64,000 nucleotides of DNA, taken from contig NZ_CP031356.1 of assembly GCF_003355475.1 (NCBI RefSeq), positions 1,798,001 through 1,862,000 on the forward strand, in the 5' to 3' direction. The first letter of the stretch is position 1. Each line of letters starts with the position of its first letter. A program made the translations under genes and the position numbers. This stretch comes from Brachybacterium saurashtrense (lineage in GTDB: Bacteria; Actinomycetota; Actinomycetes; Actinomycetales; Dermabacteraceae). Shown in pieces: positions 1 through 64,000 of this stretch. The notes beneath the pieces were generated by a model. It did not search any database. It worked only from the letters and a program-made list of their open reading frames with translations, and was not told where the DNA came from.

Positions 1-364
1 TCACGGTGTAGCGCGCGGCCTGGACCACGGTGGGGCGCCCGGGCTGGGTGTAGCCGTACTCGCTCGCGATCCAGGAACGGCCCTCCACCTCGATCTCGCC
101 GGTGCCGAGCTCCTCGAGATCGGGCAGGGACTGCTTGCGCTGGTCGAGCCCGGCGCGGGCCTCCTCGAGCGTGAACCCGGGGCCGAATCGCTGCACGGTG
201 ACGACCACGTTCGCACGGAACTGACCGTCCACGCGCGGCTCGGCGACGGCCACCTGGACCCCGGGGACCGTCAACGGCTCCCAGTCCTCCGGCACGTCGA
301 GCGAGATCCGCGGCGGCCCCGGGAACTGCGCGCTCGGGTAGTCGATGCTTCTGGCCATGGACAT
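1..364 (-). CDS. LpqN/LpqT-like protein (3' end outside the window)
   Basis: The first 121 codons of a minus-strand gene run off the left edge. The protein starts MSMARSIDYPS and continues with beta-strand-rich sequence (ISLDVPEDWEPL, ANVVVTVQRF, LDQRKQSLPDL, WIASEYGYTQPGRP), resembling the mycobacterial LpqN/LpqT and DUF1795-type fold, small proteins often found beside ESX genes. No signal peptide or lipobox is visible, so it is probably cytosolic. A GGAG lies just before the ATG at 364; the ATG at 358 is an alternative start. It is last in the type VII-like operon but is separated from the WXG100 gene by a strong hairpin, so it may have its own promoter. Family assignment is by pattern only; the function is unknown. 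Confidence 0.6.
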   Translation of the reverse strand, partial: MSMARSIDYPSAQFPGPPRISLDVPEDWEPLTVPGVQVAVAEPRVDGQFRANVVVTVQRFGPGFTLEEARAGLDQRKQSLPDLEELGTGEIEVEGRSWIASEYGYTQPGRPTVVQAARYTV

Positions 365-409
365 GCTCCGTTCATCCCACCTCTGACGGCGCCCAACATA
401 TCAGGCATG

Positions 410-446
410 TGCAGGGCCCGAGCGGTGCTCCGCCCGGGCCCTGTGC
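410..446 (-). terminator. Hairpin between WXG100 gene and LpqN-like gene
   Basis: GCAGGGCCCG at 411-420 pairs with CGGGCCCTGTGC at 435-446, with an inner GCGG/CCGC extension. This GC-rich hairpin lies about 30 nt downstream of the WXG100 stop. There is no U-tail, as is common in actinobacteria. It probably ends or attenuates the upstream transcript. Confidence 0.5.
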
Positions 447-476
447 CGCTCCTCCGGCCGCCGCTGCCGCGCCGGC

Positions 477-746
477 TCAGCTGCTGGAGGTGGCCTCCTG
501 CTCGGCCGCGTTGCGATCCGCCGTGTCGCCGAGGTCGTTGACCGCGGTCATGATCTGCTGCAGCGCCGGCACCATCTCCGAGGACCACTGGCCGCGGAAG
601 CGGTCGGCGTCCGGCCCGGTCCAGTCCACGTCGGCCAGCCCGGAGGTCAGCTCCTGCTCGATCCGCGTGATCTCCTCCGCCGCGTCGCGCAGCTGCGCGG
701 ACATCCGCCGGACCTCGTCGACGTTCATACCCTTCGTGGCGTTCAC
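477..746 (-). CDS. WXG100 family protein (ESAT-6-like type VII substrate)
   Basis: An 89-residue protein with the length and helix-turn-helix hairpin of the WXG100 family. The turn motif W-T-G is in VDWTGPDADRF, flanked by two amphipathic helices (VRRMSAQLRDAAEEI and VPALQQIMTAVNDLG). The C-terminus is Ser/Thr/Glu-rich, without a clear YxxxD/E signal. The GTG start at 746 is chosen because AGGAAGGGG precedes it at a good distance; the in-frame ATG at 728 has no ribosome site. It follows the EccC-type ATPase, its expected export motor. As a single WXG100 gene it would be expected to act as a homodimer (inference). A promoter-like element and a perfect hairpin lie in the 200 nt upstream. Confidence 0.88.
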   Translation of the reverse strand: MNATKGMNVDEVRRMSAQLRDAAEEITRIEQELTSGLADVDWTGPDADRFRGQWSSEMVPALQQIMTAVNDLGDTADRNAAEQEATSSS

Positions 747-827
747 GGTGCGGGTTCCCCTTCCTGATCGTTCGCGCCCGCACCCCCGATGCGGTGCGAC
801 GGCCTGCCGTTCTGCTCGATGCCTCCC

Positions 828-856
828 ACTGTAGAGCGGAGCCCCGTGCCGGGACA
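828..856 (-). promoter_or_regulatory. Candidate promoter for the WXG100 gene
   Basis: On the minus strand TGTCCC (851-856) and TACAGT (828-833) are separated by 17 nt. The TAnnnT -10 is acceptable for an actinobacterium; the -35 is weak. It would let the WXG100 gene be transcribed more strongly than the operon upstream of it. Confidence 0.35.
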
Positions 857-875
857 TGGGGAGGAGTCCCCATGT
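854..875 (-). terminator. Perfect 9-bp hairpin between eccC and WXG100 gene
   Basis: ACATGGGGA (854-862), a 4-nt loop and TCCCCATGT (867-875) form a perfect inverted repeat about 70 nt after the eccC stop. It could partially terminate or stabilise the long upstream transcript. It overlaps the -35 of the candidate WXG100 promoter, so it could also be an operator. Confidence 0.4.
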
Positions 876-946
876 GGACGACCGCCGTCGGCAGCGACGA
901 GCGCACCGTCCCCGCGCACCGCACTGCGGCGGGCCGACGGCGCCTC

Positions 947-3900
947 TCAGCCCGTGGTGATCTGTGCGACCTGCAGTTTCATCGCCCGGCCGCCGGAGAC
1001 GAGGAACCCCCGCCCCTCGGGGAAGTCCGCGCGACGTATCCTCCCCAATCCCGTGCCGAGGAGGGAGTCGCCGTCCATCTCCCCCGGCTGCAGCAGCAGG
1101 CCGCGCCGCCCGGCCTTGAACGGCTGGGCGAGCACGTACGCCTGGGACCACGAGGCCGATTCGTTCTCGCCCACCACGAACTGGCCTTCCCGGGTGCAGG
1201 CGCGGATCAGCTTGTCGAGGTCGTTCTCGATCCCGCTGCCGGTGAAATCCGCGACGCCGTCGATGAACAGGGCGAGCCTCCCCTCGCCCACGGTGCCCGA
1301 CTCGAGGGTCTCGCGCAGCTGGCCGGCGAGCTCCCGCACCCTGTCCGGGTCTGAGGCCTCCACGTCCCAGACGGGCAGACCCGTCAGCGGGGTGCGCCGG
1401 GAGGAGAAGCGCACCAGCCGCATCGGCTCCGGCATCGCGGCGAGGCCGGAGGCGATGGTGAGCATCGCCGTGGTCCTCCCGGAGCCCATCGGACCGGTGA
1501 CCATGAACGCGCCGCGCGGCTCGTAGGTGAGCTCGGCGAGGGTCTCGTCGGCCACCCCCAGCACCGGCCGCCCGTCCACCACGGGGCACAGGGAGGCGAA
1601 CTCGACTCGCTCGGGCAGGTGCTCGATCGCGGGCGCCTCGGAGACGCCGGCACGGCGCATCGCCTCGGCGAGCTTCGCCACCTCGCGGGACTGGATGGCG
1701 ACGTTCGAGTCCCCGCCGTGCACCGCGACCTGGACCTCGTGCCCGTCCTGGATCGCTCTGCCGGGCGGGGAGGCGGCGTCGAGCACGTCCTTCGGCTCGC
1801 CGAAGGAGGCGTAGTCGTCGTCCGCCGCCATGCGGTGGATGAGGCGGCGCTGGATCGAGGAGCCCAGGGAGGTGGGGATCGCGTTGGGGCGGTCGCCGGT
1901 GACGATCACGTGCACGCCCACCTGGCGGCCGTCCGTCGCGATCTGGACGAAGGTGGTGAACCACTTCGAGAGGGTGGAGTAGTCGTACGCCTCGCGGAAG
2001 GCGGCCATGCCGTCCACCAGCAGCAGGATGCGCGGCGTCTCCGGCGCCCCCGAGAGCTCGCGGTACTCCGCCACGGACCCTGCCCGCACCCTCGCGAACT
2101 CCTTCGCCCGCTCGTCGATGAGGGAGCGCAGCGTGCGCAGCAGGCGGATCACCCGCTCCTCGTCGTCCCCGGGGACGATCGAGCCCACGTGGGGCAGCTC
2201 CTCGAGCATCGTCAGGCCGGAGGCGCCGAAGTCGAGGCCGTAGACCTGCACCGGTCCGCCGCGCACCGTCGAGGCGGCGGAGATCGCCAGGGTGCGCAGG
2301 GTGGTGGACTTGCCCGAGCCGCCGGTGCCGTAGATCGCCATGTTGCCGTCCCGGTCGGGCAGGTACGAGAAGGTGGGCTGGGCCTGGTCCTCGGGGACGT
2401 CCATCACACCCAGCAGCAGCTCCTCGTCGGTGCGGCGGCTGGGGAGCCGGGAGAGGTCGTAGGCATCGGCCAGCTCCGAGAGCCACGGCTTGCGGGGGGC
2501 GGGGACGCCCGCGCTCTCCGCCGCCGCGCGCACTGTCGCCACCACGCGGGAGATGTCGTTCGGCCCCGGGTCCCCCGAGTCCGTGGAGGGCGGGGCGGGC
2601 ACGTCCCACTGCTCGCCCGTGCCGAAGTCCTTCTCGACGATGTCGATCCGCGCCCGCTCCGGCTCGTCGGTGGTCCAGCCGCCGGCGTAGCCGGTCTGGA
2701 AGGTGGCGATGCGACCGGGGCCGGTCTTGGCCGCCCCGCGGCCGGGGATCCCGGGATCGAAGTGCGCCGCCATCGCGTCCCCGAGGATGTCCTTGGAGTC
2801 CGCCTCGTCGGCCATGCGCAGCGCGATGCGCAGGTTGGTGTTCGCGCGCAGGTTGTCCTTGATCACGCCCGCCGGCCGCTGCGTGGCCAGGATCAGGTGC
2901 AGGCCCAGGGAGCGGCCTCGCGCGGCGACGTCCACCACCCCGTCGACGAACTCGGGGATCTCCTTGGCCAGCGCCGCGAACTCGTCCACGATGATGATCA
3001 GGCTGGGCGGGGCCTCGGGGTCGCCGGTGCGCTCGAGCGAGATGAGGTCCTTGGCCTTCTTGCGGTTCAGCAGGTGCTCGCGGTGGTGGAGCTCGGCGCG
3101 CAGCGAGGTGAGCGCCCGGCGCACCAGGTGCTGGGAGAGGTCCGTGACCAGGCCCACCGTGTGCGGGAGGTCCACGGCGTCCGCGAAGGCGGCGCCGCCC
3201 TTGTAGTCCACGAACAGGAAGGTGACCCGGTCGGGGCTGTGCGCGGTGGCCATGCCCAGCACCCAGGCCTGCAGGAACTCGGACTTGCCGGCGCCGGTGG
3301 TGCCGCCCACCAGGGCGTGGGGGCCGTTGGTGCGCAGGTCCAGGTGGAAGGCGTCCTGTCCGTTGTGCCCCACCAGTCCGCGCAGGTTCGCATCGTGCTT
3401 GCGGCGCTGCGGCTCGGAGCCGTCGCGGGGGGTGAGGGAGTTGTTCTCCTTCCACCGCTCGATGACGGAGTTCGGGTCCTCGGCCATCTGCATGCCGCCG
3501 AGCTTGAGGTAGGAGATCGCCCGGGGCAGGTCGGAGTCGTCGTCGATGGGGACGCCCGCGTCCACCACCGGGGAGAGGTGCCGGGCCACCCCGGAGGCCA
3601 CCTCCACCGAGACCGTCTCGATGGTGACGGGGTAGAACCGCTCCCCCAGGCGCACGTGGCCGGCGCTCGCGCCCTCCACGGACTCCTCCACGGCGACGTA
3701 GGTGCGACACGCGGCCGGCAGCGCGGCGACGTTCGCGGCGCTCCAGATCACGTGCACGCCCACGTCCGGTCCGCGCTCGGCGATGCGCACCAGGCGGGCG
3801 CGGTCCACCGGGGCGTCGTCCTCGACGATCAGCACCAGGCTCGGCGTGACCGGCTCGGGAGGCAGCGGCGGCTCCTGGGTGATGTCCACGGTCATCGGGG

Positions 3901-5413
3901 TGCGCAGCTGCGCCGGCGCCTCGCCGGAGCGCTGCGCGATCAGCTCCTCGATCCGCGACAGCAGCGAGGTGCCGCGGCCGGGGGTGTCGGCCAGGTGATC
4001 GCCCGGCAGCGGCGAGTGCGGGCTCGAGGTGTGCGGCAGCCACTTCAGCCACTGCCACAGCTCACGGCTGGACCGGGAGGTGATCGCCGCGATCGCCACC
4101 TCGGCCGGGGAGTGCAGGGCGAAGAGCTGGGTGACGATCGCACGGGCCACGCCGTCGGCCTCGTCGCCGCCGCCCGCCACACCGATGTTCCCGGCGTGTC
4201 GGAGCTCGGCGGCGACGGGCACGCCGGCGATCATCCGGTACTCCTCGTGCATGTCGTCGAGCATGTCGTAGTAGGTCGGGATCGCGTCGTTCTCGCCCGG
4301 CATCTCGATGCCCACCCGCGACTCGGCGATGCCCAGCCCCAGGCGCACGGTGCCGAAGGCGCTGTGCTCAGGACGGTGCGTCCACAGCAGCCGGCCCAGT
4401 CGGAAGGCCGCGTCGACGGTGTCCGCCGCGGAGGGCGTCTCCACCAGGCGGACCGCGCGCTCGAGGTCCTGCGCGGCGGTGACGCGGCGCTTGAGCGAGG
4501 CGAGCCCCTCCTCGAAGTTCGCGATCTGCCGTTCGAGCATCTTCTTCTGCTGGAACTTGCGGTTCAGGTACCCGGCGGTGGCCATCATCGGCATCATCAC
4601 CACGAAGATCAGCGAGAACGGGCTCTGGGTGAGGGAGAACATGAAGGCGCCCATGAGCAGCGGGGCGAACAGCATGAAGATCGGGAAGAACTGCGGCTGC
4701 GGCTCCTTCGGCGGGGTGGGCGCCTTCAGCGGCCGGTAGGGGAAGCGAGGCACCACGCGTGGGGAGCGGTTGAACTCGACCACCGGGGAGTTCGGCGCGG
4801 TCCCTCCCAGGCGGTGCAGGGCGATCACGGAGAACGTGGTCTGCCCGATCAGCACCGTGTCCGACGGCCCGATCACGGCGCGCTGCACCTGCTCCCCGCC
4901 GATCACCACCCCGTTGGCGGAGCGGAGGTCGACGATCTCGATCGAGTCGCCCACGTTGATGCGGGCGTGGCGCTTGGACAGCATCGGATCGGCGATGCGG
5001 ATGTCCAGATCGCCCTCGCGACCGAGCACGCTCGCCCCAGAGGGCAGCGGGAACTCCCTCCCCGCCTCCGGACCGGAGAGCACGCGCAGCAGGGCCACGG
5101 GCGCGCCGCGGGACTCGGAGCGGGTGGCGTACTCGGAGGAGGAACGCGCGATGGAGACCACGCTGCCGGAGCGCAGGCCCGCCTGGATCAGGTCGACGTA
5201 CCGGTCCAGCGAGCGCACGCCCTGGGCGCCGGGCCCCGCCCCCGGGTCCTGGACCTGCAGCGTGAGGCCCTCGGGCGCCTCTGCCTCGCCGCGCAGCGGG
5301 TCCGCGCTGTACAGCGCGTTGGCGACGTCGGCGACCGTCGCCGTGGCATCGGCGGTGACCTCGAGATCGGTCAGCCTGTCCTCGGGCCTGCGCAGCGTGA
5401 GCTTGATGCGCAT
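947..5413 (-). CDS. eccC: EccC/EssC-type FtsK/SpoIIIE ATPase with N-terminal FHA domain
   Basis: A 1488-residue membrane ATPase, the motor of a type VII-like secretion system. Residues 1-95 look ubiquitin-like (YukD type); 115-205 form an FHA domain (VLGREGDLDI, LSKRHARI, SANGVVI). Two hydrophobic stretches follow near 245-290. Three FtsK-type ATPase modules come next: GGTTGAGKS (Lys710) with Walker B IIIVDEF, GTGGSGKST (Lys1035) with LLLVDG, and GPMGSGRTT, where Arg1313 replaces the Walker A lysine. Only the first module therefore has both intact Walker motifs, in line with the view that the first EccC ATPase does the work. The FHA domain recalls EssC of Firmicutes rather than mycobacterial EccC. 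GGGGGAGGAG precedes the ATG. No EccB, EccD, EccE or mycosin gene is visible. Confidence 0.9.
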   Translation of the reverse strand: MRIKLTLRRPEDRLTDLEVTADATATVADVANALYSADPLRGEAEAPEGLTLQVQDPGAGPGAQGVRSLDRYVDLIQAGLRSGSVVSIARSSSEYATRSESRGAPVALLRVLSGPEAGREFPLPSGASVLGREGDLDIRIADPMLSKRHARINVGDSIEIVDLRSANGVVIGGEQVQRAVIGPSDTVLIGQTTFSVIALHRLGGTAPNSPVVEFNRSPRVVPRFPYRPLKAPTPPKEPQPQFFPIFMLFAPLLMGAFMFSLTQSPFSLIFVVMMPMMATAGYLNRKFQQKKMLERQIANFEEGLASLKRRVTAAQDLERAVRLVETPSAADTVDAAFRLGRLLWTHRPEHSAFGTVRLGLGIAESRVGIEMPGENDAIPTYYDMLDDMHEEYRMIAGVPVAAELRHAGNIGVAGGGDEADGVARAIVTQLFALHSPAEVAIAAITSRSSRELWQWLKWLPHTSSPHSPLPGDHLADTPGRGTSLLSRIEELIAQRSGEAPAQLRTPMTVDITQEPPLPPEPVTPSLVLIVEDDAPVDRARLVRIAERGPDVGVHVIWSAANVAALPAACRTYVAVEESVEGASAGHVRLGERFYPVTIETVSVEVASGVARHLSPVVDAGVPIDDDSDLPRAISYLKLGGMQMAEDPNSVIERWKENNSLTPRDGSEPQRRKHDANLRGLVGHNGQDAFHLDLRTNGPHALVGGTTGAGKSEFLQAWVLGMATAHSPDRVTFLFVDYKGGAAFADAVDLPHTVGLVTDLSQHLVRRALTSLRAELHHREHLLNRKKAKDLISLERTGDPEAPPSLIIIVDEFAALAKEIPEFVDGVVDVAARGRSLGLHLILATQRPAGVIKDNLRANTNLRIALRMADEADSKDILGDAMAAHFDPGIPGRGAAKTGPGRIATFQTGYAGGWTTDEPERARIDIVEKDFGTGEQWDVPAPPSTDSGDPGPNDISRVVATVRAAAESAGVPAPRKPWLSELADAYDLSRLPSRRTDEELLLGVMDVPEDQAQPTFSYLPDRDGNMAIYGTGGSGKSTTLRTLAISAASTVRGGPVQVYGLDFGASGLTMLEELPHVGSIVPGDDEERVIRLLRTLRSLIDERAKEFARVRAGSVAEYRELSGAPETPRILLLVDGMAAFREAYDYSTLSKWFTTFVQIATDGRQVGVHVIVTGDRPNAIPTSLGSSIQRRLIHRMAADDDYASFGEPKDVLDAASPPGRAIQDGHEVQVAVHGGDSNVAIQSREVAKLAEAMRRAGVSEAPAIEHLPERVEFASLCPVVDGRPVLGVADETLAELTYEPRGAFMVTGPMGSGRTTAMLTIASGLAAMPEPMRLVRFSSRRTPLTGLPVWDVEASDPDRVRELAGQLRETLESGTVGEGRLALFIDGVADFTGSGIENDLDKLIRACTREGQFVVGENESASWSQAYVLAQPFKAGRRGLLLQPGEMDGDSLLGTGLGRIRRADFPEGRGFLVSGGRAMKLQVAQITTG

Positions 5414-5525
5414 CGGAGCTCCTCCCCCGGCGGGCCCCTGGCCCGCCTGCCGGTGCGCCCCACCGGGGCGCCCGTCGTGTCAGTGTGCGTCGATGCCGGA
5501 CCGTCCGCGGACGGCGGCCGGATCC

Positions 5526-6236
5526 TCAGTCCTCGTCCGTGCCCTGCTCCTGGTCCAGCAGGGGCAGGTCCTCGGTGGTGACGAGGCGGGAGAAGACCGC
5601 GTGCTCGACGAGGCGGGCGCGGCGGTTGCTGGCGAGCTTGCCGGGCCCGCCGCGCAGTCCGCGCACACCGAGCCGGTCCAGCTTGTCGCACACGTTGTCC
5701 AGCTTCCGGTTGAACTTCGTGAGCTGCCAGCCCAGGCGCTGCGCCGCCTGGGCCGAGGTGGGCACCGCGCTCATGCCGGACCCCTCCCGCACCAGCATCG
5801 GCTCGGCGAGCGCCAGGATCAGGAGCTTCTGGCTCTCGGTGAGCTGCACGGAGCCCATCGTGGTCTCCCCCACCGGATCGTCGGGACCGGCGATGCGGGC
5901 GAACTCCGGCGACTCGGCATGGACTTCGAGATCGTACGTGGTGGGGCCCGCGGTGAAGACCACCTTGGTCACGTCGAACACCAGGGGGATGCGGGCGCCG
6001 GGCGCGAGCCAGGCCTGCATCGAGCCGGAGCCGTCGGTGATCGTGGCGGACAGCCGGGAGCCGATGTTCACCAGCCACCACATCGACTCCACCTGCACGA
6101 TGGTGAGGAAGCGGCGATGGAGGAACGGATTGTCCTCGTCGATGACGAGATCTGCCTCCCGGCCGATCGTGAGCTCCTCGCCGTCCTCGACGCGCAGCCA
6201 TTCGCCGCAGAACTCGACCGAAATCGTCGACGCCAT
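5526..6236 (-). CDS. FHA-like / winged-helix regulatory protein
   Basis: A 236-residue soluble protein. Residues 1-110 have an FHA-like beta-sandwich pattern (LTIGREADLVIDEDNPFLHRRF, then WWLVNIGS), although the usual SRxH and NG positions are altered to HRRF and NI. Residues 135-225 are helical and basic (LTESQKLLILALAEPML, AAQRLGWQLTKFNRKLDNVCDKL) and look like a winged helix-turn-helix. It sits between the Ser/Thr kinase and eccC, so it may read kinase output and act on DNA or on the secretion ATPase (inference). It has its own spacing of 73-112 nt on each side rather than overlaps. Confidence 0.65.
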   Translation of the reverse strand: MASTISVEFCGEWLRVEDGEELTIGREADLVIDEDNPFLHRRFLTIVQVESMWWLVNIGSRLSATITDGSGSMQAWLAPGARIPLVFDVTKVVFTAGPTTYDLEVHAESPEFARIAGPDDPVGETTMGSVQLTESQKLLILALAEPMLVREGSGMSAVPTSAQAAQRLGWQLTKFNRKLDNVCDKLDRLGVRGLRGGPGKLASNRRARLVEHAVFSRLVTTEDLPLLDQEQGTDED

Positions 6237-6309
6237 CGTCAGTTCGCCCCCTCTGGTGTGCTGTGGTCCCTGTGCAGGGCCGTGGTCGTTCTCCGGTGCA
6301 CGCTACCCG

Positions 6310-7971
6310 TCACCCTGTCTCCAGGCAGGCGGGGACCCAGTCGCTGGCCTGCCCGTTGGCGTTGACCGTGCGCACCTCGGCGCACAGGTCCTCCAGCTGG
6401 GGCGGGATCTCCAGCACGATGGAGTTCCGGCCGTGCACCTCGTGGATGGCGCCGTAGCGGCTCTCGTAGTTCCCGGGGACGTCCTTCCAGCGCGCCTGGA
6501 AGGACTCCTCCTCCGAATAGCCTGCGGGCGGCTCCCACACCACCTTCGCGCGTCCCGTCTCGGTCCCGTCCCCGCCCTCGGTGACCACCTCGACCCCCAC
6601 GGCGGTGGGGATGTCGGGCACGTCCTGCGGCAGCTCCGGGGCGTTGACCAGGGTGGTCGGGTTCTCGGTGGGCTCGGGCAGCAGGAGGTGCCGCGCTCCC
6701 AGCGTGGTGCCCACCCCGAGCAGCACGATGAGCACCCCGGCGAGGGTCACGAACGGCCACGCGGGGGTGGAACGGGTCCGCGGGGCGGGCTCCTGCCGGT
6801 GCGGGGGCGGCGGCGCGGGCGCGGCGGAGCCCGCCGACACCGCCCCGGCCGGGCGCAGCATCGTCGAGTCGGTGGCGCCGTCCACGGGCGAGGAGCGGTG
6901 CCCGACGCCGCCCCGGGGACCGGGCGCGGCGAGCGATCCCAGCGCCGGGGCCACCCCGGCGAAGGGATCGATCCGCGTCCCGCCGCCGGGCCCTGTGGTC
7001 GCGCCCGTCTCCGGATCGACCGTCGAGACCCGACGGATCCTGGTGTGGTTGTCGAGGTCGTCGTCCGCGGCGCCGTGGGGAGTCGGATCGGCGCGGTCGT
7101 CGAGCACGTCCATCGGCGTGACCGGCAGGGCGAGCGCCTGCTCGACCTGCTGCAGGCCGCGGCCGAGGGCGAGCGCGGTGTCGTAGCGCCCGGAGGGGTC
7201 CTTCGCCATCGCGATGGCGAGCACGCGATTGAGCTCGGCGGGGATGTCCGGCCGGTCCAGCGGCCGCAGGGGATCGGTCGCGATGCGGTGGATGAGGTCC
7301 GAGGCGGTGTTGCGCTGCCCCGCCCGCTCGAAGGGGGTGCGGCCCGCCAGCAGCGAGTACACCGTCGCGGCGAGGGAGAACACGTCGCTGCGGGCGTCGG
7401 CCCACGGCGGATCGGCGAAGAACTCCGGCGGGGACCAGGGGATCGACATCCCCTGCGATCCCTCGACGTCGTTCCCCTTCGCGGTCGCGACGGAGATGCC
7501 GAAGTCGGTGAGGGCGGGCCGGTTGTAGTCGTTGAGCAGGATGTTCGCCGGCTTGATGTCGCGGTGGAGGATCCCCGCACGATGCGCGGTCTCCACGGCC
7601 CCGGCGATCTGCACCCCCACGCGCAGCGCCTCGGCCACCGTGATCCTCTCGGTGCGGAACCGGAGCCCGTAGTTGGGGCGCGGGCAGTACTCCATCACGA
7701 TGTACGGGCGATGGTCGTCGGAGACCTCGGCCTGGTGGATCGCGACGATCGACGGATGCGTGGACAGCTGCGCCATCACATTGGCCTCGGCGTCGAACAG
7801 CTGTCGCACCGACTCGTCGAGCACGTTGGACAGCAGCACCTTGATCGCCACCCGGCGCTGCGGCCGGAACTGGCGGTACAGGAACACGTCGGCGAAGCCG
7901 CCGGAGCCCAGCAGCTGCTCGTACTCGTAGCCGGGCAGGCGCGGCGGGGAGGAGGGCGGTCTCGAGCTCAT
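6310..7971 (-). CDS. PknB-type membrane Ser/Thr protein kinase
   Basis: A 553-residue Hanks-type kinase. The N-terminal domain (about 15-275) has the glycine loop GSGGFADV, catalytic Lys44 in VAIKV, HRDIKPAN at 136-143 and DFG at 156-158. A Pro/Thr-rich juxtamembrane segment follows, then a single transmembrane helix (WPFVTLAGVLIVLLGVGTTLG). About 110 extracytoplasmic residues resemble a fibronectin type III domain (VVWEPPAGYSEEESFQARW, CAEVRTVNANGQASDW), not the PASTA repeats of PknB. The ATG at 7971 overlaps the stop of the FHA gene by 4 nt; an upstream extension is a shadow. With the adjacent PP2C phosphatase and FHA proteins it forms a complete write/erase/read set. Confidence 0.9.
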   Translation of the reverse strand: MSSRPPSSPPRLPGYEYEQLLGSGGFADVFLYRQFRPQRRVAIKVLLSNVLDESVRQLFDAEANVMAQLSTHPSIVAIHQAEVSDDHRPYIVMEYCPRPNYGLRFRTERITVAEALRVGVQIAGAVETAHRAGILHRDIKPANILLNDYNRPALTDFGISVATAKGNDVEGSQGMSIPWSPPEFFADPPWADARSDVFSLAATVYSLLAGRTPFERAGQRNTASDLIHRIATDPLRPLDRPDIPAELNRVLAIAMAKDPSGRYDTALALGRGLQQVEQALALPVTPMDVLDDRADPTPHGAADDDLDNHTRIRRVSTVDPETGATTGPGGGTRIDPFAGVAPALGSLAAPGPRGGVGHRSSPVDGATDSTMLRPAGAVSAGSAAPAPPPPHRQEPAPRTRSTPAWPFVTLAGVLIVLLGVGTTLGARHLLLPEPTENPTTLVNAPELPQDVPDIPTAVGVEVVTEGGDGTETGRAKVVWEPPAGYSEEESFQARWKDVPGNYESRYGAIHEVHGRNSIVLEIPPQLEDLCAEVRTVNANGQASDWVPACLETG

Positions 7972-10733
7972 ACACGCTCCCCGAACAGGAGGTGCACGCC
8001 GTCGCCGAGGTCGAGCTGGTCGGCGTCCCGCAGCACCACGCCCTCCCGCGGGCGCAGCCGCACCGGGTCGTAGCCGTGGCGGTGCAGGGTGGTGCCGTTG
8101 GTGGTGCCGAGGTCGATCGCGACCACGTGCCATCCCTCCAGGCGCAGCTCGAGGTGGGAGCGGGAGATGTCCTGCTGCGGGCTCGGCACGGTGATCAGCT
8201 GCGGCATGTCGTGCGCGCTGACGCGCGAGGCACGAGGCCGACGGCCGACGATCGCGGTGCGGTCCAGCACGAAACGGTCCCCGGTGGAGATCCTCACCGC
8301 TCCCAGCGGTGGGCGGGTCACGGAACGGGCCGGCCCCTGTAGGGCGGCGCCGCATCCGCGGCAGGTGGAGCTCTCCGGCGAGTTCGCATGGCCCTGCGGG
8401 CAGACCAGGCCGGGCAGCGTCACCTCCGTCCCGGCGCGAGGCGCCTCCTGCCGGGCGAAGGCGGCGGGGGGCGGGGAGTCGGGAGCGTCCTGGTGCCGTC
8501 CCGCGGCGTCGGCCGGGCGCGGGTCCCCTGCCGGGGGGCGCGAGGCGCCGTCGGCCCGGGTGGGGGTCCGGGAGTGCGCGGGATCGGCCGCGTCCCGGGA
8601 CCCCGGCTCCGCGCGATCCTCGCCGGGCGCGGCAGGCGACGGCGGGACCTGTGCGTACGGCGCGGTGCGAGAGGCGGCACCGTGCGGCGGCGCACTGGGG
8701 GCGGAGGCCTGCGGGGCGATCTGCACCTGGGGATAGTCCCGCGGGGGCGGGGGAGGCGCGGCGGCACGCCGGGCGGCGGTCTGCGCGATCTCCGGGGCGC
8801 TCCGGCCCACACCGGGCACCCAGTCGATGAAGTCGCCGGCCGCGGGCGGGGGCTCTGTCGCCGGCGAGGGCTCTGCCGCGGCCGCGGCGGGCGCCGCCGG
8901 CCCCGCGGGGTGCGGGGAGCCGGTGGTGGCCGTCCCCGTCGGGGCGGAGGTCCCGTCGGCGACCGGGGACCTGCCGTCCCGCTCTGCCTGCGGGCCGATC
9001 GGGCGGGCGTGCCCGTCGACGGCCCCAGCGGCTCCGGGCTCGTCGGTGTGCTCCTCGTCCTCACCGCGCCGCACCGCGGCGTCCTCGATGCGCCGGTAGA
9101 TCGTCTGGCCGAAGAGGTCGTCGTAGGAGCGGGAGCTCTCGAGATCTCCCGAGACGGCGGCCGCGCTGCGCGGCGGTTCGGGGGCCTCGGGAGGCGGCGC
9201 GGACTGCTCACCGGCAGCGTCGTGGCCGCGGTCCGCGGGCGGGTGGGACGGGCCGTCGTCCACGCGGTAGACCTGCGTCACCGCGGCCCCCGCGGGGTTC
9301 TCCTGCGGGGCGGCGCGCTCCGGGGCGTCGGCGCTCTCCCGCCGGTCGGCGCCCGCCTGCGGAGCGGTCGTCGGCGAGGACGGCGCCGCACCGTCCTGGG
9401 TCGACGGCGAGGACGGGCCGCCCACCGTGACCTCCGCGGGAGTGCCGGCCGACCGCGACGTCGGGACCGGCGCGGACGCCGCGGCGCGGGCCGCCTGCGC
9501 AGGGGACGCGCTCGCCGCGCCATCGGCCGTCGTCGCGCCATCGGCCGTCGGCCCGGCGGGGGCCGAGCTCTCGCGCGGGGGGCGGCGGTCGAAGAGCGAG
9601 GTGCTCACCAGGCGGCGCCGACCGCTGCCGGCGGTCCGCGGGGCGGCGCCGTCCGTCGCGGCAGGCGAGGGCTGCGGCCCGCGGTCCGACGGCGAGGCGG
9701 GATCCGGCGTGTGCGTCGCAGGGGCGTCCGCGCGTGCGGCAGGGGCCGGGACGGTGGGGGCTGCAGGAGCAGGGGCCGCGGGCGCCATGGGCGCCGGTGC
9801 CGTGCGCTCCGGGTCGGCGGGTTCCGCGCGGGCCGGGGTCGCCGGCGGCGGCGCAGGGGCGGTCCGCGGCGGAGTCGAGGTCTCCGCACCCGACGGCTCC
9901 GCGGCCTGTGGCTCCGCGGCCGGTGCCGTCGGTCCCGGTGCCGCCGTCGCGCCCGCGCCGCTGGTCCCGAACAGACCGGCGAACAGGTTCGGGCCGGAGG
10001 ACGGCGCCTCCCCCGTCGCGGGCGCGCCGGCGCCCTGCACCGGTCGCGGGGAGGGCGGCGGCGCGGTGGTGCGTGCGGTCGGTCCCGGCTCCGACGTCGA
10101 CGTCGACGTCGGAGCCGTGGCGGGCTTCGGGGTCGGGGCCGGTCGTGCGGCGCGCCGCTGCTTCGCCTCCGCCGTCTCGATGGAGCGACCCTCGGCCTCG
10201 ACCTGGGCGGCGAGCGCCGTGCGTTCGGCCTCTCCCAGGCTCTCCGGATCCGTGAGGACCTGCACGAACCCGCGCACGGGAGCGACCCCGGCGACCAGCC
10301 GCGGCGCGCCCGTGCCCTCCTCCGGGGGCAGGTCGCCGAACGCGATCCGATGCACGCCCTCGAGGGTACGGAGCACGAACGGCTCCTCCTCGGTCCCCGC
10401 GACGTGCTGGGCTCCCGCGGCCGTGTACGCCGCGACCGGCGTGCTCCCCTTCACCCCGAGCACCGAGGTGCCCTCGGCATGGAAGCCGAACAGCAGCGCC
10501 GTGAGCGCCTCGAGGCCCGGCAGCTCCCCGGCCGCGACGAGCCGGTCCACGAACTCCTCGGGCGCGGGACGCTCCCCCAGCACCGTCCATGCCGCCTCGA
10601 TCACCTGCTTGCGCAGCCCGGGCACGAGCACGGCCCAGGCGCCGGCGCGCAGCACGAGCGTCGCCGGGCCCTGCCGGGTCCACACTCCCGGTCCGAGCAG
10701 GGGCGCCGCGTCCGGTGCCTGCTCCTCGGTCAT
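7968..10733 (-). CDS. Large FHA-domain protein with zinc ribbon and Pro/Ala-rich linker
   Basis: A 921-residue protein in three parts. Residues 1-200 form an ordered domain of unknown family (GPATLVLRAGAWAVLVPGL, VIEAAWTVLG, GVHRIAFGDLPP). Residues about 205-765 are a very long Pro/Ala/Thr-rich, probably disordered linker. The C-terminus has a zinc ribbon (Cys778, then CRGCG about 16 residues later) and a canonical FHA domain (VGRRPRASRVS, ISRSHLELR, GTTNGT). It overlaps the PP2C gene upstream and the kinase gene downstream by 4 nt each. It is a likely kinase substrate or scaffold; the linker offers many Ser/Thr sites. The N-terminal domain is not recognised. Confidence 0.75.
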   Translation of the reverse strand: MTEEQAPDAAPLLGPGVWTRQGPATLVLRAGAWAVLVPGLRKQVIEAAWTVLGERPAPEEFVDRLVAAGELPGLEALTALLFGFHAEGTSVLGVKGSTPVAAYTAAGAQHVAGTEEEPFVLRTLEGVHRIAFGDLPPEEGTGAPRLVAGVAPVRGFVQVLTDPESLGEAERTALAAQVEAEGRSIETAEAKQRRAARPAPTPKPATAPTSTSTSEPGPTARTTAPPPSPRPVQGAGAPATGEAPSSGPNLFAGLFGTSGAGATAAPGPTAPAAEPQAAEPSGAETSTPPRTAPAPPPATPARAEPADPERTAPAPMAPAAPAPAAPTVPAPAARADAPATHTPDPASPSDRGPQPSPAATDGAAPRTAGSGRRRLVSTSLFDRRPPRESSAPAGPTADGATTADGAASASPAQAARAAASAPVPTSRSAGTPAEVTVGGPSSPSTQDGAAPSSPTTAPQAGADRRESADAPERAAPQENPAGAAVTQVYRVDDGPSHPPADRGHDAAGEQSAPPPEAPEPPRSAAAVSGDLESSRSYDDLFGQTIYRRIEDAAVRRGEDEEHTDEPGAAGAVDGHARPIGPQAERDGRSPVADGTSAPTGTATTGSPHPAGPAAPAAAAAEPSPATEPPPAAGDFIDWVPGVGRSAPEIAQTAARRAAAPPPPPRDYPQVQIAPQASAPSAPPHGAASRTAPYAQVPPSPAAPGEDRAEPGSRDAADPAHSRTPTRADGASRPPAGDPRPADAAGRHQDAPDSPPPAAFARQEAPRAGTEVTLPGLVCPQGHANSPESSTCRGCGAALQGPARSVTRPPLGAVRISTGDRFVLDRTAIVGRRPRASRVSAHDMPQLITVPSPQQDISRSHLELRLEGWHVVAIDLGTTNGTTLHRHGYDPVRLRPREGVVLRDADQLDLGDGVHLLFGERV

Positions 10734-11608
10734 CGGGCGCCGTCCTCACGCAGACCGCGCGGCAGCGTGTCCTCGTCGACCTCCGTCTCGGCGTCCTCGG
10801 TCGGCGATTCGGCACTGCCGGCGGTGTTCTCCGCCGCGAGCGACTGCCCCACCACCTCGACGGCCTCGACGACCACCACGCTGATGTTGTCGTGGCCGCC
10901 CCCGTCCAGTGCGCGCCCCACCAGGTCGCGGCACACGGTGCGGACGTCCACCGGGCTGCGGAGCAGGCGCTCGATGGAGGCGTCGTCCACCTCGCCGGTG
11001 AGCCCGTCCGAGCAGATCAGCATCCGATCCCCGGTCTCCGCGGGGATCAGCCAGTAGTCCGGATCCGAGTCGGGGCCGGCCCCGAGCGCCCGGGTGACCA
11101 TGTGACGGTACGGGTGGGTCCTGGCCTGCTCGACGGTGAGGTCGCCGCGGTCCATGAGCTCCTGGACCACCGAGTGGTCCACGCTGACCTGCTCGAAGAT
11201 CTCGCCCGAGAGCCGGTACACGCGGGAGTCGCCGAGGTTGAGCACCACCCAGTAGCCCACGCCGTCGAGCACCATAGTCGCGACCACCGCGACGGTGGTG
11301 CCCGCGCCGCGGGTGGACTCGCCGCCCAGCTCGCCGATCCGCACCCCGGCCGCACGGAGCGCGTCGCCCAGCTGCTCGACGCTCACGTTCTCCTGGATGG
11401 TGAGCTTCTCGAACTCCTCCACCGTGATGGCGCTGGCGACCTCTCCGGCGTTGTGCCCGCCCATGCCGTCGGCGACCAGGAAGATCGGGGGCACGTCGAG
11501 AATGCTGTCCTCATTGGTGGCACGCACGTGGCCCACGTGCGTCATCGAGGCGGAGACGACCCGGACGGTGCCGTGGAGGTCCGGATCGGACAGGGAGCGG
11601 TCGGTCAC
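10730..11608 (-). CDS. PP2C-family Ser/Thr phosphatase (PstP-like)
   Basis: A 292-residue phosphatase with the expected PPM motifs: RATNEDS, FLVADGMGGHNAG, STRGAGTTV, VLNLGDSRVYR, MLICSDGLTGEV and GGHDNISVVVV. The metal-binding aspartates are all present. It lacks the transmembrane helix of mycobacterial PstP and ends in a short acidic tail, so it is probably cytosolic. It should reverse the phosphorylation made by the kinase two genes downstream. The 4-nt overlaps with both neighbours indicate coupled translation. Confidence 0.92.
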   Translation of the reverse strand: MTDRSLSDPDLHGTVRVVSASMTHVGHVRATNEDSILDVPPIFLVADGMGGHNAGEVASAITVEEFEKLTIQENVSVEQLGDALRAAGVRIGELGGESTRGAGTTVAVVATMVLDGVGYWVVLNLGDSRVYRLSGEIFEQVSVDHSVVQELMDRGDLTVEQARTHPYRHMVTRALGAGPDSDPDYWLIPAETGDRMLICSDGLTGEVDDASIERLLRSPVDVRTVCRDLVGRALDGGGHDNISVVVVEAVEVVGQSLAAENTAGSAESPTEDAETEVDEDTLPRGLREDGAR

Positions 11609-13629
11609 TGCACCCTCTCCACGGAGAGGGTGCGGTCGCCCACCGAGAGCCGAGCACCCTCGGGCAGCACGGTCGGGGTGTCGGGCACGAGGCTCTCGCG
11701 GGTGCCGTCCTCGCGCTGGATCGCGGAGCCGTTGGTGGAGCCCAGGTCCGTCACGGTGATGTCGTCCCCTGTGCCGTCCACGCGCAGGTGCGTCTTGGAG
11801 ACTGAACGGGTCTCGTCACGCATCACGAACAGCACCTCGCCCTCGCCGGCGCTGGGGTTGCGGCCCACCACCACCGCGCCCTCGACGATGCGCTCGGCGC
11901 CGTCGTCGGTGACCAGTCGGAGCTTCGGGGCCTCGGGCGGGCGCACGGCGGAGATGCGGGTCTGCTCGAGGTCGCCCAGGGGGTCGTCCGGGGCGGTGAG
12001 CCGGGTCTGCTCGTCGACGGCGTCGTCCTGCCCTGCCCAGGCGTCACCGGTGATGTCGCTCGGAGGGGCGGCGGACGGCGACGGGGCGGGCTGCGCGCCC
12101 GCGTCGTGATGCGCACCGTCCGCCGGAGCGGACGGGGGCACCGGTGCCGCTGCCTCCTGGTGCGGGACGGCCGGAGGCGGCCCCCAGCTCTGCACGGGCT
12201 CCTGCGGAGGGGCGGCGGACGGCGACGAGGCGGGGTCCTGGCTCGGAGGCGGAGGCTGCGGCTCCCACGAGGGCTGCGGCTCAGCGCTCGGCGGGCCCCA
12301 GGTCCCCTGCGGCTCAGCGCTCGGCGGACCCCACGTCCCCTGCGGCTCAGCGCTCGGCGGACCCCACGTCCCCTGCGGCTCCGCGCTGGGCCGGCCCCAG
12401 GACGTCGGGGAATCCGAGCGCGGCCGGTCCCGGGGATCCTGTGCCGGCATCGGCTCGATGGGCGGCGGGGCCCACCCCGAGTCCGTGCTCTGCACGAGAG
12501 CGGCATCCTGCGCGGGAGCCTGCCCCCACCCGGTGCCGGCGGCAGGTGCCTCCGGCTCCGGCGCCCTGGAGACGGGCGGCGCGTACGGGCTGGGGGCCGA
12601 CGGCGGCGCCTGCCCCCAGCCCTCGCCGCCGGTCTGCGCCGAGTGCTGCTCCGCCGAGGGGTCGCGCCACGCCGCGCCGGGCTCGGCCATGAGGTTCTCG
12701 TGGGTGGTCACCGCCACCGACGGCGAGCCGAGGTAGTGCTCAGAGCTCGCGCGCTCGAAGTTGTCCGGGCGCGGGGCCAGCGGGTTCCTCCCGGCCTTGA
12801 CGTCCACGACGACCGAGTCCACGGCGCGGTCGTGCAGACCGCGCAGCTGCCTGCGGGGATCGATGAAGATCGACAGCGCCATGATCAGCGGCACCAGGCC
12901 GTAGAGGAACCATCGGCCCAGGGCCCGCAGGAATCCGAGCGCGCCGGGCGCGCTCCCCCGGGTGACGCGCAGTCCCAGGATCAGCTTCCCGAGCGTGAAT
13001 CCCTTCGCCCCGGACAACCAGATGATCAGCACCGTGTAGGCGACGGGCAGGGCCACGCCCACGCCGATCAGGATGAACGGCAGCAGTGCGCCCGGCTCCG
13101 AGTCGAGCGCGATGAGCAGCGTTCCCACGATCAGCGGCACCATCACGAGCGTCGCCAGGATCCCGTCGATCACCGCGGCGATCAGGCGCTTGGCCGGCGG
13201 GGCCGGAACGCACCCGTCCAGCGGGGCCGCGAACGGGGAGAGCGACGGCATCGCGTCGGCCGCCGGCGCGGGCGAACCGCCGCCGCTCGGGGCGCCCGGT
13301 ACGGCACCGGGGGCGTTCTGGGACATCGGTGGCTGGGTGACCATCATCCGATCGTACTGTTCCCCGGGCCGCAGCGCGGTGGCGCCCGGCGCCTTCGGCT
13401 CCAGGGACTCCCGCGTGATCAGCTCGATCCCCTCGTCGGCCTCCTCCTCGCCCGGCACGGCGCCGAGGTCGCGGGAGCGCGGGACGGGTGGGGCCGACCA
13501 GGCACCGGGAGCATCCGTGGCACGGCGCTGGTAGGGAGAGGCCTGGTAGCGCGCACCGCACTCCCCGCAGATCACCGCCCCGGCGCTCAGGAGCGTTCCG
13601 CAGGTGCTGCAGTATCGCGTCTCGTTCAT
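11605..13629 (-). CDS. RDD membrane protein with N-terminal zinc ribbon and C-terminal FHA domain
   Basis: A 674-residue protein. CxxC pairs at Cys7/10 and Cys21/24 form a zinc ribbon. An RDD domain begins near Lys147 (RLIAAVIDGILATLVMVPLI, GFTLGKLILGLRV, RRQLRGLHDRAVDSVVV) and has several membrane helices. Residues about 300-575 are a Pro/Gln/Trp-rich linker containing an 11-residue tandem repeat. The C-terminal FHA domain has VVGRNPSAGEGEV, VSKTHLRVD and LGSTNGS. The ATG at 13629 overlaps the stop of the transglutaminase-like gene by 4 nt; longer upstream readings are shadows. It may anchor phospho-dependent assembly at the membrane (inference). Confidence 0.82.
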   Translation of the reverse strand: MNETRYCSTCGTLLSAGAVICGECGARYQASPYQRRATDAPGAWSAPPVPRSRDLGAVPGEEEADEGIELITRESLEPKAPGATALRPGEQYDRMMVTQPPMSQNAPGAVPGAPSGGGSPAPAADAMPSLSPFAAPLDGCVPAPPAKRLIAAVIDGILATLVMVPLIVGTLLIALDSEPGALLPFILIGVGVALPVAYTVLIIWLSGAKGFTLGKLILGLRVTRGSAPGALGFLRALGRWFLYGLVPLIMALSIFIDPRRQLRGLHDRAVDSVVVDVKAGRNPLAPRPDNFERASSEHYLGSPSVAVTTHENLMAEPGAAWRDPSAEQHSAQTGGEGWGQAPPSAPSPYAPPVSRAPEPEAPAAGTGWGQAPAQDAALVQSTDSGWAPPPIEPMPAQDPRDRPRSDSPTSWGRPSAEPQGTWGPPSAEPQGTWGPPSAEPQGTWGPPSAEPQPSWEPQPPPPSQDPASSPSAAPPQEPVQSWGPPPAVPHQEAAAPVPPSAPADGAHHDAGAQPAPSPSAAPPSDITGDAWAGQDDAVDEQTRLTAPDDPLGDLEQTRISAVRPPEAPKLRLVTDDGAERIVEGAVVVGRNPSAGEGEVLFVMRDETRSVSKTHLRVDGTGDDITVTDLGSTNGSAIQREDGTRESLVPDTPTVLPEGARLSVGDRTLSVERVQ
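12302..12400 (-). repeat. 33-bp in-frame tandem repeat in the RDD-FHA gene
   Basis: Copies start at 12302, 12335 and 12368, exactly 33 nt apart. They encode an 11-residue unit of the type PPSAEPQGTWG. The first two copies are almost identical and the third has diverged; a further degraded copy lies at about 12270-12300. Expansion of a disordered linker by recent duplication is the simplest reading. Confidence 0.85.
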
Positions 13630-16139
13630 CGGGAGCGTCCCTTCCTCGATGGCGTCGATGTCGTCGCCGCGGGGCGCGGCGCCGCGCGGCGTCGCATCGC
13701 CGCGGCACGTCGTGCGGCCTTCACCCGTGACCGGGTGCGTGCACGCTCCCGCTTCCGCTCCGCGCGCCGGTCCGTGGAGAGACGCCGGAACGAGCGCAGC
13801 GAGAGCGCCGCGCGGACCCGACGATGCCACGGCACCGCCGCGGCCATCCGGCGACGGGCCGCCATGACCTGCGTCCAGTACTCCTCGGAGGCCTCCGGCG
13901 GCAGATCGTCCGGCCCGAACACGGCTCTGTCGGCCCTCGAGGCGAGCAGTGCCGCGCCCACCGAGGGGCTCTCCGCCTCCAGCATCGCCGCGGTCTCGGA
14001 CCGGGTGCGCAGGGGATCAGGTGCCCGGCCCATGTCCGCCATCAGGTCGAGGATCTCCTGCCATCCGCCGTCGATCCGCTCCGCGAGCAGGTCACGGCCG
14101 CGGCGTCGGCGCCGACGCATCACCTTCGCGCCCACGATCCCGGCGGCGGCCAGCAGCGCGAGCAGCACCGGGAGCGCGGCGAACCCCAGGTAGACCACCC
14201 ACGAGGTGGTCTCCGGCGGGTCCTCGCCCTCCTCCCCGGAGTCCTCGCTCATCGCTCCGGGCGGCGGGTTCGGCGGCTCGGCCGGCGGGGGCGGCGGCTG
14301 CGCGACCTGCGGCAGCGGCTTGTCCACCTGCTGCGGTTCGATCTCGGTGGGGTCCTCGTCCTCGTCGGGTGCGGGCTCGAAGCGCACCCAGCCGAGGTCG
14401 TCGAACTTCACCTCCACCCAGGCGGTGACGTCCTGGCCGGTGATCGTGACGGTGCCCTCCTGCCCCTCGGGCACCTCGAAGCCCATCACCACCCGTGCGG
14501 GCATCCCGATCGAACGCGCCAGCACCGCGGTGAGCGCCGCGTACTGCTCCTCGTCGCCGATGCGCCCCAGCGGCTGCGCGTCCGGGGAGTCCTCGTCGAA
14601 GCCCACTTCCTCGAGCATCGCGAGCAGCCGCCCGGCACCGTGCCCGGAGAGGGAGGCGGTGTCGTCCTCGAGACCGTGCGAATAGAACGCGTCCGTCTTG
14701 ACCTGGCGAGACAGGGACTGGAAGCGTTCGACGTCCGAGTCGGAGTCCCCGGCCCACTCGTCCGCGACCTGGGCGAACTGATCCACCGTCGAGTTCTCCG
14801 GCAGGTCGATGTCCGCGAAGGTCGCCGTCTTCAGCTGCTCGGCCCCGGGCTCGGTGTACGGCTCGTAGGCGAGCTGATAGGTGTCGCCCTGCTGCACGCC
14901 GAGGGCGTTGACGGCCGTCTGGGACTGCTGGTTCAGGTACAGGTTCTCGGTGATCGCGCTGGTGCGCTCGGGCTCGATCTCCTCGACGTCGAGGCGGTTC
15001 AGCCGTGTGCCCAGCGTGGGCAGCCACACCCCGCGATAGCCGCCGATCGTCACCGTCGAGGTGGCCTCCTGCGTGCTCCCCTCGCGCAGGTCGACCCCGG
15101 GAGCAGTGCGCAGGAACGCCCCGGACGCGCTGTCCTTCGACTGGCTGCTGGCCACGTTGTACACCTGGAGGTCCCACTGGTCCATGCCCGCCAGGCGGAT
15201 CTTCTCCCCGCTGCTCACCCCGGTGATGGTGAACAGCTCCTCCTCCCGCTGGTTCTTGAGGTAGCCGCGGAACTCGGAGAGCGGGGAGACGTAGTCGTGG
15301 GGATCGAAGGGCGGGGCGATGTGGTCGCGGGCCGCGTACCGGATGGTGCCCGAGGGCGGGTCCAGCAGCGAGTGCGCGGCCACCGCACCGCCCCCGGCCA
15401 GCGCCATGATCAGCGCTCCCCCGATCACGCGCCGGCGCAGCACCGGGTTCTGCCAGGAGCCCGGCCGCACGCTGTCGGAGATGATCGTGGACTGGGCGCT
15501 GGAGAGCCGATCGCCCTCGAAGCGCCAGGTCAGCCAGGCCACCGAGAGGATCGCGAAGACGACTCCGCGCACCACCGGCTGGACCGCGCGATCGGTGCCG
15601 AAGACGATCGTGACCGCCATCAGCACCAGCGGGAACAGCCAGGCGAGCACGTAGAGACGGCTGCGCAGCACCGTGCTCGTGCCCAGCAGCACGAGCAGCA
15701 GGGTGCTCAGCCACACCACGGCCAGCACGCCCTGCGCCGCACCGACCGGCGGGGCCACCGTGAGCACCGACTTCCAAGCGGTGACGGGCGCGCGCAGCAG
15801 CTCCCACAGCGATCCCGGCGTGGGCAGGATCCCGAACAGCGCGCGGGTGGGCGCGGCGACCATCGGTCCGATCAGGAAGTGCACCAGCAGCACCAGCGGC
15901 GCGATGCGCAGCGGCCCCCAGCGCCAGCGCGCCCCGATCAGCGCGATCAGCGTGCCGAGCACGAGGGCCATCACGCCGGTGAGCAGGTACTGCAGCCCTC
16001 CGTAGACGTGGTGGAAGCCCAGCACGGCGAGGAGGAACAGCGCGCTGAGCGCGCTGACGTCGAGGATCCGCCGGCGCAGGGGGACGGTCTCGAAGTAGCT
16101 CGCCGGGCGTGGGCGCGCGGAGCGTGCGGCGGCGCTCAT
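13626..16139 (-). CDS. TgpA-like DUF3488/transglutaminase-fold membrane protein, triad lost
   Basis: An 837-residue protein with the usual layout: several N-terminal membrane helices (about 30-250), a large extracytoplasmic region with a transglutaminase-like core, one further helix (VVYLGFAALPVLLALLAAAGIVGA) and a basic cytoplasmic tail. The expected catalytic positions are all changed. The Cys of G-x-C-E-Q is Glu530 (GDEEQYAALT), the His of HAWVEV is Thr572 (TAWVEV) and the Asp of fDpTP is Glu588 (RFEPAP). It is therefore probably a non-enzymatic fold. It overlaps both its DUF58 and RDD neighbours by 4 nt, in the standard MoxR-DUF58-TgpA order. Confidence 0.85.
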   Translation of the reverse strand: MSAAARSARPRPASYFETVPLRRRILDVSALSALFLLAVLGFHHVYGGLQYLLTGVMALVLGTLIALIGARWRWGPLRIAPLVLLVHFLIGPMVAAPTRALFGILPTPGSLWELLRAPVTAWKSVLTVAPPVGAAQGVLAVVWLSTLLLVLLGTSTVLRSRLYVLAWLFPLVLMAVTIVFGTDRAVQPVVRGVVFAILSVAWLTWRFEGDRLSSAQSTIISDSVRPGSWQNPVLRRRVIGGALIMALAGGGAVAAHSLLDPPSGTIRYAARDHIAPPFDPHDYVSPLSEFRGYLKNQREEELFTITGVSSGEKIRLAGMDQWDLQVYNVASSQSKDSASGAFLRTAPGVDLREGSTQEATSTVTIGGYRGVWLPTLGTRLNRLDVEEIEPERTSAITENLYLNQQSQTAVNALGVQQGDTYQLAYEPYTEPGAEQLKTATFADIDLPENSTVDQFAQVADEWAGDSDSDVERFQSLSRQVKTDAFYSHGLEDDTASLSGHGAGRLLAMLEEVGFDEDSPDAQPLGRIGDEEQYAALTAVLARSIGMPARVVMGFEVPEGQEGTVTITGQDVTAWVEVKFDDLGWVRFEPAPDEDEDPTEIEPQQVDKPLPQVAQPPPPPAEPPNPPPGAMSEDSGEEGEDPPETTSWVVYLGFAALPVLLALLAAAGIVGAKVMRRRRRRGRDLLAERIDGGWQEILDLMADMGRAPDPLRTRSETAAMLEAESPSVGAALLASRADRAVFGPDDLPPEASEEYWTQVMAARRRMAAAVPWHRRVRAALSLRSFRRLSTDRRAERKRERARTRSRVKAARRAAAMRRRAAPRPAATTSTPSRKGRSR

Positions 16140-17542
16140 CGGCCCACCGCCCGCAGGGCCCTCGCCAGGGTGTCCAGCGACCCGAGAGTGACCACGTCGA
16201 GGCCGCCGATCGCGGAGCGGGTCACCTCGGCGCCGTCCACGCAGCGGATCGCCACGGCGGTGACGCCCACCGGCAGCTGCGTGGCGGCGGCGTTGAGCTC
16301 ACGGGCGGTGGTGTGGGACCCCACCACGATCATCACGGAGGAGGCGTTCGGCGCGAGATCGGCGGCCCGCTGTCCGATGGTGTGGAAGGGGGGCCGTTCC
16401 CTGGTCCGCTCGACCACGGTGTAGTCGTCCATCAGCTGCCGCATCGTGGTGGTCCGCTGGGTCTCCTCGACGGTGAAGGCGGTCAGCTCCTTCTCCTCCC
16501 GGTAGGTCTGGCCGGCGATCGACGCCGCGGCGGAGACGGCGAGCTCGAACTCGTCATCGCTCTCGTAGTGGTCGGCCCGGGTGTCCAGCGCGACCACCAC
16601 GTGCGAGCGCCTGGTCTCCTCGAACTGACGCACCATGAGCTTCCCGGTGCGGGCCGTGGTGCGCCAGTGCACGTGGCGGCGGTCGTCCCCGGGGACGTAG
16701 TCGCGCAGCGCGTGGAAGGCGATGTCGGAGCTAGAGAGATGGGAGGAGGGCGTGCCCTCGAGATCGCGGAGGAAGCCGGTGGCCGCCTCGTCGAGGCGCA
16801 CCGTGCGCGGGTGCACGTACAGCTCCTGGGCCTGCGCCCAGGTGACCTGGCGGCGCATCAGGGAGAGCGGGTCGTCGCGCACGGAGCGCACCGGCCCCAC
16901 CACCAGCACCGCGCGCCGCTTGGTGGGCACGGCGAAGAGCTCCTCGTGCTCGTCCTCGGGACCGAGCCGCGGGACCAGGAACTGGGCGGTGGCCGCACCG
17001 ACGGCCAGCTCGATCCGCGAGGGCAGGATCGGGCGCTGGGTGGGGTTGGCGACCTCGACCCGGCCCACGGCCCGGGTGCCCACCACGACGCGGTGGGTCT
17101 GCAGGTCCAGGGTGACCCGGTAGGAGGCGCGTCCCAGCACGAACAGCGCGGCGATCACGAGCGGCACGCTCAGCACGAACGCGATCACGTTCAGCTCCGT
17201 GACGTGCAGGGCGAGACCGATCGTCCAGCAGACGACGGTGGCGCCGAGCACGGCCCAGCCGATCGGCGAGACCACGTCCAGGACCGGGTGGAGGCGGTCC
17301 CGCCACAGGGCGGCCACGCGCGCCCGCACGCCGCGGAGCCCGCCCCGGGAGTGGCCGACGGCCTGGGGCGCAGCGCCCGGCGCGCCGGCGGCGTCCGAGG
17401 AACTCGCTGCCTGCGTCGCGCCGGTGGCGTCGGCGGGCGAGGGCGCCGGTACGCCCTCGGCGGCGCGTCGTCGACCCCTGCGCCCTCGCACCTCGCGGCG
17501 ACGGGACGGCGGGGGCTGTGTGCGCGGTCCGGACCCGCTCAT
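16136..17542 (-). CDS. DUF58 domain-containing membrane protein
   Basis: A 468-residue protein. A basic Arg-rich N-terminus and a flexible segment precede two membrane helices (IGWAVLGATVVCWTIGLALH and NVIAFVLSVPLVIAALFVLG). The DUF58 signature follows: DIAFHALRDYVPGDDRRHVHW, then RTTARTGKLMVRQFE. The rest has a VWA-like pattern (VVVALDTRAD). DUF58 proteins work with MoxR ATPases as substrate adaptors or chaperone partners. The start at 17542 is chosen because this ATG overlaps the moxR stop by 4 nt; upstream extension reads into shadow sequence. Confidence 0.88.
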   Translation of the reverse strand: MSGSGPRTQPPPSRRREVRGRRGRRRAAEGVPAPSPADATGATQAASSSDAAGAPGAAPQAVGHSRGGLRGVRARVAALWRDRLHPVLDVVSPIGWAVLGATVVCWTIGLALHVTELNVIAFVLSVPLVIAALFVLGRASYRVTLDLQTHRVVVGTRAVGRVEVANPTQRPILPSRIELAVGAATAQFLVPRLGPEDEHEELFAVPTKRRAVLVVGPVRSVRDDPLSLMRRQVTWAQAQELYVHPRTVRLDEAATGFLRDLEGTPSSHLSSSDIAFHALRDYVPGDDRRHVHWRTTARTGKLMVRQFEETRRSHVVVALDTRADHYESDDEFELAVSAAASIAGQTYREEKELTAFTVEETQRTTTMRQLMDDYTVVERTRERPPFHTIGQRAADLAPNASSVMIVVGSHTTARELNAAATQLPVGVTAVAIRCVDGAEVTRSAIGGLDVVTLGSLDTLARALRAVGR

Positions 17543-18513
17543 GCCGACTGCTGCCGCGCCTGGGGCGGCGCCACCTCGCTGAGGATCTTCGACATCACGC
17601 TCTGGGCGGTGGTGCCGGCGAACTCCGCTTCCGGGTCGAGAACGAAGCGGTGCAGCCACACCGGCTCGACGAGATGCTTGACGTCGTCGGGGATTACATA
17701 GTGACGGCCGTTGACCGCCGCCCACACCTTGACCGTGCGCATGAGCGCCAGGGCGCCACGGATGGAGACGCCCACCCGCACCTCCGGGGCGAGACGCGTC
17801 TCCTCCATGAGACGGGAGACGTACTCCAGCACGGCCGGATCCACGTGCACGGTGGAGGCCAGCTGGGTCATGTCGTTGACGGCCTGGAGCGAGATTCGCG
17901 GCGTGAGCTGGGAGCTGCGGTCACGCAGTGCGGAGCCCTGGAGGATCTGGACGCTCGAGGCGTGATCCGGATAGCCGATCGAGGTCTTCATGAGGAACCG
18001 GTCCAGCTGCGCCTCCGGCAGGCGATAGGTGCCCGCCTGCTCGATCGGGTTCTGCGTGGCGATGACCATGAACGGGCTGCTCACCTCGTGGGTGACACCG
18101 TCCACCGTCACGCGGCCCTCCTCCATCACCTCGAGCATCGCCGACTGCGTCTTCGGCGAAGCACGGTTGATCTCGTCGGCCAGCACGACGTTCGCGAACA
18201 CCGGTCCCTTGTGGAACTCGAAGGACTTGGTGTTCTGGTCGTAGATGGTCACGCCCGTGACGTCGGAGGGAAGGAGGTCGGGGGTGAACTGGATGCGGGC
18301 GCTGCTGCCCTGGACGGTAGCGGCGATCGCGCGGGCCAGCGAGGTCTTGCCCGTGCCCGGGGCGTCCTCGAGGAGCACGTGTCCCGGCGCCATCATCGCG
18401 GTGAGGACCAGACGCACCACCTCGTTCTTCCCCAGGAGTGCCTGACCGACGCTCTGCACCAGCTTGTCGAAGGTTTCGGCGAACCAGTGCGCCTGTTCGG
18501 GAGTCATCGTCAT
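17539..18513 (-). CDS. MoxR-family AAA+ ATPase
   Basis: A 324-residue AAA+ protein and the first gene of the long operon. Walker A is EDAPGTGKTSLA, Walker B is VVLADEINRASPKTQ, sensor 1 is IATQNPIEQAGTYRLPEAQLDRF, and the C-terminal lid has SIRGALALMR. MoxR ATPases act as chaperones that activate or assemble partner complexes, usually with DUF58/VWA proteins like the one downstream. The ATG at 18513 has a second in-frame ATG two codons later. Only a weak GAAAG-type ribosome site lies upstream, so the exact start is uncertain by two codons. Confidence 0.92.
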   Translation of the reverse strand: MTMTPEQAHWFAETFDKLVQSVGQALLGKNEVVRLVLTAMMAPGHVLLEDAPGTGKTSLARAIAATVQGSSARIQFTPDLLPSDVTGVTIYDQNTKSFEFHKGPVFANVVLADEINRASPKTQSAMLEVMEEGRVTVDGVTHEVSSPFMVIATQNPIEQAGTYRLPEAQLDRFLMKTSIGYPDHASSVQILQGSALRDRSSQLTPRISLQAVNDMTQLASTVHVDPAVLEYVSRLMEETRLAPEVRVGVSIRGALALMRTVKVWAAVNGRHYVIPDDVKHLVEPVWLHRFVLDPEAEFAGTTAQSVMSKILSEVAPPQARQQSA

Positions 18514-18951
18514 CGGGAGGCTCAGCTTTCGTGGGTGTGGAGGACGTGCAGGGAGCAGGAGGGCACGGCGCGGGGGCCCGCGCCGCCTCGCGGCCGACAG
18601 CGACCGGCCGCCGACGCCGTGGGAGCCGGAATCGTGGGAGGAGTCGCCGAGACGTCCCCGATGCGCGCACGATGCGGCGGTGCGGCGTTCATCCCTCTCC
18701 CCCGTTCCTCACCCCGGGACGCGGCACGTGCGAGCGCGCTCCCCCTGATTGCGACTGTGGTCGTGCACCGCCGACCATGGCGGCGCCCGGCGACCGACGC
18801 GCGGCCGCACCGCGGCCCCCTGCTCGCGCGCACGACGAAGTACAGGGTACGCAATGGTGCCCGCTGATACCACGAGCACTCCGACGGGATCACATCGGGC
18901 CACCTCCGCCTTTCGAGCGGGGTGCCGCCGAGGACCGCCGGGCGAGCGGCT
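18514..18951. other. Intergenic region upstream of the moxR operon
   Basis: About 440 nt with no convincing gene. Open frames here are Arg/Pro-rich shadows without ribosome sites. The stretch 18835-18880 is less GC-rich and contains -10-like hexamers on the minus strand (TACCCT, TGTACT) but no good -35 partner. The operon promoter probably lies here. Confidence 0.4.
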
Positions 18952-19959
18952 TCACCGGCTGCGCTGCACCAGGGTGGTGGTGAACGCGATCAGGGCTTCG
19001 CGGACCGGTCCCTCGGGAAGCTCGGAGAGGATCTCGACGGCCTCGTCCGAGGTGCGCAGAGCGAGCTCGCGCGTCTCCTCGAGGGCGGGATCGGCGCGCA
19101 GCAGCGCGACCAGCTCCGCGAGAGACGCATCCTCGCCGAGGTCACCGTCCAGCCGGCGCACGATCTCCAGGCTCCGCGCGTCCTGCTGCTCCTGCGCGCG
19201 CCGACGCACCAGGAGCGTGGGCATCGTGGGAACGCCCTCGCGGAGATCGATGCCCGGGGTCTTCCCGCTGGTGTGCGCATCGCTCTCGAGGTCGAGGACG
19301 TCGTCGGCGAGCTGGAAGGCCACGCCGATCTTCTCGCCGTAGCGGCGCATCACCGAGGCCGTGCCCTCCGGGGCGCCGGAGAGGGAGGCGCCGAGATCGC
19401 CGGCGAGGGCGAGCAGGGAGGCGGTCTTGTCCGACAGCACGGAGATGTAGTGCTCGAACGGATCGTCCTCCACGGTGGGACCGACGGTCTCGTGAAGCTG
19501 TCCCAGGCACAGCCGCTCGAACGTCTCGGAGTGCTGACGCACCGCATCGACGCCGATCCGTGCGCTGAGCGCGCTCGCTCGCGCGAAGAGGAAGTCCCCG
19601 GTGAGGATGGCGACGTTGTTGCCCCAGAGCGCGTGCGCACTGTCCGTGCCGCGACGAGTGGGGGCCGAGTCCATGACGTCGTCGTGATAGAGGCTCGCCA
19701 GGTGCGTGAGCTCCACGAGCACCGCCGCCTCGACCACACCGTCCGCCTCGACGTCACCGAGCGAGGCGGCGAGGAGGACCAGCATGGGGCGCACACGCTT
19801 GCCACCGGCGTCCATGAGATGGCGGCCGGTCCACCGGACCATGTCGTCGGAGGTGGCCACGGAGTCCCGGAGTCGGCTCTCGATCTCCGCCAGTCGCTCG
19901 ACGATGCTCGTCGCAAGGCTCTCGTCGATGTCGGGAACACCCGGCAGCGTGGACGGCAT
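18952..19959 (-). CDS. Long-chain (all-trans) polyprenyl diphosphate synthase
   Basis: A 335-residue prenyltransferase that condenses isopentenyl diphosphate onto an allylic primer; in actinobacteria the product usually supplies the menaquinone side chain. The first aspartate-rich motif is DDVMD at 93-97 (SLYHDDVMDSAPTRRG) and the second is DDVLD at 219-223. GGKRVRP near 52-58 binds diphosphate. The residues before DDVMD are small or medium, so the chain length is not obvious from sequence. The ATG at 19959 has AGGAG six nt upstream. Chain length and quinone partner are not shown by the neighbours. Confidence 0.88.
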   Translation of the reverse strand: MPSTLPGVPDIDESLATSIVERLAEIESRLRDSVATSDDMVRWTGRHLMDAGGKRVRPMLVLLAASLGDVEADGVVEAAVLVELTHLASLYHDDVMDSAPTRRGTDSAHALWGNNVAILTGDFLFARASALSARIGVDAVRQHSETFERLCLGQLHETVGPTVEDDPFEHYISVLSDKTASLLALAGDLGASLSGAPEGTASVMRRYGEKIGVAFQLADDVLDLESDAHTSGKTPGIDLREGVPTMPTLLVRRRAQEQQDARSLEIVRRLDGDLGEDASLAELVALLRADPALEETRELALRTSDEAVEILSELPEGPVREALIAFTTTLVQRSR

Positions 19960-20316
19960 GACTCTCCTGGAACTAGCGGGACGCGGGCGGAGCGGCGCCG
20001 CGGTACGGACTGCGTGCGCGGAGAGGTCGTGGACTCTCCGGGATCGTCGCTGCCGCACGGCGGCGGAGGATCGATCCGACTGCTGAGTCTACCGGGGGCG
20101 GGGGCCGGGGGCCGCTGACGAGTGTCCCGCAGTGAGCGGGCAGACGTTCCTCGGGCACGGTCCTGCCGACGAGAGGGCCTGCACGCGCCCGAGCAACTTC
20201 GGACGGCAGGCGGCACCGTCCCGCCCGAGCACCGTCGGAGCCCTGCGCCGAGTCGTCGACCGCGCACACTGCGCCGCACGCGGGATCGGGGCCAGCAGCG
20301 TCCGGGCATGAAAGAA
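19960..20316. other. Intergenic region between prenyltransferase and rRNA operon
   Basis: About 360 nt without a credible gene. A TAGACT hexamer on the minus strand (20086-20091) is a plausible -10 for the prenyltransferase, with no clear -35. No tRNA is visible. Confidence 0.4.
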
Positions 20317-20374
20317 GGGAGTGGAGGAGGCGAACACCCGACACATATCGGGGTTCAGCAACTCCTCCACTCCC
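20317..20374 (-). terminator. rRNA operon terminator
   Basis: GGGAGTGGAGGAG (20317-20329) and CTCCTCCACTCCC (20362-20374) form a perfect 13-bp stem, extended inward by a near-perfect second stem around 20331-20356. On the minus strand the hairpin is followed by TTCTTTC. It lies about 11 nt after the 5S rRNA, as expected for intrinsic termination of the operon. Confidence 0.88.
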
Positions 20375-20385
20375 AGTGAAAGATG

Positions 20386-20502
20386 TCCGGCGGCGACCTA
20401 CTCTCCCACACCCTCCCGAGTGCAGTACCATCGGCGCTATCGAGCTTAGCTTCCGGGTTCGGAATGGAACCGGGCGTTTCCTCGACGCTATGACCGCCGT
20501 GA
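20386..20502 (-). rRNA. rrf: 5S ribosomal RNA
   Basis: About 117 nt, reading on the minus strand from TCACGGCGGTCATAGCG to GTAGGTCGCCGCCGGACA. The termini pair (ACGGCGG with CCGCCG), and the conserved internal GGAAGCTAAGCTC and CATTCCGAACCCGG segments are present. It is the last gene of the rRNA operon. Ends are accurate to a few nt. Confidence 0.93.
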
Positions 20503-20566
20503 CACGACGAGACTCAACCAGCCCCCACACACCAGCACACGCCAGTACGCAGCGGGGTTGCTCCTC

Positions 20567-20591
20567 GAGAACCGCACAGTGGACGCGAACA
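20567..20591 (-). other. Downstream half of the pre-23S processing stem
   Basis: On the transcript this 25-nt segment is the near-complement of 23737-23761, upstream of 23S. All differences between the two arms are transitions that keep G-U pairing. The two arms would form the long stem cut by RNase III to release pre-23S. Confidence 0.75.
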
Positions 20592-20626
20592 CACACAGCA
20601 AACAATCAACACAAAACACCATGTTG

Positions 20627-25588
<4,962 letters not shown>

Positions 25589-25824
25589 AAACATGAAAAA
25601 CAGTATCCTGACAACAGAAACAAACAACCAGCATTTCTGCTGTATCATCCGTTTCAAAATTGCCATTCAAAATAATGGCATCGATAAACAGACACGCTAT
25701 TGAGATATCAAGCAACACGCGCACATCGTCATCTCCCCGCGCCAGCGGGTCGAGTCAGAGGCTCGGAGTGCCGGGGGATCTCTCCGCCGACGAGTTGTGC
25801 TTCGTCGTCCCGGCGCGAGTCACT
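25589..25824 (-). other. 16S rRNA leader
   Basis: AT-rich transcribed leader, in contrast to the GC-rich surroundings. It contains GTTGCTTGATATCTCAATAG near 25695-25720 (complement), resembling the actinobacterial rRNA leader antitermination/processing element. No open reading frame is credible. Confidence 0.6.
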
Positions 25825-25854
25825 ACTCTAGCAGTTCCTCGCGGCTCAGTCCAA
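25825..25854 (-). promoter_or_regulatory. Proximal rRNA promoter
   Basis: On the minus strand TTGGAC (25849-25854) is followed after 18 nt by TAGAGT (25825-25830). It lies about 235 nt upstream of the 16S 5' end. Both boxes fit a housekeeping sigma factor. Confidence 0.65.
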
Positions 25855-25884
25855 CTCCGCGGCGTGTGTTCCGGGTCTCGGTCC

Positions 25885-25919
25885 GATCACGAGGTGATCG
25901 AGCCGGTGACCTGGTCACC
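25885..25919. promoter_or_regulatory. Two 15-bp dyads between the rRNA promoters
   Basis: GATCACGAGGTGATC (25885-25899) and GGTGACCTGGTCACC (25905-25919) are both perfect 6-3-6 palindromes. Their centres are 20 bp apart, two helical turns. They lie about 30 bp upstream of the proximal -35, a position suited to an activator or repressor pair. Confidence 0.5.
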
Positions 25920-26038
25920 CGCGCCGGCCCGGTTTTCCGGTCCGACATCTTCAGCTGCCCCGCACCCGGTGGTCCGCCCGTCTCCCTGAGGAGCTGTCCG
26001 GCCCGCCGTGTCTGCGTTCTCGCTGCTGACAAGAAAGA

Positions 26039-26067
26039 ACACTACGGCCCCGCCGGGGCGCCGTCAA
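26039..26067 (-). promoter_or_regulatory. Distal rRNA promoter
   Basis: On the minus strand TTGACG (26062-26067) and TAGTGT (26039-26044) are separated by 17 nt. The spacer contains a GC dyad (GCCCCGGCGGGGC). About 450 nt upstream of 16S, giving tandem rRNA promoters. Confidence 0.65.
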
Positions 26068-26267
26068 ACCCGCGAGTTCAGCCGTCGTTCACCCGCCAGA
26101 TCGCATGTCTTTCCAGGTCAGAGGTGCTTTAGGGGTGCCGGGAAAGCGCTCGTTCACGGGGATGTGACCCACGTCTGAGAGGGGGGTCACCGGGTCTTCT
26201 CGTCGGCTTGACACTTATCCGCCGCGGCAGGTATTCGCGCCCCGCTGCACCGCCGTGCGAACGCGAC

Positions 26268-26307
26268 GGAGCCCCGGGCCGTCCGTGCGGACGGATCCCG
26301 GGGCTCC
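26268..26307 (-). terminator. tyrS terminator
   Basis: GGAGCCCCGGG and CCCGGGGCTCC flank an inner CCGTCCG/GGACGG stem, forming a very strong hairpin 24 nt after the tyrS stop. There is no U-tail, as is usual for actinobacterial L-shaped terminators. Confidence 0.75.
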
Positions 26308-26330
26308 GCGGTGAGGAGATGCGGTGGCGG

Positions 26331-27599
26331 TCAGTCGGCGATGAAGACCATCGCGGCGTTCTTCCGCCCGCGGCGCAGCAGGAGATGTCGACCGGGGAGG
26401 GTCGAGAACGACCCGATCTCCCGCTCCAGATCCTCGGCGTCGATCTTCTCGCCGTTGAGCGAGAGTCCACCGCCGGCCGCATCGCGGCGCGCGGCACCCT
26501 TCGACCCCGAGATCCCGACCTCCACGAAGGCCTCGACCAGCGGAGTCGTCCCGCCCACTCCCGCATGAGGGAGCTCCTGAGCGAGCGCCCGCACGGTGCC
26601 CTCGTCCAGGTCGCGCACGTCCCCCTTCCCGAAGAGCACGCCGGCCGCGGCCTTGGCCTGGGCGGTGGCCTGCTCGCCGTGCACCATGGTGGTGAGGTCG
26701 TCGGCGAGGGCCTTCTGCGCCGCGCGCTGGTGGGAGGCCGTCTCGGTCGCGCTCTCGAGCTCGGCGATCTCCTCCTGGCCGCGGAAGGTGAAGTACCGCA
26801 GGTAGTTGACCACGTCCGCATCGGCCGCATTCAGCCAGAACTGGTGGAAGGCGTACGGGCTGGTGAGCTCCGCGTCCAGCCACACGGCCCCACCCTCGCT
26901 CTTGCCGAACTTCGTGCCGTCTGCCTTGGTGACCAGCGGCGTGGTGAGGGCGTGGACGTCCTGCCCCTCGACCTTGTGGATCAGATCCACACCGGACAGC
27001 AGGTTCCCCCACTGATCATTGCCGCCGTACTGGAGGGTGACGCCGTGCCGCCGGTACAGCTCCAGGTAGTCGATCCCCTGGAGCAGCTGGTAGCTGAACT
27101 CGGTGTAGCTGATGCCCTCATCGCTCTGCAGGCGTCGCGCCACCGTGTCCTTCGCGAGCATCGTGCCGAGGCGGAAGTGCTTGCCCATGTCGCGCAGGAA
27201 CTCCAGGGCGCTCATCCGCCCGATCCAGTCGAGGTTGTTCACCATGGTCACGCCGAACTCGCCCTCGAGGTCGAGGAAGCGGGAGATCTGGCCGCGCAGG
27301 CTCTCCACCCACGTGCCCACGAGGTCCGCATCGTTCAGCACCCGCTCGCCGGACATCCGCGGATCGCCGATCAGACCCGTCGCGCCGCCCACCAGGGCGT
27401 ACGGGTGATGCCCGGCCAGCTGCAGTCGACGCATGGTGAGCACCTGCGTCAGGTGGCCCACGTGGAGCGACGCCGCCGTGGGGTCGAAGCCGCAATACAG
27501 GCTGATCGGTCCGTCCGCCAGAGCGCTGCCGAGCGCCTCGCGCCCGGTGGTCTGCACGACGAGTCCTCGCCAGGCGAGTTCGTCCAGGACGGAATGCAT
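26331..27599 (-). CDS. tyrS: Tyrosyl-tRNA synthetase
   Basis: A 422-residue class I synthetase that charges tRNA-Tyr. The ATP-binding HIGH motif is HVGH at 46-49, the KMSKS motif is KFGKS at 230-234, and the tyrosine pocket has YCGFDPTAASLH and SYQLLQGID. An S4-like RNA-binding domain ends the protein (LSLNGEKIDAEDLE, GRHLLLRRGRKN). The ATG at 27599 is preceded by GAGAGGAA at 7 nt; a TTG one codon earlier is less likely. A monocistronic gene between the rRNA and arginine operons, with its own terminator. Confidence 0.96.
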   Translation of the reverse strand: MHSVLDELAWRGLVVQTTGREALGSALADGPISLYCGFDPTAASLHVGHLTQVLTMRRLQLAGHHPYALVGGATGLIGDPRMSGERVLNDADLVGTWVESLRGQISRFLDLEGEFGVTMVNNLDWIGRMSALEFLRDMGKHFRLGTMLAKDTVARRLQSDEGISYTEFSYQLLQGIDYLELYRRHGVTLQYGGNDQWGNLLSGVDLIHKVEGQDVHALTTPLVTKADGTKFGKSEGGAVWLDAELTSPYAFHQFWLNAADADVVNYLRYFTFRGQEEIAELESATETASHQRAAQKALADDLTTMVHGEQATAQAKAAAGVLFGKGDVRDLDEGTVRALAQELPHAGVGGTTPLVEAFVEVGISGSKGAARRDAAGGGLSLNGEKIDAEDLEREIGSFSTLPGRHLLLRRGRKNAAMVFIAD

Positions 27600-27754
27600 C
27601 AATCGGTTCCTCTCGAAAGGTCGTACGGCTCCCGGTCGGGGCCGCGGTCATTCTCCCCTACGCAGGGGACCCGGTGCCACGCGATTTCGCTCGCGGGGCG
27701 GTGACGGCCGACGGGTCCCAGGCCGACGGGTCCCAGCCCGACCGCCGGACCGAC

Positions 27755-27787
27755 CGGCCGGCTCCCTCCCTGCCGTGGAGCCGGCCG
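27755..27787 (-). terminator. Arginine operon terminator
   Basis: CGGCCGGCTCC (27755-27765) pairs perfectly with GGAGCCGGCCG (27777-27787) across an 11-nt loop, 8 nt after the argH stop. A short tandem duplication (GACGGGTCCCAG twice, 27715-27737) follows downstream. Confidence 0.7.
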
Positions 27788-27794
27788 ACCGGCC

Positions 27795-33426
<5,632 letters not shown>

Positions 33427-33434
<8 letters not shown>

Positions 33435-34419
33435 AGTCGTCCCTCCTCACCATCGTGCCCACACCCTTGGTGGTGAACACCTCCAGCAGCACGGCGTGCT
33501 CGATGCGTCCGTCGATCATCGCGGCGGTGCGCACCCCGGCGTCCACCGCGCCCAGCAGCGCCTCGGCCTTGGGGATCATCCCGGAGGTGAGGCTCGGGAG
33601 CATGGCGCGCAGCTCGCTCGCGGAGATCTCGGGGATCAGCGAGGCGCGATCCGGCCAGTCGCGGTACAGGCCCTCCACGTCGGTGAGCATCACCAGCTTC
33701 TCCGCGTCCAGGCCCTCGGCGAGGGCGGCGGCGGCGAGATCCGCGTTGATGTTCAGCACGTCCCCGGTGGGGGTGCCGGCGGCGTCCACCTCGGGGGCGA
33801 TCGAGGAGATCACCGGGATCCGCCCTCCCTCGAGCAGGTCGCTGATCGACTCGATGTTCACCGAGGAGACCGCGCCCACGTGCCCGAGGTCCACGTCCTC
33901 GCCGTCCACCACGGTGCCGCGGCGGGTGGCGGTGAACAGGCGCGCGTCCTCCCCGGACATCCCGATGGCGAAGGGCCCGTGCTGGTTGATCAGCCCCACC
34001 AGCTCGCGACCCACCTGGCCCACCAGGACCATGCGGGCGATGTCCATCGTCTCGGCGTCGGTGACGCGCAGCCCGCCGCGGAAGGTGGACTCCTTGCCCA
34101 CCCGCTCGAGCATCGCGTTGATCTGCGGCCCGCCGCCGTGCACCACGACCACATGGATGCCGGCCAGGCGCATGAACACGATGTCGGCCGCGAAGCCGCG
34201 GCGCAGCTCGTCGTCGACCATCGCGTTGCCGCCGTACTTCACCACCACGATCCTGCCGCGGAAGCGCTGCATCCACGGCATCGCCTCGATGAGCACACCG
34301 GACTTCTCGCGCGCCTCGGTGCGGGCCGCGTCGAGCTGCGCGAGCGGGTTCTTGCCCACGCGCGGGGTCTCGGCCGGCGGGGCGCCCTCGGGGGTCGGGG
34401 CGGTCTGGTCAGGGCTCAT
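33427..34419 (-). CDS. argB: Acetylglutamate kinase
   Basis: A 330-residue amino acid kinase phosphorylating N-acetylglutamate, usually the arginine-inhibited step. Conserved segments are [39 protein letters not shown] and [13 protein letters not shown]. The N-terminal extension (about 45 residues, [12 protein letters not shown] then an alpha-helix) is compatible with the hexameric, arginine-sensitive form. The ATG overlaps the argJ stop by 4 nt; upstream extension is shadow. Confidence 0.95.
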
Positions 34420-35585
34420 GAGGAGTAGGCGCTGTTCTCTTCGACGTAGTCGTGGGTGAGGTCGTTGGTCCAGATGTCCCCGGTGGCGGTGCCGGCGCCG
34501 AGGTCCACCTCGATGAGGGTCTCGCGCGGGGTCATGTCCACCTCGGAGCGGTCGCGGTGGGCACCGCCGCCGCGGCACACCTCCACGCCGTTGACGTGCA
34601 CGGAGAGTTCAGCGACGTCGAACGGGGCGATCGCCTCGGGCACGCAGCCGGCGGCCGCGACGATCCGGCCCCAGTTGGGGTCGTTGCCGAACACGGCGGC
34701 CTTGACCAGGTTGGAGCGGGCGATCTCCCGGGCCACGGCGAGCGCGGCCTGCTCCGTGCTCGCGGCGCGGACCACCACGTGCACGTCGTGGCTGGCGCCC
34801 TCGGCGTCGGCGACGAGCTGGCGGGCGAGGTCCGCGCTGACGACGCGCACCGCCTCGGTGAGCTCCTCGAGCGAGGGCGCGATCCCGGAGGCGCCGGAGG
34901 CGAGCAGCAGCACCGTGTCGTTGGTGGACATGCAGGCGTCGGAGTCCACCCGGTCGAAGGTGGTGGCGGTCGCGGCGCGCAGCGCGGCCTCCGCCGTGGC
35001 GGCGTCGACGTCGGCATCGGTGGTGAGCACCACCAGCATGGTCGCGAGCTGCGGGGCGAGCATCCCGGCGCCCTTGGCGATCCCGCCCACCACCACGCCG
35101 GAGGCGGTGGTGGCCTCGGCGGTCTTGGGCACCGTGTCGGTGGTCATGATCGCGCGGGCGGCGGACTCGTCGGCCTGCGTTCCGGCGTCGAGCCCGGCGA
35201 CGGCGGCGGTGGCGCCGGCCAGCAGCGGCTCCATCGGCAGCCGCTCCCCGATCAGTCCGGTGGAGCACACCAGCACGTCCTGGGCGTCCACGGCGAGCTC
35301 CGCGGCGAGGTGCTCGGCCGTGCGGTGGGTGTCGGCGAAGCCCTCGGGGCCGGTGCAGGCGTTGGCGCCGCCGGAGTTGAGGATCACGGCGCGGGCGCGG
35401 CCGTCGGCCACGGCCTGGCGCGACCAGAGCACGGGGGCGGCCTGGACGCGGTTGGCGGTGAACACGGCGGCGGCGGTGTCGCGGGGGCCGTCGTTGAGGA
35501 CGACGGCGAGGTCCGGGGCGCCGCTGGCCTTGAGACCGGCGGCGAGGCCGACGGCGCGGAAGCCACGGGGGCGGGTGATCGACAC
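34416..35585 (-). CDS. argJ: Bifunctional ornithine acetyltransferase / N-acetylglutamate synthase
   Basis: A 389-residue ArgJ that recycles the acetyl group from acetylornithine to glutamate. The self-cleavage site is the Thr in [13 protein letters not shown], which becomes the catalytic nucleophile of the beta chain. [12 protein letters not shown] and [14 protein letters not shown] are conserved. The start is GTG at 35585 with AGGAG five nt upstream. A 106-nt gap separates it from argC. Its presence indicates the cyclic route. Confidence 0.95.
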
Positions 35586-35691
35586 GGGGGCTCCTGAGAG
35601 TGAGAGCGGGTGGGAGGTGCGGCGCCGACGGGGGCGTCGACGGGGCGGGGGCGCGGTCGGCGCCGTGCGGGCGGCCGGGCCGACGGGACCG

Positions 35692-36804
35692 TCAGGGGGC
35701 GAGCGCGGTGCGGGTGAGCCCGGTGGTCTCCGGCAGACCCAGCGCCAGGTTCAGCGACTGCAGCGCCGCCCCGGCGGTGCCCTTGACGAGGTTGTCGAGA
35801 GCGGAGATCACGGTGGCCTGGCCGCTGCGTCGATCCACGGCGGCACCGATGCGCAGCGTGTTCGCCCCGGTCACCTCGCCGGTGGTGGGGAACGCTCCCT
35901 CGGGCAGGACGGTGACGAAGTGCTCCTCGGCGTAGTCGCGCTGCAGGGCGTCGAGCAGGTCGCCGGTGGTGGTGCCCTCCGCCACGCGGGCGGTGCACAC
36001 GGCGAGGATGCCGCGGCTCATCGGCACCAACACCGGGGTGAAGGTGAGGCGCTGGCCGTCCGTGCCGGTGGCGCGGCGGAGGTTCTGGAGCACCTCGGGC
36101 ACGTGGCGGTGGGTGCCGCCCACGGCGTACGGGGACGCGCTGCCGGCGGCCTCGCTGAACAGCAGATGCTGCTTGGCGGCGCGCCCCGCGCCGGAGTAGC
36201 CGACGGGGAGCACGGCGTTCAGCGCGGCCGGGTCCACCAAGCCGGCGCGCACCACCGGCGCGAGGGCCAGGGAGACGGCGGTGGCGTTGCAGCCGGGCAC
36301 GGCGATCTCGTGGGCGTCGCGCAGGAGGTCCCGCTGCCGGGTGCCGTCGGCGAGCGGCAGCTCGGGCATGCCGTAGGTCCAGGTGCCGGAGTGCTCGCTG
36401 CGGTAGTAGTCCTCCCAGTCCTGCGCGGACTCGAGCCGATGATCGGCGCCGAGGTCGAGCACGAGCACGCTCGGATCCTCGGCGCGCAGGGCGGCGGCGA
36501 TCGCGCCGGACTGGCCGTGGGGCAGCGCGAGCACCACCACGTCGTGCCCGCGGAGGGTCTCGACGCTCGTCTCCTGCAGCACGGGGTCGTGGCCGAGGTC
36601 GATGTGCGGGGCGACCTCGCTGAGAGGCCTGCCGGCGCTGGAGTGCGCGGTGACGGTCGCGACCTCCACCCCGGGATGCCCGGCGAGCAGGCGGAGCGTC
36701 TCGCCGCCGGCGTAGCCGGAGGCGCCGACCACCGCGACGCGGGGGCGGCGCGACGCAGGATCAGACATGGTGCGGGCCGGGGATGCAGTGCTCGCGGACG
36801 TCAT
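35692..36804 (-). CDS. argC: N-acetyl-gamma-glutamyl-phosphate reductase
   Basis: A 370-residue NADPH-dependent reductase. The Rossmann motif is VAVVGASGYAGGETLRLL, the catalytic cysteine is in VPGCNATAVSLAL, and VGGTHRHVPE carries the active-site His. The ATG at 36804 is chosen because a -10 box (TATACT) ends 6 nt before it, which would give a leaderless transcript; there is no ribosome site. The ATG at 36768 is an alternative closer to the usual ArgC length. First gene of the operon. Confidence 0.93.
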   Translation of the reverse strand: MTSASTASPARTMSDPASRRPRVAVVGASGYAGGETLRLLAGHPGVEVATVTAHSSAGRPLSEVAPHIDLGHDPVLQETSVETLRGHDVVVLALPHGQSGAIAAALRAEDPSVLVLDLGADHRLESAQDWEDYYRSEHSGTWTYGMPELPLADGTRQRDLLRDAHEIAVPGCNATAVSLALAPVVRAGLVDPAALNAVLPVGYSGAGRAAKQHLLFSEAAGSASPYAVGGTHRHVPEVLQNLRRATGTDGQRLTFTPVLVPMSRGILAVCTARVAEGTTTGDLLDALQRDYAEEHFVTVLPEGAFPTTGEVTGANTLRIGAAVDRRSGQATVISALDNLVKGTAGAALQSLNLALGLPETTGLTRTALAP

Positions 36805-36810
36805 GCCGGA

Positions 36811-36834
36811 AGTATATACAGTGCGATGCATGAA
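36811..36834 (-). promoter_or_regulatory. argC promoter with candidate ARG box
   Basis: On the minus strand TATACT (36811-36816) is a near-ideal -10 ending 6 nt before the argC ATG. It overlaps TTCATGCATCGCACTGTATA (36815-36834), which has the ATGCAT/TGTATA character of actinobacterial ARG boxes. ArgR bound here would cover the promoter. The -35 is weak. Confidence 0.5.
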
Positions 36835-36969
36835 CAGCCAGCCGCAGGGGGAAACCGTCCATCCCGCGGACACGAGCCCGTCGCATCGTGGTGATGACCG
36901 GCTCCCGACCGGCCGCGACGCCGGTCCGGCGCCGACGAGCGCCCCTCGACCCGCGCGGCGCCGGCGCTC

Positions 36970-37878
36970 TCAGCGCCGCTGCGCGGCGCTGCCGTAGAGC
37001 GGCTCGGTGAAGGCGGAGACCAGCTCGGTCTGGTCACCGTCCTGGAGCTGGTACGTCACATAGGCGCCGCACCCCTCCTCCACGGTGCGCTCGGCCAGGG
37101 AGCGCACGATCTCCGGCGTGGCCCAGGCGGCGCTGAGATCGACGGCCGCCGCCCCGTACCGCTCGCGCGGCAGGCCGGGCACGTCGTAGTAGCGGAAGCT
37201 GCCGTAGTAGGGGTTCCACGCGTAGTCGAGCAGATCGCCCGCGCGCACTCCGTCGAGCTCGAGGTGCTCGGCCGAGGGGCCGATCACGTAGAAAGTGAGC
37301 AGCCGGTTGGGCAGGCGCTTGCGCAGGGACTGCAGGAGGTGCACGAAGGAGTGCTCGTTGGGCTGCGCCGTGCCGTTCTCGCCGTACTTCGCCCATTCGT
37401 CGTCGAGGTCCACACCGTCCAGGCCGTAGCGGCGCACGAGGGTGGAGACCTCGAGGGCGAAGGCGTCCGCCGCGGCGGCGTCGGGGAAGTTCGCGAACCC
37501 GGCGCCCTGGTGGTTGCCGAGCACGGAGAGGAGCACCTTGATGCCCTTCTCCTGCAGCGGGCGAACGTAGGTGTCCACGTTGTCGAGCACGTGCTGCACG
37601 TTCTCGTTGCAGTGCAGGTAGGCCCGCTCGCCGTCGTAGTTGATGTTCGCGGCGAAGATGATCGCGATGTCGTAGGCCGCGGAGCCGTCCTCGAGGAGGT
37701 AGTCCCCGACATTGAGGATCGAGGTGTCGTTGACCTCGATGTAGGCGATCGAGGCGATGCGGTCGCCGCGTCGCGCGGGTTCGGCGGCGGCGGGGCCGGC
37801 GACCGCGCTCGCGGCGACGCCACCGGCGGCGATGCCGCCGAGGCCGGCGATAAGGGTCCTGCGGGAGACGGTGGTCAT
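36970..37878 (-). CDS. Secreted GH18 endo-beta-N-acetylglucosaminidase (EndoH type)
   Basis: A 302-residue enzyme predicted to cut between the two GlcNAc residues of high-mannose N-glycans. A Tat signal (SRRTLIAGLGG, cleavage near AAA-EPARR) directs export. The catalytic motif DGVDLDDE carries Asp159 and the acid Glu161, matching Asp130/Glu132 of Streptomyces EndoH. The following EWAKYGENGTAQPNEHSFVHL and DYAWNPYYGSF are also EndoH-like. AGGAGG precedes the ATG at 37878. It is transcribed alone from a promoter overlapped by a LacI-like dyad. It could harvest mannose-type glycans from fungi, plants or animal hosts. Confidence 0.9.
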   Translation of the reverse strand: MTTVSRRTLIAGLGGIAAGGVAASAVAGPAAAEPARRGDRIASIAYIEVNDTSILNVGDYLLEDGSAAYDIAIIFAANINYDGERAYLHCNENVQHVLDNVDTYVRPLQEKGIKVLLSVLGNHQGAGFANFPDAAAADAFALEVSTLVRRYGLDGVDLDDEWAKYGENGTAQPNEHSFVHLLQSLRKRLPNRLLTFYVIGPSAEHLELDGVRAGDLLDYAWNPYYGSFRYYDVPGLPRERYGAAAVDLSAAWATPEIVRSLAERTVEEGCGAYVTYQLQDGDQTELVSAFTEPLYGSAAQRR

Positions 37879-37946
37879 GTCATGTCCTCCTGGAGCCTGG
37901 CACCCGGTGCGTCGGGCGACCGGCGCCACGATGCGCCGGCGCGACG

Positions 37947-37975
37947 ACACTAGACACTTAAGCGCATTAGTGCAA
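37947..37975 (-). promoter_or_regulatory. EndoH promoter with LacI-like operator
   Basis: TTGCAC (37970-37975) and TAGTGT (37947-37952) are 17 nt apart on the minus strand. The spacer is filled by CACTTAAGCGCATTAGTG (37955-37972), an interrupted palindrome around GCGC of the AAGCGCTT class bound by LacI-family repressors. It resembles the operators at 63418-63460. Confidence 0.6.
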
Positions 37976-38060
37976 GGCATCACGACACGACGGGGCGGGA
38001 ACGATGAGGCCGGCCCCGCGGGCGACGGGCTCCTCCTGCGAGAGGCCCGCCGGCCCGGGA

Positions 38061-38118
38061 CTCCGCGCTCCGCCGACCGGGACTCCGCGCGCCGCCCTGT
38101 CCGGAGCGGAGCGCGGAG
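38061..38118 (-). terminator. pheT terminator
   Basis: CTCCGCGCTCCGC (38061-38073) and GCGGAGCGCGGAG (38106-38118) form a perfect 13-bp stem with a 32-nt loop, ending 7 nt after the pheT stop. A third related segment (GGACTCCGCGC) in the loop could give an alternative pairing. Confidence 0.65.
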
Positions 38119-38125
38119 CCGGTGC

Positions 38126-40705
38126 TCAGGCCCGCAGCACGCCGCCCACGGCGGACTCCACCGCGGCGATGATGCCCGTGCGGGTCGCACCGATCTGCTC
38201 GGCGGTGAGGGTGGCCTCGGGCGAGCGGAGCTTCACGGCGTAGGCCAGGGACTTCTTCCCCTCGCCGATCTGCTCGCCGGTGAACACGTCGAAGAGGTGG
38301 ACGCTCTCCGCGAGATCGCCGGCGCCCACGAGGATCGCGGCCTCGACCGCGCTCGCGGGCACGGAGTCCTCGACCACGAAGGCGAAGTCCTCCTTCGCCG
38401 GCGGATAGGTCGGCACCGGCTCGGCGCGGACCACGGCCGGGGCCGCGGCGATCACGGCCTCGAGGTCGAGCTCGAACGCGGCGGTGCGCGCCGGGAGCGA
38501 GAACTCCTTGAGCACGGAGGGGTGCAGCTCGCCGGCCGCACCCACCACGATGCTCTCGCCGTCGGCCGCGAGGACGCGCAGCTCCCCGGCGCGGCCGGGG
38601 TGGAAGGGCGCCCGCTCGATCTGGCGCACCTCCAGCGCGGCGCCGACGGCCGCGGCCGCACGGCGTGCCATCTCGAAGGCATCGGCCCAGCCCCACGGGC
38701 CGGGATCACCCTGCCACGAGTCGGGGCCGGAGGCGCCGCCGAGCACGGCGGCGAGCGCGGTGGTCTGCGCGGGCAGCGCGGCCTCGATCTCCGCGAGCTC
38801 CGCCTCGGAGGGGCGCTCGGCCGGGGCGGGCACGGGCGCCGCCATCGCTGCCTCGGAGGCCAGGAACACGGAGCCGCGCTGGAAGATCGCCACGGACTCC
38901 TCGCCGCGGCCCAGGTTCCGCTTCGCGACGGGCAGGAGGCTCTGCAGCAGCGCGGTGCGCAGCAGCGGCTCGTCCTCGGCGAGCGGGTTCAGCACGCGCA
39001 CGGCATCGCGGCGCGCGTCGCCGGTCTCGTAGCGCAGCGCGTCATGGATCGACGGGGCGACGAACGGGGCGGAGTTCACCTCGGTGAGCCCGGCCTCGGC
39101 CAGCGCCCGTCGGGCCGCGCGGCGGGCGCGCTGGGCGACGGTGAGCCCGCGCCCGCCGGGCGCCGTCGGCAGCTCGGAGGGGATCTCCGCGTAGCCGACC
39201 AGGCGCGCGATCTCCTCGACGAGGTCCTCGCGGATCGTCAGGTCGGGGCGCCAGGACGGCGGGGTGACGCGCAGAGCGTCCTCGCCCTCGCGCTCGACGG
39301 TGCAGCCGATCGCCTCGAGGGAGTCGATGACCTGCGCGTCGGTGTACGCGATGCCGACGACCCGCTCCGCATCACGCAGCCCGATCACGACCGGCGCGGG
39401 TGCGGTGACCGAGCCCTCGTCGGTGACGTGGGCGGAGACCTGGCCGCCGCCGTGCTCGACGATCAGCTGGGCGGCGCGGTGCGCGGCGATCAGCGGGAGC
39501 TGCGGGTCCACGCCGCGCTCGAAGCGCTTGGACGCCTCGGAGGGCAGGCGGTGACGGCGCGCCGTGCGGGCCACGGTGACGGGGTCGAAGGTCGCGGCCT
39601 CGAGCACGATGTCGGTCGTGGTCCCGGAGACCTCCGTGTCCTCGCCGCCCATGACGCCGGCGAGGCCGAGCACGCGATCGCCCGCGCCGCCGGCGTCGGT
39701 GATGAGCAGATCCGCGGGATCGAGCGTCCGGGTGACGTCGTCGAGGGTGGTGAGCGTCTCGCCCGTGCGGGCGCGGCGCACGGTGATGGGGCCTTCGAGC
39801 TTCGCGGCGTCGTAGGCGTGCAGCGGCTGGCCGAGGTCGAGCATCACGTAGTTGGTGACGTCGACGATCAGCGAGATCGGGCGCATCCCGGCGAGCGTGA
39901 GGCGGCGCGCCATCCAGCGCGGGGTCTGCGCGGCGGGGTCCACACCGGTGACGCCGAGGGCGACGAAGCGGCGGCAGCCGGCCTCGTCCTCGAGGCGCAC
40001 CCCGACCTCGCCACCGGCCTGCGCCGTGGTCTCGACGGTGGCGGCCGGATCGGTGTAGGCGGCGCCGGTCGCGTGGGAGTACTCGCGTGCCACGCCCCGC
40101 ATGGAGAAGCAGTAGCCGCGGTCCGGGGTCACGTTGATCTCGACGACCTCGTCCGCCAGGCCCAGCAGCGCGATCGCGTCATCGCCGGGCTCGGCGGCCA
40201 GGCCCGTCGCGTGGCCGCGGCCCAGCACGATGATGCCGTCCTCGCCCTCGGGGTCCGGGCCCAGGCCCAGCTCCTCGCCGGAGCAGATCATGCCGTCGGA
40301 GGTGTGGCCGTAGGTCTTCCGCGCGGCGATCGCGAAGTCGCCGGGCAGCACGGTGCCGGGCAGGGAGACGACCACGAGGTCCCCCTCGACGAAGTTGTGC
40401 GCGCCGCAGATGATGCCGCGGCTGGGGCGCTCCTCGCCGGGCTGCGGATCCTTCGGGTCGTCGGCATCCTCGTTGTGCTCGGGGCCGACGTCCACGCGCA
40501 CCCAGTTGATGGTCTTGCCGTTCTTCTGCGGCTCCTTCACGAGCTCGAGCACGCGGCCGACGACCAGCGGGCCGGTCACCTGCGCGCCGAAGATCGCCTC
40601 CTCCTCGAGCCCGAGGCGGGAGAGATCGGTGGCAACCTCGAGCGCGCTCGCGGTCGAGGGCAGCTCGACGTGCTCGCCGAGCCAGGTCAGGGGAATGCGC
40701 GGCAT
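38126..40705 (-). CDS. pheT: Phenylalanyl-tRNA synthetase beta subunit
   Basis: An 859-residue subunit. An EMAP-like tRNA-binding domain (VVGRVLELVKEPQKNGKTINW) is followed by the B3/B4 editing region, B5 (APAPVVIGLRDAERVVGI), the catalytic-like core (WRPDLTIREDLVEEIARLVGY) and a C-terminal anticodon-binding fold (PTYPPAKEDFAFVVED). It pairs with PheS as an alpha2-beta2 enzyme. Its ATG is 1 nt after the pheS stop. Confidence 0.96.
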   Translation of the reverse strand: MPRIPLTWLGEHVELPSTASALEVATDLSRLGLEEEAIFGAQVTGPLVVGRVLELVKEPQKNGKTINWVRVDVGPEHNEDADDPKDPQPGEERPSRGIICGAHNFVEGDLVVVSLPGTVLPGDFAIAARKTYGHTSDGMICSGEELGLGPDPEGEDGIIVLGRGHATGLAAEPGDDAIALLGLADEVVEINVTPDRGYCFSMRGVAREYSHATGAAYTDPAATVETTAQAGGEVGVRLEDEAGCRRFVALGVTGVDPAAQTPRWMARRLTLAGMRPISLIVDVTNYVMLDLGQPLHAYDAAKLEGPITVRRARTGETLTTLDDVTRTLDPADLLITDAGGAGDRVLGLAGVMGGEDTEVSGTTTDIVLEAATFDPVTVARTARRHRLPSEASKRFERGVDPQLPLIAAHRAAQLIVEHGGGQVSAHVTDEGSVTAPAPVVIGLRDAERVVGIAYTDAQVIDSLEAIGCTVEREGEDALRVTPPSWRPDLTIREDLVEEIARLVGYAEIPSELPTAPGGRGLTVAQRARRAARRALAEAGLTEVNSAPFVAPSIHDALRYETGDARRDAVRVLNPLAEDEPLLRTALLQSLLPVAKRNLGRGEESVAIFQRGSVFLASEAAMAAPVPAPAERPSEAELAEIEAALPAQTTALAAVLGGASGPDSWQGDPGPWGWADAFEMARRAAAAVGAALEVRQIERAPFHPGRAGELRVLAADGESIVVGAAGELHPSVLKEFSLPARTAAFELDLEAVIAAAPAVVRAEPVPTYPPAKEDFAFVVEDSVPASAVEAAILVGAGDLAESVHLFDVFTGEQIGEGKKSLAYAVKLRSPEATLTAEQIGATRTGIIAAVESAVGGVLRA

Positions 40706-40706
40706 C

Positions 40707-41813
40707 TCAGATCTCCGTCCCGTAGTGCTGGGAGAAGCGGACGTCGCCCTCCACCATGTCCCGCATGTCCGCCACGCCGTTGCGCAGCATGAGGATGCGC
40801 TCGATCCCGAGGCCGAAGGCGAAGCCCTGGTACTCCTCGGGGTCCACCCCGGCGGCGCGCAGCACGTTCGGATGGACCATGCCGCAGCCGCCCATCTCGA
40901 TCCAGCCGGTGCCGCCGCAGACGCGGCACTCCAGGTCCGCGTCGTGCTCCAGGCCCAGGCGGGCGTCGCAAGCGAAGCAGCGGAAGTCCATCTCGGCGCT
41001 CGGCTCGGTGAAGGGGAAGTGGTTGGGGCGCAGGCGGGTGATCGGCGCGCCGCCGAAGAGGTGCGCGGCGAGCGCGTCGAGAGTCCCCACGAGGTTCGCC
41101 ATCGTGAGGCCCTTGTCGATCGCGAGGCCCTCGACCTGGTTGAACATCGGCGAGTGGGTCGCGTCCATCTCATCGGCCCGGTAGACGGTGCCGGGGCAGG
41201 CGACGTACAGGGGCGCGCCGCGCTCGAGCATCGCGCGGATCTGCACCGGGGAGGTCTGGGTGCGCAGCAGCATCCCGGAGTCCTCGGGCGCGAGGTAGAG
41301 GGTGTCCTGCAGGGAACGGGAGGGGTGGTCCTCGTCCGCGTTCAGCGCATCGAAGTTCAGCCAGGCGGACTCGGCCTCGGGGCCCTCGGCGATCTCCCAG
41401 CCGATCCCGACGAAGAAGTCCTCGATCCGCTCGGTGAGGGTCCACAGCGGGTGCGCGGCGCCGCGCGGCCGACGGTCCGCGGGGAGGGTGACGTCCACGG
41501 TCTCGGCGGCCAGCGCCGCCTCCTCCTCGGCGGCGGCGAGCTCGGCCTGGCGGGCGGCGAGCTCCTTCTGCACCCGGCCCTTGCCCTGGCCGACGAGCTT
41601 GCCGGCGGCGGCCTTCTGCTCCTTGGGCAGGTCCTTGATGGCACGGTTGGCGCCGGTGAGCACGCTCGCATCGCCGACGTGGGCGATGCGCACCTGCTTG
41701 AGCTCGTCGGTGGAGGCGGCCGCGGCGATCGCGGCGAGGGCGGCGTCGACGGCGGCGGTGATCGCCTGCTCGTCGATCGCGGACGCGCCGGGCGCGGGTG
41801 ATGTCTCGGACAC
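40707..41813 (-). CDS. pheS: Phenylalanyl-tRNA synthetase alpha subunit
   Basis: A 368-residue catalytic subunit. An N-terminal coiled-coil ([23 protein letters not shown] region) binds tRNA; motif 2 and motif 3 are in [22 protein letters not shown] and [23 protein letters not shown]...CRVC cluster (about 60 residues before the end) is the common metal-site-like insert. The start is GTG at 41813; the weak GAAAG upstream makes this less certain, but no better start fits the family. A TACAAT hexamer 66 nt upstream is a plausible -10. Confidence 0.94.
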
Positions 41814-41845
41814 GGGGTTCGCTTTCGTCCGTCGGGTGGGGAGGG

Positions 41846-41865
41846 GCCCGGTCTCGAGCCCGGGC
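41846..41865 (-). promoter_or_regulatory. Hairpin in the pheST 5' leader
   Basis: GCCCGG (41846-41851) and CCGGGC (41860-41865) flank CTCGAG, giving a compact hairpin between the putative -10 (TACAAT) and the GTG start. It may be a regulatory or merely a stabilising element. Confidence 0.3.
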
Positions 41866-41956
41866 ACCGCGGACCATTGTAGGAGGAGCATGGCCGCGAG
41901 CCGCCGATGGAGTCGATAGGCTGGTCACGTCCCACACACCGTTGAAGGAGCACTTC

Positions 41957-43057
41957 ATGCCCACCACCGTGAAGGGCGTCGTCGCCCTCGCCGAGAAGCA
42001 GCCCGCCGAGCTGGTCGACATCGTGATCCCCGATCCGGGGCCGCACGACGTCGTCGTCGACATCGAGGCGACCGGTGTGTGCCACACCGACCTCGCCTAC
42101 CGCGACGGCGGCATCAACGACGAGTTCCCGTTCCTGCTGGGCCACGAATCCGCCGGCCGCGTCTCCGTGATCGGCGAGTCCGTCACCCACGTGCAGGTGG
42201 GCGACTACGTGGTGCTGAACTGGCGCGCCGTGTGCGGCGAGTGCCGCGCCTGCAAGAAGGGTGTGCAGCAGTACTGCTTCGACACCCACAACGCCTCGCA
42301 GCCCATGACCCTCACCGACGGCACCGCGCTCACCGCCGCCCTCGGCATCGGCTCCTTCGCGGAGAAGACCCTGGTCCACGAGGGCCAGTGCACGAAGGTC
42401 TCCGAGGACGCCCCGGCCGAGGTCGCGGGCCTGCTGGGCTGCGGCGTGATGGCCGGCATCGGCGCCTCGCTCAACACCGGCCAGGTGCAGCGCGGCGAGT
42501 CCCTCGCCGTGATCGGCCTGGGCGGTGTGGGCTGCGCCGCGATCGCGGGCGCGACGCTCGCCGGTGCCACCACCATCATCGGCCTGGACGTGGACGAGAA
42601 GAAGCTCGCCGCCGCGAAGGACCTCGGCGCCACCCACACGGTGCACACCGCGGGGATGTCCCCGCAGGAGGTGGCGGAAAAGGTGCAGGAGCTCACCGGC
42701 GGGTTCGGCGCGGACGTGGTCGTGGACGCCGTGGGCATTCCGCAGACCTACGAGACCGCGTTCTACGCCCGCGACCTCGCCGGGCGCGTGGTGCTGGTGG
42801 GCGTGCCGCGCCCGGGCGTGGAGCTCACGCTGCCGCTGCTGGACGTGTTCGGCCGCGGCGGGGCGCTGAAGTCCTCCTGGTACGGCGATTGCCTGCCCGA
42901 GCGGGACTTCCCCTACCTGATCGACCTGTTCCTGCAGGGCCGCCTGCCGCTGGACCGCTTCGTCACCGGCCGCACCGATCTCGCCGGCACCGACGCGGCG
43001 CTGTCCTCGCTGCACGAGGGCGACATCCTGCGCACCGTGGTGGAGGTGGCCAAGTGA
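41957..43057 (+). CDS. mscR: S-(hydroxymethyl)mycothiol dehydrogenase
   Basis: A 366-residue zinc-dependent alcohol dehydrogenase. It oxidises the formaldehyde-mycothiol adduct to S-formylmycothiol with NAD, and the same family reduces S-nitrosomycothiol. The catalytic zinc ligand is Cys42 (GVCHTDL) with HE in LLGHESAG; structural zinc is held by Cys93, Cys96, Cys99 and Cys107. The NAD fold has [13 protein letters not shown]. Long identical-looking blocks (LADGT-type region, [19 protein letters not shown]) fit the mycothiol rather than glutathione enzyme. AAGGAG precedes the ATG. It is co-transcribed with a metallo-hydrolase. Confidence 0.93.
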
Positions 43058-43674
43058 CCGCGCGACTGGACCATGCCGTGACCTCCGGCACCTTCTCGCT
43101 GGACGGCGAGACCCACGAGGTGGAGAACAACGTGTGGGTGCTGGGCGACGACGAGCAGTGCGTCGTTTTCGACGCCCCGCACGACGTCGAGAAGGTCGAG
43201 GAGCTCGTGGGCGACCGCGAGTGCGTGGGCATCCTGCTCACCCACGCGCACGACGACCACGTGCGCTTCGCGCCGGAACTCTCCGAGGCGCTCGAGGCGC
43301 CGATCCTGCTCAACCCCGCCGACCGCGAGGTCTGGCAGCTCACCCACGGGGATCTTCCCTGGGACGACGACGTGGCCGACGGGGACATGTTCACGATCGC
43401 CGGCGTGGACCTCGAGGCGCTGCACACCCCGGGCCACTCCCCCGGCTCCACCTGCTACTACTCCGAGGAGCTGGGGGCCGTGTTCACCGGCGACACCCTG
43501 TTCCAGGGCGGGCCCGGGGCGACTGGACGCTCCTTCTCCTCGCGGGAGAGCATCGAGGAGTCCGTGCGGGAGCGGCTGTTCGCGCTGCCGGAGGACACGG
43601 TGGTGCACACCGGCCACGGCCCGGACACCACCATCGGCACCGAGAAGCGGGCGGCGCAGGGCGACTGGCTCTGA
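43054..43674 (+). CDS. MBL-fold hydrolase paired with MscR
   Basis: A 206-residue metallo-beta-lactamase-fold protein. THAHDDH at 63-69 is the dinuclear metal motif; [16 protein letters not shown] and TGHGPDT supply the remaining ligands. It resembles the glyoxalase II group. The GTG start overlaps the mscR stop (GTGA). The same pairing is known in mycobacteria (Rv2259/Rv2260), so it probably hydrolyses S-formylmycothiol or a related mycothiol thioester; this is inference from context. Confidence 0.88.
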
Positions 43675-43690
43675 GCCCTCGCACCCCCGC

Positions 43691-43729
43691 GATCCCCGCC
43701 GCACCCGGTCCCGGGCTGCGGCGGGGATC
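43691..43729. terminator. Bidirectional terminator
   Basis: GATCCCCGCCGCA (43691-43703) and TGCGGCGGGGATC (43717-43729) are a perfect 13-bp inverted repeat between convergent genes, 17 nt after one stop and 8 nt after the other. It can end transcription from both sides. Confidence 0.8.
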
Positions 43730-43736
43730 GTCGCGT

Positions 43737-45776
43737 TCAGGGCCCGCTGCGCGGCGTGTCGTTCGCGGAGCCCTCGGGATCGCTCGACGTCGCTGCGGCC
43801 TCCTCGGCGTCGTTCCCGCCCCCGCCCCGCAGGCTCGCCAGATACGCGTTGTACGCGGCGAGCTCGGCGCCGCCGTCCCGCTCCGCCTTGCGGTCGAACT
43901 GGCGGGCGCGACGGTCCTCGGACTTCATCCACAGCACGGCCACGATGATCGCGTAGCCCACGGTGGGCACCTCGGAGATCGCCCACATGATGGTGCCGCC
44001 GCGCTGCTGGATCAGCTCCAGGCGGTCCAGCGAGTACATGCCCAGCTCCAGGTACCAGTCCTGCGCCACGATCCAGGTCGCGGAGACCATCGCCACCCCG
44101 AAGAAGGCGTGGAACGCGAGAGTGACCAGCAGCGTGATCAGCTTCAGCACGGGGTTGATCGGTCGGGGCGCGGGGTCGATCCCGATCAGCACCCAGGCGA
44201 ACAGGTAGCCGGAGGCCAGGAAGTGCACGGCCATCAGCACGTGCCCGAGGTGGTGGTACATCGCCATCTCGAACAGCGGCGAGAAGTAGAACAGGATCAG
44301 CGAGCCCACGAAGATCAGCCCTGCCACGGGCGGGCTGGAGATCACCCGCGAGTACCCCGAGTGCAGCGCCGCCAGCACCCATTCCCGGATCCCGCGGGAG
44401 CCGTCGGTGCGGGGAGCGACCGCGCGGGACAGCAGCGTGACCGGTGCGCCCAGCACCCACAGCGGCGGCACGATCATCATCATCGCCATGTGCTGGATCA
44501 TGTGGGCGTCGAAGCGGAACTTGCCCCAGGCGGCGGCGGTCCCGTTCATCACCCACACGAACGCGGCCACGCCGGCGAGGAAGCAGGCGGTGCGCAGCCA
44601 CGGCCAGGCGTCGCCGCGGCGGGTCAGGCGCACCACGCCGGCGGTGTAGGCGCCCGCCATCACCGCGGCCAGGGCGAGGGAGACCCAGTCCGGCTGGAAC
44701 TCGGTGAACAGCGTGCTCGGGGAGAACGGCCGCTCCGGCGGGGCGAAGCCCACCAGGGACAGGGTCCGCAGCTCGCCCACGGCGGGGACGTCCTGCGGGA
44801 CCGGCGGGGCGGTGCGGCCCAGCGCCACCGACGTGCCGATCACCAGCGCCATCACCAGTCCCTCGGTGGCCGCGAGGTGGCGGAACCGCACCCTGTCCCC
44901 CAGCCGCCGCCGCTGCAGCGCGCCGAGCATCGCGAGCGTCACCAGCCCGAGGGCCTTGACCAGCACCAGGCGTCCGTATCCGGTGGTGACCAGCTCGCCC
45001 CAGGAGTCCATCCGCATCAGCGCACTGAGCACACCGCTCAGCGCGAGGGCCGCCACGGCGGCGAGGGCCCAGGGCGAGAAGCGTCGGATCGCGGTCGCCG
45101 CCTGCTCCTGGGTCATCCAGGGGCCGAGCAGGAACAGCACCAGCAGCCCGCCCGCCCACACGGAGACCGCCACCAGGTGCACCGCCATCGCGTTGACGGC
45201 GTTGATGTGGTCCAGGCTCGCGCCGGCGTGCCCGGCCAGGCCCAGCGAGGCCGCGCCGATCCCGGCCAGGGCCAGCCCCCAGCAGGCGAGCACGGTGGAG
45301 CGGGCGAGCCCGTAGCAGGCGGCGGCGAGGCCGGCGAGCACGGCGATGCTGAGCTGGATCCGGCCCAGTTCGCCGGCCAGCGCCACCTGCCACACGTTCT
45401 GCGCGGTGCCGGCGCCGGTCGCCTCGAGGCCGCCCAGCGGGATCAGCGCGAGGGAGGCGAGCGCCCACAGCAGCGCGCCCGCGGCGGCCAGCCTCGCCGT
45501 GCGCCGGCGCAGCGGGTCCAGGGTGGTCACTTCGCGGCGTCCCGGCCCCGGCAGCAGCAGCGCCACGGTGCCGCCGGCCCCGATCGCGAGCAGCAGGCCC
45601 AGGTGGTGGAGGCTGCGCACCACGGGCAGGCCCCAGGTGACCAGCGGTGAGGCGGGGACCAGCTCGGACCGGGCGAGGGCGCCGGTGGCCGCGAGCCCTG
45701 TGAGGGCGGCGACCACGGTGAGCAGCAGGAGCAGCGGGACGGCGAGCGCGCTGGTGCGCCGGGCGAGATCGGTCAT
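43737..45776 (-). CDS. CopD-CtaG fusion membrane protein
   Basis: A 679-residue polytopic protein with two parts. Residues 1-325 form a CopD-like copper-resistance domain of about eight helices (SLHHLGLLLAIGAGGTVALLL, NAMAVHLVAVSVWAGGLLVL). Residues about 345-640 match the caa3-type CtaG family (WLRTACFLAGVAAFVWVMNG, HMIQHMAMMMIVPPLWVLGAP, YHHLGHVLMAVHFLASGYLF). The His/Met-rich membrane segments suit copper. It probably handles copper for cytochrome oxidase assembly. The tail is charged. Its ATG overlaps the SpoU methyltransferase stop by 4 nt. Confidence 0.88.
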   Translation of the reverse strand: MTDLARRTSALAVPLLLLLTVVAALTGLAATGALARSELVPASPLVTWGLPVVRSLHHLGLLLAIGAGGTVALLLPGPGRREVTTLDPLRRRTARLAAAGALLWALASLALIPLGGLEATGAGTAQNVWQVALAGELGRIQLSIAVLAGLAAACYGLARSTVLACWGLALAGIGAASLGLAGHAGASLDHINAVNAMAVHLVAVSVWAGGLLVLFLLGPWMTQEQAATAIRRFSPWALAAVAALALSGVLSALMRMDSWGELVTTGYGRLVLVKALGLVTLAMLGALQRRRLGDRVRFRHLAATEGLVMALVIGTSVALGRTAPPVPQDVPAVGELRTLSLVGFAPPERPFSPSTLFTEFQPDWVSLALAAVMAGAYTAGVVRLTRRGDAWPWLRTACFLAGVAAFVWVMNGTAAAWGKFRFDAHMIQHMAMMMIVPPLWVLGAPVTLLSRAVAPRTDGSRGIREWVLAALHSGYSRVISSPPVAGLIFVGSLILFYFSPLFEMAMYHHLGHVLMAVHFLASGYLFAWVLIGIDPAPRPINPVLKLITLLVTLAFHAFFGVAMVSATWIVAQDWYLELGMYSLDRLELIQQRGGTIMWAISEVPTVGYAIIVAVLWMKSEDRRARQFDRKAERDGGAELAAYNAYLASLRGGGGNDAEEAAATSSDPEGSANDTPRSGP

Positions 45777-46693
45777 GCCTCGAGCCGTCGGCGGCGCAGG
45801 GTCTCGTACAGGCACACCGTCGCGGCGGTGTGGACGTTGAGGGATTCGGCGTGCCCGGCCAGCGGGATCCGCACGGCCAGCGGTGCGGCGGCGAGGGTGG
45901 CGTCGTCGAGCCCGTGGGCCTCGTTGCCGAGGATCCAGGCGAGGCGCGCGGGCAGCTCCGCGGTGAACAGCTCCGCCTCGGCGTAGCCGCTGGTCGCGGC
46001 GGCGGTGAGGGCGGCGTCGTGCAGGGCGGGCAGCACCTCCTCGATCGCGGCGCCGGTGAGCACCGGGAGGTGGAACAGGCTGCCGGCGGAGGCGCGCACG
46101 GCCTTCGGCGAGTAGGGGTCGGCACTGGTGCGGGTCAGCAGCACGAGATCGGCGCCGGCGGCGTCCGCGGTGCGCACCAGGGTGCCCACGTTGCCCGGGT
46201 CCCGCACCTCGTGCAGCACCACCACGGTGACCGGCCCGTCGGCGGGGAGGGCGCGCAGCGCAGTCGGCACCTGTGCGGGCTCCTCCGCGGGCAGGCGGCC
46301 GACGGCGACGGCGCCCTGCGGGGTGACCGGCGCGCCGCCGGCCGGCGGGGCGGTGCCGGCGTCGGCGTCCGCGCTCCGCGGTGCGGCGGGCCCGCTCTCC
46401 CGGACCAGGGCGCGCAAGATCTTCTCGTCGACCTCGCGCACCGGGAGGCGGTGCCGGGCGGCCAGTGAGGCCAGCTCCGGATGGGCCTCGCGGGCGCGTT
46501 CGGTGAGGAAGAGCTCGAGCGCCAGGTCGGGACGGTGCGTGAGCAGGGAACGCACCGCCTGCGGGCCCTCGATGCGGAACCGCCCCTGCTTGCGACGCGC
46601 GGAGCGCCCGGTCAGCGCCGCCACCTTCCGCACCCGCTCGGAGCGGGGGGAGGTGAGCGGGGACTGATCCGGGCGCTCGGACGCGTCTGTCAT
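45773..46693 (-). CDS. SpoU/TrmH-family RNA 2'-O-methyltransferase
   Basis: A 306-residue SPOUT methyltransferase. The N-terminal RNA-binding domain (KVAALTGRSARRKQGRFRIEGPQAV) precedes the knotted catalytic domain with motif 1 RDPGNVGTLVRTADAAG, motif 2 WILGNEAHGL and motif 3 IPLAGHAESLNVHTAATVCLYE. An Ala/Pro/Asp-rich insertion of about 45 residues separates the domains. It lies directly after rplT, the usual place for this gene in actinobacteria, and likely modifies 23S rRNA. The start at 46693 has no clear ribosome site and may rely on coupling to rplT. Confidence 0.9.
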   Translation of the reverse strand: MTDASERPDQSPLTSPRSERVRKVAALTGRSARRKQGRFRIEGPQAVRSLLTHRPDLALELFLTERAREAHPELASLAARHRLPVREVDEKILRALVRESGPAAPRSADADAGTAPPAGGAPVTPQGAVAVGRLPAEEPAQVPTALRALPADGPVTVVVLHEVRDPGNVGTLVRTADAAGADLVLLTRTSADPYSPKAVRASAGSLFHLPVLTGAAIEEVLPALHDAALTAAATSGYAEAELFTAELPARLAWILGNEAHGLDDATLAAAPLAVRIPLAGHAESLNVHTAATVCLYETLRRRRLEA

Positions 46694-46712
46694 CGCTGCG
46701 ATGTCAGCGATG

Positions 46713-47093
46713 TCAGGCCGCGGGGGCGTTGACGTCCTTGGGGAGGGCGTTCTTGGCGACCTCGACCAGGGCGGCGAATGCCGGCGCGTCGTTGACGGCG
46801 AGCTCGGCGAGCATGCGACGGTCCACCTCGACACCCGCCAGGCCCAGGCCCTGGATGAAGCGGTTGTAGGTCAGGCCGTTGGCGCGGGACGCAGCGTTGA
46901 TGCGCTGGATCCAGAGCTGGCGGAAGTCGCCCTTGCGCTTCTTCCGGTCGCGGAAGTTGTAGGTCTGCGAGTGCAGCACCTGCTCCTTCGCCTTGCGGTA
47001 CAGGCGGGAGCGCTGGCCGCGGTAGCCGCTGGCCTGCTCGAGGATTTCCCGACGCTTCTTCTGGGCGTTGACCGCCCGCTTCACGCGTGCCAC
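46713..47093 (-). CDS. rplT: 50S ribosomal protein L20
   Basis: A 126-residue basic protein that nucleates 50S assembly on 23S rRNA. The N-terminal helix ([20 protein letters not shown]) and the globular part ([21 protein letters not shown]) are canonical. The start is GTG at 47093 with AAGGAG six nt upstream. Third gene of infC-rpmI-rplT. Confidence 0.98.
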
Positions 47094-47151
47094 GTGATTC
47101 TCCTTCGATCGTGAGTTCAGGGGCGCGGGAGCTGGGCTCCCGCGTGGGCGA

Positions 47152-47346
47152 TCAGCGGCCCAGCAGCTTCTTCATGCGCTTGGCATCGGCCTTCGACACG
47201 TCGGTGTCGGAGCCCAGACGGCGCTTGCGGGTGGAGGACTTGTGCTCCAGCAGGTGGCGGGCGTTCGCCTTCTCGCGCATGAGCTTGCCCGAGCCGGTGA
47301 CGCGGACGCGCTTCTTGGTACCCGAGTGGGTCTTGTTCTTCGGCAT
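47152..47346 (-). CDS. rpmI: 50S ribosomal protein L35
   Basis: A 64-residue basic protein ([20 protein letters not shown], then [13 protein letters not shown]) of normal length. AGGAG precedes the ATG at 47346. It lies 25 nt after the infC stop and 58 nt before rplT. Confidence 0.98.
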
Positions 47347-47371
47347 CTGCCTGTTCTCCTTCTGACGTTTC

Positions 47372-47995
47372 TCAGGACTCGGCGCCGGTCTCGGCCTCGC
47401 CGCCGGCGGACTGCTCGTCCTTGCCCCGGGCCGCAGCCTTCTCAGCATCGGTCTTGCGCTTGCGGGCCTCGGCCATGGCCTGGGCCTTCTTCTTGTGAGG
47501 CCCGAAGACCATCACCATGTTGCGGCCGTCCTGCCGCGGGTGGGACTCGACGAAGCCATAGTCCGCGACATCCTCGGCCATCCGCTGCAGCAGCTTGACA
47601 CCGCGCTCCGGGCGGGACTGCTCACGCCCGCGGAAGCGGATGATGACCTTGACCTTGTCGCCGCCGTCGAGGAACTTCTCGACGTTGCGACGCTTGGTCT
47701 CGTAGTCGTGGGTGTCGATCTTCAGGCCCATCCGGATTTCCTTCTGGACCGTGTTCGCCTGGTTCTTGCGCGACTCACGGGCCTTCAGGTTGGCTTCGTA
47801 CTTGTACTTGCCGTAGTCCATGAGACGAGCGACCGGCGGGTTCGCACCGGGGGCGACCTCGACCAGGTCGAGATCTGCTTCCTGGGCGAGACGCAGGGCG
47901 TCCTCGACCCGGACCTCGCCGACCTGCTCGCCGGCGGGCCCGACCAGGAGGACCTTCGGGACCCTGATCTGACCGTTGATGCGCTGTTCGCTGAT
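47372..47995 (-). CDS. infC: Translation initiation factor IF-3 (ATC start codon)
   Basis: A 207-residue IF-3 that binds the 30S subunit and checks the start codon. The N-domain starts [19 protein letters not shown] and includes [22 protein letters not shown]; the C-domain has [17 protein letters not shown] and [10 protein letters not shown]. An acidic Ala/Glu tail follows. The start must be ATC at 47995: GGTGAGGAG lies 5 nt upstream, an in-frame TGA lies four codons upstream, and no ATG, GTG or TTG occurs before Met58. Rare start codons are a known infC autoregulation device. Confidence 0.93.
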
Positions 47996-48000
47996 GTTGG

Positions 48001-48120
48001 CTCCTCACCTTGGTTCGAGTCGGAAGACGACGAAGGCCCCCGCATGTCATGCGGAGGCCCCAAGGTGCATGCGCCGAAGCACCGAGCGGGCACGGCGGCC
48101 CGCTCGCCGTGCTCGCGCAC
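48001..48120 (-). promoter_or_regulatory. infC leader with competing hairpins
   Basis: Three stems can form. GAGCGGGC (48084-48091) pairs with GCCCGCTC (48098-48105); alternatively GCACGGCG (48090-48097) pairs with CGCCGTGC (48105-48112). These share nucleotides, so they exclude each other. Nearer the gene, GGCCCCCGCAT/ATGCGGAGGCC (48035-48059) makes a terminator-like hairpin followed by TTCGTCGTCTTCC on the transcript. This is the layout of a ribosomal-protein leader. Confidence 0.55.
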
Positions 48121-48289
48121 GGCTGCGATACTGACCCGGCGGCCGGGGGCCGCAAGGTGGGAAGGGACTCCACTTGAGGAACGGATGACGAGGGTTCGAC
48201 CTGTTCCAGTCGTCTATCCTAGCACCGGAGCGCCCGCCGTCCAGGTGATGTGCGTCGCGCTCGAGAGCGAGCAGCAGCGAGGAGTTCGG

Positions 48290-49186
48290 GTGGCAGGCGA
48301 CCGTCACACGCCCGCGGGGGACGGCCCCGACGGGACGCGCGCAGCGGGCGACCCCGCACCACCGACCCCGGCCCCCGACATCACCGGCGCGGCCCACGCC
48401 TACGCCTACGGCACCCCCGACGGCGAGACCGATCGCGCCGCCTCGACCCCGGCCCCGTCGTCCGGCCCCTCCCCGGCGGAGACCGTGCCGGACGCTGCGG
48501 ACGCGGCCGACGCGCCGCAGCCGTCGTCGGGCCTCACCGCGCCGCGGGCGATGCTGCGCCCGGTCCCCGAGGGGTTCCCCACGCCTCCGCCCCGGCCGGC
48601 CCGCCCGAACCGTCGGCCGGCACCTCCCGCCGCGGAGCCCCCCGCGCGGCGCCGCGGCCCGCTCGTCGTCGCGCTCACCGCGGCGGGGGCGCTGGCGCTG
48701 GCCGCGGTGATCGGCGGCGGGGTCCTCACCCTCCGCGCCCTCGACGACGCGGCGGAGCCCGCCGCGCCCGTCGCCACCGGCTCCCAGGACGGCACGGCCA
48801 CGGGCCCCGGCGCCGTGGAGATCGGCGAGGTGACGGTCACCGAGGTGAGCACCGTGGTGGGGGTGCGCTCCGTGGGCAGCGGCGGCCTCGCCCTCGAGCC
48901 GGAGGGCGAGTTCGTGATCGTCGCCTTCACGGTGGAGAACCGCAGCGCGGACACCCTCCAGATCCCCCAGGGCATGGCCCTGGTGACCGCCGACGGCACC
49001 CACGGGGCGGACAGCGCCGCCACCAACGCCTACAGCGCCCAGAGCGTCCCGCGGGATCTGCTGGCCTCGGGCGAGTCCGGCAGCTTCCACGCCGTCTTCG
49101 ACGTGCCCCTCGGCGCCGAGGTGACCGGGCTCGAGATCGATCTGGAGTCCCTCGGCGAGAGCGGCACCCTGCCCCTGGCGCCCTGA
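48290..49186 (+). CDS. Single-pass membrane protein with DUF4352-like extracellular domain
   Basis: A 298-residue protein. Residues 1-120 are Pro/Ala/Asp-rich and cytoplasmic; one membrane helix lies at about 125-147 (GPLVVALTAAGALALAAVIGGG). The outer domain (VEIGEVTVTEVSTVVGVRSV, EFVIVAFTVENRSADTLQI, SGSFHAVFDVPLGAEV) has the immunoglobulin-like DUF4352 pattern of actinobacterial surface proteins. The GTG start at 48290 has GAGGAG five nt upstream. Divergent from infC. Function unknown. Confidence 0.72.
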   Translation: MAGDRHTPAGDGPDGTRAAGDPAPPTPAPDITGAAHAYAYGTPDGETDRAASTPAPSSGPSPAETVPDAADAADAPQPSSGLTAPRAMLRPVPEGFPTPPPRPARPNRRPAPPAAEPPARRRGPLVVALTAAGALALAAVIGGGVLTLRALDDAAEPAAPVATGSQDGTATGPGAVEIGEVTVTEVSTVVGVRSVGSGGLALEPEGEFVIVAFTVENRSADTLQIPQGMALVTADGTHGADSAATNAYSAQSVPRDLLASGESGSFHAVFDVPLGAEVTGLEIDLESLGESGTLPLAP

Positions 49187-49260
49187 CCGGCCCTCGCTCC
49201 GCCCGCGGAGCACACAGTCCCCGCGCACCGGCCCCGGCGCGCGCCCCTCGAAGGAGAACC

Positions 49261-49650
49261 ATGACCGATCACCAGCACGATCCGCACCACGCCCACGACG
49301 CGCAGACGGCCGAGGAGGCCGCCGCCCAGCAGCTGCGGGACATCGCCGAGGTCTCCTCGGTGGAGATCATCACCTCCGCCTGCGTGCACCTGATGAGCGC
49401 GGCGGCGGTGAAGGTGGGGCTCGCGGAGGACGAGGAGACCGGGCAGTACCAGGACCTCGCCGAGGCGCGGAAGCTGATCACCGCGCTGGCGGGGCTGGTC
49501 ACCGCCGCCGCGCCGGAGATCGGGAACGAGCACGCGCGGTCGCTGCGCGACGGCCTGCGCTCGCTGCAGCTGGCGTTCGCCGAGGCGCTGCCGTTCCCGG
49601 ACGCCCCGGGCGAGGCCCCGGGCGAGAAGTACACCGGCCGCGTCTCCTGA
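49261..49650 (+). CDS. DUF1844 family protein
   Basis: A 129-residue protein beginning with a His/Asp-rich stretch (TDHQHDPHHAHDAQ) that could bind metal. The DUF1844 core is helical (LRDIAEVSSVEIITSACVHLM, AARKLI-type helix, LRDGLRSLQLAFAEAL). AAGGAG precedes the ATG. This small protein often sits near infC in actinobacteria. Function unknown. Confidence 0.82.
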   Translation: MTDHQHDPHHAHDAQTAEEAAAQQLRDIAEVSSVEIITSACVHLMSAAAVKVGLAEDEETGQYQDLAEARKLITALAGLVTAAAPEIGNEHARSLRDGLRSLQLAFAEALPFPDAPGEAPGEKYTGRVS

Positions 49651-49655
49651 GCGAC

Positions 49656-49689
49656 GGCTCCTGCGCCGCCGCGGAGCGGCTCAGGAGCC
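49656..49689. terminator. Hairpin between DUF1844 gene and his operon end
   Basis: GGCTCCTG (49656-49663) pairs with CAGGAGCC (49682-49689). The second arm overlaps the sseB stop codon. A weak bidirectional terminator between convergent genes. Confidence 0.45.
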
Positions 49690-50499
49690 GAGCACGAGCT
49701 TCAGCGAGCTGATCCGCTCGGCCACGAGCTGCTCGGCGCCGAGCCGGGTGGAGACCTCCTCCACCAGCGCCCGCACCTGGGGCGCGGTGAGGCCGGGGCG
49801 CAGCCGCAGGTGGAGGTCCACCTCGGCCCGCTCCCCCGCGCGGGCTTCGAGCGCGAGCACCTCGCCGGGGGCCTGCGCCGCCACCCTGTCCAGGGTCGCG
49901 GCCACCTCCGGGTCCTCGTGCGGCGGGATCCATTCACGGCCCTGGGCGAGCGCCCACAGCACCGAGCGGGGCAGCAGCACCGGCCCGCCCTCCTCCGCCG
50001 GGGCGGCGGGGTCGAGCAGCAGCGCGGTGCAGCCCTCCTGCACGGCGGCCTGCGCCGCCTGCGGGGCGATCACCGGCACCGGGCGCGCCGTCTGCTGCCA
50101 GGCGCTGAGCGCCGCGACGGAGGTGAACAGCGGCAGCACCGAGGTGCCGTCCGGGGCGGTGATCGACACCATCGCCATGTCCGCGCCGTTGTCGCCGGTG
50201 AGCCCGTGCGCGGTGGTGCCCGTCTCCGTGGCCACGGCCATGATCGGCACCAGTACCCGCGCGGTGGTCAGCGCCGCGACCAGTCGGCGCCGGTGGGGGT
50301 CCTCCCCCGCGTGGTGCGCCGCCAGGGCGGCGGCGACCTCGGCCGGGGCGGTGCCGTCGTCCCCCGGGAAGGGGCTCACGGTGTAGTCGCGCCCCTCCCA
50401 GGTCACGCCGGCGGTGTCGGTGAGCGGGGACTTCTCGCGGAAGTGGGCGGGCAGGGCCCGGTGGGCCCCGCTCGCCGGATCGTCCTGCGGGGAGGTCAT
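49681..50499 (-). CDS. SseB-like protein at the end of the his operon
   Basis: A 272-residue protein. Residues 60-180 match the SseB N-terminal domain ([50 protein letters not shown]). The C-terminal part has the SseB_C-like pattern ([21 protein letters not shown]). Its ATG overlaps the hisA stop by 4 nt, so it is translated with the histidine genes, a common actinobacterial arrangement. Its role there is unknown. Confidence 0.8.
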
Positions 50500-51230
50500 G
50501 GACGTCCCGCGACGTCGAGCGCCTCGCCCATCGTGAAGGCGCGGGCGTACAGGGCCTTGCCCACGATCGCGCCCTCGACGCCGACGGGCACCAGCTCGCG
50601 CAGGGCGCGCAGGTCCTCGAGCGAGGAGATGCCGCCGGAGGCGACCACCTTCGCGTCGGTGCGGGAGCACACCTCGCGCAGCAGCTCCAGGTTGGGGCCG
50701 CGCAGGGTGCCGTCCTTGGTGACGTCGGTGACCACGTAGCGCTGGCAGCCGGCGTCGTCCAGCCGCTCGAGGGTCTCCCACAGGTCGCCGCCCTCACGGG
50801 TCCAGCCGCGGGCGGCGAGGGTGGTGCCGCGCACGTCCAGGCCCACGGCGATGCGGTCGCCGTGCTCGGCGAGCACCTCGGCGGTCCACTCCGGGTTCTC
50901 CAGCGCCGCGGTGCCCAGGTTCACGCGCCGGCAGCCGGTGGCGAGCGCCGAGGCGAGCGAGACGTCGTCGCGGATACCGCCGGAGAGCTCCACGTTCATG
51001 TCCACGGCGGCGACCACCTCGGACAGCAGCGAGGAGTTGGAGCCGCGGCCGAAGGCGGCATCGAGATCCACCAGGTGCAGCCAGCTCGCGCCGCCCTCCT
51101 GGAAGGTGAGCGCGGCCTCGAGCGGCGCGCCGTAGGCGGTCTCGGAGCCGGCCTCGCCCTGGACGAGGCGGACGGCCTGGCCGCCCTGCACGTCGACGGC
51201 GGGCAGCAGCTCGAGCACGGGTGCGGTCAT
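50496..51230 (-). CDS. hisA: Phosphoribosyl isomerase HisA/PriA
   Basis: A 244-residue TIM barrel that isomerises ProFAR in histidine synthesis. The catalytic aspartates are in [13 protein letters not shown] and [15 protein letters not shown]; phosphate loops are ELSGGIRDD and VVASGGISS. In actinobacteria this gene is usually PriA, which also does the TrpF step of tryptophan synthesis; the Arg in SGGIRDD fits PriA, but no trp genes are in view to test it. The ATG is at 51230. Confidence 0.93.
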
Positions 51231-51323
51231 TCGGGGTGCCTCCTGGAAGCGGTGGTGCGGGCGGGTGCCCGACGGGGGTGACTTGGGGTGCCGCGCCCTG
51301 CGGGGCGGGCGGCGGGTGGGCGC

Positions 51324-51482
51324 TCAGCCCGTCTGCAGGCGCCAGATCGAGATGCCGAAGCAGGCCAGGCCCAGCAGCAGCAGGCCCAGGGAGGACCACC
51401 ACGGCTTCCTGGCGCGGAAGAACGACCACGAGCCGCCGATCAGCATCCCGCCCACGAACAGCATCAGCCAGGCCACGATCAC
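51324..51482 (-). CDS. 52-residue membrane protein inside the his operon
   Basis: A small gene between hisH and hisA. The GTG start at 51482 overlaps the hisH stop (GTGA), indicating translational coupling. The product has two hydrophobic helices ([18 protein letters not shown] and [17 protein letters not shown]) joined by a basic loop FRARKPWW. Nothing identifies its function. The overlap and the clean hydrophobic pattern support a real gene. Confidence 0.72.
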
Positions 51483-52177
51483 GGGGCGTCCTCCTGGGCG
51501 TACCGCGGCAGGGTGCGCAGCCAGTTGGTCAGCAGCGCCGCACCGGCCGCGCCGGACTTCTCGGGGTGGAACTGGGTGGCGCACAGGGCGCCGTTCTCGA
51601 CCGCGGCGATGAACCGGTCGCCGCCGTGCTCGGCCCAGGTCACCAGCGGCGGCGTCATCGGGCCGATGGCCTCCATCTCCCAGCGCCGCGCGGCGTAGGA
51701 GTGGACGAAGTAGAACCGCTCGGCGTCGACGCCGTCGAAGAGGGCCGAGCCCTCCGGGACCTCGACGGTGTTCCATCCCATGTGGGGGACGATCTCCGCC
51801 TGCAGGCGGGTCACGGCGCCCGGCCACTGGGCGAGACCGTCGGTCCGCTCGCCGTGCTCGTCGCCGGTGTCGAACATGACCTGCAGGCCCACGCAGATCC
51901 CCAGCACCGGGCGGCCGCCGGCGAGGCGGCGCTCCACCAGCCGGTCCCCGCCCACGGCGCGGATCTGGGCGGCGGTGGCGGCGAAGGCGCCCACCCCCGG
52001 GACCACCAGGCCGTCGGCGGCCAGGGCCTTCTCGCGGTCCGCGGTCAGCTCCACCTCGGCGCCGGCGGCCTCGAGGGCGCGCACCACCGAGCGCACGTTG
52101 CCGGAGCCGTGGTCGAGGACCACCACGCGCGGCGCGCGCTGCGCGGCGTCCGCCCCCGGGGCCGATCCCGCCGTCAC
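51479..52177 (-). CDS. hisH: Imidazole glycerol phosphate synthase glutaminase subunit
   Basis: A 232-residue class I glutamine amidotransferase supplying ammonia to HisF. The nucleophile is Cys95 in [11 protein letters not shown]; the His/Glu pair is in [10 protein letters not shown]; the oxyanion segment is VVPGVGAFA. The GTG start at 52177 overlaps the stop of orf208. hisF is not in the window. Confidence 0.95.
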
Positions 52178-52800
52178 TTCCGCTTCTTCCCGGAGGCGAT
52201 CCACTCCAGCGCCTCCGCCCGGGTGAGCGCGGAGGGGTCCAGGCCCTCACCCAGCTCGGCGAGATCGGTGGCGCCCAGCAGCAGCTCCTCGACGACGTCG
52301 TCCACCGCGCCCAGGACGATCGCGGGCGAGATGTCCTCGCCGCGCTCGCCGTTCTTGTAGCGGGTGGCGGTCATGCGGTCGCCGCGGCGCCAGAACAGCA
52401 CGATGCCGTTGCGCTGCAGGGCCGCGGAGGTGATCGCCGCGAGGTCATGTGCGGCCGTCTCGGCGTGCGGGCCCACGGCGATCGCGCCGGTGCCGGTGTC
52501 GAGGGTGCGGGTGCCGGTGGGGATGTCGATGCCGTCGGTGCGGGCCTCGCGCCCCAGGCGGATCACGCCGGCGAGCGCCTTCGCGGTCACCACGGAGGTG
52601 GCGACCACGGCGACGGCCGGCTCCTGCTCCTCGCCGGCGTCCTCGGTGAGCACGTCCTCCACGGTGAGCGGGGCGTCGTCGAGGGTGAGCCCCTCGGTGA
52701 GGCGCGCGAACTCCGCGTCGATGTCATCGGCGGGACGGCCGGTGCCGTCAGGGTCTCCGGGCCCGTCCTGGCGGGGCTCCTCGGGGTCGACGGTGCTCAC
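52174..52800 (-). CDS. Hypothetical his-operon protein (208 residues)
   Basis: A soluble 208-residue protein between hisB and hisH. An acidic disordered N-terminus ([20 protein letters not shown]) precedes an alpha/beta region ([41 protein letters not shown]). The GTG start overlaps hisB by 4 nt and its end overlaps hisH. Orthologues in this position are familiar in actinobacteria, but I know no function. Confidence 0.8.
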
Positions 52801-53417
52801 AGTGCTCCCTTGGTCGAGGGGACGTCGAGGACGCGGTCATCGTAGGCGCAGGCGGCGCGGAGCGCACGGGCGAGCGCCTTGAACTGCGCTTCGACCACGT
52901 GGTGCGGGTCGCGGCCCGCGAGCAGGCGGATGTGGAGGCAGATCGCGGCGTGGTGGGCGATCGACTCGAACACGTGCCGGGTGAGCGAGCCGGTGAAGTG
53001 CCCGCCGATCAGGTGCAGCGCCTGCGCCTCGCTCTCCCCGGTGTGGACGCAGTAGGGCCGGCCGGAGAGGTCCACGACGGCCTGGGCGAGGGACTCGTCC
53101 AGCGGGACCATCGCGTCGCCGAAGCGGGCGATGCCCTTCTTGTCCCCGAGCGCCTGGCGCAGGGCCTGACCCAGCACGATGGCGGTGTCCTCGACGGTGT
53201 GGTGGGCGTCGATGTCGATGTCCCCCGTCGCCTTCACGGTGAGGTCGAAGCGGGCGTGGGTGCCGAGGGCCGTGAGCATGTGGTCGAAGAACGGCACGGT
53301 GGTGGAGATGTCCACCTGGCCGGTGCCGTCCACGTCGAGCGTGACCTCGACGGAGGACTCCCGGGTGGTGCGGGAGAGGGTGGCGGTGCGCGGCGGACGC
53401 GCGGGAGCGGTGGTCAT
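52797..53417 (-). CDS. hisB: Imidazoleglycerol-phosphate dehydratase
   Basis: A 206-residue monofunctional dehydratase. Metal ligands are in [34 protein letters not shown] and [14 protein letters not shown]. No phosphatase domain is fused, as usual outside enterobacteria. ATG at 53417 overlaps hisC by 4 nt. Confidence 0.97.
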
Positions 53418-54547
53418 CGGGGGTCTGCCTCCTCGAGGGCGGTGCGGAATGCGGCGTTGTCCTCCGGGGTGCCGACGCTGACGCGCAGCCAGCCGGCGGG
53501 CCCCACGGCGCGGATCAGCACCCCGCGCTCCAGGAGGGCCTGGAACACGTCGTCGCGATCGGCGAAGGCACGGAAGAGGACGAAGTTGGCGTCGGACGGC
53601 GCGACCTCGTGGCCGCGCCCGGCGAGATGGGCGGCGAGCGCGTCGCGCTCGGAGCGCAGCAGCGCCACGCGCCCCAGCAGCTCCTCGCGGTGGGCGAGGG
53701 CGGTGCGGGCCACGGCCTGCGTGACGGCGGAGAGGTGATAGGGCAGGCGCACCACGCGCACGGCGTCGACGATCGCGGGGTCCGCGACGAGATAGCCGAG
53801 CCGCGCGCCGGCGAGCGCGAAGGCCTTGGACATGGTGCGGGTGACGACGAGGTTCGGGTGCACGTCCAGCAGGCTGAGCGCGCTGGGCACCCCGTCGCGG
53901 CGGAACTCGCCGTAGGCCTCGTCGACCACCAGCATCCCGCGCGTCGGGGCGAGGGCGCGCGCGGCCGCCTCGACCACGTCGAGCCCCAGCGCGGTGCCGG
54001 TGGGGTTGTTCGGCGAGGTGAGCACCACGATCGCCGGGGTGTGCTCGGCGATCGCGGCGGTGACCATCTCGGCGGTGAGCGCGAAGTCGGGGCCGGGGCC
54101 GCGCTCGGCGGTGACCCAGGCGGTGTAGGTGTCGCGTGCGTACTCGGGGTACATGGAGTAGTGCGGGGTGAAGCCGAGCGCGGTGCGGCCGGGCCCGCCG
54201 TAGGCGAGCAGCAGCTGGTGCATGATCTCGTTCGAGCCGTTCGCCGCCCACACGGCCTCCGCCGCCGGGGCGGGCACGGAGGACTCCTCGGCGAGGAACT
54301 GGCCGAGCTCGCGGCGCAGGTCCAGCGCCTCGCGGTCCGGGTAACGGTGCAGCCCGGTCGCGGCCTCGGAGGCCGCACTCCCGATCGCGGCGGCGAGCTC
54401 CGGCGAGGGGCCGAAGGGGTTCTCGTTCACGTTCAGCGCATGCGCGACCTCGAGCTGGGGGGCGCCGTAGGGGGCCTCCCCCACGATGCCGTCCCGGGGG
54501 ACGGGCAGCGCGGAGGGCTCGGGGGCCGAGGGGGTGTTCGCGGGCAT
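53414..54547 (-). CDS. hisC: Histidinol-phosphate aminotransferase
   Basis: A 377-residue PLP enzyme of class I/II. Lys241 in [16 protein letters not shown] binds [27 protein letters not shown] and VVDEAYGEF are typical HisC segments. The ATG at 54547 is chosen because a TAGCAT -10-like hexamer ends 7 nt upstream, consistent with leaderless initiation; the ATG at 54556 would lie within that hexamer. hisD is not adjacent: its end is at 63669, so the operon is interrupted here. Confidence 0.93.
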
Positions 54548-54554
54548 GGCCTCC

Positions 54555-54560
54555 ATGCTA
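54555..54560 (-). promoter_or_regulatory. Candidate -10 for a leaderless hisC transcript
   Basis: TAGCAT on the minus strand ends 7 nt before the hisC ATG. No convincing -35 is visible. A promoter would be needed here if hisC is no longer transcribed from hisD. Confidence 0.35.
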
Positions 54561-54664
54561 GTTCGCCTGGCCGGGCCGCGATCGCGCCGTCCACCCCGCG
54601 GGGCACATGTCACCGGGTCGTGCGGATCACCCCGGGCCTCGACGGGACGTCCAGGGGCGCCGTC

Positions 54665-54670
54665 TACTGT
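54665..54670 (+). promoter_or_regulatory. Candidate -10 for the DUF3054 gene
   Basis: TACTGT is followed by GGAGGG and then ATG. Either the GGAGGG is a very close ribosome site or the transcript starts at the ATG. Confidence 0.3.
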
Positions 54671-54676
54671 GGAGGG

Positions 54677-55093
54677 ATGTTCCGCTCCCTCGGTGCCCTG
54701 GTGGGCGATCTGCTGGTCGTGCTGCTCTTCGTCGCGATCGGCTTCCTCCAGCACGGCACGCCGCTGACCTCGATGAACCTGTTCCTGGTGGGGTGGCCGT
54801 TCGCCGTCGGCACCCTGCTGGGCCATCTCGCGATCCGCGCCTGGCGCGCCCCGTTCCGGCTCTGGCCGCACGGGGTGTTCGTGTGGGCGATCACGCTGGC
54901 GACCGGGATGGCGGTGCGCACCCTGTTCGGGGCGGGGACCGAGGTCTCCTTCGTGATCGTCACCGCGATCGTGACCGCCGTGGGCATGCTCGGCTGGCGG
55001 GCCGTGGCGCTGTTCTTCACCCGCGGCGAGCGCACGACGGCACGGATCGAGGTCGCCACCGAGCCCCCACGAGGAGACGACACTGCCCGCTGA
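54677..55093 (+). CDS. DUF3054 family membrane protein
   Basis: A 138-residue protein with four membrane helices (LGALVGDLLVVLLFVAIGFL, LVGWPFAVGTLLGHLAIRAW, VWAITLATGMAVRTLF, FVIVTAIVTAVGMLGWRAVAL), the DUF3054 pattern, and a short charged tail. It is divergent from hisC. Such proteins are common in actinobacteria and haloarchaea with no known role. Confidence 0.85.
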   Translation: MFRSLGALVGDLLVVLLFVAIGFLQHGTPLTSMNLFLVGWPFAVGTLLGHLAIRAWRAPFRLWPHGVFVWAITLATGMAVRTLFGAGTEVSFVIVTAIVTAVGMLGWRAVALFFTRGERTTARIEVATEPPRGDDTAR

Positions 55094-55200
55094 CCCTGCT
55101 CGGACAGCACCCCTCCGCGATTCGCGCGCCCTATGAGGTGATAGTGATGACCGGCTCAGGAAACATCAGGACGGCGACCATCCGGTGAGGGGAGTCTGAA

Positions 55201-55734
55201 GTGTGCACGCGCTGCGCAGCCGTCCACGGGGAGTACCTCGTCGACACGGGCGACCCGATAGTCAACGCGACGATGCCTCAAGAGCAGGTCGACGTCGAAG
55301 GATCAGGAATGATCCACTTCAGGGTCAAGGCCCCTGGACCCGATCCTTCCACCACCCTCGTCACCTCCCTGGGCACCGCACTATGGTGGATCGAGCCGGA
55401 GATCGACACCGATCACCGTCTCGTGTTGCTCACCCTGCTCAGCCCCTCGTGGTACCTGGGCCGAGGTCATGTGCGGACCCGCTTGGAACGCCTCGATGCC
55501 TCCGGACCGGACGCCGCCCACGGCCCAGGCGAACGGTGGAGGGTGCACATCGACCCCTCATCCGTCGAAGGTCCCCCGGCGCGTCCCAAGGTCGGGGTGG
55601 ATGACCTCCCTCCACGCAGAGGCAGATCCCGAAACGGTGAGGTCGAGGTCGACCTCGAGTACGGCGACGATGGCCGAGCACTCGGGTTCGATCTGAAGAT
55701 CGCACCTCCCTCCGGCCATCACACCCACCTGTGA
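55201..55734 (+). CDS. Hypothetical protein with atypical codon use
   Basis: A 177-residue soluble protein not recognised. It begins MCTRCAAVHGEYLV from a GTG with GGGGAG six nt upstream, has a central hydrophobic strand/helix region (LVTSLGTALWWIEPEID, LVLLTLLSPSWYLG) and a charged C-terminus. An internal ATG (Met37, IHFRVKAPG) could be the true start. TCA, GGA, AGG, CGA and TTG codons are far more frequent than in the neighbours, suggesting a recent arrival. It converges on the GH3 gene. Confidence 0.6.
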   Translation: MCTRCAAVHGEYLVDTGDPIVNATMPQEQVDVEGSGMIHFRVKAPGPDPSTTLVTSLGTALWWIEPEIDTDHRLVLLTLLSPSWYLGRGHVRTRLERLDASGPDAAHGPGERWRVHIDPSSVEGPPARPKVGVDDLPPRRGRSRNGEVEVDLEYGDDGRALGFDLKIAPPSGHHTHL

Positions 55735-55755
55735 TCGCGCCGCCCAGATCCCCGC

Positions 55756-57633
55756 TCAGTCACAAGGCCGCGCCTCGAGTTCGAGCCCGTGCCCGTAGGG
55801 GTAGAGCGGATCCTCGGTCCCGCCGGGCACGTCCTCGGGGGCGCTGCGCACCGCCGCCATCGAGCGCGGCAGGTCCAGCGGGAGCCGGCCCTGGGCGGGG
55901 ATCCGCCCGGTGAGCGCATCGGTCCAGGCCGTGCCGGAGACCCCGAAGGTGCCGGTGAGGGCGTCGACGACAGGCGCGATGTCGGTGAGCACCGCGGCGC
56001 GGTCCAGATCCACGTCCAGCACCAGCGGGCACGCCGCCCGGATCCGCGCGAGCCGGTGCGCGAGCCCGGGCGGGTAGGCGAGATCGCCCTGGCGGAACCA
56101 GGCCTCGAGGAAGAGGTCGTCGCGCGGCTGGAAGGGGGCGCCGATCCGCACCAGCGCGAGGTCCGCGTCCTCGGGACGCGCCACTTGCTCGCCGAGCGCG
56201 GCGACGACCTCCTCGGACAGCCCCTCGGCGTAGATCCGCCGGGGACGGCCCTCGCCCGTCGGCCGCAGCGGGATCAGGCCGCCGTCGTCGTGGAGCACCA
56301 CGACGCTGCGGGCCTGCGCCTCGTGGCCGCGCCGGCGGTCCTCGTCCGTGCCGACGCTCGCGGCGGCCGCGGACTCGTCCACGTAGGGGTCGTCGAACAG
56401 TCCCAGCCGGAACTTCACCTGCAGCAGGCGCCGCGCGGAGTCGGTGATCCGCTCCTCGCTCACCACGCCCTCGCGCACGAGGTCCAGGAGCAGGTCCGTG
56501 CATTCCTCGCCGCCGAACTGGTCCGCGCCGGCCTCGAGGATCCGCGCCATCCGCTGGGAGGGGGTGAGCTCCTCGACGCCCCAGGCCCGGGCGGGCAGCA
56601 CCTGCTCGCCCACGTGGTTGTCGTTGACCAGCTCCCAGTCGCTGAGGATCACGCCGTCGTAGCCGAGCTCGCCGCGCAGCAGCCCGGTGAGCATCTGGCG
56701 GTTGAAGCCGAAGCCCACCGCCTCGATCTCCTCGCCGTCGCGCTCGAGGCCGACGGGCCTGCCGTAGTACGGCATGATCGCGTCGGTCCCCGCCTCGATC
56801 GCGGCGCGGAAGGGCAGCAGGTGCTCCTCGAAGCGACCGCCGGGGTAGACCTGGTCGCGCCCGTAGGGGAAGTGCGCGTCCTCCCCGTCCTTCTGCGGCC
56901 CCGCGCCGGGGAAGTGCTTGACGGTGGACTGCACCGACGGCTCGCCCTCCCCTCCGGCGAGACCGTCGAGCGCGGCGACGACGAGCCGCGCCGTGAGCTC
57001 CGGATCCTGGGAGAAGCACTCGCGCTGACGGGCCCAGCGCGGCTCGGTGGCGAGATCCGCGACGGGGTGGAGCCCGGCCCGGATCCCGACGGCCGTGTAC
57101 TCGCGGCGCACCGTGTCCGCCCAGTCGCGCACGAGCTCCGGATCGCGCAGGGCGCCGAGGCCGAGCGGCTCGGGCCACAGGGAGAAGAACGAGGTGGCCC
57201 AGGCGGTGCCGGCGTTCTGCGCGCCGCCGTGCCGGGGATCGGTGGAGACCGTCACCGGGATGCCGTGCGGGGTGGTCTCGGCGAGCTCCTGGAGGCGGTT
57301 GTGCCAGCGGGCGGCGGCCTCGGCGCTCTCGAGGCCGTGCACATTGAAGTGCGTCATCAGCTTCTCGGCGACCACCGTGGTGGTCGGGGACTTCGAGATC
57401 GCGCCGGGGGTCTCCAGCAGCGCGCCGTCCTCCCCGGTCTCGATGACCGTGTGGAAGAGCAGCCCCGCCTTCTCCGCGAGGGAGAGCCGCGAAAGGAGGT
57501 CCTCGGTCCGCTCCGCGGGGGACAGACGCGGATCCTCGTAGGGGTCCATCACGCCGTTGCCGTTGAGGTCCCGGTAGCGGGTGCCGTCCTCGGCGAGGTC
57601 GAGCCGGGGCAGGGAGCGATCAGCCGTGGGCAC
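55756..57633 (-). CDS. Intracellular GH3 beta-glucosidase-like enzyme
   Basis: A 625-residue glycoside hydrolase family 3 protein without signal peptide. The N-terminal DLNGNGVMDPYED is typical of the family; KHFPGAGPQKDG and the nucleophile Asp332 in GVILSDWELV define the barrel; the second domain (VVVLHDDGGLIPLRP) is present and no fibronectin domain follows. It should release glucose (or another monosaccharide) from imported oligosaccharides. The GTG start has AGGAGG upstream and overlaps the PF10091 gene by 14 nt. Last gene of the lacI operon. Confidence 0.9.
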   Translation of the reverse strand: MPTADRSLPRLDLAEDGTRYRDLNGNGVMDPYEDPRLSPAERTEDLLSRLSLAEKAGLLFHTVIETGEDGALLETPGAISKSPTTTVVAEKLMTHFNVHGLESAEAAARWHNRLQELAETTPHGIPVTVSTDPRHGGAQNAGTAWATSFFSLWPEPLGLGALRDPELVRDWADTVRREYTAVGIRAGLHPVADLATEPRWARQRECFSQDPELTARLVVAALDGLAGGEGEPSVQSTVKHFPGAGPQKDGEDAHFPYGRDQVYPGGRFEEHLLPFRAAIEAGTDAIMPYYGRPVGLERDGEEIEAVGFGFNRQMLTGLLRGELGYDGVILSDWELVNDNHVGEQVLPARAWGVEELTPSQRMARILEAGADQFGGEECTDLLLDLVREGVVSEERITDSARRLLQVKFRLGLFDDPYVDESAAAASVGTDEDRRRGHEAQARSVVVLHDDGGLIPLRPTGEGRPRRIYAEGLSEEVVAALGEQVARPEDADLALVRIGAPFQPRDDLFLEAWFRQGDLAYPPGLAHRLARIRAACPLVLDVDLDRAAVLTDIAPVVDALTGTFGVSGTAWTDALTGRIPAQGRLPLDLPRSMAAVRSAPEDVPGGTEDPLYPYGHGLELEARPCD

Positions 57634-59158
57634 CGAACACCTCCTGCGCGATGACGGGACGCAGCGCGGCGGCGACCTCGTCGGTGGCGAACCAGTCGTG
57701 CATCCGGCCCTCCAGCAGCACGTTCCCGAGCGCCCCCATGATCATCGACTGATCCAGGGAGAGGTGGCGCTCGGCCCGCACGCCGGTGCCGACGGCGACC
57801 GCGTCGTGGAAGCCGCCGGGCCCGTAGGCGCCGAGCTCCGTCTCGATGCGGCGCAGGTTCTCGGTGGCCTCCGCGGGCTCGTACTGCAGCGCGAGGGCGG
57901 CGGCGTGCGGGGTGACCACCCCGTCCAGGCCCTGCGGGTAGGGCTCCCCGGGCACCCAGTCGGTGCCGGCCGCGTCGGAGAAGTAGCCGACGGGGTTCAG
58001 CCCCAGGGCGTCCACCCCGTACTCGCGGTAGCCGGCGTGCGGGTCCGAGCTCGGGGAGAAGCCCCAGTAGCCGTACCCGGCCTCGTCCAGCCCGTGCTCC
58101 CGCTGGGCGCGCACGTGCAGCGGATGGTTCACACCCCAGCTGCGCGGGCCCCACTCCGCCTCGGGCACGAACAGGTCCGGCATCAGCTCCTCGAACATGG
58201 AGCCGCCCCAGCCGGGGACGATCTGCATGCCGCGGTAGGTGTGGGCGCCCTCGAACACGCGCACGCCCTCGTACTCGGCCCACTCCCCCACCGGCGGCAT
58301 CTCCGGCCAGGTCCACTCCGGCGGGAAGGTGCGGAAGGTGGTGAAGTACGCACCGGCCGGGATCTGCCCCGTCATGATGCCCAGGTAGGTGACCATCCGA
58401 GCCTCGGAGACGGCGGTGTCGTAGTGGTGGCCCGAGTGGTACCAGACCTGCGCGCCGGGGATGTCGTGGTAGAGGTCGCGCAGCTCGGCGTCCTCTCGGC
58501 TCGGGTCCTCGACCCAGAACCCGCCGACGGTCTGCCCGGGCTGGGCGTCCACGTCCACGTCGAAGAACACGTCCCAGCGCATCGCGTCGAACAGCTGGCG
58601 GGCACGGCGCCGGTTCGAGGGATCGGCCTGGGCGACCAGATGCAGGGCCGCGCCCAGCCAGCCCATGTCCACGCTGGAGACGAAGGGGACCACGGGCGCG
58701 CCGGTGCCGGGCCAGGCGCGCACCACGGAGCCGTCGGTCTCGTCGTACCAGTTGTAGAACATTCCCGAGGGCTCGTGGTGCTCGAGGGTCTCGAGCGTCT
58801 CGAGCGTGCGGGCGATCCGCCGACGGGCATGCCCGGGGGTGAGCAGGCCCAGCTCGCGCGCGATCAGCGCGGACCACAGCGAGCCGCCGATGTTGGTGGG
58901 CGAGGTGTGGTGGGAGTACCCGGAGAGATCCGCCGGGATGTTGTCCGCGATCAGCCCGGTGCCGGGCACGGTCATCGCGTCCAGGCTGCGCCAGGTGTCG
59001 GCGGCCCAGCGGCGCAGCAGGGCCTCGTCGCCGCCCGAGGGGACCGGGGCGGCGGGCCCTCCCCCGCCCGGGGCCGCGGCGGCGGAGCCCGCGCCGGCCA
59101 GGGCGCCGGCGCCCAGCAGAGGGACGGTGAACAGGGTGCGTCGGGGAACGGTGTGCAT
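57620..59158 (-). CDS. Secreted PF10091 glycosidase, GH144-like
   Basis: A 512-residue protein with a Tat signal (VPRRTLFTVPLLGAG, Ala-rich end near 30). It has the (alpha/alpha)6 pattern of the glucoamylase-like PF10091 family: TSPTNIGGSLWSALIARELG, SVDMGWLGAALHLV, GWGGSMFEELMPDLF, GYWGFSPSSDPHAGYREYG, DGVVTPHAAALALQYEP and a closing LSLDQSMIMGALGNVL. Characterised members of this type (GH144) are beta-1,2-glucanases; the exact activity here is inferred. It lies between sugar permease and GH3 genes, fitting outside cleavage followed by uptake. GAGGAGG precedes the ATG. Confidence 0.82.
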   Translation of the reverse strand: MHTVPRRTLFTVPLLGAGALAGAGSAAAAPGGGGPAAPVPSGGDEALLRRWAADTWRSLDAMTVPGTGLIADNIPADLSGYSHHTSPTNIGGSLWSALIARELGLLTPGHARRRIARTLETLETLEHHEPSGMFYNWYDETDGSVVRAWPGTGAPVVPFVSSVDMGWLGAALHLVAQADPSNRRRARQLFDAMRWDVFFDVDVDAQPGQTVGGFWVEDPSREDAELRDLYHDIPGAQVWYHSGHHYDTAVSEARMVTYLGIMTGQIPAGAYFTTFRTFPPEWTWPEMPPVGEWAEYEGVRVFEGAHTYRGMQIVPGWGGSMFEELMPDLFVPEAEWGPRSWGVNHPLHVRAQREHGLDEAGYGYWGFSPSSDPHAGYREYGVDALGLNPVGYFSDAAGTDWVPGEPYPQGLDGVVTPHAAALALQYEPAEATENLRRIETELGAYGPGGFHDAVAVGTGVRAERHLSLDQSMIMGALGNVLLEGRMHDWFATDEVAAALRPVIAQEVFGAHG

Positions 59159-59213
59159 GATGCCTCCTCGAGGCGTGGGTGGGGTGCGCCCACGGGGTGT
59201 GGGCGCCGGGCGA

Positions 59214-60032
59214 TCACTTGATGCCGGTGGCGGAGATGCCCTGGATGAAGTACCGCTGGAAGAACAGGAAGACCACCAGGATCGGGAGCACGATCACGGT
59301 CGCGCCCGCGAGCAGCAGCCCGTAATCGGTCTGGTTCTGGCCGGTGGAGATGAGGGCCAGCGCGACCGGCAGGGTGTACGTCGACTCGCTCGAGGAGACC
59401 ACCAGTGGCCACAGGAAGTTGTTCCAGGAGCCGAGGAAGGTGAGGATCCCGAGGGTCGCGAAGGCGGGGCCCGCCAGCGGCAGGTAGATGCGGAAGAAGA
59501 TCGCGATCTCGCCCACGCCGTCGATCCGCCCGGCCTCCAGCAGCTCCCGCGGCAGGCCCAGGAAGAACTGGCGCATGAGGAACACGCTGAAGGGCTGGAC
59601 CAGGAACGGCAGGATCAGCGCTGGCAGGGTGTCGGCCAGGCCCAGGTTCACGATCAGCACGTACTGCGGGATGAACGTGACCAGGCCCGGGATCATCAGG
59701 CATCCCAGCACCAGCACGAACAGCAGCTTCTTGAAGGGGAAGCGCAGGTGCGCCAGTGCGTAGCCGAACATCGAGCTGAACAGCAGGTTCCCGGCGGTGA
59801 CGGCCACGGCCACCAGCGCCGAGTTGCCGAAGAAGCGGGCGAAGGGCCGCTCGAACAGGCGGCGGAAGTTGTCCCAGGTGGGCTCCTCGGGCAGCCACGT
59901 GGGCGGCACCCGCAGCAGCTCGCCCTGGGTCTTCAGGCTCCCCAGCAGCATCCACGCGAAGGGCGTGATCACCAGCAGCAGGAACACGGTGAGGACGATG
60001 TAGGTGAGGACGGGGCGGCGCTGTTCGATCAT
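59214..60032 (-). CDS. Sugar ABC transporter permease (MalG type)
   Basis: A 272-residue CUT1-family inner-membrane permease with six helices. The EAA loop that contacts the ATPase is LLEAGRIDGVGEIAIFFRIYLPL. The ATG overlaps the upstream permease stop by 1 nt. No ATPase gene is in the cluster, so it likely uses a shared MsiK-type ATPase encoded elsewhere, as in streptomycetes (inference). Confidence 0.92.
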   Translation of the reverse strand: MIEQRRPVLTYIVLTVFLLLVITPFAWMLLGSLKTQGELLRVPPTWLPEEPTWDNFRRLFERPFARFFGNSALVAVAVTAGNLLFSSMFGYALAHLRFPFKKLLFVLVLGCLMIPGLVTFIPQYVLIVNLGLADTLPALILPFLVQPFSVFLMRQFFLGLPRELLEAGRIDGVGEIAIFFRIYLPLAGPAFATLGILTFLGSWNNFLWPLVVSSSESTYTLPVALALISTGQNQTDYGLLLAGATVIVLPILVVFLFFQRYFIQGISATGIK

Positions 60033-60967
60033 CACTTCTCCCTCATCAGGCGGAACTGCACGAGGGTGACGATGCCGATCACCACGAAGGTCAGGTACGC
60101 CATCGCCCCGGCCACGCCGTAGTTGCCGAAGCCGAACTGGTTGTAGGTGTACATGGAGGCGGAGATGGTGGCGTTCAGCGGCCCGCCGCCGGTCATCACG
60201 AAGGGCTCCTCGAAGAACTGCAGGTAGCCGATCGACGTGGTGACCAGAACGAACAGCATCGTCGGCCGGATGGAGGGCAGGGTGATGCTCACGAACCGGC
60301 GCCAGCGGCCGGCGCCGTCGAGCGCCGCGGCCTCGTGCAGCCCCGGGTCCACGGCCTGGAGCCCGGCCAGGAAGATCACCATCGAGGTGCCGAAGTTGCG
60401 CCACACGGCCATGATCACCAGGGACAGCAGAGCGGTGCGCTCGTCCCCGAGCCAGTGCGGACCGTCCACGCCCACCCAGGAGAGCACGGTGTTGACCAGG
60501 CCGTTCTCCGGCTGGAGCAGGAAGCGCCACACCACCGCGACCGCGACGATCGAGGTGATCACCGGGGTGTAGAAGCCCACCCGGAACACGGCCCGCAGCC
60601 GGCCCACCCCGCGGTTCAGCGCCACCGCCGCGGCGAGGCCGGCGGTGATCGTCAGCGGCACGCCCAGCAGCACGAACATGCCGGTGTTCAGCGCGGCGCG
60701 GCGGAACACGGGATCGGCGAAGGCCGTGCGGTAGTTCTCCAGGCCCACAAAGTCCACGGCGAACGGCGTGCGGATGTCGGTGATGCGCATGTCCGTGAAC
60801 GACATGATCATCGACTGCAGCACCGGCCAGGCGGTGAACACCAGGAACAGGACCACGAAGGGCAGCGCGAGCAGGAGGCCCGCCCGGGCCTCCGCGGCGC
60901 CGCGGCGGGAGCGGCGGGGGCGTGCGGTCCCCGCGCTCCGGCCGGCGTCGGTGGTGAGCGTGCTCAT
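60032..60967 (-). CDS. Sugar ABC transporter permease (MalF type)
   Basis: A 311-residue CUT1 permease. A basic N-terminus ([15 protein letters not shown]) precedes six helices; the EAA loop is LHEAAALDGAGRWRRFVSITLP. It pairs with the MalG-type permease downstream. The ATG is 1 nt after the stop of the binding-protein gene. Confidence 0.92.
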   Translation of the reverse strand: MSTLTTDAGRSAGTARPRRSRRGAAEARAGLLLALPFVVLFLVFTAWPVLQSMIMSFTDMRITDIRTPFAVDFVGLENYRTAFADPVFRRAALNTGMFVLLGVPLTITAGLAAAVALNRGVGRLRAVFRVGFYTPVITSIVAVAVVWRFLLQPENGLVNTVLSWVGVDGPHWLGDERTALLSLVIMAVWRNFGTSMVIFLAGLQAVDPGLHEAAALDGAGRWRRFVSITLPSIRPTMLFVLVTTSIGYLQFFEEPFVMTGGGPLNATISASMYTYNQFGFGNYGVAGAMAYLTFVVIGIVTLVQFRLMREK

Positions 60968-60968
60968 C

Positions 60969-62261
60969 TCAGGCCCCGGTGCCGATGCCCTGGGCCTCGG
61001 ACTGGATGGTCGCGAGGGCGTCCGCCGGGGCGAGGTCGTTCTTGCAGACCTCCTCGATCTGGGCGTCGAACTTCGCGGCGACCTGCTCCCAGGTGGCGAC
61101 CGTGGGCGGGGCCTGCGCGGTGTCGAGCTGGGTGCGGAACACCTCGAACTTCTCGTTCGCGGAGACGGTCTCGTCCTCCCAGCTGCTCTGGAGGGCGGGC
61201 AGGTCGGTGGAGATCCCGAACCACTCCACCTGCACCTCGGGGGTGGAGAGGTGCTGCACGAGCTTCCAGGCCGCGTCCCGGTTCTCGCTGCCCTGGAACA
61301 CGCCGAGGTTGGCGCCGCCCAGGAAGCTGGAGCTGGTCTCCTTCTGGGGCATCACGAACACCCCGTACTTGTCGGCGAAGTCCTCGCCGCCCACGGACTC
61401 GACGGCGCTCATCATCCACGGTCCGGAGATGAACATCGGCACCCGGCCGGAGACGAAGTCCTGCTCGGTGGTGCCGTCGGCCGGCGCCGGGTCCGAGACG
61501 CCGTCGGTGAAGTACGACTGGTAGTAGGCCAGCGCCTCCTCGTTCTGCGAGGACTCGAAGGTGAACTCGGCACCGGAGTCGTCGACGACCCCGCCGCCGT
61601 TGGACCAGATCAGCGGCATCACGGTCTGCCAGGAGCCGGTGCCGCCGGGCTGCAGGGAGAGCCCCCAGTCGGCGTCGGCCTGCTCCTGGTAGGCCCGGGC
61701 CAGGGCCAGCAGACCCTCCCAGTCGCTGGGCGGCTCGGTGATGCCGGCCTGCTCGGCGAGGTCGGTGCGGTAGAAGACCACGCGGGTCTCCACGTACCAC
61801 GGCACGCCGTAGACGGTGCCGTCCACCGTGACGGAGTCGAGGGCGCCGGCGAAGTAGTCGTCGGTGGCGATCTCCTCGGGGGTGGGCTCGAGCGCTCCCA
61901 GCCCCACGAACTCGGCCATCCAGGTGGAGCCCACCTGGGCGACGTCCGGCGCGGTGCCGGCAGCGATCGCGGAGGTGAACTTGTCGTGCGCGCTGTCCCA
62001 GGGCACGGGGGTGACCTCGACGGAGACGTCCGGGTTCGCCTCCTCGAAGCCCTTGATCAGCTCGGGCAGCTTCTCGCCCTCGGCGCCCATCGCCCAGACG
62101 GTGAGGGAGCCGGTGGCCTCCCCCTCGGCAATCGGGGCGGCGGGCTCGGCGGCGCCGCTGCCGCCCTCCTCGGAGCGGCCGCAGGCGGCGAGCAGGCCGA
62201 GGGCGGCGGCGGCGCCGAGGCCGGTGACGGTACGGCGGGTGGGTCGCGGGGTGGTGCTCAT
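60969..62261 (-). CDS. Sugar-binding lipoprotein of the ABC transporter
   Basis: A 430-residue extracellular solute-binding protein, family 1. The lipobox LLAAC places the lipid-bearing cysteine at 27, after a twin-arginine (TRRTVTG). The mature part has the expected SLTVWAMGAEGEKLPELIKGF, GTAPDVAQVGSTW and VPWYVETRVVFYRTDL segments. Aromatic residues (many Trp/Tyr) fit oligosaccharide binding. Its ATG overlaps the lacI stop by 4 nt. Confidence 0.93.
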   Translation of the reverse strand: MSTTPRPTRRTVTGLGAAAALGLLAACGRSEEGGSGAAEPAAPIAEGEATGSLTVWAMGAEGEKLPELIKGFEEANPDVSVEVTPVPWDSAHDKFTSAIAAGTAPDVAQVGSTWMAEFVGLGALEPTPEEIATDDYFAGALDSVTVDGTVYGVPWYVETRVVFYRTDLAEQAGITEPPSDWEGLLALARAYQEQADADWGLSLQPGGTGSWQTVMPLIWSNGGGVVDDSGAEFTFESSQNEEALAYYQSYFTDGVSDPAPADGTTEQDFVSGRVPMFISGPWMMSAVESVGGEDFADKYGVFVMPQKETSSSFLGGANLGVFQGSENRDAAWKLVQHLSTPEVQVEWFGISTDLPALQSSWEDETVSANEKFEVFRTQLDTAQAPPTVATWEQVAAKFDAQIEEVCKNDLAPADALATIQSEAQGIGTGA

Positions 62262-63340
62262 GAGATCTCCTCTGTGGTGGTGACGGTGCCGGCGGGGAGC
62301 ACGGCGGGCGGTCGGGGGGTGGGGGCCGGGCAGCCGCAGGAGCTGCGCAGCACGAGGGACGAGTCGACGACGACGGGTTCCTGCACGGGGGCGCCGTCGA
62401 TGCGGGCGGCGAGCCGACGGGCGGCCAGGCCGCCCAGGGCGGCCACGTCGTGACGCACGGTGGTAAGGCTCGGGGTGAGGTAGCGGGCGGTGAGGGTGTC
62501 GTCCCAGCCGGTGACGGCGAGGTCCTCCCCCACGCGCACGCCGGCGGCGCTCAGGCGAGCGACGAGCGGGATCGCGAGCTCGTCATTGCCGCAGACGAGG
62601 GCGTCGAGCCCGGCGAGCCCGCGACCGGCCAGCAGCCTGTCGGCCACGGCGTGACCGGCCTCCTCGACGGGCTCGGCCTCGAGGTGGGCCGCCGGGGCGA
62701 GGCCCGCCTCCTGCAGCGCCTCGAGATGACCGCGGTGGCGCAGGCCCAGATCGGCGTCGTCCTCCGCGATGCCCACGAAGCCGATGCGCCGGCGGCCGTG
62801 GGCGATCAGGTGCGCGGTGAGCTCGCGGGCGGTGCGCAGGTTCTGCGCGAAGAACGCATCGGCGCCTGCCAGACGGCGGCGGGCGACGGTGACGGTGGGG
62901 CGCACGGCGGCGACCCGGGCCACGGCCGCGTCGTCCACGCCGCTGCGCGCCATGAAGGCGACGCCGTCCACGCGCCCCAGGAGGTCGCGCACGGACTCGG
63001 CGCGGGTGTCGGCGGGCGAGACGAGGTGGAGCACCACAGACAGGCCCAGCCGGGAGGCGGCGAGTTCGAAGCCCACCAGCAGCTGGGCGTAGTACGGGCC
63101 GTCGATGTGCGGCAGCACCACGCCGAGGGCCCGGCTGCGCCGCACGGCGAGGGCGCGGGCGGCGGCGGCCGGGACGTAGCGCAGCTCCTGGGCGGCGGCC
63201 AGCACGGCCTCGCGGGTGCGGGGGGCCACGCTGCCGCTGCCGGCGAAGGTGCGGCTCACGGTGGCGATGGAGACGCCGGCGCGCTCGGCCACCTGGTAGA
63301 TCGTGGCGCCGGAGGGCGCGGCGGGTTGCGGGGGTGCCAC
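62258..63340 (-). CDS. LacI-family transcriptional regulator, first gene of sugar operon
   Basis: A 360-residue repressor. The helix-turn-helix is at 15-34 (YQVAERAGVSIATVSRTF), the hinge includes YVPAAAARALAV, and the rest is a periplasmic-binding-like sensor (LGVVLPHIDGPYYAQLLVGFE, GLDALVCGNDELAI, VTGWDDTLTARYLTPSLTTV). The GTG start at 63340 has GAGGAGG upstream. Twin AAGCGCTT operators overlap its promoter, so it should repress itself and the whole transporter-glycosidase operon until the sugar is present. Confidence 0.93.
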   Translation of the reverse strand: MAPPQPAAPSGATIYQVAERAGVSIATVSRTFAGSGSVAPRTREAVLAAAQELRYVPAAAARALAVRRSRALGVVLPHIDGPYYAQLLVGFELAASRLGLSVVLHLVSPADTRAESVRDLLGRVDGVAFMARSGVDDAAVARVAAVRPTVTVARRRLAGADAFFAQNLRTARELTAHLIAHGRRRIGFVGIAEDDADLGLRHRGHLEALQEAGLAPAAHLEAEPVEEAGHAVADRLLAGRGLAGLDALVCGNDELAIPLVARLSAAGVRVGEDLAVTGWDDTLTARYLTPSLTTVRHDVAALGGLAARRLAARIDGAPVQEPVVVDSSLVLRSSCGCPAPTPRPPAVLPAGTVTTTEEIS

Positions 63341-63417
63341 GGTCGGTCCTCCTCGTCCTCGAGCAGCGGTGGGGGTCCGGTCCCGGGCGGCATCGTCCGG
63401 GTGGGACCAGCGCCAGA

Positions 63418-63474
63418 TGGAAGCGCTTACAGTTCGTGCGTCACACTGTAAGCGCTTCCAGTCCGGGATGGCAA
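63418..63474 (-). promoter_or_regulatory. lacI operon promoter with two operators
   Basis: TTGCCA (63469-63474) and TACAGT (63445-63450) are 18 nt apart on the minus strand. TGGAAGCGCTTACAG (63418-63432) and CTGTAAGCGCTTCCA (63446-63460) are exact inverted copies with a 13-nt spacer; each contains the LacI core AAGCGCTT. One operator covers the promoter, the other lies just downstream of the expected start. Confidence 0.8.
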
Positions 63475-63537
63475 GCCCTCCCCCCGAGGTCGGCTCGCTC
63501 GGGACGGCGGAGGGGGTGGTCGGCCGGCGCGCCGACC

Positions 63538-63668
63538 TGCTCAGAGGGTCTGACGCGCAGACGTGCTCAGAGGGTCGGACGCGCCGGCGTGCTCAGCACG
63601 TCGGACGCCCCCGGGCGTTCAGCAGGCTGGACACCCCTGGGGTTCAGCGCGTCGGAGGCACGGGACGC
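63538..63668. repeat. Degenerate ~26-bp tandem repeats at the hisD boundary
   Basis: Five imperfect units begin near 63538, 63564, 63590, 63618 and 63643 (25-28 nt each), of the form TGCTCAGAGGGTCGGACGCG. A further partial unit runs into the hisD stop codon at 63669. There are no spacers between units. They separate hisD from the lacI operon. Confidence 0.7.
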
Positions 63669-64000
63669 TCAGCGGCGGAAGCGCACGTCGATCGCGTCCC
63701 CGTGGGAGGGCAGGCCCTCGGCATGGGCGAGCGCGGTGGCCGCGTCGCGCGCACCGGCGAGGGCGTCGCGGTCGTACTGCACCACGTGGATGCCGCGCAG
63801 GAAGGTCTGCACGCCCAGCCCGCCGGTGAAGCGCGAGGTGCCCCCGGTGGGCAGCACGTGGTTCGAGCCCGCGGCGTAGTCGCCGAGGCTCACCGGGCTG
63901 TGCGGGCCCACGAACACCGCCCCCGCATTGGTGACCCGGGCCGCGACCTCGGCGGCGTGCTCGGTGTGGATCTCCAGGTGCTCCGCGCCGTAGGCGTCCA
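63669..64000 (-). CDS. hisD: Histidinol dehydrogenase, C-terminal part
   Basis: The last 110 codons of hisD; the start lies beyond the right edge. Diagnostic segments are [34 protein letters not shown], and [15 protein letters not shown] followed by LGVQTFLRG. The enzyme oxidises histidinol to histidine. In most actinobacteria hisC follows directly; here about 9.1 kb of other genes come between. Confidence 0.95.

Follow-up and report, generated by a model that had tools for sequence, protein, structure and literature searches.

What does a membrane Ser/Thr kinase, accompanied by a phosphatase and several FHA proteins, do beside an export ATPase? This arrangement was found in a 64,000-nucleotide stretch of the Brachybacterium saurashtrense genome (NZ_CP031356.1, positions 1,798,001 to 1,862,000; the window). 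An export motor and small putative cargo proteins share an operon with a kinase/phosphatase/phospho-reader set in Brachybacterium, and the same holds for many related actinobacteria. We consider it reasonably probable that this locus is a phospho-regulated type VII secretion system (T7SS), an actinobacterial variant built of two modules. Such a variant was absent from the compared parts of the T7SS and PFNA literature (PMC11217815, PMC8430577, PMC6803598).

Gene content of the operon

The minus-strand operon spans positions 1-18513 of the window (Table 1). The preliminary description of this DNA had proposed eleven genes with six 4-nt overlaps, and this operon is real: 11 genes were placed from the sequence, and exactly six junctions, from MoxR/DUF58 down to FHA/kinase, show such overlaps. 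The labels MoxR, DUF58, transglutaminase-fold, RDD, PP2C and kinase are supported by Pfam. The operon extends past the window edge with two further WXG100-like genes, and a convergent YajQ-like gene (named by eye) lies beyond the last of these.

Table 1. Features of the operon and its flanks (window positions unless given as genome positions)
Feature	Position	Strand	Matches and remarks
IspB-like prenyl synthase (name by eye)	18952-19959		upstream of MoxR
MoxR-type AAA+ ATPase, 324 aa	17539..18513	-	PF07726 AAA_3 E=1e-63; first operon gene
DUF58 protein	16136..17542	-	PF01882 E=1.1e-12; 4-nt overlap with MoxR
Transglutaminase-fold membrane protein (TGM)	13626..16139	-	PF01841 (Transglut_core) E=5.5e-14
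RDD-FHA: Zn-ribbon, RDD membrane domain, linker, FHA	11605..13629	-	PF06271 E=1.7e-14, PF00498 E=1.7e-5
PP2C-type phosphatase	10730..11608	-	PF13672 (PP2C_2) E=1.3e-9
FHA protein, long, low-complexity, FHA C-terminal	7968..10733	-	PF00498 E=1.5e-6
Membrane Ser/Thr kinase, 553 aa	6310..7971	-	PF00069 (Pkinase) E=4e-37
FHAwH, FHA-like/helical protein	5526..6236	-	marker of the system in this analysis
Export ATPase (TsdC/EssC-like), 1488 aa	947..5413	-	PF01580 (FtsK_SpoIIIE) E=1.2e-53
Ubiquitin-like domain, ATPase residues 1-95	5129..5413	-	AlphaFold2 model and profile matches
FHA domain, ATPase residues ~106-205	4799..5098	-	PF00498 E=2.2e-11
WXG100 protein, 89 aa	477..746	-	PF06013 E=5.7e-6, TIGR03930 E=1.3e-8
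LpqN-like protein, 162 aa full length in genome	1..364, cut by window edge	-	
WXG100-like gene	genome 1797306-1797602		Pfam WXG100 E=0.0021
WXG100-like gene	genome 1796968-1797237		Pfam WXG100 E=0.015

The kinase has a TM at ~407 (hydropathy) and, by eye, HRD and DFG motifs; its external part looks FN3-like by eye only, with no Pfam match. DUF58 carries two N-terminal hydrophobic segments (TM by hydropathy). The RDD-FHA protein begins at MNETRYC, and the long FHA protein contains a Zn-ribbon-like Cys cluster (by eye).

Three operon proteins gave Pfam FHA matches. The four FHA readers proposed earlier stand in part: three of the operon's four FHA domains keep (by eye) Arg/Ser/Asn, which we take to be the phosphothreonine-binding motif of FHA domains, whereas the fourth is divergent. 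A GarA-like T-x-[VI][YF]R motif occurred in only 7 of 37 FHA proteins and was dropped as a general motif. For FHAwH, the label 'winged helix' was given by eye only; the protein has no Pfam match and gave no convincing PDB profile match (one at E=0.85). FHAwH shows 50-67% identity to 11 others and is present in 164 of 396 genomes of the order.

The WXG100 protein adjoining the ATPase scored just below the Pfam cut-off (27.0 vs 27.3), and its TIGR03930 match is also under the cut-off. Of 20 hand-chosen downstream regions, 17 have a WXG100-like ORF behind the ATPase at E<=0.01 (15 at E<=1e-6); no such match was found after the ATPase in ~14 kb of G008, in the first 7.5-7.9 kb of G713 and G614, or in G721. 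The LpqN-like protein has no signal peptide (by eye), and both its model and fold search indicate an LpqN-like fold. LpqN and PsbP folds outscored those of Eag chaperones, which distinguishes this protein from EagT6 and SciW of T6SS; EspG-type folds did not appear among the 50 matches listed, which excludes nothing.

Two modules and their proposed coupling

The proposed module 1, for signalling and the cell surface, would include the membrane kinase, PP2C, FHA proteins, MoxR-DUF58-pseudotransglutaminase and a 2000-residue Ig/FN3 surface protein, and module 2, for export, would comprise the EssC-like ATPase, which itself contains a ubiquitin-like and an FHA domain, together with WXG100 proteins and the LpqN-fold protein. 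Starting from the observed gene content, domain folds and conservation, we infer every functional step, including secretion and phospho-control, from genes and folds. An envelope cue would act on the kinase, resulting in phosphorylated threonines in the kinase itself and its partners. The FHA domains, that of the ATPase included, would bind these phosphothreonines and thereby gather the ATPase at the membrane, and the fused ubiquitin-like domain may take the place of EsaB/EccD in contacting the motor. The exported proteins would be the WXG100 proteins, with the LpqN-fold protein perhaps serving as a substrate chaperone; PP2C would reset the system, and the surface protein would be assembled by MoxR-DUF58 with the pseudo-transglutaminase.

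The grouping of these genes is conserved. MoxR, DUF58, TGM, PP2C, FHA, kinase, FHAwH and ATPase lie on one strand, in two main orders, in 25 of 39 upstream regions of other genomes that were hand-chosen over many genera (six are from Brachybacterium; two, L181 and L209, stop at contig ends), and a chance grouping is thus excluded. Some distant lineages (G097, G220, G134 and G171) likewise have parts of the set in the vicinity of the ATPase. A very large ORF abuts MoxR in 20 of the 25 regions holding the full gene set, and all three of these ORFs that were tested contain Ig as well as fibronectin domains. The empty IspB-MoxR gap of the window genome first suggested that the FN3 protein had been lost; this idea was dropped, as an FN3/Big_9 protein gene is present at genome positions 2321001-2327144, 0.5 Mb from the operon.

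Across the 396 genomes, FHAwH and a window-like ATPase occurred together in 101, the ATPase only in 25, FHAwH only in 63 and neither in 207 (uncorrected for relatedness; the ATPase counts are the 126 genomes with the strongest matches, E<=1.5e-179, the other 116 of 242 being set aside). Hence, 63 of the 164 FHAwH genomes had no ATPase above this cut, and in 17 of the 94 genomes where both places were known the two genes were separated by >25 kb or lay on different contigs, which speaks against tight coupling. Among 14 hand-chosen regions around FHAwH (13 genomes; one region, L254, is only a flank), 11 show MoxR with the set; 10 of these 11 have no window-like ATPase, and in the remaining one (G664) the ATPase ends where the region begins. 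Because the signalling set also occurs without the ATPase, the locus is composed of two joined modules.

It is possible, if rather unlikely, that two independent systems, a wall/surface assembly module and a small T7SS, merely share a transcript, with co-expression being useful and phosphorylation not gating secretion. Wall assembly could be the sole task of the FN3-MoxR-DUF58-TGM set, 10 of the 14 FHAwH regions hold module 1 but no window-like ATPase, and the FN3 gene of the window genome is displaced while the rest is together; however, the modules are joined in many families in two main gene orders, and the FHA domain of the ATPase carries the phosphothreonine motif.

With regard to the favored phospho-regulated T7SS, 27 of 38 kinases contain the motif [DE]x0-3TR[LIV] (31 occurrences in all, where shuffled sequences gave 8.3 on average and 19 at most; kinship ignored). 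In the examples shown it lies, by eye, in the linker that follows the kinase domain, and it is also above shuffles in MoxR, DUF58 and RDD-FHA. The PFNA MoxR is described in the compared part of PMC8430577 as phosphorylated by B. longum Pkb2. Since kinase, phosphatase, readers and motor form one operon, phospho-control of type VII secretion is directly testable here.

The export ATPase among type VII systems

The ATPase had been called EccC. An EssC-like identity fits better, as the NCBIfam EssC model TIGR03928 scored 536 bits and the EccC model TIGR03924 361 bits (both below cut-off), and the EccC assignment was dropped. FtsK-type ATPase domains are located behind a membrane segment, and identity to relatives in other Micrococcales is 56-60%. 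Two domains open the protein, first a ubiquitin-like and second an FHA domain. In the AlphaFold2 model, residues 1-95 have the order beta-beta-alpha-beta-beta-alpha-beta, and a profile search of the N-terminal domain against PDB returned ubiquitins (best E=4.9e-10) and EccD1 (4kv2, E=0.034). The best Foldseek match of the FHA domain was the GarA FHA (7rj3, E=1.4e-10); it resembles the phosphothreonine readers GarA/OdhI, and the window sequence keeps GR, S-x-x-H and NG.

Within T7SSd, a ubiquitin-like protein could not be found according to the compared part of Garrett et al. 2024 (PMC11217815). The bifidobacterial-group ATPases examined, including that of a named T7SSd-like locus, also open with a ubiquitin-like domain. 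Fusion of this domain to the ATPase would explain the missing protein and offers a candidate answer to this stated puzzle.

If the locus were itself the T7SSd of Garrett et al. 2024, a new variant would be unneeded. The compared part of PMC11217815 describes a system of Actinomycetota which likewise has an FHA-bearing EssC-like ATPase, a membrane kinase (TsdD), WXG100 (TsdA) and a large Ig-type surface protein but no separate ubiquitin-like gene, so the core parts are common in kind. The Bombiscardovia locus L098 shows kinase, 149-aa protein, 1758-aa Big_13 protein, ATPase, FHA and 99-aa protein, and the window and L098 ATPases alike carry the N-terminal ubiquitin-like domain. However, in a quick, midpoint-rooted tree of 60 rows, which holds part of the ATPases at hand and not Olsenella uli TsdC, the window ATPase fell in a clade of 22 rows (SH-aLRT 97), separate from a clade of 32 rows (99) in which the bifidobacterial ATPases lie. 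The window also adds MoxR, DUF58, pseudo-transglutaminase, PP2C, RDD-FHA, FHAwH and LpqN-like genes to the T7SSd parts given there, whereas the 18-kb L098 region showed no MoxR, DUF58 or TGM. No TsdH-like gene (one TM helix) was called in the operon, where small genes can be missed, and no TsdI-like gene (Sec signal, C-terminal TM) was found in it; the large ORFs of relatives have no predicted C-terminal TM, unlike the L098 1758-aa protein. Identity with T7SSd is improbable, and in the best reading the locus is not T7SSd in the strict sense.

The two-module variant also differs from other type VII systems. It shares with T7SSa (ESX) an ATPase, WXG100 and a ubiquitin-like part, but the last resides on EccD in ESX (PMC11217815, in the part compared) and on the ATPase in the window. 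EccB and EccD, noted earlier as missing from the window, were likewise not found by family searches of the complete genome: EccB (PF05108) gave 0 matches (the same search was positive in 4 of 20 genomes), EccD (PF19053) 0 (a weak control, with matches in 2 of 14 genomes and none above cut-off) and a separate YukD/EsaB (PF08817) 0 (control positive in B. subtilis only). A query with the ATPase gave a single genomic location; of 16 initial candidates for a second such ATPase, 2 were scored. On these searches for EccB, EccD, YukD and a second ATPase, a complete ESX elsewhere in the genome was rejected. The earlier notion of a reduced system needs revision: the ATPase itself includes the ubiquitin-like part, and the Ig/FN3 protein is encoded elsewhere in the genome. 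T7SSb (EssC) and T7SSe have an EssC-like ATPase with FHA, to which T7SSe, in the compared part of PMC11217815, adds a kinase, a PPM phosphatase and an FHA protein. However, the first domain of the window ATPase is ubiquitin-like and not FHA, with one FHA domain behind it compared with two N-terminal FHA domains in T7SSb EssC, and no stand-alone YukD was found.

That the ATPase moves DNA (FtsK/SpoIIIE function) rather than exporting protein is highly improbable: many records do annotate it as FtsK/SpoIIIE or cell division protein, but EssC is the best NCBIfam model, WXG100 genes adjoin it, and it carries two kinds of domain typical of T7SS, ubiquitin-like and FHA.

Relation to the PFNA operon

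The Bifidobacterium PFNA operon, as given in the compared parts of PMC8430577 and PMC6803598, resembles module 1 in pkb2, fn3, MoxR, duf58 and tgm, and in some species also in prpC and fha; the likeness is one of gene names and order in PMC8430577, not of Bifidobacterium protein sequences. All PFNA-type genes (kinase, FN3 protein, MoxR, DUF58, TGM) are present in the window genome, with the FN3 gene displaced. The order pkb2-fn3-moxR-duf58-tgm is missing from the window, whereas some relatives have PKN-FHAwH-FN3-MoxR-DUF58-TGM, and the window operon additionally holds ATPase, WXG100 and LpqN-like genes. Neither PFNA paper uses the words type VII, FtsK or WXG100 in its main text, and that of PMC11217815 does not mention MoxR, DUF58, transglutaminase or PFNA. 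Two literatures, on T7SS variants and on the PFNA operon, which in the texts searched make no mention of each other, are thus joined here.

A broader proposal, doubtful at present, is that PFNA-type operons across Actinomycetota might be the signalling/wall half of a phospho-gated T7SS whose ATPase has its own ubiquitin-like and phosphothreonine-reading domains, a non-adjacent ATPase acting from another locus. If true, this would cover the bifidobacterial PFNA operon to which sensing of host immunity has been ascribed. A scan of named genomes with a bifidobacterial-type ATPase as query gave 80 loci, mostly of other FHA-EssC lineages and several on short contigs, with 1 TGM match and 0 MoxR; therefore, the link to PFNA does not extend to FHA-EssC ATPases in general.

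In TGM, the catalytic Cys and His are replaced at what we take to be the position of the transglutaminase catalytic motif. As this Cys is missing in 30 of 30 aligned TGM sequences, the PFNA 'transglutaminase' may be no enzyme.

Gene content of the operon and of related regions

We lean towards reading the locus as a phospho-regulated variant of the type VII secretion system (T7SS), of which gene content, fold and conservation are the demonstrated part. Its working, as we infer it, would comprise sensing, phosphorylation, binding, export and chaperoning. A gene reading of the window, together with Pfam, bore out the preliminary description of eleven genes with 4-nt overlaps at six junctions. 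The genome is a single contig of 3.72 Mb, and past the window edge lie the remainder of the LpqN-like gene, two further WXG100-like genes and then a convergent YajQ-like gene. A relative of the operon's LpqN-like protein, from Jonesia denitrificans, has a solved structure (PDB 3lyd; function unknown). The transglutaminase-like protein (TGM) lacks the catalytic Cys, which was missing in 30/30 aligned sequences. ARAGORN found no tRNA in the window.

Coordinates of the features discussed
Feature	Coordinates	Strand	Remark
Window	genome 1798001-1862000	+
Operon	window 1-18513	-
ATPase	window 947-5413	-
FHAwH (FHA-like/helical protein)	window 5526-6236	-	marker of the system
33-bp tandem repeat	window 12274-12399		3.8 copies, in RDD-FHA protein linker
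TGM	window 13626-16139	-
5S, 23S, 16S rRNA genes	window 20385-25587		immediately upstream of prenyl synthase gene
FN3-protein relative	genome C1:2321001-2327144		L218, L229
Doubled WXG100-like pair	L231 1842-3452		operon reading direction
Doubled WXG100-like pair	L232 1827-3405		operon reading direction

All eight marker genes (MoxR, DUF58, TGM, PP2C, FHA, kinase, FHAwH and ATPase) were present in 25 of 39 upstream regions; two of the other 14 stop at contig ends. In 20 of the 25, an ORF of >1200 residues adjoins MoxR, and Big_9 and fn3 domains were detected on this large Ig/FN3 surface protein (FN3 protein) in 3/3 tested. Two main orders were observed: FN3-MoxR-DUF58-TGM-(RDD-FHA)-PP2C-FHA-kinase-FHAwH-ATPase and PP2C-FHA-kinase-FHAwH-FN3-MoxR-DUF58-TGM-ATPase. 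A genome of the same family (G640) retains RDD-FHA, PP2C, FHAwH and ATPase, and no MoxR, DUF58, TGM or large ORF was seen in its region.

The large ORF lies ahead of MoxR in four of six fetched Brachybacterium regions (G699, G679, G404 and G420). The window genome encodes elsewhere an FN3-protein relative (73% identity with the G679 protein), whose adjoining genes are Tad-pilus-like by eye; judged from relatives, its gene appears to have been displaced from the MoxR-flanking site. In G475, of the same genus (L180), a 373-residue ORF occupies the large-protein position, next to a divergent MoxR (E=3.4e-47 against the MoxR of the window).

In 14 regions around FHAwH genes, picked as mostly distant from, or without, a window-like ATPase, MoxR occurred with the gene set in 11, and that ATPase was missing from the region in 10 of these. 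Because the FHAwH/MoxR set occurs in regions without a window-like ATPase, the locus is composed of two modules that are often, but not always, joined. The main rival to a phospho-regulated T7SS variant is that independent modules share a transcript.

Downstream of the ATPase, a WXG100-like ORF follows in 17/20 regions and was not found in those of G713, G614 and G721. In two loci (L231, L232) a WXG100-like gene pair occurs twice with identical proteins, as after recent tandem duplication. In L248, L249 and L066 (G343), proteins of ~400-590 aa with two central TM segments adjoin WXG-size genes and 'LP-GW' proteins; they are possible substrates with chaperones.

A predicted ubiquitin-like domain in the ATPase

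The ATPase scored 536 bits against EssC and 361 against EccCa, both below cut-off; its closest named relative is from Brachybacterium avium (91% identity). Residues 1-95 had no match in Pfam. An AlphaFold2 model of the two N-terminal domains (19 aligned sequences, mean pLDDT 89.7, pTM 0.54) placed an FHA domain behind a first domain whose strands and helices run in the ubiquitin order. Against PDB chains, the profile of the first domain matched a redesigned ubiquitin (E=4.9e-10), ISG15 (~1e-4) and ESX-1 EccD1 (0.034). All 50 listed Foldseek matches to the two-domain model were FHA or FHA-like (YscD) by title, with GarA and OdhI at the top. No ubiquitin fold was among them, so the assignment of residues 1-95 as a probable ubiquitin-like domain is based on model topology and profile.

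A profile from which the bifidobacterial row had been left out, run on about 30 proteins, matched the Bombiscardovia coagulans ATPase at its N-terminus (7.3e-6). The bifidobacterial ATPase group gave 17 more matches, one from G468 and 16 from proteins 47-75% identical to it, including Alloscardovia theropitheci (0.0021); domain E-values in this group ranged from 1.3e-7 to 0.021. Nothing matched in three Bacillus EssC, and in one EccC the only match was at chance level (8.5) and lay in another part of the protein. Garrett et al. found no ubiquitin-like orthologue in the T7SSd variant (PMC11217815), and according to Iyer et al. 2006 (PMC1779556) the YukD domain of actinobacteria always occurs as a fusion with a 12-TM protein. 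No title among the literature matches listed concerned a ubiquitin-like fusion to the ATPase.

Distribution and relation to known systems

ATPase matches occurred in 91/396 genomes of a phylum sample (E<=1e-20) and 242/396 of an order sample (E<=1e-60), counts that take in other ATPase lineages too. All 26 other same-genus genomes among those listed in the order sample matched, and none was among the 20 ATPase-unmatched rows shown. FHAwH was present in 164/396 genomes.

The preliminary description had noted no EccB/D/E or mycosin in the window and suggested that this may be a reduced system; a search of the whole genome with EccB, EccD, YukD and the ATPase revealed no canonical ESX. EccB gave no match (the same search was positive in 4/20 genomes), nor did EccD, for which the control was weak, or YukD; the ATPase query matched a single place (2/16 candidates scored).

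The bifidobacterial PFNA operon, according to PMC8430577, comprises pkb2, fn3, aaa-atp (MoxR), duf58 and tgm, followed in some species by prpC, a hypothetical gene and fha; MoxR is phosphorylated by Pkb2. By gene names and order, this run recurs in the second main order, with FHAwH inserted. Among the literature matches listed (best 12 of 63 in one listing), no title joined PFNA and type VII secretion. The named Bombiscardovia locus shows the T7SSd layout by our own assignment. In a quick, midpoint-rooted ATPase tree of 60 rows, with long outgroup branches and without O. uli TsdC, the window clade (22 rows, support 97) was apart from that with bifidobacterial ATPases (32 rows, support 99). Within the latter, the ATPase of G171 has genes for MoxR, DUF58, TGM and a kinase in its vicinity; therefore, the link extends beyond the window's ATPase clade.
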